This document shows positions 1-39,491 of a stretch of DNA of 39,491 bases, one piece after another. Within the stretch, counting starts at the first letter, position 1. Each line of letters starts with the position of its first letter. The notes beneath the pieces were generated by a model. The model saw only the letters and a list, made by a program, of their open reading frames with translations, had not been told where the DNA came from and searched no databases. The DNA is from Polyangiaceae bacterium. GTDB lineage: Bacteria; Myxococcota_A; Polyangia; Polyangiales; Polyangiaceae. A program made the position numbers and the translations under genes. Location of the stretch: NCBI GenBank assembly GCA_023150915.1, contig JAKLKA010000061.1:1-39491 (forward strand), in the 5' to 3' direction.

Positions 1-1
1 C

Positions 2-874
2 GTGGCCGCGCCCGCGCCAGCACCGGCACCCGCGCCCGCGCCGGTCGAAGCGGGCGCGCGGACGCAGAAGATCGTCGGCATTCCCGTGAAGGCCGCCGGC
101 GGCTCGAAGCCGCCGCCCGCCCCGGAAACGGCAGCGCCTGCGGCCGCAGCGCCGACAGCGCCCGCCGTCGATCCCAAGCAGACGATGATCGCCGGCTCAC
201 CGCCCGCCGTCGAGGGCCCGCGGGCACCGTCGGGGGCGAGCAAGACCCTGGTGCTGGGCAGCGTGGATGAAGAGGCCGCCGGCGCGATGCCGCAGGCTGC
301 CGCGGTGATCGCGCCCGAGCCCGCGCCGGTCGCCGTTGCGGCGCCAGCGCCAGCGCCTGCGCCGCAGCCTCCGGCTCCGGCCGTCGTTGTCGCGCCCGCC
401 GTCGTGGCCGAACAACCTCGCTCGCAGCGCAGCGCAGCCATCGCCCCACCACGCTACGAGGACGACGCGCCCGTCACGCCCGTCAAGCGCGGCGGCGTGG
501 TGTTCGTCGTGCTCGGCGTAGCGGCGTTGATCTTGGTGCTGGTCGGCGTGAAGCTGGTGATGGGCGGTGGCTCGACCGAAGAAGCCAAGCCCACCGAGCG
601 CACCAGCTCGGTGCCCGCGGCCACACAGACCCAGGCGGCCTCCCCCACCCCGCCGAAGACGGCAGAGTCGCCGGCAGCGCCGCCGCCACGCGAGACGGCG
701 AGTCCCGCGCCCGCGCCCGAGCCGCCTGCACCGAAGCCGGTCGCCGAAGCCAAGCCCGCAGCGGGGCCCAAGCCGCCGGCGCCCAAGCCGGTCGTCAAAC
801 CGGTGGGCGTGGGTCCCAAGCCCACCACCCCGAAACCGGGCGGAGGGTCTATAGTCCGCGAGACCCCGTTCTGA
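2..874 (+). CDS. C-terminal part of a Pro/Ala-rich single-pass membrane protein (5' end outside window)
   Basis: The frame is open from the window edge, so the true start lies upstream and numbering here is relative to the window. About 160 residues of Ala/Pro-rich, low-complexity sequence are followed by one hydrophobic segment at about 164-187 and a Pro/Lys/Ala-rich tail ending at a TGA. Three short Thr-centred motifs stand out in the first part: TQKIVGIP (21-28), KQTMIAGSP (59-67) and KTLVLGSV (81-88). The layout (Pro-rich linker, membrane span, Pro-rich outer tail) resembles the C-terminal half of myxobacterial Ser/Thr kinases and of other signalling proteins, but no catalytic domain is inside the window. 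The neighbours (a TPR/PEGA protein and an FHA/sigma-54 activator) fit a phosphothreonine signalling group. Function is not assigned. Confidence 0.6.
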   Translation: MAAPAPAPAPAPAPVEAGARTQKIVGIPVKAAGGSKPPPAPETAAPAAAAPTAPAVDPKQTMIAGSPPAVEGPRAPSGASKTLVLGSVDEEAAGAMPQAAAVIAPEPAPVAVAAPAPAPAPQPPAPAVVVAPAVVAEQPRSQRSAAIAPPRYEDDAPVTPVKRGGVVFVVLGVAALILVLVGVKLVMGGGSTEEAKPTERTSSVPAATQTQAASPTPPKTAESPAAPPPRETASPAPAPEPPAPKPVAEAKPAAGPKPPAPKPVVKPVGVGPKPTTPKPGGGSIVRETPF

Positions 875-905
875 GGCAGCCGCCTTTCTTCTCTGACGAG
901 CATCC

Positions 906-2078
906 ATGACGCGTCGATTTTCCACAGTTCTCGCTGCGCTCCTCGCCGCCTCCGTTCCTCTCGCCACCCCCAGCGTCGCCCGAGCGCAAGACGACGCGAC
1001 GATCCAGATGGCGCGCGAACGCTTCCAAGAAGGCGTCAAATTCTACGACAACAAGCAGTACGACAAAGCGCGTGCCGCGTTCCTTCAGGCATATGCGCTG
1101 AAGAAGCACCCCGCCGTCCTGCTGAACCTCGCACAAAGCGAGCTGCGCTCCGCGCGCGAGGCCGATGCGGCCAAGCACTTCGCTCAGTACATGCGCGAGA
1201 ACAAAGAGGCGAGCGCCGCCGAGCGCCAGGAAGCAGAGCGCGGCCTCGCCACGGCGAAGGCCAGCGTGGGCGAGCTCCGAGTGAACGTCGTGGAAGGGGC
1301 GGACGTCTTCGTGGACGGCACCCTGGAAGGGCGTTCGCCGCTGGGCGGCCCCATCTATCTCAAGCCCGGCTCGCACAACCTCGAGGCGCGCAAGGACGGC
1401 AAGACGGCGACCTCGGCGGTCACCGCCATCGCCGGCCAGTCGGGCTCGGTGGATCTGGGTTTCGGCGACGGGACGACCCCGGTCGCTCCGCTGCCGCCCG
1501 GGGGCACCCCTCCCGGCACGGGCGCGCCCCCGCCCACCGCCGGCGGCCCGGCGCCCATGCCCCCGTCGGGTCCGGCCGGGCCCGAGGGCGACAAGGGCTC
1601 GGGCAAACCCGGCTTCCTCACCTGGGCCAAGCAGACCCCGCTTGCCTGGGTCGGCGGCGGCGTCGCCGTGCTGGGCCTGGCCGGCGGCGCGGGCTTCGCC
1701 CTGGCGTCGAGCAAGAGCTACGACGACGCCGATTCCATTCGCCAGCAGATCCTGACCGAAGCGGACAAGCAGGGCGTGAGCGGCCCCTGCGGCCCACCGC
1801 CGAAGACGGCGCCGGTGAACTTCTCGGATGCGTGCAGCAAGTACAACCAGCGCGTCGAGGACGGCGACTCGCAGAAGACGTGGGCAACCGTGAGCTTCGT
1901 CGTCGCCGGCGTGGCCGCGGCCGGGACCGTGGCGTACTACTTCATCGACACCGGCTCGAACAAGGCCACGATCGGCAAGCGCGCTCGCCCGAGCGCGAAG
2001 CGCACCGGGCTGAACGCCGCGCTCGTCCCCTTGATCGACGAGCGCTCGCGGGGTCTGGGCTTGGTCGGCCAGTTCTGA
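906..2078 (+). CDS. Secreted TPR/PEGA-domain envelope protein with two C-terminal membrane segments
   Basis: A 390-residue protein. It has a signal peptide at 1-28 (cleavage after ARA before QDD), two or three TPR-like helices at about 33-110 (repeated FxxGVKFYDNKQYDKA-type pattern), and a PEGA domain at about 122-185 with the typical VFVDG and SPLGGPIYLKPGSHNL signatures. A Pro/Gly-rich linker follows at about 190-235, then hydrophobic segments at about 245-270 and 325-347 around a loop with two Cys. PEGA domains are small beta-sandwiches of envelope proteins. This TPR-PEGA-membrane layout is common in myxobacteria next to Ser/Thr kinase genes. It starts 31 bp after the upstream gene, and a TATAGT -10-like box at 850-855 could give a separate transcript, although I see no good -35. 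It ends 6 bp from the convergent activator gene. The precise role is unknown. Confidence 0.8.
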   Translation: MTRRFSTVLAALLAASVPLATPSVARAQDDATIQMARERFQEGVKFYDNKQYDKARAAFLQAYALKKHPAVLLNLAQSELRSAREADAAKHFAQYMRENKEASAAERQEAERGLATAKASVGELRVNVVEGADVFVDGTLEGRSPLGGPIYLKPGSHNLEARKDGKTATSAVTAIAGQSGSVDLGFGDGTTPVAPLPPGGTPPGTGAPPPTAGGPAPMPPSGPAGPEGDKGSGKPGFLTWAKQTPLAWVGGGVAVLGLAGGAGFALASSKSYDDADSIRQQILTEADKQGVSGPCGPPPKTAPVNFSDACSKYNQRVEDGDSQKTWATVSFVVAGVAAAGTVAYYFIDTGSNKATIGKRARPSAKRTGLNAALVPLIDERSRGLGLVGQF

Positions 2079-2084
2079 ACCGCA

Positions 2085-3356
2085 CTAGGCCGGCACCTTC
2101 CGCAGCCACGATCGAAAGGTCGATCGCGGAACCCCGACCGCCCGCGCTGCCGCGGCGGTGACCCCCCGGTGGCGCTCGAGCAGATCCAGGGCCTCGTCGG
2201 GGGACAGCGCGTTCGGCCGGCGCCCGCCTGACGACGCCGCCAGCTCGACGTGGCTGGCGTCGATCACGCCGCCGGCCGCATCCACTGCGGCGCGGTACAG
2301 CACGGCGCCGAGCTCGCGAACGTTCCCCGGCCAGGTGTGCGCGGTCAGCTTGGCCACGGCGCTGCTGGTGAGTCGCCGGGGCCCCACCTCGGGAACGTAG
2401 CGAGCCAAGAGTGCGTGAGCCAGCATCGGGATGTCGCTCTTGCGCTGGCGCAAGGGCGGGACCTGGATCACGACCGTGCTGAGGCGATGCAACAAGTCGG
2501 CGCGAAAGCGCCCTTCGCGCACCCAATCTTCGAGCGGGGCCCAGGTTGCCGAGACCACGCGCACGTCGACCGGCACCGGCTGCGTCGCCCCCACCGGGCG
2601 AACCGCGCCGTCCTCGACCACGCGCAGCAGCTTGACCTGAACGCTGGGCGAGAGCTCGGCCACCTCGTCCAAGAACAGCGTCCCGCGCTGGGCCTGCTCG
2701 AACGCGCCCGCCCGGGTGGCGATCGCTCCGGTGAACGCCCCGCGGCGATGTCCGAACAGCTCGCCGTCGGCCAGCGACTCGGTGAACGCGCCCGCGTTGA
2801 GCGGGACGTACGCGCCGGCGCGCCCGCTGAGGCGATGCAGCGCCTGGGCGATCACGTCCTTGCCCGTGCCGGACTCACCATGCACCAGCACTGGCGCCCG
2901 CAGCGGCGCGTGACGCCGCACCAAGTCGGCAACGTGCAGCATGGCTGCCGAACAGCCCACGAGCCCGGGAATGCCGGCGCCCTGCCCCGCCCCATCGGGC
3001 TCCTCCGCTCGCGCCACCACCGTGGTGCGCCCGATCACGAACACGCCCGTGCGCCCACCGAGCACGGCATGCGGGACGCGCGCCGATCCGACGAACACAC
3101 CGTTCTTCGATCCAAGGTCGTCCACCACCAGCCCGCGCGGCGTGCCGGTGATGCGGCAGTGGCGAGCGCTGACCGTGGGGTCGGCCACGCGCACGTCGGC
3201 GGTCGCTCCGGCGCCGAGCACCAGCGGGCGCCCCAGCTCCAGCCGCGCGCGGGTCGTGCCCTCCGCCGACCCCAGCTCGAGGAACCACGGCCCCTTCGTG
3301 CTCTGCCCCGTGACCTCTTGTGTCTCGTCCAGCGCCTTGGTCATGCTCGTCTCCAT
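2085..3356 (-). CDS. FHA-domain sigma-54-dependent transcriptional activator
   Basis: A 423-residue bacterial enhancer-binding protein. An N-terminal FHA domain (about 28-115) replaces the usual receiver domain: VSARH (62-66) and SKNG (83-86) are the loop residues that normally read phosphothreonine, but the Arg often found in the first loop is absent (LGAG at 47-50). The AAA+ domain (about 130-350) has Walker A GESGTGKD (160-167), the sigma-54 contact motif GAFTGA (206-211), Walker B GTLFLDE (225-231) and an RFRADLLHRL sensor/Arg-finger region. A Fis-type helix-turn-helix lies at about 395-420. All parts for activating RNA polymerase-sigma-54 are intact. The likely input is a phosphorylated protein, perhaps from a Ser/Thr kinase. 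ATG at 3356 or 3344 are both possible starts. Its target promoter is not evident in the window. Confidence 0.92.
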   Translation of the reverse strand: METSMTKALDETQEVTGQSTKGPWFLELGSAEGTTRARLELGRPLVLGAGATADVRVADPTVSARHCRITGTPRGLVVDDLGSKNGVFVGSARVPHAVLGGRTGVFVIGRTTVVARAEEPDGAGQGAGIPGLVGCSAAMLHVADLVRRHAPLRAPVLVHGESGTGKDVIAQALHRLSGRAGAYVPLNAGAFTESLADGELFGHRRGAFTGAIATRAGAFEQAQRGTLFLDEVAELSPSVQVKLLRVVEDGAVRPVGATQPVPVDVRVVSATWAPLEDWVREGRFRADLLHRLSTVVIQVPPLRQRKSDIPMLAHALLARYVPEVGPRRLTSSAVAKLTAHTWPGNVRELGAVLYRAAVDAAGGVIDASHVELAASSGGRRPNALSPDEALDLLERHRGVTAAAARAVGVPRSTFRSWLRKVPA

Positions 3357-3493
3357 CTCGAAGACGTCATCGGCGGGTTCGACGCGGCAGTTGCGCGTCT
3401 CGTGAACGATCTGCTTGGACGCTGGTGCGCCGCCGGCGGGCCGGACCGGAAGGGGCTGTCCCGGACCGCCACCACCGTGCTAACAAGGCGCCC

Positions 3494-4246
3494 ATGTCGA
3501 GGTTCTGGCCACTTTTCGCGGCTGCCGCCCTCGGGGGCTTTCCCCTGGCCGCGTCCGCGCAAGAGCCGCCCGAAGAATCCGTCGAGGAAGAGGGCTCGGA
3601 AGACGCGCCTGCCCCTGGCGACGCCAAGAAGCCCAAGGCCAAGCGTGCGCCCACCGAGGCACCGGACGACGACGGCCCCGAGCCGCCGCTGGTGGTCCCG
3701 GCGCCGGACGCGCTGGGCGGCCACTTCCAGCTGTCGCCTCTGGTGGGCGTCGCGGTGCCCTTCGGCTCGCTCGAGGCCAATGCGCCGCAGTCCGATGCGA
3801 TGGGCGCCGGCTGGGCCTTCGGTCTGGACGCGGCCTACGGCGTCAGCCGCACTGTGGCCCTGGGCGCCTTCGGTCAGTACCTGCGCCTGGGCAGCCCGGG
3901 CTCGTCGTGCAGCGACTGCAAGGCCAGCAGCATGGCGGCAGGCGCGTTCGTCCGCTACCACCTGGTTCAGGGGGTGCGCTTCGATCCCTGGATGCTGGCG
4001 GGCATCGGCTATCGCACGACCACCCTCTCGGGCCTGGGCAACGACGTGACGTACTCGGGCGTCGAGTGGCTGCGGCTGATGGTCGGCGGCGACTGGTACG
4101 CGTTCGACAAGATCGGGTTCGGCCCCTACCTCGAGCTCGACATGGGGTACTACTCGAGCCGCTCGTCGGGCGACCTGGGCTCGGCCCGCGCCCACTGGAC
4201 GTTCTCGACCGGCGCCCGCGTCACCCTGGATTTGCCCGGCAAATAG
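3494..4246 (+). CDS. Outer-membrane beta-barrel protein (8-strand type)
   Basis: A 250-residue protein starting at ATG 3494, chosen because it opens a clean signal peptide (1-23, cleavage after ASA before QEP). An acidic, Pro/Lys-rich linker covers about 24-75. The rest alternates polar and aromatic residues in short amphipathic strands joined by Gly-rich turns, for example FQLSPLVGVAVPFGS and WMLAGIGYRTTTLSG, and ends with VTLDLPGK. This is the look of a small OmpA/OmpW-like porin fold. Two Cys in SSCSDC could form a loop disulfide. It is transcribed divergently from the FHA/sigma-54 activator across 137 bp, so it may be one of its targets, but I see no clear -24/-12 element. It is not clearly one of the Glt barrels. 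Confidence 0.75.
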   Translation: MSRFWPLFAAAALGGFPLAASAQEPPEESVEEEGSEDAPAPGDAKKPKAKRAPTEAPDDDGPEPPLVVPAPDALGGHFQLSPLVGVAVPFGSLEANAPQSDAMGAGWAFGLDAAYGVSRTVALGAFGQYLRLGSPGSSCSDCKASSMAAGAFVRYHLVQGVRFDPWMLAGIGYRTTTLSGLGNDVTYSGVEWLRLMVGGDWYAFDKIGFGPYLELDMGYYSSRSSGDLGSARAHWTFSTGARVTLDLPGK

Positions 4247-4306
4247 CGGGCCGCCGGCCTGGTCGGTGCGCAGCCCGCGACCCGCTCGGCACGCACCCCG
4301 CGCCCT

Positions 4307-4357
4307 GCCGGCGCGGCAAGGCGCCGGCGTAGGGTGCGGCGGGTCACGCCGCACCCT
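4307..4357. terminator. Twin stem-loops between convergent genes (likely bidirectional terminator)
   Basis: Two perfect inverted repeats sit back to back. The first is GCCGGCGC (4307-4314) with GCGCCGGC (4321-4328), loop of 6. The second is AGGGTGCGGCG (4331-4341) with CGCCGCACCCT (4347-4357), loop of 5. They lie between the ends of the barrel gene (4246) and the giant TPR gene (4373). Neither strand has a long T tract, so this is a strong structure without a textbook intrinsic tail. Confidence 0.6.
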
Positions 4358-4372
4358 GCCCGCGCGCCCGAC

Positions 4373-7300
4373 TCAGCCCACCGCGATGCCCAGCGCCTTG
4401 CGGAGCTGCGCGTAGCTCTCGCTCACGCTGAACAAGAGCAGATCTTTGATCTTCTCTTGCGGCGTGAGATCGCCCGGCAAGCTCGGCTCGGCACCGATGA
4501 TCTTCTTTGCGATCTCGAGATCCGCGCAGACCAGAAGGCCTGCCCGGCACGCCGTCTGCTCCACCGCCTGGTTCCAACGCTTGATGTTCGCCTTGGCGCC
4601 CTCGTCGATGAACTTCTTCACCACGATACGCAGGCCTTCCAGCTGCACGGGCTGCATGTACTTCGCCAGCTCTTGCGCCGTGGCACGGATCTGCGCTTGC
4701 AGATCCGGAGGCATCGGGGTGTTGGGGGCTGCGATCATCACGCCCGCGAAGAGCATGATGGTGAGCTCGGCCTGGGTCGGGAACAGCGTGCGGATGTAGT
4801 GCTCGCCGCGGTAATAGGCCAGGTGCTTGCCACAGATGAAGGTCAGCTCTTGCGGCTGGAACCCGGTGAGCACGGTCTGCCCGGCCAGAGAGGCCGGCGG
4901 CACCGCGGGCACGGCCACGATCGACCCGGGAACGTCGTTCCGGACATAGAGCTCGGGCGACGGGATGCCGAGCACCTGAGCCGCCCAGCCAAACGTCTTG
5001 GCAAAGGTGACGGTGGAAGACGCTGGATCTTGCTTGAAGCGCTTGTCGAGGGTCGGCAGCTTCCCCTGGGACTGCAGCTGCGCGATCTTCGCCTGCAGCG
5101 CAGCCGGCGCGATCATCTCCATCACCTTCGAGACGTAGATGTTCTCGTCTGGGTGGAACAAGAACTTCACCCAGTGCTCGTTGCCCAGGCGCCCCTTCAC
5201 GGGCAGCATGCCCTGCGGCTTGTAGTCCTCGAAGAACTGCTTCTCCTCGCCGTCGATCTTCTTCATGAAGGCCATGGCGGCGGCAATGCACCAGGCTTCG
5301 TCGTACGAGTGCTTCTGCAGGTACAAGCGATAGAGGGCACGGTACGGGTCCACCTTGAGCGGATCCGTCTCGAGGATCCGGCGCTGGGCGGTGATGGCCT
5401 CGTCGAAGCGCTCGCTGACCTCGTAGAGCTCGGCCAAGATCTGGTGCTGCATCACGTCGTCGGGCTTGATGGTCACCGCCATCTTGAAAGCCTCGATCGA
5501 CTCTTCGGAGCGCTGCAGACGATCGCGATAGATGAGGCCCAGCTGGTGCCACAGCGTGTGCTCCAGGTCGGTGTTCCCCTTCCCGGCAATGCGGTGCAGC
5601 ATCTTCCGGTACGACCGTTCGAGCTGCTTCCAGTTCTTCTCTTGCGTCAGGATCTTGTTGATCCGCTCGAACGCCTGCAGGTAACCGGGGTTCAGGTCGA
5701 GGCACTCGTTGAACAGCTCCACCGACCGGTCGAGGTCGTTGAGCTTGTCGCGGTAGATCTGCGCCATCGTGTAGAAGTACCGGCTCTTCAGCTCCGGCTT
5801 TTCCTCGATGGATGCGATGGAGTGCAGCGTGTCGATCATCTTCTGCCACTCCGAGGCCTCGCCGTAGAGTTGCAGCAGCTTGTGCAAGAGGACGTGGTCC
5901 TGCGGCTTCAGCTCTTGCGCCTCTTCCAGCGCCTCGATGGCCTTGACCGCGTTCTTCTCTTTCTCTGCCCAGAGGTCGCCGATCTCGTTGAGCAGGTTGT
6001 AGCGCTCTTCGCCGTCATACACGCCATCCAGGATCTGCCGCTTGTAGGCAGCGACCTGCTTCCAGTCGTTGGCGTGTGCATAGACGTCGATCAACGCCTC
6101 GAGGGTGGGACGGTGCTCGCCGTTGAGAGCCAGCGCCTTCTCGAAGTTGTTGATGGCCTGCTTGGCCTGGTTCTGCTCGCGCTTGATGCAGCCCAGCCGA
6201 TAGTAGACGTCCGTGCGCGCTTCGACGTCTTCCTCGCCGAGGGCGGTCAACACCTTCTGGTAGTTGGTGAGCGCCGTCGGCCAGTCCTTCATCTCGTAGC
6301 CGGCATCGGCTATCCCGCGGATGGCCTCTTGATCGGTGAGATCGAGCTGGTTGGCGGTCTGGTAAGCGCGCAGCGCACGGTCGTGGTTGCCCAGCGCGGC
6401 ATGGACCCGGCCGAGCAGCTTCTGCAGCATGTGCTGCTCGTGGCGCTCGCGGTTCTTGCTCTTCTTGACCAGCATCTCCGCCAGCGGCTCGGCTTCTTGC
6501 CAGCGGCCGACGTTGCTGTACTCCTGCACCAGGGGTAGCGCCGCCTCCTCGCAGTCCTGATCGCACTGCATCGCGAGCTCGTAGGCCAAGACGGCCTGCT
6601 CGTGCTCGTTCAGCATTTCGTCACGCAGCTTGCCGAGCTCGACCAAGAGCTTCGCGCGGGCGCGCGGGGCCTGGGTGTTGAGCTGCTCTTGCTCCAGGTA
6701 GCGTGCTGCGCGGTCCCAGTCTTGCTCGTCGACGGCGATGATGCGCAGCGCCGCCAGGGTGGGCAGGTGGGTCGGGTCGAGATCGAGCGCCATCTCGAAG
6801 CGCTCTTGCGCCTGCGAGCGGTCGCCCAGCTTCTCGTCCAGCGCCTTGCCGATGCGGTAGTACATCTCCACGCGCTGCGTGCCGTCGGAGGTCAGGTCGG
6901 CCACGCGGGTCATGGACTCGATGGCCCGTGCCGCGTCGCCCTGCTTCTCGTAGAGCTTGGAGAGCGCATCGAGCGCCGCGATGTTGGTGTCATCGAGGTC
7001 GACGATGTTCTGATAGGCGTCGATCGCGCGGTCGACGTCTCCGACCTCTTGCGCGTACACCTCGGCCATGGCCGCGTAGAGCTCGACCTTGGTGGCCTGG
7101 TCTGCCGCCTCGCTGATGTGGCGCTCGTAGGTGTTGATCAGATCCAGCCACTGCTTCAGCCGCCGGTAGCAGCGCTCCAGGCTGACGTAAGCGGACTCGC
7201 AGCTGGCGTCGATCTCCACCGCCTGTTCCAGGCGCTGGGCAGCGATGTCGGCCTTGAGGAACTGTTCTTCCTGGATCTGGGCCAGCTTGAGCAGCACGTC

Positions 7301-10300
7301 CACCCGCTCACGCTCGGTCTCGACCACGTCGAGCTGACGCTCGAGGACGTCGACCATGTCCGGCCAGTCTTGCAGCGCCTGGTAGATGCGCTCGAGGCCG
7401 CGCAGCGCGAAGATGCTGCTGCCGTCGAGCTCGAGCACCTCACGGTAGACCTTGCCAGCACGTTCGAAATCGCCGAGCGCGGTCTCGTACAGGCCGCCGA
7501 GGCGCATCTTGTGCTGCGCGATCTGATCGGGATCGGTCAGCGCCTTCACCTTGCTGGTGAGGATCTGGACCAGGTCGGCGTGGTTGCCGCGTTCGTCGTA
7601 GATGCGCTCGAGCGCTTCCAGACCGGGCAAGAAGAGCGGATCCACGTCGAGGGCGCGCCGATAGAACGTGATGCCCTGGTCGGCCTGATTCATGTGCTTC
7701 TCGAGCAGATCGCCCAGGTCGCACAAGATCACCTTCTTGTCCTCGTTCGCCACGGCGACGTCGAGGGCGCGGGTCAGCGTCTCGCCCATCTTCTGCCACT
7801 GGGCGCCAAGCCGGTAGATCGCCGCCATCTGCCGCAACACCTGGACGTTGTTCGGGTCCAGCTGCATCACCTGCGCGTAATACGGCTGGGCGTACTCGGG
7901 ATGGCCGAGGTCCTCGCCGTACCACTTGCCCAGGCGCAGGCAGAGGTCGATCTTCTTGCGCGAGTCTTCCTCTTCCTTCAGCCAGGCGTTGGCGGTGTTG
8001 ATCAGCTCGCCCCACCGACCGGTGCCCGCTGCCATCTTCTCGAGGTAGCGCACGCTCTCGTCGTCGCCGTAGTCCTCGGCAAAGGCGTTCACCAGGGCGT
8101 CGAAGGCCTGGTTCTTGTCGTCCAGCTTCTCTTCGAAGACGTGGGCGATGCGCCGCAGAAGGTCGTTCTTCTCGACCACCTCTTCGCGCGTCTCGAGGCG
8201 GTTCAGGTACAGCTCGACCAGCTGCTCCCAGCGCTCGGCTGCGGTGTGCAGCCGCTCGAGCGACTCGAAGGCCTCGTCGTGCGTCGGGTCGATCCCGAGC
8301 ACGCGCTCGAAAGCGGGCGTGGCCTTGTCGTAGTCGTTGACTTCCTTCTTCCAGATCTGGGTGACCTCGAGCAGCTCGCGGATCTTCTCCGACGGCTCCT
8401 CGAGCGCCTCGGCGCGACGCAGCTTGACGTCCACCACCTCGGGCCAGCGCTCTTCCGCGCGATACACGCGCTCGAGCTCGGCCATCGCCTCGAAGTCGTG
8501 GGGGTCGACTTCCAGCAGGTTGCGCCACGCTTCCGCCGACTCGAAGGGCTGCTCGAGCACCTGCCCGTAGGTCTTGCCCAGCTCGCGATAGGTGGCGACC
8601 AGCTCGGCCGGATCGAGCAATGCCGCTGCCCGGTCGATGCTGGCGTGCAGCGCCGCGACCAGCTCGCGCGGATCTTGGCGCACACGCCAGATCTGCGCGA
8701 TGGCACGGAGCGCCGCCACGTTGGAGAAGTCGATGTCCAGCACGCGCTGCCAGGTCTCGAGCGCTTCGTCGTCGCGGCCCAGCTGCTCGGAGAACAGCCG
8801 CGCGCGGCGGGTCAAGATGTTCACGCGCTCTTCGTCGCTCTCGGCGATGTCGAAGTGCCGCTCGAGCATGTCGGTGAGCTCGGCCCACTTGCCCTGCTGC
8901 TCGTACAGGCCGGCCAGCGCCCACAGCGCTTCCGGATCCTCGCCGCGAAGGTCGAGCACGCGCTTCCAACCCTCGATCGCCTCTTCGAGCTTGCCCAGCC
9001 GATCGGAGGCCAGCCGCGCCAGCTTCGCGCGGATTTCCGCCTCTTGGACGTCACCGGCGGCGTTCTCCAGCTCGCGCCGGTACACGCCGTCGAGCTCGAC
9101 CCACTTCTCGGTCTGCTCGTAGATGCGCCCGAGCGCGGCAATCGCGTCTTCGTTGGCGGGTTCGAGCTGATCGAAGATCCGACGGAACGCCCGGATCGCG
9201 TCGTCGACCTGGCCCAGCTGCTCTTCGTACACCTGCCCGAGCCGGGTGTTGAGCTCCACCTTGTCCCGCGGGTCTTCGGCGGCCTCGGCGCGTTGCTCGA
9301 GCACGCCGGCCAGCTCGGGCCACTGCTCGAGCAGGGTATAGATGCGATCGAGGTTGGCGAGCGCGTCCACCTCCGACGGGACGACCGTCAGCACGTAGCG
9401 ATAGGTCTCTTCCGCCTTGGCGACGTCAGCCAGCTCTTCTTCGAACACGCGTGCCAGACGCTTGCCCACGGCGGCCTGCGTCGGGGCTTCGTTACCCTCG
9501 ATGCCCAGCACGTCCGCATAGGCGTTGGCGAGCTGCTCCCAGCCGCCGTCGATCATGCCGGCAAGGCGCTCGACCTCTTCGCCCGTTCGCTCTTCGAGCG
9601 GCCGCTCTTTGAGCGCGCGCACGTGGACTTCGAAGGCCCGAACCGGGTCCATCAAGCGTTCTTCCGCGTCCTCCGCGATGCGGTGGTACATGGCGATGCG
9701 CTGGTCGGCGTCGGCGATGTGAGCGAGCTCGGCCTCGCGCACGCGGATCAACTTCTCCCACTCGCCCGCCTGCTGGTAGAGCGGCTCGAGGATCTCGGCC
9801 ACTTCCAGCTGCTTCACGCCCGACTCGAACAGGCCCTCGAGGGCCGCCAGCGTGTCGGCGTTCTCGGGCGCCGCGTTGATCACCTCGCGGTAGGCCTCGA
9901 TGGCCCGGTCCAGGTCGCCCAGGCGCAGCTGATACACCTGCCCCAGCCGGAACTTGAACTCGAGGATCTCGTCGGGGCTCTGCCCGATGTCGGCCTCGCG
10001 CTTGAGCACCTCGGTCAGCTCGACCCAGCGCTCGGCCTGGGTGAAGAGCCGATCGAGAGCACGCACCGCGCTCTGATTCTCGGAGTCGGCCTCGAGCACC
10101 CGGCGATAGCGGGCCACCGCGTTGTCGAGACTCTCGAGCTGCACCTCGTAGACCTGCGCGACCCGCAAGCCGAGCTCGACCACGCGCTCGGGCTGCTCGC
10201 CCAGCTTGTCCAGCTCGGCGTCGTACAGCTCGGCCACCGCCGGCCACTTCTCGATCAGGTTGGCCAGGCGCTCGAGCGAGGCCAGGGACTCTTCGTTCTG

Positions 10301-13300
10301 CGAATCGGCCTGCACCGCCCGCGCATAGGTCGCGAACGCGCTGTGGGGATCCGCCAGGCTCTCTTCGTACAGCCGAGCGATGCGATGCAAGAGCTCGACC
10401 TTGCCGTAGGCGTCTTCGGTGTGGCGCACCTGCACTTCGAGCACGCTGACCAGGCGCTGCCACTCGCCCAGGGCGTCGTACACCGGCTCGAGGACGCCGG
10501 CGGCGGCGAGCGCCGCGCGGTCGCCGTCTTTGATGCCTTCGAGGGCCGCCAGCGTGGGCTGGTGGTCGGACTGAATGCCCAGAATGTCGCGGTACAGCTC
10601 GACCGCCCGCTCGACGTCGGACAGGTGCTTCTCGAACAGCTCGGCGATCCGGTACTGGAAGCTGACGGCCTCGGCCGGGTCCTGGGTGAGCTCGGCCTCG
10701 TGCTGCAACACACTCAGCAGCTCGGGCCAGTTCTGCGCGGTCTGATACAGGACGTCGAGCCGGCCGAGGGCCGTCAGGTCGTCCGGATCGAGCTCCAGCA
10801 CCTTCTGATAGGTGTCGATCGCGCGGCTCACGTCGGCAAGCTCGCGCTCGTAGACGGCACCGACTTGGTAGAAGATCATCTTCTTCTCGTCGGTGTCGAT
10901 CACCAGATCGACCTTCTTGCTGTACACGCCGAGCAGCTCTTCCCAGCGTGAGAGCCCGAGATAGAGGTTGATCAGCGCGTCGATGCTCTTCAGGTCCTCG
11001 GGATCGATTTCCAGAACCTTCAGGTAGACGTTGATCGCCGCCTCTTTCCGCTCGAGCACCTCTTCTTCGATGCCGGCTGCCTGGTAGAGGGCGGCCTTCT
11101 GGTCCTCGGCGTCTTCGAGAATGGTGGCCTTGCGCTGCAGGATCAGGGCCATGTCGGCGTAACGCTCGGTGGACTGGAAGAGCGTCTGCAGCGACTCGGC
11201 CGCCGCCAGGTTCATGGCGTCGATCTTCAATACCTGCCGGTACAGCTCGATCGCGCGATCGACGTTGCCGACGTCGTTCTCGAACACCCGGGCGGCGAAG
11301 GTGTAGAGCTGACTCGACAGCTCGGGGTCAGTCTGCTCTTGCGCGAGGCGCTCGTAGACCTGCGCCAGATCCTGAAAGCGCCCCGTGCCGCGTGCCAGCC
11401 GGTCGATGGCGCCTTGCGTCTCTTCGTGGGACGGATCGGCGGCCAGCGCCCGGCCCATGGTGTCGAAGGCCGCGTTCATGTCGCCGGCGGCGTCTTCGTA
11501 GAGCGACGCGATCTGGTGGAGCAGCTCGACCTTGCGCGAGGCGTCTTCGGCCCGGCGGACCTGCACCTCGTGCACGCCGATCAGCTTCTGGAAATCGCCC
11601 TGCTGGCGATAGAGCGGCTCGAGGATCTCGGCGATCGACAGCTCGTGCTCGGCTGCTTGGCCGAGACGCTCGAGGGCCGCGATGGCGGGCTCGTTCGTGG
11701 GTTCGCGCTCGAGCACCTGGCGATAGCCTTCGATCGCCGCCTCGACGTCGTTCATGCGCGTCTCGCGCAGCGAGGCCAGCCGCAACATCAGTGACAGCTG
11801 CGTGGCTTCGTCGTCGGCCAGGCTGAGCTGCGTGTCGAGGTTCTCGGCCAACTCGGGCCACATGCTCTGGCGCGTGAAGAGCCCGTCCAGGGCCGCAAGA
11901 GCCACGCTGCTCGCCGGGTCCAGGGCCAGCACCTCGCGGTAGGCCGCAATGGCCTCCGAGGGGCGCCCGAGCTTCTCTTCGTAGACCTGCGCCATCTGCG
12001 CGTAGAGGCCCTCTCGCTCGGTACCGTCTTGCGCCAGCTCGATACGGCGGCGGAACACGCTGACCAGATCGTCCCAGTGCCCGGTGCCGCGATACAGCGC
12101 GTCCATGGCGGCCAACGCCTCGGCGTCGCTCGGGTCCAGGGCGAGCACCTTGTCGTAGCTCTGGGCCGCGTCGGCCACCAGCTGCAGCTGTTCTTGGATC
12201 GAGGCCAGCCGCATCCAGTAGTCGCGCGCCAGCGCCGCGTCGTCCAGGCCCGAAGCGACCTCTTGATAGATGCGGATCACGTCGTTCCACGCACCCGACT
12301 GCTCGGCGAGCTGCTCCAGCTCGTAGCGCGTGTCGGGCAGAGCCGGGTCTTGTTGCAGCGCGCGCGCCTGGGCGGCGATGGCGCGGTCGAGGGCGCGCAG
12401 TTGGTTCGCCGCCACCGACGCGATCTTGCGCAGCAGTGCCACACGCCGCTCGGGGTCCGGATCCGATGCGGCCAGGATCTCGAGAGCGCCGACCAGCTTC
12501 TCCCAGTCTTCGCGCGCCTCGTAGATGGTCTCGAGGATGGCGGCGGCCTCGGCGCGCTGCCCCTCTTCGCCCATCATCTCTTCCAGGGCCAGGCGAGCGC
12601 CTTCGTGGTCCTGGTTGATGAACAAGATCTCGCGATAGTTGGTCAGCGCACTCGGGGAATCGCCCAGGTGCCGATGCTGCGTCTGCGCCAGACGGTACTT
12701 CAGGTCGACCAGCTCTTGCTCGGTGGCCTCGAGCTCGATGCGGCGCCGGAGCACGTCTCCGTAGGCCTCCCACGCCGAAGTCTCGCGGTACAGCCGGTCG
12801 AGCGCCTCGAGCGCCACGGCGTCCGCCGGGTCGTCCTCGAGCACTGCCTGATAGGTCGAGATGGCCGAGGCCGAGTCGCCGAGCTGCCCCTCGTGCAGCC
12901 GGGCAATCTCGTACAAGATCGGCTTGCGCGTCTCGGTGTCGTAGGCCAGCTCTCGCTTCTTCGCGTAGACGTCGAGCAGGTCCTTCCACCGCTCGGTCTG
13001 GCGATACAGCTTCTCGAGCGCCTCGAGCGCCACGGCGTTTTCCGGCTCGCTCTCGTACACCGCGCGGTACTCGGTCAGCGCGTCGTCGATGCGCGCCACC
13101 TCGTCGACCAAGATGCGCCCGAGGCGCAGGCGAAGCACGTTGGCGGCAGCGCCGTCCCCGCTCTGTTCGGCGCGGTCCTCGGCGCCACGATACGCCGCGA
13201 CCACTTCGTCCCAGCGCCCGGTCTGGTGGGCGGCGCGCTCCACGTCGCTCTGGCTCTGCTCGTCGTGCGGCGAGAGCTCGAAGGCGGACAGGAAACGCTC

Positions 13301-15643
13301 GAAGGCCTTGGCCTTGTCGTTGATCCGCGTCTCGTACAGCGCGGCCACCTCACGCAGCAGCGCCAGGCGCTCGTCGGTGTCCTCGACGTGCCCCAGCTTC
13401 ACCTCGATGGCGGACGAAAGCCCCTTGGGGTTGTTCGCCTGGGTGTAGACCGGGATCAGCCGCTCGGCGGCCGCCAGGTGCGTCGGCTCGATGCTGAGCA
13501 CCTTCTCGTAGGCCTTGGCCGAGCGGTCGGGCTTGCCCTTCTGGGTCATCCAAAGCTCGGCGATCTTGAGCAGCATGCCGATGCGCTGCTCGTTGGTCTC
13601 GGCCTTGGTCTCGTTGCTCTCGAGCACGCGGATGAACTCGTCCCACTTGCCGCTCTCGGCGTAGAAGACCTCGAGGTCGTCCCACCGGCCCAGAGTGACG
13701 TAGCGCTTCTTGAGCTGCTCTTGAGCGCGGCGGTCGTCGGGCTGCAGGGTGAGCAGCTGGCGATACGCCTCGACCGCCCGCACGTCGTCCTTGAGCCGAT
13801 CGCCCACGACCTGGCCAAGCTTGTTCAAGACGTTGATCTTCGCGCTGGTCTCGTAGGTGATCTGCGCCTGCTTCTCCAGCACGTCGGCCAGCTTGTCGTA
13901 GTCCCGTGCGCGCTCGTAGAGCTGCGCCAAGGCCTCGATCGCGTCGGCGTCTTCGGCGTCGTTCTCGAGCACCACGGCCCACAGGTCGATGCACACCTCG
14001 GGCTTCTTCACGCGCTCGGTGGCAAGCTGAGCGATCTCTTTGAACGCAGCGCTGCGCACCGGGCCGGCCTCGTACTGGTTGGCCTCGTTCGTCTTGAGCT
14101 GGATGAGCTTCTCCCAGTCGCGACGCTTCTCGTACATCTGCCGCAGGTAGTCGATGGCGGCAGGGTTCGCCGGCTCGACCTCGAGCACCCGCTCGTAGGT
14201 GCGCACGGCTTCGGCCTGGTTCGCGAACTTGTTCACGTACAGATCCGCGGCCCTCAAGAAGAGCTCGACCCGTTCGGCAGGGTCGGTGACCTCGTCGCCG
14301 AGCGCCACCAGCGTCTTGACGTATTCGTGGAACTTCTTTCCCGCCTCTTGCTCTTCGAGCTGGGCGCGAAGCTGCGCGATCTTGGCTTCGTCACCGCCGC
14401 CGGGGGCCGGCGCGGCGGGAGCCGCCGGCGCGGCCGCAGCCTGCACTGGCGGCGGAGCTGGGCTCTCGGGGGCCACCTGGACCGGAGGCGGCGCGGGGCT
14501 GGCCGCGGGCGCCGCCGGCTCGGGCGTGGCGCCGGAGAGCTTCTCGCCGATCTGCGCTTCGAACGCCGCCAGCGCAGGGTGCTCGGGATCGGCCGCCGCG
14601 AGCCGCGCGAAGCAACCGCGCGCCTTGATCAGATCGCCGACTTCTCGCCAGGTCACGAGCCCGGCTTGCGCCAAGAGGTAGGCGCGGTCCTGCGTGCCGT
14701 CGGCGCGCTCGGCCAGCTCTTCGGCCTTGGCCGCGACCCCTGCCCAGTTCCCGTCCCGTGTGCCGTGGACGTCCCGGTAGAACGCGAACGCCGCTTCGTG
14801 GCCCGGATCGAGGCGCAGCGCCTCGTCGAGCAGGGGCACCGCGGCTTCGAAATTCTGGTGCCGCAAGGCCCAGCGCGCTCCAAAGCGGAACGCCAGATCG
14901 GCGCGCACCTTCGCATCAGCGACGCCCTCGAGCACCTGGCGTTGCATGGCCACGACCGAATCGGCCCGGCTGGCTTCGACCAGCAGGCCCTCGTACAGCG
15001 CCGACACCACCACGCTGGCCGGATCGGACGTGTACGCACGGCCAAGGATGCCTTCGACCTCGTCCGGGGCGTAACGGCGTGCGATGCGCGCCGCGCGCAG
15101 CAGTGCCTCGGCCTTGCCGGCCGCCGAATCGGTGTCGTGGGCAGCGCGCAGCACGATGCCGATGCGCTCTTGCCAGTCCTCGGTACCGACCATCACGTCG
15201 TCGAGCAGTTGCCCCACGTCCCCGCTCTGCCCGTCGCTCATGGCACGCGCGTACGCGTCCGCGGCGCGCTCGTAGTCGCCCAGATCGCACAGCACGTCGC
15301 CCAGCTCGCGGTACAGCGCCGCCGCCTGGACCTCGTTCGAGTTCTTGATCTGAAGCTCGAGCAGCTTCTGAACCATGTTGAGCTTGCCGAGCTCCCAGTA
15401 GATGCGGCGTGCATCTGCCAGGGCCTCGCCCAGCGCCGGGTTCAGCTTGAAGGCGTCCTGGAAGTGCTTGAGCGCCTTCACGCTCTGCAGGAACTGCGAC
15501 TGGAGCAGGCGCCCGAGACGGAGATGGAGCTCCGCCTTTTCGGCGGGGTCCTGCGCGCCCGCAATGGCTTGCTCGAGCGCTTCGGCGAGGCCCGCCCAAT
15601 CGTGATGACGCTCGAGGTGGTTCAGACGCTGCTCTAGATCCAT
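4373..15643 (-). CDS. gltI: Giant TPR protein, GltI/AgmK-like gliding-machinery component
   Basis: A 3756-residue protein. The start at 15643 is preferred over 15712 because GAGGAAG lies just before the ATG and the protein then opens with TPR-like helices (MDLEQRLNHLERHHDW). No signal peptide is seen, so a cytoplasmic location is likely. A Pro/Ala-rich linker lies at about 366-419. From about 430 to 3400 it is an almost continuous TPR solenoid; in the parts I counted, successive W-anchored modules are 72 residues apart (two TPRs), each carrying an AIxxYRxVLExDPxN-type core. The last ~350 residues are globular and look like an inactive M48-type peptidase fold (see findings). M. xanthus AgmK/GltI is, as I recall, a TPR protein of about this giant size needed for adventurous gliding. 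The gene follows the TPR-lipoprotein gene by 166 bp and has no clear promoter of its own. Confidence 0.85.
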   Translation of the reverse strand: MDLEQRLNHLERHHDWAGLAEALEQAIAGAQDPAEKAELHLRLGRLLQSQFLQSVKALKHFQDAFKLNPALGEALADARRIYWELGKLNMVQKLLELQIKNSNEVQAAALYRELGDVLCDLGDYERAADAYARAMSDGQSGDVGQLLDDVMVGTEDWQERIGIVLRAAHDTDSAAGKAEALLRAARIARRYAPDEVEGILGRAYTSDPASVVVSALYEGLLVEASRADSVVAMQRQVLEGVADAKVRADLAFRFGARWALRHQNFEAAVPLLDEALRLDPGHEAAFAFYRDVHGTRDGNWAGVAAKAEELAERADGTQDRAYLLAQAGLVTWREVGDLIKARGCFARLAAADPEHPALAAFEAQIGEKLSGATPEPAAPAASPAPPPVQVAPESPAPPPVQAAAAPAAPAAPAPGGGDEAKIAQLRAQLEEQEAGKKFHEYVKTLVALGDEVTDPAERVELFLRAADLYVNKFANQAEAVRTYERVLEVEPANPAAIDYLRQMYEKRRDWEKLIQLKTNEANQYEAGPVRSAAFKEIAQLATERVKKPEVCIDLWAVVLENDAEDADAIEALAQLYERARDYDKLADVLEKQAQITYETSAKINVLNKLGQVVGDRLKDDVRAVEAYRQLLTLQPDDRRAQEQLKKRYVTLGRWDDLEVFYAESGKWDEFIRVLESNETKAETNEQRIGMLLKIAELWMTQKGKPDRSAKAYEKVLSIEPTHLAAAERLIPVYTQANNPKGLSSAIEVKLGHVEDTDERLALLREVAALYETRINDKAKAFERFLSAFELSPHDEQSQSDVERAAHQTGRWDEVVAAYRGAEDRAEQSGDGAAANVLRLRLGRILVDEVARIDDALTEYRAVYESEPENAVALEALEKLYRQTERWKDLLDVYAKKRELAYDTETRKPILYEIARLHEGQLGDSASAISTYQAVLEDDPADAVALEALDRLYRETSAWEAYGDVLRRRIELEATEQELVDLKYRLAQTQHRHLGDSPSALTNYREILFINQDHEGARLALEEMMGEEGQRAEAAAILETIYEAREDWEKLVGALEILAASDPDPERRVALLRKIASVAANQLRALDRAIAAQARALQQDPALPDTRYELEQLAEQSGAWNDVIRIYQEVASGLDDAALARDYWMRLASIQEQLQLVADAAQSYDKVLALDPSDAEALAAMDALYRGTGHWDDLVSVFRRRIELAQDGTEREGLYAQMAQVYEEKLGRPSEAIAAYREVLALDPASSVALAALDGLFTRQSMWPELAENLDTQLSLADDEATQLSLMLRLASLRETRMNDVEAAIEGYRQVLEREPTNEPAIAALERLGQAAEHELSIAEILEPLYRQQGDFQKLIGVHEVQVRRAEDASRKVELLHQIASLYEDAAGDMNAAFDTMGRALAADPSHEETQGAIDRLARGTGRFQDLAQVYERLAQEQTDPELSSQLYTFAARVFENDVGNVDRAIELYRQVLKIDAMNLAAAESLQTLFQSTERYADMALILQRKATILEDAEDQKAALYQAAGIEEEVLERKEAAINVYLKVLEIDPEDLKSIDALINLYLGLSRWEELLGVYSKKVDLVIDTDEKKMIFYQVGAVYERELADVSRAIDTYQKVLELDPDDLTALGRLDVLYQTAQNWPELLSVLQHEAELTQDPAEAVSFQYRIAELFEKHLSDVERAVELYRDILGIQSDHQPTLAALEGIKDGDRAALAAAGVLEPVYDALGEWQRLVSVLEVQVRHTEDAYGKVELLHRIARLYEESLADPHSAFATYARAVQADSQNEESLASLERLANLIEKWPAVAELYDAELDKLGEQPERVVELGLRVAQVYEVQLESLDNAVARYRRVLEADSENQSAVRALDRLFTQAERWVELTEVLKREADIGQSPDEILEFKFRLGQVYQLRLGDLDRAIEAYREVINAAPENADTLAALEGLFESGVKQLEVAEILEPLYQQAGEWEKLIRVREAELAHIADADQRIAMYHRIAEDAEERLMDPVRAFEVHVRALKERPLEERTGEEVERLAGMIDGGWEQLANAYADVLGIEGNEAPTQAAVGKRLARVFEEELADVAKAEETYRYVLTVVPSEVDALANLDRIYTLLEQWPELAGVLEQRAEAAEDPRDKVELNTRLGQVYEEQLGQVDDAIRAFRRIFDQLEPANEDAIAALGRIYEQTEKWVELDGVYRRELENAAGDVQEAEIRAKLARLASDRLGKLEEAIEGWKRVLDLRGEDPEALWALAGLYEQQGKWAELTDMLERHFDIAESDEERVNILTRRARLFSEQLGRDDEALETWQRVLDIDFSNVAALRAIAQIWRVRQDPRELVAALHASIDRAAALLDPAELVATYRELGKTYGQVLEQPFESAEAWRNLLEVDPHDFEAMAELERVYRAEERWPEVVDVKLRRAEALEEPSEKIRELLEVTQIWKKEVNDYDKATPAFERVLGIDPTHDEAFESLERLHTAAERWEQLVELYLNRLETREEVVEKNDLLRRIAHVFEEKLDDKNQAFDALVNAFAEDYGDDESVRYLEKMAAGTGRWGELINTANAWLKEEEDSRKKIDLCLRLGKWYGEDLGHPEYAQPYYAQVMQLDPNNVQVLRQMAAIYRLGAQWQKMGETLTRALDVAVANEDKKVILCDLGDLLEKHMNQADQGITFYRRALDVDPLFLPGLEALERIYDERGNHADLVQILTSKVKALTDPDQIAQHKMRLGGLYETALGDFERAGKVYREVLELDGSSIFALRGLERIYQALQDWPDMVDVLERQLDVVETERERVDVLLKLAQIQEEQFLKADIAAQRLEQAVEIDASCESAYVSLERCYRRLKQWLDLINTYERHISEAADQATKVELYAAMAEVYAQEVGDVDRAIDAYQNIVDLDDTNIAALDALSKLYEKQGDAARAIESMTRVADLTSDGTQRVEMYYRIGKALDEKLGDRSQAQERFEMALDLDPTHLPTLAALRIIAVDEQDWDRAARYLEQEQLNTQAPRARAKLLVELGKLRDEMLNEHEQAVLAYELAMQCDQDCEEAALPLVQEYSNVGRWQEAEPLAEMLVKKSKNRERHEQHMLQKLLGRVHAALGNHDRALRAYQTANQLDLTDQEAIRGIADAGYEMKDWPTALTNYQKVLTALGEEDVEARTDVYYRLGCIKREQNQAKQAINNFEKALALNGEHRPTLEALIDVYAHANDWKQVAAYKRQILDGVYDGEERYNLLNEIGDLWAEKEKNAVKAIEALEEAQELKPQDHVLLHKLLQLYGEASEWQKMIDTLHSIASIEEKPELKSRYFYTMAQIYRDKLNDLDRSVELFNECLDLNPGYLQAFERINKILTQEKNWKQLERSYRKMLHRIAGKGNTDLEHTLWHQLGLIYRDRLQRSEESIEAFKMAVTIKPDDVMQHQILAELYEVSERFDEAITAQRRILETDPLKVDPYRALYRLYLQKHSYDEAWCIAAAMAFMKKIDGEEKQFFEDYKPQGMLPVKGRLGNEHWVKFLFHPDENIYVSKVMEMIAPAALQAKIAQLQSQGKLPTLDKRFKQDPASSTVTFAKTFGWAAQVLGIPSPELYVRNDVPGSIVAVPAVPPASLAGQTVLTGFQPQELTFICGKHLAYYRGEHYIRTLFPTQAELTIMLFAGVMIAAPNTPMPPDLQAQIRATAQELAKYMQPVQLEGLRIVVKKFIDEGAKANIKRWNQAVEQTACRAGLLVCADLEIAKKIIGAEPSLPGDLTPQEKIKDLLLFSVSESYAQLRKALGIAVG

Positions 15644-15809
15644 GCTTCCTCGGACAAATGACGCGCTGGTGCAGCCGAGGTCACGGGCGTTGCCCCGGGA
15701 CCACGACGGCACTTCATCGACACATCGAAATCAAACACTGTCGCCCCGGCCCTGGTGAGCCCGACGGAACAAGCCTTCTGGCGTTCGGTCCGGCGTGGGA
15801 TGCGCAAGG

Positions 15810-16730
15810 TCAGTTGACCTTTCCGCCGAGCTTCTGGATGAGCGTGTTGCTGGTCTCACACTGCTCTTTGTACTTCGTGGCCTGGGCACTGCGGCAGGCC
15901 CGCTTGACGAACGAGCTGAGCAAGCGAACCGCCTTCTCTTTCTGCGGCGGTTCCATCACGGCGTAGGTGCTGCCCAGGTTGAACGAAATCTCGGGGTGGG
16001 AATCGCCCGCCACTTCTTCGGCCTTCTCCATGGCTGCAACCATCGAGGCCTTGTCGTTCGAGGCCTGCGCGACCTGGAAGCGAAGCACGTACATGCCGTA
16101 CAGGTGGTTGTTGTTCTTCTCACCCGGCGGAATGATGCGCGTGCCCTCTTTCAACACCCCTTCCGCTTCTTTGTAGAAGCGCATGGTGATGAGCAGCTCC
16201 GCGAGCGGCGGGTAGAAGTACGGCGTCATCGAGTCGTGCTCGATGGCCTTGGTGTAGTTGTCGAGCGCGCCTTGCTCGTCGTTCGTCCAGAGGCTGGCCT
16301 CGCCGAGGAAGTGGTAGCACTCGGCCATCCCCGGGTCCTTCTCGACGCACTTCTTGAGGGGCTCCTTCGCCTCCTCGTACTTGTCCGGGTTCCCCGCCTC
16401 GGCCATCTTCACCAGCGCGTAGCCGCGCTTGTAGTAGTAGTTGGCGAACGTGGGGGCGACCTGCGCCGCGCGGGACAGCGTCGAAGCCATCTTGTCCCAG
16501 TCCTCTTTCTTCTCGTACGCCTTCGACAGCTTCCACATGATCTTGTGGTTGGTCGGATCGAGCTGGATGGCCTGCTCGTACTTGGCGATCGCGCCTTCGG
16601 TGTTGACCTTGATGGCCTGGTCACCCTCGTTCGCGAGGTTGATCGCCTCGATGTGATCCCGGCTGCAGGCAGATGCGGCCAAAATCACAGCGCCGAGGAA
16701 CGTAGCCTTCGAAACACTTGCGAGATTCAT
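15810..16730 (-). CDS. TPR lipoprotein between gltG and gltI
   Basis: A 306-residue protein. The N-terminus is a type II signal peptide ending in AASAC, with the lipidated Cys at 22, so it should be anchored in a membrane, probably the outer one. The remainder is TPR: for example AIAKYEQAIQLDPTNHKIM, then A-helix/B-helix pairs through to about residue 290. The typical TPR residues (W/L, G/A, Y/F, A, P) are readable in about six units. It has a GGTGAG Shine-Dalgarno-like stretch before the ATG and a candidate promoter about 100 nt upstream. Its position inside the Glt block, co-directional with gltG and gltI, suggests a structural or assembly role in the same envelope complex. I do not recognise it as one of the named M. 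xanthus Glt proteins. Confidence 0.8.
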   Translation of the reverse strand: MNLASVSKATFLGAVILAASACSRDHIEAINLANEGDQAIKVNTEGAIAKYEQAIQLDPTNHKIMWKLSKAYEKKEDWDKMASTLSRAAQVAPTFANYYYKRGYALVKMAEAGNPDKYEEAKEPLKKCVEKDPGMAECYHFLGEASLWTNDEQGALDNYTKAIEHDSMTPYFYPPLAELLITMRFYKEAEGVLKEGTRIIPPGEKNNNHLYGMYVLRFQVAQASNDKASMVAAMEKAEEVAGDSHPEISFNLGSTYAVMEPPQKEKAVRLLSSFVKRACRSAQATKYKEQCETSNTLIQKLGGKVN

Positions 16731-17083
16731 CGTGAGCTCACCCTGTCGATAGCCCGAGCCCAGGGCCCGCCCCCGAGTGGAGCGAGCCCCTGCCCCAAGA
16801 CGCCTGAGGCAATTCCGCCAGCAAAAGCGGCGGAGCCGAGCATAGGCAGACGGGGGGATCGAAGTAAAGGCGGTTCGTCGCAGGATCTAGGCGAGATTCC
16901 TTCAAGTTTTCGGTGCCCGACCCCGCGCTGGTCCGAGCGCCGACGCGGCCTGCCGGCGCCCCTTGCCTCGCGTCCCGAAGCCCGCCCGCACGGGCCCTCG
17001 CGGCTGGGCGGCGCGCTGACAAAAGCCGAAAGCGCGCCCCCTCTCGGAGACGCGCTCTCGGTTCGCCCGTTCGGACCGGAGCC
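16731..17083. other. 353-bp intergenic region downstream of gltG
   Basis: No convincing coding sequence. On the minus strand it holds the end of the gltG transcript and the leader of the TPR-lipoprotein gene. An inverted repeat GGCGCGCT (17010-17017) / AGCGCGCC (17031-17038) with a 13-nt loop could terminate gltG, though it has no T tract. A candidate promoter lies at 16839-16868. Confidence 0.5.
16839..16868 (-). promoter_or_regulatory. Candidate vegetative promoter of the TPR-lipoprotein gene
   Basis: On the minus strand TTTACT (16868-16863), an 18-bp spacer, then TATGCT (16844-16839). Predicted transcript start is near 16832, giving a leader of about 100 nt. Each box matches 4 of 6 consensus bases. 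The 18-bp spacing is the same as at the stronger promoters in this window. Confidence 0.35.
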
Positions 17084-19141
17084 TCAGCCCGGGCTGAACA
17101 TGATCGGGTAGACCACGGTGACGATGCCGCCTTCCGGCTGCGGGAACGAGAGGCCGTAGTATGCGCTGATCACGCAGCCCACCACGCCGCTGTCCGGGAT
17201 GTCGGAGCCACCGTTGGACACGTTCGACACCGAGCCGTCACGACCAATCACGAATCGGACCTGCACACGACCTTCGAGGTTCGGGTTGCGGGACAGGCCC
17301 TGCTCGTAACACATGCGGAATCGGCCGTAGTTCTGGCGAACGATGCGCTGGATGACCTCCGGCGGCAGGCGCCCGCTCACCGTGGTGGCACCCATGCGCA
17401 CCTTGGGCGCCCGGGTCGCGTGGGACCCGCCCAGCCGGCCGTGGCCCGAGCCGAAGCCCTGACCGGTGCCGGTGCCGGCGCCGTGACCCAGGGTGCCGAT
17501 CGAGCCGAGACCGATGCCCTCGCCGCGACCGCCACCACCTTCGCCGATGCCCGACAGGCCGAGACCGCCCGCGCCGAAGGCGTCGCCAATCTCGTCGCCC
17601 CACATGTTGCCGCGGGCAGACATGTCGTCCTGACCGAGCGAGGTGTCGCGACCCCAGGGCGCCGTCGGGGCGTTCGGGTCACCGGCAGCGCCGGTGTTGA
17701 GGAGGCCGATCATGCCGAACTCTTGCGCCTCACGCAGCGCGGCCTGACGAGCGATGTGCGGATCCGGGTTGTCCTTCGGGCCCTGCACGGCGTAGCGCTT
17801 GTTGGTCGCCTTGGAGGTCGGGTTACCCATCGAGCCTTCTTCACCCTTGGCTCGAGTACCGGTACCGCCTTCCTTGTTGTCGGCTTTGTCCTCGGTGACC
17901 TGTTCGGTCTCCTTCTCTTCCATCTCGCGCTCGGCGGCGCTCTTCAAGTACTGCTGGATGAGATAGAGCTGGTCCTTGTCGATGCCTTCGTCGTCGGTCA
18001 GCCCGAGCGGCGGAACGAAGAACGCCATCGCCGCGATCAAGCCCGCGTGCGCCAGGAACGAGAGCGCGAAGTACACGGCCACCGTCCAGTCCACGCCCGC
18101 ACCGACGCCGTGCTTGATCGGCTTGCCGGCGTTGACCGCAGCAACCTGGAACACGAACTGATCGAGCTCGACGCGGGCCCGCGCGCCACCCGGCAGCGGG
18201 AACTGATGCCCACCGCTCACCTCGGCACTGGGCTGCGCCTTGGCGCGCGCTTCGTCCAGCGTCATGCGCGGCTGCCCCGGGATCTCGATGTGGCCCTTGG
18301 CACCCGGCGGAATCACGACCGCCAGCGAGGCGCGATCCCCCACCACCACCGGCAGGCGCGTGGTGCCCAGCTTCTCGGCCGGGATGAAGAAGTCGCAGCC
18401 GAAATTCTTGCTCTGCTCTTCACCCACGTAGAACGTCCGGGGCGGGGTCAGATGCGAGACGTGCAGCACGTTCGTGCCCCACATCACCATCACTTCGACC
18501 GACTGCAGGTGCGGGACCTCGACCTCTTCCGCCGGCACGTCGGGGCCGCTCTTGATCAGCGTATAGGTGTACGTGCCGGGCGGGGCGTCGTCGGGCACGC
18601 GCATCGCTTCGACCCGCGCTTGTTGCTGAGCGCCCGCGGCGAACGGGTTGAGCGCCGCCGCACCGACCTCGAACGGGTTGGCCGTGCCCACCGCGAAGGG
18701 GCTGGAAGCTGCGGCCGCAGCGAACGGATTCGACCCGCCGAACGGATTCGCGCCGCCGAACGGGCTGGCCGGCGGCGCCGCCATGGCCGGTGCCGCCACC
18801 GCTGCCGCCTGCGCGGCCTCCATCTCGGCGCCGGCAACCTCTGCCCGCTCGAGCACGATCTTGGTGCCACCGACCTGAACCTGGTCCCCGACATGCAGCT
18901 TGCACTTGTTCACCCGCGCACCGTTGACCATCGTGCCGGGCTCGTTGCCCAGATCGATGAGCGTGATGTCTTCGGGACTCCCGACCTCGATCACGGCGTG
19001 CATCCGCGAGGCGAGCTCGTCGTCGACCCGCAGATGGCTCTTCGGGTCCTTTCCGACCTTGACGATGTCCTGCGCGATGGTCTCGCGACGCTGCAGCGCA
19101 TCCCCTTGGTAGAGCGCGAACGTGAGTACAGCCTTTGCCAT
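17084..19141 (-). CDS. gltG: GltG/PglI-like gliding protein: FHA domain, transmembrane segment, TonB-like C-terminal domain
   Basis: A 685-residue inner-membrane protein. The N-terminal FHA domain (about 1-100) has KVGKDPKSHL, SRMHA (45-49) and NGARV (73-77); Lys stands where the canonical GR Arg would be. A low-complexity stretch (about 124-168) holds NPF/SPF motifs six times. One hydrophobic segment lies at about 354-377, followed by an acidic helical linker, a Gly-rich linker (about 520-575) and a C-terminal domain (about 588-685) of the AgmX/PglI family, related to TonB C-termini. That domain carries Cys611 and Cys656, likely a disulfide. The predicted topology is FHA in the cytoplasm and the TonB-like domain in the periplasm, where it would touch periplasmic or outer-membrane Glt proteins. 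The start follows the upstream small gene by 63 bp. A paralogous Nfs assignment is possible. Confidence 0.87.
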   Translation of the reverse strand: MAKAVLTFALYQGDALQRRETIAQDIVKVGKDPKSHLRVDDELASRMHAVIEVGSPEDITLIDLGNEPGTMVNGARVNKCKLHVGDQVQVGGTKIVLERAEVAGAEMEAAQAAAVAAPAMAAPPASPFGGANPFGGSNPFAAAAASSPFAVGTANPFEVGAAALNPFAAGAQQQARVEAMRVPDDAPPGTYTYTLIKSGPDVPAEEVEVPHLQSVEVMVMWGTNVLHVSHLTPPRTFYVGEEQSKNFGCDFFIPAEKLGTTRLPVVVGDRASLAVVIPPGAKGHIEIPGQPRMTLDEARAKAQPSAEVSGGHQFPLPGGARARVELDQFVFQVAAVNAGKPIKHGVGAGVDWTVAVYFALSFLAHAGLIAAMAFFVPPLGLTDDEGIDKDQLYLIQQYLKSAAEREMEEKETEQVTEDKADNKEGGTGTRAKGEEGSMGNPTSKATNKRYAVQGPKDNPDPHIARQAALREAQEFGMIGLLNTGAAGDPNAPTAPWGRDTSLGQDDMSARGNMWGDEIGDAFGAGGLGLSGIGEGGGGRGEGIGLGSIGTLGHGAGTGTGQGFGSGHGRLGGSHATRAPKVRMGATTVSGRLPPEVIQRIVRQNYGRFRMCYEQGLSRNPNLEGRVQVRFVIGRDGSVSNVSNGGSDIPDSGVVGCVISAYYGLSFPQPEGGIVTVVYPIMFSPG

Positions 19142-19204
19142 GGTTCCGATTCCCTGGTTGTCCCGGTCAGCCCGAGCCTGTTTCGACTCGACACCCGATC
19201 AGGT

Positions 19205-19480
19205 TCAAATGTTCTCGACGGACTTCAGCATTTCCGGCACGAACGACGTGCGCGGACGGATCAGCGTGGTGCGCGCTGCGCGGGGACGAACACGAATGGT
19301 CGCATCGTTCGGTCCGAAGCCGCCAGCATTCAGCGGGTCGTCGTCGAACGTATAACCATACCCATCGTCGCCCTTGGACTCTTTGGCCTTGGCCTTGCCT
19401 TGTGCAAATGCCGAAGGCGCGGTCACGAACGCTGCGATTGCCAGAGCTGCCGCGAAACCAACCCGGAGTGAGCGAGCCAT
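19205..19480 (-). CDS. Small secreted protein upstream of gltG (GltF position)
   Basis: A 91-residue protein. ATG 19480 is chosen because a very good Shine-Dalgarno GAGGAGG sits 8 nt before it and the product opens with a signal peptide (1-27, cleavage after AFA before QGK). The mature part is about 64 residues: a Lys-rich start, an acidic turn GYTFDDDPLNAGGFGPND, then an Arg/Pro-rich stretch RVRPRAARTTLIRPRTSFVPEML. No known domain. It has its own strong promoter 43 bp upstream and is followed by gltG, so the two are very likely one transcript. In M. xanthus a gene named gltF is reported in this neighbourhood; I cannot confirm homology from sequence alone. Confidence 0.75.
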   Translation of the reverse strand: MARSLRVGFAAALAIAAFVTAPSAFAQGKAKAKESKGDDGYGYTFDDDPLNAGGFGPNDATIRVRPRAARTTLIRPRTSFVPEMLKSVENI

Positions 19481-19522
19481 TGTTCCAGCCTCCTCAAAAA
19501 ATTCCGACGATATTACAGTGTG

Positions 19523-19552
19523 ATTGTACTTCGGCCCATGAGTCGACGTCAA
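19523..19552 (-). promoter_or_regulatory. Promoter of the small secreted gene and gltG
   Basis: On the minus strand TTGACG (19552-19547), an 18-bp spacer, then TACAAT (19528-19523). Both boxes match 5 of 6 consensus bases. Predicted start is near 19516, giving a leader of about 36 nt that contains the GAGGAGG ribosome site. It lies in the 256-bp gap after the gltE-like gene and splits the block into separate transcripts. Confidence 0.65.
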
Positions 19553-19736
19553 TGGCTTCGCGGGGGCCGTCCGCTCTTCGGCTCGGGATTCTTGGCAGCT
19601 GAGCACCACGAAGGGGACAGACAGCCGCCCCGGGCCGAAGTTCCATTGTCGCGCGAACCAATCGCCAAGAAGGCGACGGCCCGCCGGCGCGGGGGAAGCC
19701 CTGCGCGGCGAGCCGCCATCCCCAGCCGGGGACCCT

Positions 19737-21200
19737 TCACTTCTTGCCACCCGCCGGCGGCGGCGCCGGCGGCGGGGTGCCACCGCTGGCGTCGGGAGTG
19801 GCGGGCGGGGGCGGCGGCGGCGGTGCGTTCTTGGCCGCCTCGCCTTCCTTGATGAACTTGACCGTGTCCTCGGCGTCTTGCGCGCGCTCTTTCGCGCGCT
19901 TCACGGCGTCGGCGAACTCCGGCGCGCTGCCGGCCTTGGCGATGAACTGCTTGTAAGTCGCAGCCGCCTTCTCGAACATCGGAACGGCCTCTTTCTCGGA
20001 GCCCTTGGTGCGGTACTCCTGAGTCAGAATTGCCTCGTTGTAATAGGTCTCGGCGCGACTGCCGTCGATCTTCTTCGCTTCGTCGAGCGCAGCCTGGGCC
20101 TTCTGCACGGCCGAGTTGTCGCCCAGCTTGATCTGGCCGCGGATCGCGAGCGCCAGCCCCAGGTGCGCTTCGTATTCCTTGGGCTTGAGCTTGATCGCGT
20201 CGCGGTACGCCTTCTCGGCCTCTTCGAACCCGCGGAAGCCCAGGTTCACGGCGGCATAGTTCATGTGCGCTTCGAAGAACTTCGGGTCGAGGCGCCGCGC
20301 CGACGCGAAGCTCTTCACTGCGCCGTTGAAGTTCCTGAGCTCGACCTGGATCAAGCCGGCGGTGTTGTGCAGCGGCGCGTAGTTCGGGTTCTTGCGCACG
20401 CCTTGCGATGCGACCAGCGCCGCCAGATCGAGCTGCTGCGAGTTGACGTCTTTGGCCTTGGTGCTCGCGGCCACCAGGCCGCGACGCTTGCGCCCGGACT
20501 TGGCGGCCTCGGCGTCGGCCTTTGCCTTGGCTTGCTCGAGATAGAAGATCGCGAGCTGGTTGAACGCCGCCATGTACGAGTCGTCGATGGCCAGGGCGCG
20601 CTGCAGGTTCTTCTTCGCGCGCTCCATGTCGTTCTTGCCGTCTTGATCGGACGACTCACCGTTGCGCTCGAGCTGCAGCGCCGCGAGGCTGACCAGGGCC
20701 TCGACGTTCTGGAACTTCGCGTCCCGGATGATCTGGTCGAGCGTGCTGATCGTGCCTTCGAGGTTCTTGCTCTTCTCGAAGTCGTACAGCGCCAGCTGGG
20801 CCCTTGCGCGATGGAACCCGGCGTCGGACCCGGCGGCCGCCTGGAACTGAGCGCGCGCCTCGGAGTCCTTGTCGCAGCGCTGGTAAGCGAGGCCAGCGTT
20901 GTACAGCGCCTCGGGCAGCGGCTTGCCCGCCGCCGACTGCTGCGCCTTGCTGGCCGCGATGAACTGATCGGCGACCGCCGTGCAGCTCGACTCGGACCAG
21001 TCACCCTTCTTGTCGCGCTCGGCGAAGGCGTCGAGTGCCCGGTCGAAGCCGGCGGCGGCCTCTTTCGACACCGCCGTCTTCCCCAGGCTCTTCTTGCCGC
21101 TGTCGTTACCGGGCGAGAGCGCGCCTTTGCCGCCGGCGCCGCCGCCGCAACCCACCGCGCCGGCCATGAAGACCGCCGCGGCCACCATCGTGATGCGCAT
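19737..21200 (-). CDS. gltE: GltE/AglT-like TPR outer-membrane lipoprotein
   Basis: About 487 residues from ATG 21200, which has AGGAG 9 nt upstream. ATGs at 21206 and 21224 are in frame, and the last overlaps the gltD stop as TGATG, so coupling is possible. The N-terminus is a lipoprotein signal ending AGAVGC, with Cys18 lipidated. TPR units fill about 60-450, including AQFQAAAGSDAGFHRARA and AEKAYRDAIKLKPKEYEAH. A basic stretch SGRKRRG interrupts two of them. The tail is a Pro-rich run followed by GGKK. M. xanthus GltE (AglT) is a TPR lipoprotein of the outer-membrane part of the gliding complex. Order and coupling after the gltC-like and gltD-like genes support the same assignment here; the NfsE paralogue is the alternative. 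Confidence 0.82.
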   Translation of the reverse strand: MRITMVAAAVFMAGAVGCGGGAGGKGALSPGNDSGKKSLGKTAVSKEAAAGFDRALDAFAERDKKGDWSESSCTAVADQFIAASKAQQSAAGKPLPEALYNAGLAYQRCDKDSEARAQFQAAAGSDAGFHRARAQLALYDFEKSKNLEGTISTLDQIIRDAKFQNVEALVSLAALQLERNGESSDQDGKNDMERAKKNLQRALAIDDSYMAAFNQLAIFYLEQAKAKADAEAAKSGRKRRGLVAASTKAKDVNSQQLDLAALVASQGVRKNPNYAPLHNTAGLIQVELRNFNGAVKSFASARRLDPKFFEAHMNYAAVNLGFRGFEEAEKAYRDAIKLKPKEYEAHLGLALAIRGQIKLGDNSAVQKAQAALDEAKKIDGSRAETYYNEAILTQEYRTKGSEKEAVPMFEKAAATYKQFIAKAGSAPEFADAVKRAKERAQDAEDTVKFIKEGEAAKNAPPPPPPPATPDASGGTPPPAPPPAGGKK

Positions 21201-21223
21201 TTTCATGTTCTCCTGGGCGCTCA

Positions 21224-24200
21224 TCACTTCTTCCCGCCCTTCTTCTCTTCCTTCTTGGGCTCTTCCGCAGCCTTCTTGGGGGCCGGCGGCTCGGGTGGCG
21301 GCGCCACCGTCACCAGCGGCTCTCCGCCGATGCGCAGCGGGAAGGCCTGCTCGTTGAGCACGCTGTTCACCCGCGTCGGAGCGCCCCGGAACTCGTCGAT
21401 CAGGTGGTATTCGGTCTTGTAGGTCTTCGCGAGCCACTTCTCGCACTCGCGACTGAACTCGTCGAAGTACTGGTGCTTGACCGAGTACCCGAGGCACGTC
21501 TCGAAGGCGCCGCGGGCCACCTTCTTCTGCGGCTCGGAGGCGTCGTCGAGGGCGCCGTAGTACGCGGTGCGCAGCTCGTAGTCCTTCTTGATCGAGTCGG
21601 GGATGGGGGCGGCGCGGAACTCGTCCACGAAGGTGCCCCACATGTTGCCCACCTGGGAGCCGGCCGCGATCACCCAGCGCGGCGGTGGCACCGGCTGCAG
21701 GTCGACGATCTTCTTGTATTCCTTGGTCGCGTCGTCGATCAGCGGCTTCTTCTTGCCGATCCAGTCCTTCACCTTGACGTTGATGTGCTTGAGCACCTCG
21801 TCCTTGGTGGCCGGACCCTGGAACGCCGGGAACTTCACGGCGTCGACCTTCGCCTTCTTCTGCTCGGCGAAGTAGAACAGCGACTCGCCCACGGCCTCGA
21901 GCGCGCGACCGAGGCGGCGCTGCTTGTCGCCCTCGCCCTTCTCGATCTCGCTCACGGCCTTGGACGGGTCCGCCCAGAGCTTGACCACCGCGCCGTACTC
22001 GTTGGCGGCGTTCTTCTTCGACTCTTTCAGGGCGCGACCCATGAGGGCATGGGCTTGGACGCGCACGTCGAGGGTCGCCTTGGCGTCGATCTGCCGCATG
22101 GCGCCGCCCAGGCGCTTGGCCACGTTGCCCCAGTCCTTCTTCTCGCCGTAGTGCGCGGCGATGGCGAAGCCGAGCTGGGCGACCTGATCGGGCTTCTTGG
22201 TACCGAAGTAGCGGTTGAACTTGTCGGCGTCGTCGATCGCCTTCTCGTCTTGGCCGAGGCCCAGACGAAGGACGGCCGCGTCGCTCAGGGCCTTGTCGGC
22301 GTCTTCACCGCACTTCTTGAGCTTGCCGCAGGTCTGCTCGACATAGCGCTCGAAGAAGTCCGCGGCGCGGTCGTACACGGCGATGGCCTGGTAGTTGCCG
22401 CCGATCTCGTAGGTGGCCTTCTGCGCCAGATCCGACTTTTCCATCCCGTACTTGGGATCGAGCAGGATCAGGCGTGCCTGGATCGACTTCGCGAGCAGGC
22501 GGCCGGCCTGATAGGCGCGAGCCATGTTGTAGACGATTTCACTCGCCTTCTCGCACTGCTTGGGCTTCTCGCCCTTGCTCATCGGGCCTTCGCAATAGCC
22601 GCGCCACATCTCCAGGTACATGTCTGCACCCTTCTTGTAGTTGTCGACCGCGTCTTTGCTGTTGTTCTTGTCGAGCTGAGAGTCCGCGAGCTCGACCGTC
22701 TTCTGCGCGCGAAGGCGCTGAATGTCGAACTGGATGCGGGTCAGAAGCTCGCAGTTGTCCTTGTTGTCGTCGTACTTCTTGCCCTCGCAGTACAGCTTCA
22801 GGAACGAGGGCACGTCTTTGCCCATGTCGTCGAAGCAGGTGGGCCGGGGCGGCTCGGCGCGGCCGCCGAGCACGTTCAACGTCTCGAGGTAGAGGTTGGC
22901 GGCGTAGATGCCCGAATCGTGGGTCGAGTGGTTGAGGGCGACGTCGCGGAACGCGAGCGCCGCTTCTTCCCAGTGCTGGGCCTCGTAATAGGTACGGGCG
23001 CGCGCGAACTTGACCTCGACGTACTGGTCCTCGGCCGTCTTGTCGCCCTTGGCGGGCGTGATGTAGCAGACGTAGCGGTTGAAGGCCTGGATCATGCCCT
23101 TCTGGAGGCTGGTGAACTCCTTGGGCTTGAACTTCTCCCACTCGCCCTTCTTCGCCTCGCGGTCCTTGGCGTCGGCGCCGGACGGGCCCAGGCCCTTGCC
23201 CTTGCGGTCCGCCTGGCCCTTGTACATGGCGTCGTACATCTTCTGGTAGCAGAGCACCGAGGCGTAGGCGGCTTCGGCCGCGCTCTCGCCCTTCGGGTCT
23301 TCGGCCACCACCGAGTCGAACGCCGGACCGCACTCTTCCCAGCGCTGCTGGAAGTAGAGCAAGTCGGCCATCGCGTACTTGATCTTGTAGAGCGACGGCC
23401 AGTCGCTCTTCACGATGCGGGGGAACTCGAACTTGCTGAACTCGTCGCGATTGAAGTTCTCGGCGACCTTTTTGTAGAGGTACGCAGCGAGGTCCATCGT
23501 CTTCTTGTCGCCGGTGCCGCGAACGCCGCCGGAGCCCACCGCTTCGAGGTGCCAGGCCATGGCGCTTTCCGCCAGCAGCTCGGCCGTGCGGTTGGCGCAC
23601 TCCAGCTTCTTGTCAGCCGGGTGACTCTCCTTGGCGAACGAGTTGCGCATCGCCAGCTGCGTCTCGAGCTCTTTCTTGATGCCGTCCTTGTCGGACGACT
23701 TCATGGCCTGGGTCGCCACCGTGATCTGGGTCTGGTAGTGGCAGCTCTTCGGCCCCTTGTCGCGGCTCATCAGGTCGCGATAGAGCGCGATGCCTTCCTT
23801 GTACTTGCCGGTGTCGAGGTAGGCGAGACCCAGCTCGTTGAGCATGTCCAGGGTCTTGGCCTGCTCGCCGCCCTTGTCGCCCGAGAGCGGCTTGAAGAAG
23901 TTGAAGGCGCGATCGGGCTGGCCGCTGGCGGCGTAGACCGGAATCAGGTCGCGGCGCGCGCTCTTGGCGAGCTGCGTGGCGTTCGGAAGGGCCGTGTACT
24001 GGTCGCCGTACTCGATCACCTTCTTGAACTCGTTCATCGCGTCGGTGTACTCGCCCTTGTTCCAGTGCACGTACCCGAGCTTGTAGCGGGCGAAGCCGTA
24101 GACCTTGTTCTCCGGCGCCGGGTACTTGATCACCTCTTTGTACGCCGCGGCCGCCAGGTCCCACTTGGCCGGGTCACCCTGCGCGTCTTGGAAGAAGAGC

Positions 24201-24955
24201 TCGCCGAACGCCAGATAGGCGTTGGGGATGTACGGCGACTTCGGCGCCTTCTCGATCAGCTCGAAGTAGACCTTGCGGGCGTTGGTCAAGTCACCCGCCT
24301 GCTCGTACTCGTAAGCGAGGTAGTAGAGCACCTCGTCGAGCTTCGAGTAGTTCGGGTACGCCGTCTTCATCAAGGTGTAGTACTTGATGGCGCTCTTGCG
24401 GGCGGCCTCGACGATCTTCTTGGCGGCCGTGGCGTCGCTGCGCGCCTTTGCCGCCGCGCCCGGGTTCTTCTTCTTCAAGTCCTGCGACTGGACGTCGGCC
24501 TTGGTCTTGTCGCGGAGCGCTGCGCTCTCGAGCTCGACGTAGCCTTCAGCCATGCGCCGGATCAGCTGCGGGCGGTCCGCCGACTTCTTCGGCGTGCTCT
24601 TGTAGAGCCGCTCCAGACCCTGAATCTCGGTGATCAAGAGCGCGCGCGAGCGCGCCTCGAGCCGGTTCTTGCGACTGTCGCGCTGACCGGCGGCCATGGC
24701 CTCGGTCGGGTTGGTGGGCTTGCGGTTGCTCGCGTCTTTGCGCTCGCGAGGCGGCGGCGCGCTCTTGAACGCCGCGGGGCGCTTGCCGCCCACCTGGAAC
24801 TTGCTCGGCCCTCCCGGGCACTCGCTCAGGTGCTTCTTGGCGTCGGGGCCCACGCAGGAGCTGGAGAGATCGTCGGCGGCCGCCGACGTCGCCGGGGCCG
24901 CAATCAGCGCACCCAGCAGTGCCGACAGCACGGACAACGCTTTCAGGGACTTCAT
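21224..24955 (-). CDS. gltD: GltD-like large periplasmic TPR protein
   Basis: A 1243-residue protein. ATG 24955 is chosen because GGGAGG lies 8 nt upstream and the product opens with a signal peptide (1-27, cleavage before DDL). No membrane segment follows, so it is expected in the periplasm. Much of it is TPR-like helical repeat: ARKVYFELIEKAPKSPY, YAFDKI-type pairs and AAAYKEVIKYPAPENK are readable in the first third. There are charged Lys-rich linkers and many Cys in the middle (for example TCGKLKKCGED), suggesting disulfides. The C-terminus is Pro/Glu/Lys-rich and ends EEKKGGKK. Size, signal peptide and position between the gltC-like and gltE-like genes match GltD/NfsD of myxobacteria. 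It starts 5 bp after the gltC-like stop and its stop overlaps the next ORF by 1 bp. Confidence 0.8.
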   Translation of the reverse strand: MKSLKALSVLSALLGALIAAPATSAAADDLSSSCVGPDAKKHLSECPGGPSKFQVGGKRPAAFKSAPPPRERKDASNRKPTNPTEAMAAGQRDSRKNRLEARSRALLITEIQGLERLYKSTPKKSADRPQLIRRMAEGYVELESAALRDKTKADVQSQDLKKKNPGAAAKARSDATAAKKIVEAARKSAIKYYTLMKTAYPNYSKLDEVLYYLAYEYEQAGDLTNARKVYFELIEKAPKSPYIPNAYLAFGELFFQDAQGDPAKWDLAAAAYKEVIKYPAPENKVYGFARYKLGYVHWNKGEYTDAMNEFKKVIEYGDQYTALPNATQLAKSARRDLIPVYAASGQPDRAFNFFKPLSGDKGGEQAKTLDMLNELGLAYLDTGKYKEGIALYRDLMSRDKGPKSCHYQTQITVATQAMKSSDKDGIKKELETQLAMRNSFAKESHPADKKLECANRTAELLAESAMAWHLEAVGSGGVRGTGDKKTMDLAAYLYKKVAENFNRDEFSKFEFPRIVKSDWPSLYKIKYAMADLLYFQQRWEECGPAFDSVVAEDPKGESAAEAAYASVLCYQKMYDAMYKGQADRKGKGLGPSGADAKDREAKKGEWEKFKPKEFTSLQKGMIQAFNRYVCYITPAKGDKTAEDQYVEVKFARARTYYEAQHWEEAALAFRDVALNHSTHDSGIYAANLYLETLNVLGGRAEPPRPTCFDDMGKDVPSFLKLYCEGKKYDDNKDNCELLTRIQFDIQRLRAQKTVELADSQLDKNNSKDAVDNYKKGADMYLEMWRGYCEGPMSKGEKPKQCEKASEIVYNMARAYQAGRLLAKSIQARLILLDPKYGMEKSDLAQKATYEIGGNYQAIAVYDRAADFFERYVEQTCGKLKKCGEDADKALSDAAVLRLGLGQDEKAIDDADKFNRYFGTKKPDQVAQLGFAIAAHYGEKKDWGNVAKRLGGAMRQIDAKATLDVRVQAHALMGRALKESKKNAANEYGAVVKLWADPSKAVSEIEKGEGDKQRRLGRALEAVGESLFYFAEQKKAKVDAVKFPAFQGPATKDEVLKHINVKVKDWIGKKKPLIDDATKEYKKIVDLQPVPPPRWVIAAGSQVGNMWGTFVDEFRAAPIPDSIKKDYELRTAYYGALDDASEPQKKVARGAFETCLGYSVKHQYFDEFSRECEKWLAKTYKTEYHLIDEFRGAPTRVNSVLNEQAFPLRIGGEPLVTVAPPPEPPAPKKAAEEPKKEEKKGGKK

Positions 24956-24960
24956 CTTCG

Positions 24961-26841
24961 TTACCTCCCACATGCCGACTCGACCACCTGACGGTAGAAG
25001 CCGAGCTCGTCGCGCCAATACTCACCGTCGAAGGGCCACAGCACGTGCTCTTCGTCCGGTTTGACGACGCCATAGATCTTGGATTCAGCTTTGCTGACCT
25101 GGCCCTTGCTGATCTTCTCGTCGAGCAAGTTGCGCTGGGCCGCGGTGATGTCGATCAGGATCTTCTCACCGTTGCGCAGATGCTCGTTCAGCTCGTCGAC
25201 GTTGCGCTGGTAGCGCAAGAGCGCGAGCTCACCGGCCTGGCGGATGGCCAGGTCACGGGCGATCTTCAGTGAGTCTTCGACCTGCTTGCCCACCGCCGAG
25301 CCGCGGAAGGCGGGCGGCGACTTGCGGAACCGATCCATCTCGTCGTCCAGCAGGCGGACGTACTCCAGGTTGCGGAGCAGCTGGCGGTCGGAGAGGGCGT
25401 TCTCGACGATCGGCTTGATCTTCGAGTCGAGGTTGGCCTTGCCCTCGCGCACTTCTTTCAGGAACTTGAAGAAAGGCTCTTCCTGGTTCTCGCCCTTGAA
25501 GCGCTTGAGCACCTTCTCGAGCTCGTCGCGAATCGGCACGAACTTCTTGTTGAAGCGCGCCACCACGATGGTGGCACCCTCGTAGTTGCAGTTGGCGAAG
25601 TAGATGACCGCCTTGAGCACTTCCGCCTCGGGGTAGAACGAGTTGGGGAAGTACGGCGACTGGATGGTGTGGATGTTGCCGAGGGCGTGCGGGTAGTCGC
25701 CGGCCATGAAGTACGCCCACGACTGCTCGAACAGCGCGTCGAGCCAGTATTCGCTCGCCGGCTCGATCTGGTTCCAGTACTTCACCGCGGCGCTGAGCTT
25801 CTTCTCGTCCACCTGCGGCGTGTTGCTCTCGGGGTCGAGCTTGATCGACGCCGAGTAATAGGTCCGGGCCATGGACAGGTAGGCGAGGTCGCGCAAGCGA
25901 TCTTCGTCTTCCACGCCCGAAGCGCCCTCGTCGATCACCTTCTCGATGCGCTGGAACGACTGGACCGCGGGCACGCTCTTGCGAAGCTGCACGTAGCTGA
26001 TGCCGGTGAAGAACTGGCTCTTCACGTAGTACTCGCTCTTGCGGTCCACCTTCTGGAAGAGGCGAATCGCCTCTTCGTACTGCCGATTGCGGTACTTGTA
26101 GCGGCCGAGCATGTAGTTCAGCTGCCAGAACAGGTCGCGCTGCTGCTCGTTGTCGAAGCGCGCCACCTGATCGTCGCTGTACTTGCCGACCCGCTCGATG
26201 ATGTCCGCCGGCTCGGGGAGCTGGGTCGCGAGCTTCGCCAGCCAGAGCAGGGTCTCTTTGAACTTGAGGTGGTTCTTGTTGTCGGCGATCTGACTGAACA
26301 GCGCGTAGCTGGCCTGGTAGAACTTGAGGCGATAGAGCGCGATGGCGAGGTAGTACTGCGCGAGCTGCTTGTTGCCCGGGTCGTCGCTGGTCTCGCCGTT
26401 GACCACCCGGAACAGCGCCTGCGCGGCCTCGTTCCAGCGCTCGCGATCGAAGAGCTTCTTGGCCGCGGCCGCCTCTTCGGTCATCTGCCCGGCGACGACC
26501 GGCCCCTGCTCTTTGCCCTCTTGCCCTTCGTCGAGATCGATGTCGACGCCGCCCTTGCCGTCGCCCTTCTTGGCGTCACCCTTCTTGGGATCGGCCTTGG
26601 CGTCGCCCTTCTTCGGATCGGCTTTGGCGTCGCCCTTCTTCGGATCGGCTTTGGCGTCGCCCTTGGCGACGGGTTTCGCCGCGGGCTTGGCCGCAGGCTT
26701 GGCCGCGGGCTTCTTGGGAGCCTTGGCGGCTTCCTCGTCGAGATCGATCACTTCCTGCGCGACCGCATCACTGCTGGTGCTGACGATTCCCAGTGCGGCG
26801 GTGGCCACGATGCAGGTCGCGACAAGGCGCTTTCGAAACAT
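24961..26841 (-). CDS. gltC: GltC-like periplasmic TPR protein
   Basis: A 626-residue protein. ATG 26841 has AGGA 5 nt upstream. Signal peptide 1-29 (cleavage after AVA before QEV). A Lys/Ala/Pro-rich linker follows (about 38-95) with a nine-residue KKGDAKADP unit in tandem. TPR-like helices cover about 120-400, with LAQYYLAIALYRLKFYQAS and EEAIRLFQKVDRKSEYY. A conserved-looking C-terminus reads VLWPFDGEYWRDELGFY and ends with a Cys near the end. In M. xanthus GltC is a soluble periplasmic TPR protein that links inner- and outer-membrane Glt parts. The gene is first in a tight operon with gltD and gltE and has a strong promoter. NfsC, the spore-coat paralogue, cannot be excluded. Confidence 0.83.
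   Translation of the reverse strand: MFRKRLVATCIVATAALGIVSTSSDAVAQEVIDLDEEAAKAPKKPAAKPAAKPAAKPVAKGDAKADPKKGDAKADPKKGDAKADPKKGDAKKGDGKGGVDIDLDEGQEGKEQGPVVAGQMTEEAAAAKKLFDRERWNEAAQALFRVVNGETSDDPGNKQLAQYYLAIALYRLKFYQASYALFSQIADNKNHLKFKETLLWLAKLATQLPEPADIIERVGKYSDDQVARFDNEQQRDLFWQLNYMLGRYKYRNRQYEEAIRLFQKVDRKSEYYVKSQFFTGISYVQLRKSVPAVQSFQRIEKVIDEGASGVEDEDRLRDLAYLSMARTYYSASIKLDPESNTPQVDEKKLSAAVKYWNQIEPASEYWLDALFEQSWAYFMAGDYPHALGNIHTIQSPYFPNSFYPEAEVLKAVIYFANCNYEGATIVVARFNKKFVPIRDELEKVLKRFKGENQEEPFFKFLKEVREGKANLDSKIKPIVENALSDRQLLRNLEYVRLLDDEMDRFRKSPPAFRGSAVGKQVEDSLKIARDLAIRQAGELALLRYQRNVDELNEHLRNGEKILIDITAAQRNLLDEKISKGQVSKAESKIYGVVKPDEEHVLWPFDGEYWRDELGFYRQVVESACGR
26572..26665. repeat. 27-bp tandem repeat inside gltC
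   Basis: About 3.4 copies of a 27-bp unit with starts at 26572, 26599, 26626 and 26653. The repeat is in frame (nine residues, KKGDAKADP register), so copy number can change without breaking the gene. It encodes the flexible linker between signal peptide and TPR part. Confidence 0.85.
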
Positions 26842-26970
26842 GGATCCTCGTTTTGTTGGGGACTTCGGGCGCTCGGGCGGCGCGCGCGCCGGCGGCTCTC
26901 CTCGGAGCCCCCAGGACTCGGCATCGAAAAGTTCAATGAGAACCGATAGATACCACGCGCGGCCGGGCTG

Positions 26971-27000
26971 ATGTTAGGTGGCCCCACGCGGCGTTGTCAA
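26971..27000 (-). promoter_or_regulatory. Promoter of the gltC-gltD-gltE operon
   Basis: On the minus strand a perfect TTGACA (27000-26995), an 18-bp spacer, then TAACAT (26976-26971; 4 of 6). Predicted start is near 26964, giving a leader of about 120 nt before ATG 26841. Confidence 0.6.
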
Positions 27001-27160
27001 GCGTCACCACAAGGGATTTTCGGACCCACCCGCCGGCGCACCGCGGGCACCCTGACCGGCGGCACCTCCACCGGTCGCCGGCGCGGGCGCCGCAAGGGCC
27101 GCTCGAGCCAGTGCCGACTCCGACACCCGAGGCCGAGAAAACCCTTGGGTCCCTTTCGCG

Positions 27161-27190
27161 TTGACGGCTCTCGACGCGCTCGACTAGCTT
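27161..27190 (+). promoter_or_regulatory. Candidate promoter of the Cys-rich lipoprotein gene
   Basis: TTGACG (27161-27166), an 18-bp spacer, then TAGCTT (27185-27190; 3 of 6). Predicted start is near 27197, giving a leader of about 80 nt before ATG 27276. The -35 is good and the -10 weak. Confidence 0.4.
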
Positions 27191-27275
27191 TTCGACAGCG
27201 CACGCCGTGGTGCGCTGGGTCGACTAAGTAGCAAACGCGCCGGGCCTACCCGCGCGACTAGGTGGCGAGCACACA

Positions 27276-27932
27276 ATGACACGTTCGATTCCGGCTAGTT
27301 GGCTGATCCTGGCGTCCGTTCTGGGCCTGTCTGCGCTCGCGTGCGAGCCGGGCGGGGTCGGCGACCCGTGCGTCCCCGAGGACGAGTACCGCGTCGACTT
27401 CGGCGGGTACAACGAGAGCGAGGTCAACGTCGAGAGCCGCTCGTTCCAGTGCGAGACGCGCGTCTGCCTCGTGAACCACTTCCGCGGTCGCGTGAGCTGC
27501 CCCTACGGGCAGAACGAGAGCGCGATCCCCAAGAACAACTACTGTCCGGAGTGTACTGGCAACCTGCCGGGGACCGATCCGAAGCGGTGCCGCATTCCCG
27601 GCACCAGCGGCGCCACCGAGGCCGATGCCGTCCAGGTCCCCGTGCCGCCTCAGCTCGAGGGGCGAAGCGCCGCGGCAGCGGAGGAACACTCCGGCGGCAA
27701 GGACTCCGTCTATTGCTCGTGCCGGTGTGACGGGCCCGATCCCAATGCTCGGTATTGCGAGTGCCCGAGCGGGTTCAAGTGCGAGAAGTTGATCGACAAT
27801 CTGGGTCTCGGTTCGGCCCAGCTCGCCGGCAGCTACTGCATCAAGGAAGGCTCGAAGTACAACCCGGCCGAGGGCGGGGTGACCTGCAACTCGACCCTCC
27901 AGAACTGCGGCACCAGCGGGAACAACCCCTGA
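27276..27932 (+). CDS. Cys-rich putative lipoprotein
   Basis: A 218-residue protein with a lipoprotein signal ending LSALAC (lipidated Cys23). The mature part is very rich in Cys (about 16 more), mostly in pairs and short spacings: CETRVC, YCPEC, YCSCRC, YCECPSGFKCEK. The YCECPSGFKC part resembles an EGF-like loop, and the protein is probably held by many disulfides outside the cytoplasm. No catalytic motif recognised. It is divergent from the gltC operon and overlaps or abuts the next gene (yraN-like), so they are probably co-transcribed. Function unknown. Confidence 0.78.
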   Translation: MTRSIPASWLILASVLGLSALACEPGGVGDPCVPEDEYRVDFGGYNESEVNVESRSFQCETRVCLVNHFRGRVSCPYGQNESAIPKNNYCPECTGNLPGTDPKRCRIPGTSGATEADAVQVPVPPQLEGRSAAAAEEHSGGKDSVYCSCRCDGPDPNARYCECPSGFKCEKLIDNLGLGSAQLAGSYCIKEGSKYNPAEGGVTCNSTLQNCGTSGNNP

Positions 27933-28297
27933 CGCAAACCGACCGCCAGCGACTCGGTGGAGCAGCCGAGCAGGCGGTCGCAGCATATCTCTCGAACCGC
28001 GGGTTCGAAGTCGTCGCGCTCAATCTCAGGGTGGGGCGGCTCGAGCTGGACGTGGTCGCGCGTCAGGGCAACCTGGTGGTCGTGGTCGAGGTCCGCGCGC
28101 GCGGAGCGGGAGCGTGGACCACCGGCCTTTCGAGCATCGATGCGGCGAAGCGGCAGCGCGTGCGACGCGCCGGCCAGCGGCTGTGGCGTGATCGGTACAA
28201 GAACGACCCGAGTGTGGAGCGCATGCGCTTCGATGCCGCGAGCGTGACCTGGGAGAGCGGCGAGCCCGTGATCGAGTACGTGGTCGCGGCGTTCTGA
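27929..28297 (+). CDS. yraN: YraN/UPF0102 family nuclease-like protein
   Basis: About 122 residues. The family core is clear: a first helix GGAAEQAVAAYLSNRGFEVV, then LRVGRLELDVVARQG and VVVVEVRARG, and a late RFDAASV strand. These are the E, D and E of a PD-(D/E)xK nuclease fold; the usual final Lys is Arg here (EVRAR instead of EVKxR). The start is a problem. No ATG, GTG or TTG lies just before the domain, but a CTG at 27929 overlaps the upstream stop as CTGA and would give the usual family length. In-frame GTGs at 27761 and 27779 or a TTG at 27755 would need an overlap of 150 bp or more with the lipoprotein gene. YraN proteins are often linked to DNA uptake or repair; the role is not settled. 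Confidence 0.75.
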   Translation: MTQTDRQRLGGAAEQAVAAYLSNRGFEVVALNLRVGRLELDVVARQGNLVVVVEVRARGAGAWTTGLSSIDAAKRQRVRRAGQRLWRDRYKNDPSVERMRFDAASVTWESGEPVIEYVVAAF

Positions 28298-28436
28298 AGG
28301 CCGCTCCCGCCAACCCGAAACGGTCCGGGAGAAGACCCAGGCGCGGAGAGCCACGTGACGTCGGGGGTCTCGGCTCCGCCGGCCCCGAGTTCTTGGCGCC
28401 CTTGGCGCTTGGCAGTTCGCTTCGGAGCGCGCGCGC

Positions 28437-29225
28437 TCAATCCAAAGTCTGCTGCATTTCGGCCCGCAGCTTCTTCAGTGTCTCCATGTCCTTCGCGTCG
28501 GCCTTGCCCTCGAGCGCGCCCATGGCGCGGTCGAGCAGCGCGATCTCGTTCTCTTGCCGCTGACGCCAGGCGACGACCATGTCGTTGAAGGCATCGAAGA
28601 AGTCGACCAGCTCGTCGCCCTTGCGAAGCTTGCCCGGGACCTTCAGCTTGCCCTCGCCGACCTCGCGGATCTGGCGCTTCATCTTGAAGATTGGGCCGGC
28701 CACCTTGTGGGTGACGAGGATGCCGGCGATGCCGATGCCGAAGACCAGCAAGAACAGCACGGCGCCGAGCGAAGTCATCATCGTCTTTTGCTGGCGCGCG
28801 ATGTCGGCAGACTGCTTCTTCAGGTCCGCCGCCTGACCCTCGAGCTCGAGCTGCTGCTTCTTGAGTCGATCGTCCTGGGCCTGCGCGTCGGTCTTGAACG
28901 CCTCGAGCAGCTCGGGGTTGTCTTTGTACGCTTCGTCCTTGACGATGTTCATCTGAACGACGGCGCTGACCTTTCGGCTCTCGTCGACCACCTGCTTGCC
29001 GAACGAGACGACCTGCTCGCTCTTGTGGACGGTGGAGTGGCTCTGGGCCAGCACGGCATCGCTGGTCTTCCACAAGATGTAGCCCAGCGAACCGCTCAGC
29101 ACGACGGCGATGGCCACCAGATAGCCGGTGTACTTCAGCTGAAATCGGGTATCGAGCAGGTAGTTCCGGAGCCGGCGCTGGTGTCGCCCTCCCGCTTGTG
29201 CCGGTGCGGCTGCCGCTTCTGCCAT
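28437..29225 (-). CDS. HAMP-domain membrane protein without output domain
   Basis: A 262-residue protein. The start at 29225 is preferred over 29231 because AGGA then lies 7 nt upstream. It has an Ala-rich basic N-terminus, transmembrane segment 1 at about 33-52, a periplasmic helical domain of about 100 residues with a Gln/Lys/Leu coiled coil (about 112-148), transmembrane segment 2 at about 152-172, and a HAMP domain at about 173-225 (VAGPIFKMKRQI at its start, GDELVDFFDAFNDM in its second helix). About 35 more residues form a helix and the protein ends. No kinase, cyclase or methyl-accepting region follows, so it probably acts by binding a partner. It is downstream of a secreted HEAT-repeat gene on the same strand. 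The gene ends 139 bp from the convergent yraN-like gene. Confidence 0.82.
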   Translation of the reverse strand: MAEAAAAPAQAGGRHQRRLRNYLLDTRFQLKYTGYLVAIAVVLSGSLGYILWKTSDAVLAQSHSTVHKSEQVVSFGKQVVDESRKVSAVVQMNIVKDEAYKDNPELLEAFKTDAQAQDDRLKKQQLELEGQAADLKKQSADIARQQKTMMTSLGAVLFLLVFGIGIAGILVTHKVAGPIFKMKRQIREVGEGKLKVPGKLRKGDELVDFFDAFNDMVVAWRQRQENEIALLDRAMGALEGKADAKDMETLKKLRAEMQQTLD

Positions 29226-29275
29226 GGTCATTTCCTCAATCGGTTCGGAGACCGCACGGGTGGCCCCAGGGCGCC

Positions 29276-29305
29276 ATGGTACGGCCCCCGGGTTTGGGCG
29301 AGCAA
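29276..29305 (-). promoter_or_regulatory. Weak candidate promoter of the HAMP gene
   Basis: On the minus strand TTGCTC (29305-29300), an 18-bp spacer, then TACCAT (29281-29276). The -35 matches only 3 of 6, so read-through from the HEAT gene 102 bp upstream is the simpler view. Confidence 0.25.
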
Positions 29306-29327
29306 GAAGCGGGCGCCCGGGACGCGG

Positions 29328-30137
29328 TCATTGAATGCGCTCCATGTTCTGCGAGAACTTCTCGATGGCGCGCCGGGACGCGGTTTTTATCAGGTCGTCC
29401 TCACTGGAGGTGTCCTTGTCCGAGACGCCCTCTTGGGTGAGCTTGACCGGGATGTTCCCCTTCAGCGCTTTGCCGGGATAGGTGAAGATCGCCACGTCGA
29501 TCTTCACCTGCAGCGACCCGCCCGAGTACTTCGGCTCGAGCACCTTGGGCGACAGCAGAAAGGCCTTCAGCTTCTTCCACTTCGCGAGCCGCTTGGTGGC
29601 CTCGGCGGTGGTCTCGCTGGCGGGCGCGATCACGAACCCGTCTTGCTCACCGGCGGCCTTCACCATGGCACTGCGGACGAGCTTGGCGACCTCTTCACCA
29701 TCGCGGCCGGTCTTGTCGCTGGCCTTGGCGATCGCGAGGTAGACCTTGGTGCTGTCGGTGATCGCCGGCTCGGCGCCCCCCTTGATGGTCGCCAGCGCCT
29801 TCTTGATGGCGGCCTTGACCGAGGCGTTGCTTTCGTCGGCGAGGCGCTTCTCCAGGCAGTCTTCACCGCCCTTGGCCAGCTTGCCCAGCGCGGCGGCGGC
29901 GGCGGCGCGCACGGTGTTGTTGCTGTCTTCGAGCCCCCCGCACAGCGGGTCGACCGCCCGCTTGCTCTTCGACGCGCCCAGCGAGAGGGCCGCCTGGGTG
30001 CGAACGCGGAAGTCGTCGCCGTTCTTCAGCTTGTCGGCCGCCCGGTCGATGGCGTCTTCGGCGCTGGCGGGCAACGCGAAGAGCAAGACGGCGGTCGCCA
30101 ACAGCGAGACGAGAACGCGGCCGGCCGCCCGAGACAT
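29328..30137 (-). CDS. Secreted HEAT-repeat protein
   Basis: A 269-residue protein from ATG 30137, chosen because it opens a good signal peptide (1-26, cleavage after ASA before EDA); in-frame starts further up (ATG 30182, TTG 30239) would bury it. Two or three HEAT/PBS-lyase-type repeats follow (RTQAALSLGASKSKRAVDPL, then VRAAAAAALGKL, then VKAAIKKALATI). The second half (about 130-269) is a mixed alpha/beta domain of unknown type with LEPKYSGGSLQVKIDVAI. It should be periplasmic. It is divergent from the beta-sandwich membrane gene across 141 bp and is followed by the HAMP gene, a likely two-gene unit. Function unknown. Confidence 0.78.
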   Translation of the reverse strand: MSRAAGRVLVSLLATAVLLFALPASAEDAIDRAADKLKNGDDFRVRTQAALSLGASKSKRAVDPLCGGLEDSNNTVRAAAAAALGKLAKGGEDCLEKRLADESNASVKAAIKKALATIKGGAEPAITDSTKVYLAIAKASDKTGRDGEEVAKLVRSAMVKAAGEQDGFVIAPASETTAEATKRLAKWKKLKAFLLSPKVLEPKYSGGSLQVKIDVAIFTYPGKALKGNIPVKLTQEGVSDKDTSSEDDLIKTASRRAIEKFSQNMERIQ

Positions 30138-30278
30138 CCGCGAGCAGCCTATCACGACCCAGGTCGCGCTCGCGGTCCGCATGATTCTTCCCACTGGCTC
30201 TCTTTCGCGTAGGACGGCCGTCGACGCGACGGCCTTCAATCGGGCTATGCTGATCGCGAGCGTCCCACATCGGACTTC

Positions 30279-32006
30279 ATGCGCGCACCCGTTTTCTCTT
30301 CAGCTCTGGCCGCCTTCTTCGCGCTCATGGTGTGGGCGTGGGTCGCCTCGGCCGTGAAACTCCAGGTCCGTGGGTCGACCGAGCTGGATGCGCGGGCGTC
30401 GATCCGCGACGGCCGGCTCGAGCTCAAGGGCTCGATCACGGACGACACGGGGCGCCCGGTCGGCCAGGCGCGAGTCCGGGTGCGGGCGACCCGCGAGCGC
30501 GGAGGCCCGGCGCTGCGACTGGGCCGGCCGGTGGGCTGTGGCGAGACCGGCCAGCGCCAGATTCACGCCGGCAGCGACGAGCTCTTGGTCGACACCAACG
30601 GCAGCGGCGCGTTCTGCGTTTCGCTGCCGGACCTGGATCGACGTGCGGCGCTCAGCGTGTCGTTCGACGGCGACCGCTTCCACGAGAAGAGCTCCACCGA
30701 GCTCGACGTCGACTCTTCTCGCCGCAGCCTGGTGCTGACGTTCTCGCCGGCCCCCGCTCAGCTCGCGCTGGAGCGCGAGTCTCACGCGATCTGGCTCGAC
30801 GCTCGGGTCGATCCGGTCGACGAGACGGTGAGCGAGGCGCTGCAGCTTCGCCTGATGATCGAAGAACGCGACGGGAACCGCCGCGAGCTCGGGCGGGCCT
30901 CGATTCGTTCGGGCGAGCGCGCCGAGCTGGTGGTCAAGAGCAAGGACCTGGGGGCGGCAGGGCCGGCGACCCTGGTCGCAGAGTTCGCGGGCTCGGACAC
31001 CACCCAGCCGGCGCGGCGCGCAGCGCCCGTGCAACGCACGGTGAAGGTCGCGCTGTCCGTCGCCGGGAAGGTCCCCGCGGCGGATCCCAGCGCCGGCCTC
31101 GAGCTCGACGTGGCCGTCGGGTCGAGCGCGGGCGCGGTGAACGCGGGCGCGGTCGAGATGCTGGCCGGCGGCGAGAGCGTGGGTACGGCGCCGGTGCGCG
31201 GCGGCGCGGCGCACGTGGCCTCGGTCTTCCCTCTCCCCGCCTCGGGCCCGATCACGGTGACCCTCCGATACCTCCCCGAGGCGCCGTGGTGGCTGCCGGG
31301 CGACCCGGTGGTGATCTCGGTCCCCGTGGCGCCCCCCAGCCCCTGGCGACGGCTGCCGTGGGTGCTGGCCGCGCTGGGGATCGGCGCGTGGGTGGTACGC
31401 ACCTGGTGGCGCCCGACGCGCACCGAAAAGCCAGAGAAGGACCGAGCCAGCCTGCCACCGGGTCGGCCCTCGCTGGACGTGATCGAGGTCGGCCCCGAGC
31501 GCTCGGGTTGGCGGGGGAGAGTGGTCGATGCCCACGAGGGCCATGCCATCGCCGACGCCAGCGTGGTGATCCTGCTTCCGGCCTTCGCGTCGGACGGCGT
31601 GGCGGCCCGGGCGTTCTCCGACGACGAGGGTCGCTTCGAGCTGCCCGCGGTGCAGCGCATGGACGGCGCGCGCCTCCAGGTGTCGTCCCGGTGGCACTCG
31701 ACCCTGCTGCGCGACCTGCCGCCGGCCGGGCACCTTCAGGTGAGCTTGGTGTCCCGGCGACGGGCGCTCTTGAGTCGGTTGGTCGACTGGGCCGGCCGGA
31801 TGGGCAAGCCGTGGACGACCCCCGGCGACCCGACCCCGCGCCACGTGGCGTCGGTCGCGCGAGCCCGCCACGCCGACGACGTGGCCCTCTGGGCCGGCGA
31901 GGTCGAACGGGCGGCCTTCGGCGCCGATGCCCCGGACGCCGAGGTCGAGGACCGAATTCGGGAGCAAGAACCCGCCTGGCGGAGCGGTGACGACGCCAGA
32001 CGTTGA
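30279..32006 (+). CDS. Membrane protein with beta-sandwich repeats and a carboxypeptidase-regulatory-like domain
   Basis: A 575-residue protein. A hydrophobic N-terminus (about 5-25) serves as signal peptide or anchor. About 330 residues of beta-rich, Ig-like sequence follow (first unit RLELKGSITDDTGRPVGQA), then a transmembrane segment at about 358-376. After it comes a segment GWRGRVVDAHEGHAIADA...DDEGRFELPAV typical of the carboxypeptidase regulatory-like fold, at about 447-520, and a basic/acidic C-terminus. With a cleaved signal peptide this last domain would lie in the cytoplasm, which is unusual for the fold. TATGCT at 30246-30251 may be its -10. It ends at 32006, within the -35 box of the ftsY promoter. 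Role unknown. Confidence 0.72.
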   Translation: MRAPVFSSALAAFFALMVWAWVASAVKLQVRGSTELDARASIRDGRLELKGSITDDTGRPVGQARVRVRATRERGGPALRLGRPVGCGETGQRQIHAGSDELLVDTNGSGAFCVSLPDLDRRAALSVSFDGDRFHEKSSTELDVDSSRRSLVLTFSPAPAQLALERESHAIWLDARVDPVDETVSEALQLRLMIEERDGNRRELGRASIRSGERAELVVKSKDLGAAGPATLVAEFAGSDTTQPARRAAPVQRTVKVALSVAGKVPAADPSAGLELDVAVGSSAGAVNAGAVEMLAGGESVGTAPVRGGAAHVASVFPLPASGPITVTLRYLPEAPWWLPGDPVVISVPVAPPSPWRRLPWVLAALGIGAWVVRTWWRPTRTEKPEKDRASLPPGRPSLDVIEVGPERSGWRGRVVDAHEGHAIADASVVILLPAFASDGVAARAFSDDEGRFELPAVQRMDGARLQVSSRWHSTLLRDLPPAGHLQVSLVSRRRALLSRLVDWAGRMGKPWTTPGDPTPRHVASVARARHADDVALWAGEVERAAFGADAPDAEVEDRIREQEPAWRSGDDARR

Positions 32007-32032
32007 CGGGCCAAACCCCCGCTCCCTATAGT
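32003..32032 (+). promoter_or_regulatory. Promoter of ftsY
   Basis: TTGACG (32003-32008), an 18-bp spacer, then TATAGT (32027-32032). The -35 contains the TGA stop of the upstream gene. Predicted start is near 32039, with a leader of about 28 nt. Confidence 0.6.
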
Positions 32033-32066
32033 CCGCCGCCCAGCCGCCTGGAGGCACGCGCCATCG

Positions 32067-33308
32067 ATGGAAATCGTCTACGTCCTCGTCGGGATCGTGG
32101 CGCTCGTCGCCGTCTACTTCCTCTTCTTGCGCAAGCCAGAGCCGGAGAAGCTCGAAGCGCCCCCGAAGCGCGAGCTGCCGGAGAAGAAGGAAGAGGCGCC
32201 GAAGAAGCGCGAAGAGCCCAAGCCCAAACCCGCGGTCGAGAAGGCCGAAGCCAAGCCCCACGCCGCCGCGCCCGCGAAAGCGGAGCCACGCGCGGTCGAG
32301 GCGGCCGAGATTCCCATCGAGACCGAGGCCCCCGCCGAACCGTCGCGTCCGTCGCTGACACGCGTGCGCGATGTCGCCGGCTTGCGCAAGGGGCTCGCCA
32401 AGAGCCGCAGCGACGAAGGCTTCTTCGGCAAGCTGAGGGCGCTGATCGGCGGCAAGAAGGAGATCAGCCCTGCCATCGCCGAAGAGATCGAAGAGATCTT
32501 GCTCGCGTCGGACGTGGGCGTGGCGACGACTCAGGCCATGCTCGCGCGCATCAAAGACGCGCTGAGCAAGTCCGACCTCGTCGACTCGTCGCGCGTCTGG
32601 AGCGCGGTGCGGGACGAGGCCAAGCGGATCCTCGACGTCGACGGAAAGGCCGGAGCCTTTCCGCTGCGCGGCAGCCCGACGGTGGTGCTGATGGTCGGCG
32701 TGAACGGGGCTGGCAAGACCACCACCATCGGCAAGCTCGCCACCAAGCTGCAGGCCGACGGCAAGAAGGTCGTGCTCGCTGCCGGCGACACGTTCCGGGC
32801 GGCCGCCGTGCAACAGCTGGTGGTGTGGGGTGATCGCGTCGGCTGCGAGGTCGTGCGCGGGAAAGACGGGGCCGACCCCGGCAGCGTCGTGTTCGACGCC
32901 ATCAAGAAGGCCCAGGAGACCGGCGCCGACGTGGTGCTCGCCGACACCGCCGGCCGGCTGCACACCAAGACCAACTTGATGGCCGAGATGAAGAAGATCG
33001 CCAAGACCGCCGACAAGGCGCTGGCGGGAGCCCCCCACGAGGTCTTGCTGGTCGTCGACGCGACCAACGGTCAGAACGCTCTGGCCCAGGCCAAAGAGTT
33101 CAAAGAGCAGCTCGAGCTGACGGGGATCGTCCTGACCAAGCTCGACGGCACCGCGAAAGGCGGTGTGATCCTGGGCATCTGCGACACCTTCGGGGTGCCC
33201 GTGCGGTTCGTGGGCCTCGGGGAGCGCCCGGACGACCTGCGCGATTTCTCGGCGGACGAATTCGTCGAGGCGCTTTTGGGCCCAGACAGCGAGTCGAGCG
33301 CGGCCTGA
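32067..33308 (+). CDS. ftsY: Signal recognition particle receptor FtsY
   Basis: A 413-residue protein. It opens with a membrane-spanning helix (about 3-21) instead of the soluble start of E. coli FtsY. A Lys/Glu/Pro/Ala-rich A region follows (about 22-95), then the N domain helices and the G domain. The SRP GTPase motifs are intact: GVNGAGKTT (211-219), DTFRAAAVQQL, DTAGRLHT (about 293-300), TKLDGTAKGG (about 357-366) and the closing GLGERPDDLRDFSADEF. FtsY docks ribosome-SRP complexes at the inner membrane and hands them to the translocon. GGAGG lies 12 nt before the ATG, a rather long spacing. It has its own promoter. The gene just downstream encodes an outer-membrane barrel with a separate promoter. 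Confidence 0.97.
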   Translation: MEIVYVLVGIVALVAVYFLFLRKPEPEKLEAPPKRELPEKKEEAPKKREEPKPKPAVEKAEAKPHAAAPAKAEPRAVEAAEIPIETEAPAEPSRPSLTRVRDVAGLRKGLAKSRSDEGFFGKLRALIGGKKEISPAIAEEIEEILLASDVGVATTQAMLARIKDALSKSDLVDSSRVWSAVRDEAKRILDVDGKAGAFPLRGSPTVVLMVGVNGAGKTTTIGKLATKLQADGKKVVLAAGDTFRAAAVQQLVVWGDRVGCEVVRGKDGADPGSVVFDAIKKAQETGADVVLADTAGRLHTKTNLMAEMKKIAKTADKALAGAPHEVLLVVDATNGQNALAQAKEFKEQLELTGIVLTKLDGTAKGGVILGICDTFGVPVRFVGLGERPDDLRDFSADEFVEALLGPDSESSAA

Positions 33309-33340
33309 GCCCGGCCCGAGTTTCTCTTGAGATTTCGGGG

Positions 33341-33370
33341 TTGATCGCAAAAAAGAGCGCGTGATATAGT
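33341..33370 (+). promoter_or_regulatory. Promoter of the barrel gene pair (33484-35417)
   Basis: TTGATC (33341-33346), an 18-bp spacer, then TATAGT (33365-33370; 5 of 6). Predicted start is near 33377, giving a leader of about 107 nt. Confidence 0.65.
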
Positions 33371-33387
33371 CGCGCGGCACTCGGGCG

Positions 33388-33410
33388 TAGCGAATTTCGC
33401 TAATTATTTT
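33388..33410 (+). promoter_or_regulatory. Palindrome with AT-rich tail in the barrel-gene leader (operator or attenuator)
   Basis: TAGCGAA (33388-33394) and TTCGCTA (33396-33402) are perfect inverted arms around one base. As RNA this gives a TAGCG/CGCTA stem with a 5-nt loop, followed by ATTATTTT. It begins about 11 nt after the predicted transcript start. It could be an operator or a weak intrinsic terminator. Confidence 0.4.
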
Positions 33411-33483
33411 GGGTAGTTGCAGAGCTGGTGGGTGCGGTAGTCTCCGCAGCGGTCGTCGTTCACGGAAAGCGGAAGAGGCATCG

Positions 33484-34509
33484 ATGAAGAAAACGCGCGT
33501 CGGGCTCCTCGTAGCAGCTGCGCTCTGCGCAATGCCCGCGGGTGCCTGGGCTCAGGGCAAGAAGCCCGCCGCCGGCGACAAGCCGGCGCCCGCCGAAGCC
33601 GGCAAAGCAGCCGGTAAGGATGCAGGCAAAGAAGCTGGCAAAGAAGCCGGCAAGGAAGCCGGCAAAGAGGGCGCCGAGGTTGCGGGCGAGGGTGGTGAGG
33701 CAGGCGAGGGCGGCGAAGAGCCGGGCGGCGAGACGCCGGGCGGTGAAGAGCCGGGCAGCGATCTGGGCGACATCTGCAAGATCGACCCCGCGGCGTGCCC
33801 CAAGCTCGACATGAACAAAGAGGCGGCCAAGCCCCTCAAAGAGCAGATCTACGCCGTGCAGCAGATCTTCGCGCTGCGCGTGCGTCGCTTCGAGGTGAAT
33901 CCTTACTGGTCGTTCAGCTTGAACGATCAGTTCGTGAGCCACCCGGGCCCCGGCCTCGCGCTCAACTACTACATCACCAACGTTCTCGCGGTCGGCGCGA
34001 ACTTCAACTACTACCAGCCGTTCAACGTCGACAGCGAGTTCAACGCCCAGGTTCGCCGGGCGGCCCGCGTCGGCGTGCCGCTGACGGAGTACAACTGGGG
34101 CGCCGCGCTGAACTTCACGTACGTTCCGGCGTACGGCAAGTTCGCGGGCTTCGGCGACTTCATCTTCCACTACGACGCTTACGTCGTCGGTGGCGTGGGC
34201 GCCATCAGCACTCGCCCGATCCCGGTCATCGACCCCGACAACCGCAACTTCGAGTGGGAGAACCGCATCGCGTTCAACGCGGGTCTGGGTCTGCGAATCT
34301 TCTTCAATCGCTGGTTCGCAGCCACGATGGAGGTCCGCGACTACGTCTTCAACGACAAGCTCGAGAACACCGAGATTCCGGCCACCCAAGCTGATCAGCA
34401 GAAGGAAGAGAATTGGTACGGTGAGTCCAAGCTGACCAACGCCGTTCAAGCTCAGGTGGGCGTGTCGATCTTCATTCCGTTCTCCTTCGACTACAGGTTG
34501 CCGAAGTGA
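33484..34509 (+). CDS. GltA/GltB-type outer-membrane beta-barrel protein, first of a pair
   Basis: A 341-residue protein. AGAGG lies 5 nt before ATG 33484. Signal peptide 1-22 (cleavage after AWA before QGK). The next ~80 residues are a Lys/Ala/Gly/Glu linker with a 12-bp in-frame repeat (GKEA, DNA 33625-33669) and Gly/Glu/Pro-rich sequence. A short CKIDPAACPKL motif follows, then a beta-barrel of about 210 residues: RRFEVNPYWSFSLNDQF, a Gly-rich first turn, repeated aromatic amphipathic strands, and a closing strand IPFSFDYRLPK. This is the outer-membrane barrel family of myxobacteria to which GltA, GltB and their Nfs paralogues belong. The stop overlaps a GTG of the following barrel gene. 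Which of the two is A or B is not decided here. Confidence 0.8.
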   Translation: MKKTRVGLLVAAALCAMPAGAWAQGKKPAAGDKPAPAEAGKAAGKDAGKEAGKEAGKEAGKEGAEVAGEGGEAGEGGEEPGGETPGGEEPGSDLGDICKIDPAACPKLDMNKEAAKPLKEQIYAVQQIFALRVRRFEVNPYWSFSLNDQFVSHPGPGLALNYYITNVLAVGANFNYYQPFNVDSEFNAQVRRAARVGVPLTEYNWGAALNFTYVPAYGKFAGFGDFIFHYDAYVVGGVGAISTRPIPVIDPDNRNFEWENRIAFNAGLGLRIFFNRWFAATMEVRDYVFNDKLENTEIPATQADQQKEENWYGESKLTNAVQAQVGVSIFIPFSFDYRLPK

Positions 34510-34538
34510 TGCGCGCGGAAAGAACGATGGGAAGCACC

Positions 34539-35417
34539 ATGAAGACGACGGCAACCCTACGCAAGCTCTTCACCGGCCTGGCAGCGCTCTTGGCGGTGGG
34601 TGTGGCGACCGAGCGGGCAGAAGCTCAGGAGATTCTCCTCACCGGGCCCCTGGCCGGTGCACCGGCCGTGCGCAAGCTGCGGCTCTATCGCGAGAAGCGC
34701 ATCGAGGTCGCTCCGGCCGCTTCGTTCACGCTGCTCGACGAGTACCAGCGCGAGATCTTCTTCGGAGCCCGGCTCAACTACAACCTGACCGACTGGCTGG
34801 CGATCGGCGCCTTCGGCGGCTTCGGCGCGGTCAAGCTCCCCACCGGGCTGAGCGAGAAGATCCAGGACGTGAACGACAAGCGTCGCAAGACGCAGGCCCC
34901 CGACACCACCGACCGCCGGCTGACGGCGGTGAACCTGGGCCCTGATTTCAAGGATCAGCTCGGGACCATGGACTGGGTGGTCGCACCGCAGCTCACTGGC
35001 GTGCCCTTCCGCGGCAAGCTGGCGCTGTTCCAGAACATCTACCTGGACACCGATCTGTACTTCTTCGCCGGGCCGGCGTTCATCGGCGTCAGCGAACGCA
35101 AGAACTGCGACACCAACGCCAGCACGGCCGAGCCGGACTGCGGGGTGACGTTCGACAAGCAGAGCCGCGTGGCGATCGCGCCGACCTTCGGCCTGGGGTT
35201 CACCTTCTACGCCAACAAGTGGAACGCGCTCGGCTTCGAGTGGCGCGCCCTGCCCTTCTCGTGGAACACCGGTGGCTTCGACACCAAGGGCGGCGGCAAG
35301 GACAAAGAGTTCCCCGACAACAAGATCGACGACAAAGACCGTCAGTTCCGGTTCAACCAGATGCTGACGGTGTCGTGGAACTTCTACTTCCCGCAAGAGT
35401 ATCGGGTCAGCGAGTAG
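34539..35417 (+). CDS. GltA/GltB-type outer-membrane beta-barrel protein, second of a pair
   Basis: About 292 residues from ATG 34539, which opens a good signal peptide (about 1-29, cleavage near AEA before QEI). Starts at GTG 34506, ATG 34509 and ATG 34527 are also in frame. The family start is clear: LRLYREKRIEVAPAASFTLL, FGARLNYNLTDWLAIGAFG, then further amphipathic strands and a final VSWNFYFPQEYRVSE. Two Cys in the NCDTNASTAEPDC loop may pair. It is translated right behind the first barrel gene (about 30 bp), so they are one transcript and probably sit together in the outer membrane, as GltA and GltB do in the gliding complex of M. xanthus. A block of 65-bp repeats begins just after the stop. 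Confidence 0.8.
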   Translation: MKTTATLRKLFTGLAALLAVGVATERAEAQEILLTGPLAGAPAVRKLRLYREKRIEVAPAASFTLLDEYQREIFFGARLNYNLTDWLAIGAFGGFGAVKLPTGLSEKIQDVNDKRRKTQAPDTTDRRLTAVNLGPDFKDQLGTMDWVVAPQLTGVPFRGKLALFQNIYLDTDLYFFAGPAFIGVSERKNCDTNASTAEPDCGVTFDKQSRVAIAPTFGLGFTFYANKWNALGFEWRALPFSWNTGGFDTKGGGKDKEFPDNKIDDKDRQFRFNQMLTVSWNFYFPQEYRVSE

Positions 35418-35418
35418 C

Positions 35419-35665
35419 TCGGGTGGCGCGGTGCTGCCGCGCGACTCGAGCAGCGGGGGGCAAGCGTCAGCGGAAGCCGCGCGTCGGGTGGCGCGGCGCT
35501 CCCGCGCGACTCGAGCAGCGCGGGGCAAGCGTCAGCGGAAGCCGCGCGTCGGGTGGCGCGGCGCTCCCGCGCGACTCGAGCAGCGCGGGGCAAGCGTCAG
35601 CGGAAGCCGCGCGTCGGGTGGCGCGGCGCTCCCGTGCGACTCGAGCAGCGGGGGGCAGCGTCAGC
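35419..35665. repeat. 65-bp tandem repeat array between convergent genes
   Basis: Nearly four copies of a 65-bp unit, starting at 35419, 35484, 35549 and 35614. The inner copies are almost identical; the first and last carry a few changes. In the inner copies each unit can form a hairpin CCCGCGC/GCGCGGG with a 10-nt loop containing CTCGAG, and each junction a hairpin CCGCGC/GCGCGG with an 8-nt loop. The array starts 2 bp after the second barrel gene and fills most of the 376-bp gap to the convergent HEAT gene; the remaining bases to 35793 show only GC-rich sequence with no gene. The 65-bp period is not a multiple of three, so it is not coding. Confidence 0.9.
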
Positions 35666-35793
35666 CGATGTGCGCGCGCAGGGGGGTGCCGCGCGCGCGT
35701 GCCGGCGGGGGCGGCCGGGGGCGTCTGCTGCCGCAACGGCGCTGGCCGATGCCAACCGGTGGCAGGCCGCCGACTGGGCGGTACGCGCCGCGG

Positions 35794-36543
35794 CTAGGCC
35801 CGAACGCGATCGCCGTCCAGAGCAAAGCCCGGCGGAAGGGCCTTGCCGCAGGCCCCGCGCAGCTCTTCCGGGACCGACCAGGAACGCTCGGAGAGCCCCT
35901 GAGAGATGCGGTTCTTGACCCGCAACGACTCTTCTTCTTCGAGCGCCGCGACCAGGGCCGGCACGCTCTCACTCATCCCCACCGCGAACACCGTGGTGAC
36001 GGCCGCGAACCGCACCGGCTCGCTGGCGTCGGTCATGAAGGGCTCGACCGCGATGCGCACGTCGTCGGTGTGGAACTCTTCGAGCATGCGGATCAGCTGG
36101 ATCTTCGGCTCGGCGTTGCGCACGTATTCGGTGTCGAACAGGTCGAGCACGGCGAGCAGCTCGTCACAGAAGCTGTCGGCGGGGACGATGTCCTTCAGGG
36201 TTTTGAGCGGCCAGGTCAGGCTCTCGGCCTTCTTGCAGTAGTCCCGAATCGGCTCGAGAGCGGCCTCGCCTGCCGCAACGATGCCGCGGGCCGCGGCTTC
36301 TTTCTCTTCCTGGTCGGTGATCGAGGGCTCCATCGTGAAGTCGAAGCGCTTGAGCAGTGCTCGCGCGCTCTCTGACGTGGCCATCTTCGACAGCTCTTCG
36401 ATCGCCTCTTGGCGGTCGTAGTTCTGCGCGAGCTTCGCGCCGACGAGCTTGGAAAGCCGGGCGACCTCTTTGCTCGCCTTCGACGGGTTCGCCCCGTCTT
36501 TGCTCTCGCCTTTGCCCTTGCTCAAGAAATCGAACAGGCCCAT
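35794..36543 (-). CDS. Cytoplasmic HEAT-repeat protein
   Basis: A 249-residue protein. ATG 36543 is chosen over 36549/36552 because GAGG lies 8 nt upstream and the product starts MGLFDFLSKGKGE. A short amphipathic N-terminal helix and a Lys/Ser-rich linker (about 8-30) lead into HEAT-like helical repeats: RQEAIEELSKMATSESARALL, DVRIAVEPFMTDASEPVRFAA and SVPALVAALEEEESLRVKNRI. No signal peptide. HEAT solenoids bind partner proteins. It is downstream of the Cache-HAMP gene on the same strand, separated by 119 bp that hold a strong stem-loop and a TATAAG -10-like box (36594-36589), so it may also have its own promoter. Partner unknown. Confidence 0.8.
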   Translation of the reverse strand: MGLFDFLSKGKGESKDGANPSKASKEVARLSKLVGAKLAQNYDRQEAIEELSKMATSESARALLKRFDFTMEPSITDQEEKEAAARGIVAAGEAALEPIRDYCKKAESLTWPLKTLKDIVPADSFCDELLAVLDLFDTEYVRNAEPKIQLIRMLEEFHTDDVRIAVEPFMTDASEPVRFAAVTTVFAVGMSESVPALVAALEEEESLRVKNRISQGLSERSWSVPEELRGACGKALPPGFALDGDRVRA

Positions 36544-36602
36544 GTTCATCACCTCGCGCGGCGATGCCCAGGCTCCGCCGCGGGCTGGCTTATAGCCTCA
36601 AA

Positions 36603-36626
36603 CGCGGCGCCACGCGAGGCGCCGCG
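36603..36626 (-). terminator. Stem-loop after the Cache-HAMP gene
   Basis: A perfect 9-bp stem CGCGGCGCC (36603-36611) / GGCGCCGCG (36618-36626) with a 6-nt loop, 37 bp beyond the stop of the upstream gene. No T tract follows, so full termination is uncertain. Confidence 0.45.
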
Positions 36627-36662
36627 CAGATCGCGACGGACCCGAGCGGCGCCGGCGCAGCG

Positions 36663-37868
36663 TCAGCCGCCGGGCGCTGCCGGGGGCGCTCCGCCGCCAC
36701 CCTCGAACGCAGCTGGATTCGCCGCCGGCACGCTGGGACGGCCTTCGTCGTCGGTGGTGTCTTCGGGCACACCCATCAGCGCGTTGAGCAGCGAGTTGAT
36801 GCGGAACACCAGCCCGCCCAGGTCGGGGTGCTCGATCTGGAAACGGAGGTCGGTCTTGCCGTTGATGATCGCCAAGATGCCCTCTTCCAGCTCGGAGACC
36901 GGGCGCTCGTAGTAGTTGCCGAGCAGCGCGCCGCCGACCCCCACCAGCAAGAGGCCGAGCACGGTCACGCCGAACACCGGCCAGAGCAGCCCGGACAGGC
37001 TGCCCACGAGCGAGGCGGGCACGGCGGCCGTGAGCACTGCGCGCTTGTCGTCGCCGTAGCCCACCAGCGGCGTCGAGCCGTAGAGGTAGCCGCCGACTGC
37101 GGTGTCGGTGACGCTGAGACCCGCCGAGTCGAGGGCTTTCTGCGCGGAATCTTTGGCGGGACCGCCACGGACGGCGTCGATCAGATTCGAACCGCCGCCG
37201 CTACTGGCCACCAGCTCGAGCTGGCCCCCGGGCACGCTCAGCGCCAAGAACTGGCCGCTGGTGAGCTCGCTGGTGCGGGAGAGGCGATCGTCGTTGAGCG
37301 GGGTGGCCAGCACCACTGCGCCGATGACCGCGCCGTCGTCACCGCGAACGGGGGCGTACGACGCGAGCACCTGCTCTTGGCGCTCTCGGTTCAGCCACAC
37401 GTCGCTGGCGGTGTTCCCGCTGGCGAGGGCGGCGGTGAGCGACGGGTAGGCCTCGCCCAGCTTGTCACCCCGCATCAGGTTCGAACCGTTGCGGCCCAGC
37501 ACCACGCCCGACTTGTCGACGAAGACCACGATCGACGGCGCCATCTTGGTGAAGGTCGCATCGGCGACGGCCTCGTCGCGGATCTTGTTGGCGGCGGCGG
37601 TCGCGGCCTGCTGCCGTGCCTCGGTAGTGCCGCCGGCGAAGACGCCCTTCACGCCGTCAGTCGCGATCTTGGAGTCGAGCCAGCGCTCGGAGCGCGCGCC
37701 ATCGAGGGCGAGCTGCGCCGCGGCGGCCCGCAATGCCTGGGAGACCTCGGTCTTCCGTTTGGCAGGGTTGGCGACGACGTCCCCGAGCGAGGCCGCCAAG
37801 AGGACGTAGCTCAGGATCCCCACGATGAGGACGATTCCCGCGTTGACGACGATGATCTTCCACCGCAT
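36663..37868 (-). CDS. Cache-sensor HAMP-like membrane protein without output domain
   Basis: A 401-residue protein. Transmembrane segment 1 is at about 5-26. The periplasmic part of about 260 residues has the look of a Cache/PAS-like sensor: VVFVDKSGVVLGRNGSNLM, then YAPVRGDDGAVIGAVVLAT. Transmembrane segment 2 is at about 292-317, followed by a HAMP-like helix pair (about 318-365, RPVSELEEGILAIINGKTD). The C-terminus is a Pro/Ala/Gly-rich tail with no kinase, cyclase or methyl-accepting domain. It likely senses a small molecule outside and signals by contact with another protein, possibly the HEAT protein encoded next. The start at 37868 is divergent from the deacetylase-like gene across 107 bp. 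Confidence 0.8.
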   Translation of the reverse strand: MRWKIIVVNAGIVLIVGILSYVLLAASLGDVVANPAKRKTEVSQALRAAAAQLALDGARSERWLDSKIATDGVKGVFAGGTTEARQQAATAAANKIRDEAVADATFTKMAPSIVVFVDKSGVVLGRNGSNLMRGDKLGEAYPSLTAALASGNTASDVWLNRERQEQVLASYAPVRGDDGAVIGAVVLATPLNDDRLSRTSELTSGQFLALSVPGGQLELVASSGGGSNLIDAVRGGPAKDSAQKALDSAGLSVTDTAVGGYLYGSTPLVGYGDDKRAVLTAAVPASLVGSLSGLLWPVFGVTVLGLLLVGVGGALLGNYYERPVSELEEGILAIINGKTDLRFQIEHPDLGGLVFRINSLLNALMGVPEDTTDDEGRPSVPAANPAAFEGGGGAPPAAPGG

Positions 37869-37975
37869 GGTGTATCCCTTCGAAGACTCGGGCCGGCGCT
37901 CCTGACGAGCCCGAGCCCCAGCCCCTCACGCACTGCGCGCGAGGCTATCATCCTCGTCGTCAGGGTTGAAAGCCC

Positions 37976-38998
37976 ATGAACGTGCTCGCCATCGTCGACG
38001 ACCCCTTGTTCGCCGAGCATCGAGCGCCCGCCGGCCACCCCGAGCGGCCCGAGCGCCTGGACGCGGCCCGGGCCGGCCTGGCCAAGGCGCACCTGGGCCT
38101 GGGCGTGGTCACCTTGGGCCCCCGCGATGCCACGGACGAGGAGCTGGGACGGGTCCACGGGGCCGGGTACCTGGCGCGCCTCGGCCGGGCGGCCGGGGGG
38201 TCGGGCTACCTGGATGCGGACACGTATTACTGCCCAGCCTCGGTCGACGCTGCCCGGCGAGCCGCCGGCGGCGCCGTGGGCCTGGTCGACGCCCTGATCG
38301 ACGGGCAAGCACGCTTCGGGCTGGCGCTGGTCCGGCCCCCCGGGCACCACGCGCGTCCGAGCGGGGCCATGGGGTTTTGCTTGCTGAACAACGTGGCGGT
38401 CGCCGCCGCCCACGCCCGAGCACGCGGCATCGACCGAGTGGCCGTGATCGACTTCGACGTTCATCACGGCAACGGCACCCAGGAGACATTCTTCGCCGAT
38501 CCGAGCGTGCTCTTCGTGTCGCTGCACCAATTCCCGTTCTATCCGGGCACCGGCGCAGCGGACGAGGTCGGGCAGCGCGAAGGCACCGGGTTCACGGTCA
38601 ACGTCCCGCTGTCGGCCGGCGCCGACGATGCCGTGTACGCGGCCGCGTTCGACCGCCTGGTGGCGCCCATCGTCGAGCAGTACGACCCGGGGCTGGTGCT
38701 GATCAGCGCGGGGTTCGATGCCCATCAGCGCGACCCGCTGGCCTCGATGAGCCTGAGCGACGCCGCCTATGGGTACATGGTGTCTCGGGTGGCGCAGAGC
38801 ATGCCCCGCGGCGCCAATGGGCGCATGGCGCTGGTGCTGGAGGGGGGCTACGACCTCGGCGCGCTCTCCGAGTCGCTGACCTCCGCGCTGGGGGCCCTCG
38901 AGGACCCCGCCCCGCTCGATGGCGGTGAGCTCCGACCGCGGCACGAGCAAGAGCTGGCTCGGATTTTGGCGTTGCAGAAGGCGTTCTGGCAGCTCTGA
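37976..38998 (+). CDS. Class II histone-deacetylase-like amidohydrolase (AcuC/acetylpolyamine type)
   Basis: A 340-residue zinc hydrolase of the arginase/deacetylase fold. The active site is complete: the His pair RPPGHHA (HH at 124-125), zinc ligands in FDVHHGNGT (D161, H163) and SAGFDAH (D248), and the catalytic Tyr in EGGYDLG (Y292). HPERPERL near residue 21-28 is the usual N-terminal signature. Family members remove acetyl groups from lysines, polyamines or small amides; the substrate cannot be told here. The length is normal for the family. TATCAT (37946-37951) could be a -10, with no good -35. It is followed by tRNA-His. It looks like an ordinary metabolic neighbour and not part of the gliding block. 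Confidence 0.93.
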   Translation: MNVLAIVDDPLFAEHRAPAGHPERPERLDAARAGLAKAHLGLGVVTLGPRDATDEELGRVHGAGYLARLGRAAGGSGYLDADTYYCPASVDAARRAAGGAVGLVDALIDGQARFGLALVRPPGHHARPSGAMGFCLLNNVAVAAAHARARGIDRVAVIDFDVHHGNGTQETFFADPSVLFVSLHQFPFYPGTGAADEVGQREGTGFTVNVPLSAGADDAVYAAAFDRLVAPIVEQYDPGLVLISAGFDAHQRDPLASMSLSDAAYGYMVSRVAQSMPRGANGRMALVLEGGYDLGALSESLTSALGALEDPAPLDGGELRPRHEQELARILALQKAFWQL

Positions 38999-39041
38999 CT
39001 TGCAGGAGCGGGGGCCGTGGTCTAAGAGAGCGGCCGCCCAT

Positions 39042-39114
39042 GGTGGGTGTAGCTCAGTGGTAGAGCACTGGATTGTGGCTCCAGGTGTCGCGGGTTCAAT
39101 TCCCGTCACTCACC
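39042..39114 (+). tRNA. tRNA-His (GTG anticodon)
   Basis: A full cloverleaf folds. The acceptor stem is GTGGGTG (39043-39049) with CACTCAC (39107-39113). The D arm is GCTC/GAGC. The anticodon stem is CTGGA/TCCAG (39068-39072, 39080-39084) with loop TTGTGGC and anticodon GTG at 39075-39077. The T arm is GCGGG/CCCGT around TTCAATT. G at 39042 opposite C at 39114 gives the extra G-1:C73 pair that marks tRNA-His. CCA is not encoded. A T-rich stretch (TTTTTGTTT) follows at 39119. Confidence 0.96.
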
Positions 39115-39184
39115 CTAGTTTTTGTTTCTGGGTCTTGGCACGCGAGTGCGTTCGGCGGCTGGACCAGGCTTTCGACGCCGCCCG

Positions 39185-39491
39185 CTGGCCTCGCCAGTAG
39201 TTTCTGGGGGCTCGGTCTCTTTCGCCGCTCGTGATCTGATCGAGCCAAGAGGCAGGTTCTCTCTGGGCCTCGACGGATGAGTGCGTCGAGGCGGCTATTC
39301 CTGGCATCTGGCTGCCCGCGCTGGCCTCGCCAGTAGTTTCTGGGGTCTCGGTCTCTTTCGCCGCTCGTGATCTGATCGAGCCAAGAGGCAGGTTCTCTCT
39401 AGGCCTCGACGGATGAGTGCGCGAGGCGGCTATTCCTGGCATCTGGCTGCCCGCGCTGGCCTCGCCAGTAGTTTCTGGGGTCTCGGTCTCT
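39185..39491. repeat. ~136-bp tandem repeat array downstream of tRNA-His, running off the window
   Basis: Copies start at 39185, 39321 and 39456 (periods 136 and 135); the third is cut by the window end. The first copy contains an inverted repeat CCTCGAC/GTCGAGG (39267-39273, 39284-39290), which the second copy has lost by one deleted base. The spacing is not a multiple of three and shifts frame, so the reading frames through it are not likely genes. The bases 39115-39184 before it hold a T-rich stretch and nothing else recognised. Confidence 0.88.

Follow-up and report, generated by a model that had tools for sequence, protein, structure and literature searches.

Gene Organization of the Locus

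The window analyzed here is a 39,491-bp stretch of DNA from a Polyangiaceae bacterium (contig C292 of an 8.0-Mb genome in 295 contigs). Seven genes on its minus strand are transcribed in the order GltC, GltD, GltE, GltF/CglF, GltG, a TPR lipoprotein, and a GltI-like protein, and a pair of outer-membrane barrel genes lies on the plus strand (Table 1). The grouping of GltC-, GltD-, GltE-, GltG-, and GltI-like genes on the minus strand, which had been proposed in the original prediction, was borne out by open reading frames, profiles, and position; the genes for GltF/CglF and the TPR lipoprotein were absent from that prediction. The gltC gene had also been placed directly upstream of gltD with a gap of 5 bp, and the stop of GltC at 24961 and the start of GltD at 24955 agreed with this. 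The GltD stop and the GltE start have one base in common (21224). The GltA/GltB-type pair, expected further along, indeed begins 6.6 kb past the GltC start in the orientation opposite to gltC, and it adjoins a gene whose product, named from its sequence, we take to be FtsY-like.

Table 1. Genes of the locus, with their positions in the window and the basis of each assignment.
Product	Position	Strand	Basis
GltI-like giant TPR protein, 3756 aa	4373..15643	-	TPR families, position, length, profile
TPR lipoprotein, 306 aa, in the gltG-gltI gap	15810..16730	-	Lipobox pattern, predicted TPR superhelix, distant-member profile
GltG; FHA domain, membrane segment (by eye), TonB-like C-terminal domain	17084..19141	-	NF033760, NF033768, PF00498
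GltF/CglF, 91 aa, signal peptide (by eye)	19205..19480	-	NF033764, recurrent position
GltE-like TPR lipoprotein, 495 aa	19737..21224	-	NF033758, position between gltD and gltF
GltD-like TPR protein, 1243 aa, presumed periplasmic	21224..24955	-	Generic TPR models, position after gltC
GltC, 626 aa	24961..26841	-	NF033756
Cys-rich lipoprotein-like protein, 218 aa, divergent from gltC	27276..27932	+	Conserved neighbor
HAMP-like membrane protein without kinase	28437..29231	-	PF00672, weak (18 bits; cut-off, 25)
HEAT-repeat protein, secreted (by eye)	29328..30182	-	PF13646, E 8e-12
575-aa protein, weak carboxypeptidase-regulatory-like match	30279..32006	+	PF13620, 28 bits (below cut-off); frequent neighbor
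Presumed FtsY-like protein, adjoining the barrel pair	32067..33308	+	Name from sequence
GltA-type outer-membrane barrel	33484..34509	+	TIGR04565, 100.3 bits
GltB-type outer-membrane barrel	34539..35417	+	TIGR04565, 55.7 bits

Profile-Based Identification of the Glt Genes

The window proteins were compared with NCBIfam models. GltC matched NF033756 (E 1.7e-90; 304.6 bits; cut-off, 450) and GltG matched NF033760 (E 7.5e-101; 338.6 bits; cut-off, 650), both matches spanning almost the full length. GltG additionally scored above the cut-off of NF033768 (83.9 bits; cut-off, 40), and its FHA domain corresponded to PF00498. GltE matched NF033758 (E 1.3e-18; 67.2 bits; cut-off, 225) with a score little above that of the generic TPR model TIGR02917 (61.9 bits). 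CglF, which PMC4488436 equates with GltF, matched NF033764 (E 6.5e-6; 26.1 bits; cut-off, 90), and the cross-genome comparison showed that it recurs at the same position in other loci. The profile check thus confirmed homology for GltC, GltE, GltF, and GltG, but none of the four reached its curated equivalog cut-off, and we therefore classed them as homologs rather than curated equivalogs. No Nfs model was present among the NCBIfam matches of the window proteins. The GltC profile found no match in 14 control genomes, and a sequence search of the PDB gave only FHA-domain matches for GltG and none for GltC.

Dedicated NCBIfam models for GltD and GltI were absent from the matches, GltD matching generic TPR models only, and these two genes were assigned by their position and length and with profiles made from their relatives. 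The GltI-like product is a TPR protein in which no signal peptide was seen by eye, as predicted for the giant cytoplasmic TPR protein GltI. A 3926-aa giant occupies the same position, beside gltG and the TPR lipoprotein gene, in a genome of another family (G036). Judged from these assignments, the window contains an ordered cluster of GltC, GltD, GltE, GltF, and GltG homologs.

The barrel pair was compared with TIGR04565, a broad barrel family that is unspecific for GltA/B. The GltA-type protein scored above its cut-off of 60 (100.3 bits) and the GltB-type protein just below (55.7 bits). In the barrel tree, the GltA-type protein grouped with one barrel of G036 (C333a; support, 0.776) and the GltB-type protein with the other (C333b; 0.963); this orthologous-looking pair sits on a contig separate from the glt locus of G036. 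On this basis, the two window genes are predicted to encode GltA/GltB outer-membrane barrels.

Two Kinds of Loci and the Distinction Between Glt and Nfs

Of 188 phylum genomes, 148 gave a GltC match at E <= 1e-30 and the other 40 gave none. Surroundings were taken for part of the phylum matches. Loci were picked by GltC match, best first, and the sample is therefore biased toward strong GltC. Further relatives comprised the best 80 of 317, all of them MAGs except the isolate Lujinxingia vulgaris and with no Myxococcus among them; the scan of relatives used two peptide patterns, neither of which fits the WRDELGTY form of G001, whose class was represented by one genome at >= 90% completeness. 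The resulting 144 loci in which GltC scored 100 bits or more were reduced to 136 by removal of repeats.

In 14 loci, gltC is immediately preceded by one or two barrel genes in its own orientation. The nfs order has been described with barrels in this position and orientation relative to the gltC homolog, and the label 'nfs-like' for these loci rests on gene order, not on named Nfs sequences. A FastTree tree of GltC separated the 14 loci from the rest with a support of 0.69 (0.998 after re-rooting; the lower value was used), and a GltD tree did so with 0.79; the window fell outside the same-strand-barrel set in both. The GltG tree contained only 9 of the 14, and locus L166 fell with them (0.52). 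Tree support for the division into two sets was moderate. The locus on contig C25 of G001, another genome of the phylum, fell among the loci with same-strand barrels in the trees of GltC and GltD, apart from the window. It resembles the window in its A-C-D-E-F-G-TPR lipoprotein-I content and differs from it in having all genes on one strand; its upstream end carries a gene for a VWA-like lipoprotein, and its downstream end a GltJ-like gene that is split between two frames. Its GltC and CglF scored above the curated cut-offs and its GltE and GltG below. This locus is among the 14 yet carries the TPR lipoprotein and GltI, indicating that gene content does not divide the two sets cleanly.

These data bear on whether the window encodes a spore-coat (Nfs-like) locus, which would serve polymer transport in sporulation rather than gliding. 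Nfs is the closest paralog of Glt, and the M. xanthus nfsA-H cluster (G3) resembles the window in that homologs of A to H lie in one region, as described by Wartel 2013 (PMC3858216). However, nfs is reported to lack GltI, GltJ, and GltK homologs (Luciano 2011, PMC3169522), whereas in the window the genes for a TPR lipoprotein and a GltI-like protein come after gltG, and the barrel genes are divergent. The TPR lipoprotein is, moreover, absent from 4 of the 5 nfs-ordered loci (of 14) that could be judged. The window genome has two other GltC-like genes, one on contig C234, preceded by a barrel-like gene and with no gltD after it, and one on contig C240, ending near the contig end, so that only one complete set was seen in the genome, as judged from the surroundings of the GltC-like genes. 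The linked GltI-like gene, as identified above, favors a probable Glt over an Nfs identity, and we consider the spore-coat interpretation unlikely.

Linkage of gltC and gltD Across Genomes

In M. xanthus, the gene families found in the window are distributed over cluster G1 (gltD-J, MXAN_4870-4862) and cluster G2 (gltK, B, A, and C, MXAN_2538-2541). According to the gene order given by Luciano 2011, rather than a sequence comparison, the window has in common with these clusters the internal order D-E-F-G-(gap)-I and the presence of a barrel pair and GltC. In M. xanthus, gltC lies with gltA/B, away from gltD-J, whereas in the window it is joined to gltD and the barrel genes are divergent. The window further differs in that no GltH was seen, the TPR lipoprotein gene occupies the gap between gltG and gltI, and a GltJ-like gene is located on another contig. 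Our original assumption of two separate M. xanthus clusters was accordingly right for glt, described by Wartel 2013 as gltA-C and gltD-H, but not for the nfs paralogs, which form one cluster in the same account.

The gltD gene was found directly 3' of gltC in 128 of the 132 non-redundant loci in which the adjacency could be judged, four of the 136 having no room. The exceptions were L075, L166, L167, and L204, of which L167 nevertheless shows GltD in the locus comparison. The adjacency extended to a Bdellovibrio MAG (L169). The gene-order comparison across the phylum that had been proposed showed the order C-D-E-F-G-TPR lipoprotein-GltI to be widely recurrent, and the occurrence of the same gene run in many genomes indicates that the window arrangement is not due to chance. 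Distances of five locus proteins also co-varied over 64 loci (Mantel r 0.71-0.90; permutation maximum, 0.16).

A similar conclusion is already in print. In Luciano 2011, gltC, gltD, gltE, and gltG are treated as an ancestral core that together with aglRQS forms one region outside Deltaproteobacteria and in Geobacter; G1 and G2 are reported to be grouped in four Anaeromyxobacter, and ancient linkages to have been lost. The window resembles this core in that gltC adjoins gltD, gltE, and gltG, and differs from it in lacking the motor genes and in including genes for GltF, the GltI-like protein, the barrels, and the TPR lipoprotein. From the near-universal adjacency of gltC and gltD together with the accounts of Luciano 2011 and Wartel 2013, in which the main point of a joined arrangement has been made, we conclude that the joined locus is the usual, older arrangement among relatives, one of the two options initially considered, and that the split of glt in M. 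xanthus is best read as derived.

The divergent GltB-GltA-FtsY block showed a narrower distribution, being present in 21 of the 84 loci that extend at least 8.5 kb upstream. Among loci of the window's own class, taken regardless of their upstream length and overlapping the 84, it was found in 21 of 30, and four further own-class loci that were counted as duplicates (L073, L076, L082, and L083) lacked it. The same block occurred in MAGs of Sandaracinaceae and Sandaracinus. HEAT and HAMP genes often accompany it and are absent in L055, L056, L060, L063, L064, L065, and L068. This block is a lineage-specific part of the locus. The gene for the Cys-rich lipoprotein-like protein is a conserved divergent neighbor of gltC.

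The other option initially considered was a lineage-specific merge, in which ancestral gltA-C and gltD-J clusters had recently been united in the lineage of the window. The limited occurrence of the barrel-FtsY block beside gltC suggests that this particular linkage may be lineage-specific, but for gltC and gltD the frequency of their adjacency, its presence in the Bdellovibrio MAG, and the published linkages outside Deltaproteobacteria, in Geobacter, and in Anaeromyxobacter refute a merge, which as a whole is very unlikely. It is scarcely credible that unrelated TPR and barrel genes merely resemble Glt genes, and we rejected this reading: TPR matches are promiscuous and the curated cut-offs were not reached, but GltC and GltG gave near full-length matches to Glt models at E < 1e-89, the GltC profile found nothing in the control genomes, and gene order is conserved across loci.

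Search for GltJ, GltH, and Motor Genes

GltJ, GltH, and the AglRQS motor had not been recognized in the window, and we likewise found none of them there; GltJ-like and motor-like genes are nevertheless present on other contigs of the genome. Within the window, matches to the GltJ profile were confined to the tail of GltG, and ExbD gave no match. No GltH-sized open reading frame was found in the gap between gltG and the TPR lipoprotein gene of the window, and in 16731-17083 no open reading frame of at least 60 aa with GC3 > 0.75 overlapped, apart from the frame of the TPR lipoprotein itself. A GltJ-like open reading frame on contig C85 matched the GltJ profile below the cut-off at its start, middle, and end (stretches 1-40, 126-202, and 580-671).

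Contig C3 carries two back-to-back sets, each of one TolQ-like and two ExbD-like genes, which we provisionally assigned to motors by similarity. The minus-strand triple was closest to three genes that adjoin a GltG-like gene in the genome of a Bdellovibrio MAG; this closeness was clear for the two ExbD-like proteins and narrow for the TolQ-like protein (160.4 versus 150.2 bits). A TolQ-ExbD-ExbD set on contig C45 was rejected as a gliding motor because it lies between a TonB-family gene and a gene for a large CarboxypepD_reg-domain protein. A second GltG-like protein, in which no FHA domain was seen by eye, is encoded on contig C275.

A Conserved TPR Lipoprotein Between GltG and GltI

The TPR lipoprotein is outside the standard parts list GltA-K. 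We determined its distribution in loci whose GltG scored 100 bits or more and that extended far enough beyond it, leaving out 17 loci that had GltG but were themselves too short. Of the 69 judged loci lacking same-strand barrels, 65 carried it (exceptions, L099, L113, L144, and L166), as did 1 of the 5 that have such barrels (absent in L169, L281, L282, and L284). A GltI-like gene followed in 36 of these 66 loci, a count in which loci ending too early were not set apart. A crude pattern of our own detected a lipoprotein signal in 63 of the 66 members. The protein is presumed to reside in the periplasm or at the outer membrane. Distances of the TPR lipoprotein co-varied with those of GltC, GltD, GltE, and GltG (r 0.71-0.83).

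Structural prediction gave a TPR superhelix with high confidence (mean pLDDT, 94.2; pTM, 0.85), and among the 50 matches listed by the fold search there were generic TPR structures only. The window protein passed no NCBIfam cut-off among the families listed, and for the G001 protein only the generic TPR_END_plus domain passed among the 25 of 35 matches listed. We built a profile from 23 members, leaving out the window and the loci with its barrel block, and ranked candidates genome-wide, scoring 150 of 193 to 352 first-look candidates per genome. The window gene was the best match in its genome (141.5 bits; next, 79.6) over nearly its full length. The glt-locus gene likewise ranked first, each time nearly full length, in G098 (148.8 bits; next, 88.3), G172 (272.1; 115), G001 (241.6; 134.3), and G007 (258.9; 121). 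Two genomes, G188 and G111, were known by same-strand-barrel loci only. In G188 the two top matches were level, at 114.8 bits (27-267) and 114.0 bits (3-262 of 291; 327-aa frame), so a distant relative is possible there; the best match in G111 was partial (80.3 bits).

In M. xanthus, Luciano 2011 places MXAN_4865/4864 (agmV) between gltH (MXAN_4866) and gltI (MXAN_4863), and describes agmV, a transposon hit of a gliding screen, as 'probably not actual genes'. A vesicle proteomics study of 2014 (PMC4158809) includes MXAN_4865 AgmV among the detected proteins. These two were the only sources concerning the gene among the literature matches listed for MXAN_4864/65 and AgmV, and the word AgmV was absent from the available text of a 2025 review (PMC12288465). 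The TPR lipoprotein corresponds to the agmV slot by position only, as given by Luciano 2011. We tentatively suggest that it could be an overlooked part of the GltI-type machine, likeliest an outer-membrane or periplasmic TPR adaptor, with AgmV (MXAN_4864/65) as its ortholog; the proposal is possible, though somewhat short of even odds.

Discussion

The locus is in all probability unexceptional: it would encode a Glt-type envelope machine of the GltI-bearing kind, inherited vertically and keeping the older, joined gene order. Homology, gene order, and conservation are established for the locus, and motor-like and GltJ-like genes are present in the genome. By analogy with the M. xanthus machinery, an AglRQS-type proton-driven motor in the inner membrane, encoded elsewhere, would move GltG, whose FHA domain would face the cytoplasm and whose TonB-like domain would extend into the periplasm. 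The TPR proteins GltC, GltD, and GltE, together with the TPR lipoprotein, could then pass force across the periplasm and deliver it to the GltA/GltB barrels and surface parts. On the same analogy, we infer that force transfer is probable and that the machine would be used in gliding; it may also have a role in the transport of surface polymers, as for Nfs.

Since the joined locus is common and older, the model organism M. xanthus, with its split clusters, is the exception. If the TPR lipoprotein is a true component, GltA-K would not be the full parts list, and a gene that was no longer studied after 2011 would merit renewed attention.

Neighbors of the glt genes and additional GltG-like and motor-type genes

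Features of the window and of the compared contigs are listed below.

Features in the window and in compared loci
Feature	Location	Strand	Remark
Cys-rich lipoprotein-like protein, 218 aa	window 27276-27932	+	divergent from gltC
HAMP-like membrane protein without kinase	window 28437-29231	-	
HEAT-repeat protein	window 29328-30182	-	
Presumed histone-deacetylase-like protein	window 37976-38998	+	named from its sequence
tRNA-His gene	window 39043-39115	+	
Two motor-type triples, back-to-back	L203 (G000:C3) 9883-14105		
Second GltG-like protein	L206 (G000:C275) 10090-11862		GltG profile match
1569-aa protein with GltG-like part	L267 (G000:C13) 3782-8491		
Lipoprotein-like protein with VWA-like motif	L268 (G001:C25) 6076-7749		

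Elsewhere in the genome of the window, each motor-type triple comprised one TolQ-like and two ExbD-like proteins, and the same arrangement of triples was found in two other genomes (G098 and G172). The second GltG-like protein scored 484.7 bits against the GltG profile, with no FHA domain apparent when its sequence was inspected by eye, and the GltG-like part of the 1569-aa protein scored 347 bits. The latter protein adjoins a 1337-aa protein.

In the joined glt locus of G001, the VWA-like lipoprotein, which may resemble CglB, was encoded directly upstream of the barrel gene and showed weak matches, below the cut-off, to CglD and a MIDAS adhesin.

Comparison of gene order among loci showed that the HAMP-like and HEAT-repeat genes neighbored the divergent GltB-GltA-FtsY block in many, albeit not all, cases. 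The Cys-rich lipoprotein-like gene was found in 24 of 30 loci from the organism's own class under a strict filter, and the gene-order comparison revealed it also in loci L068, L069, and L080. Its product is a possible surface partner.
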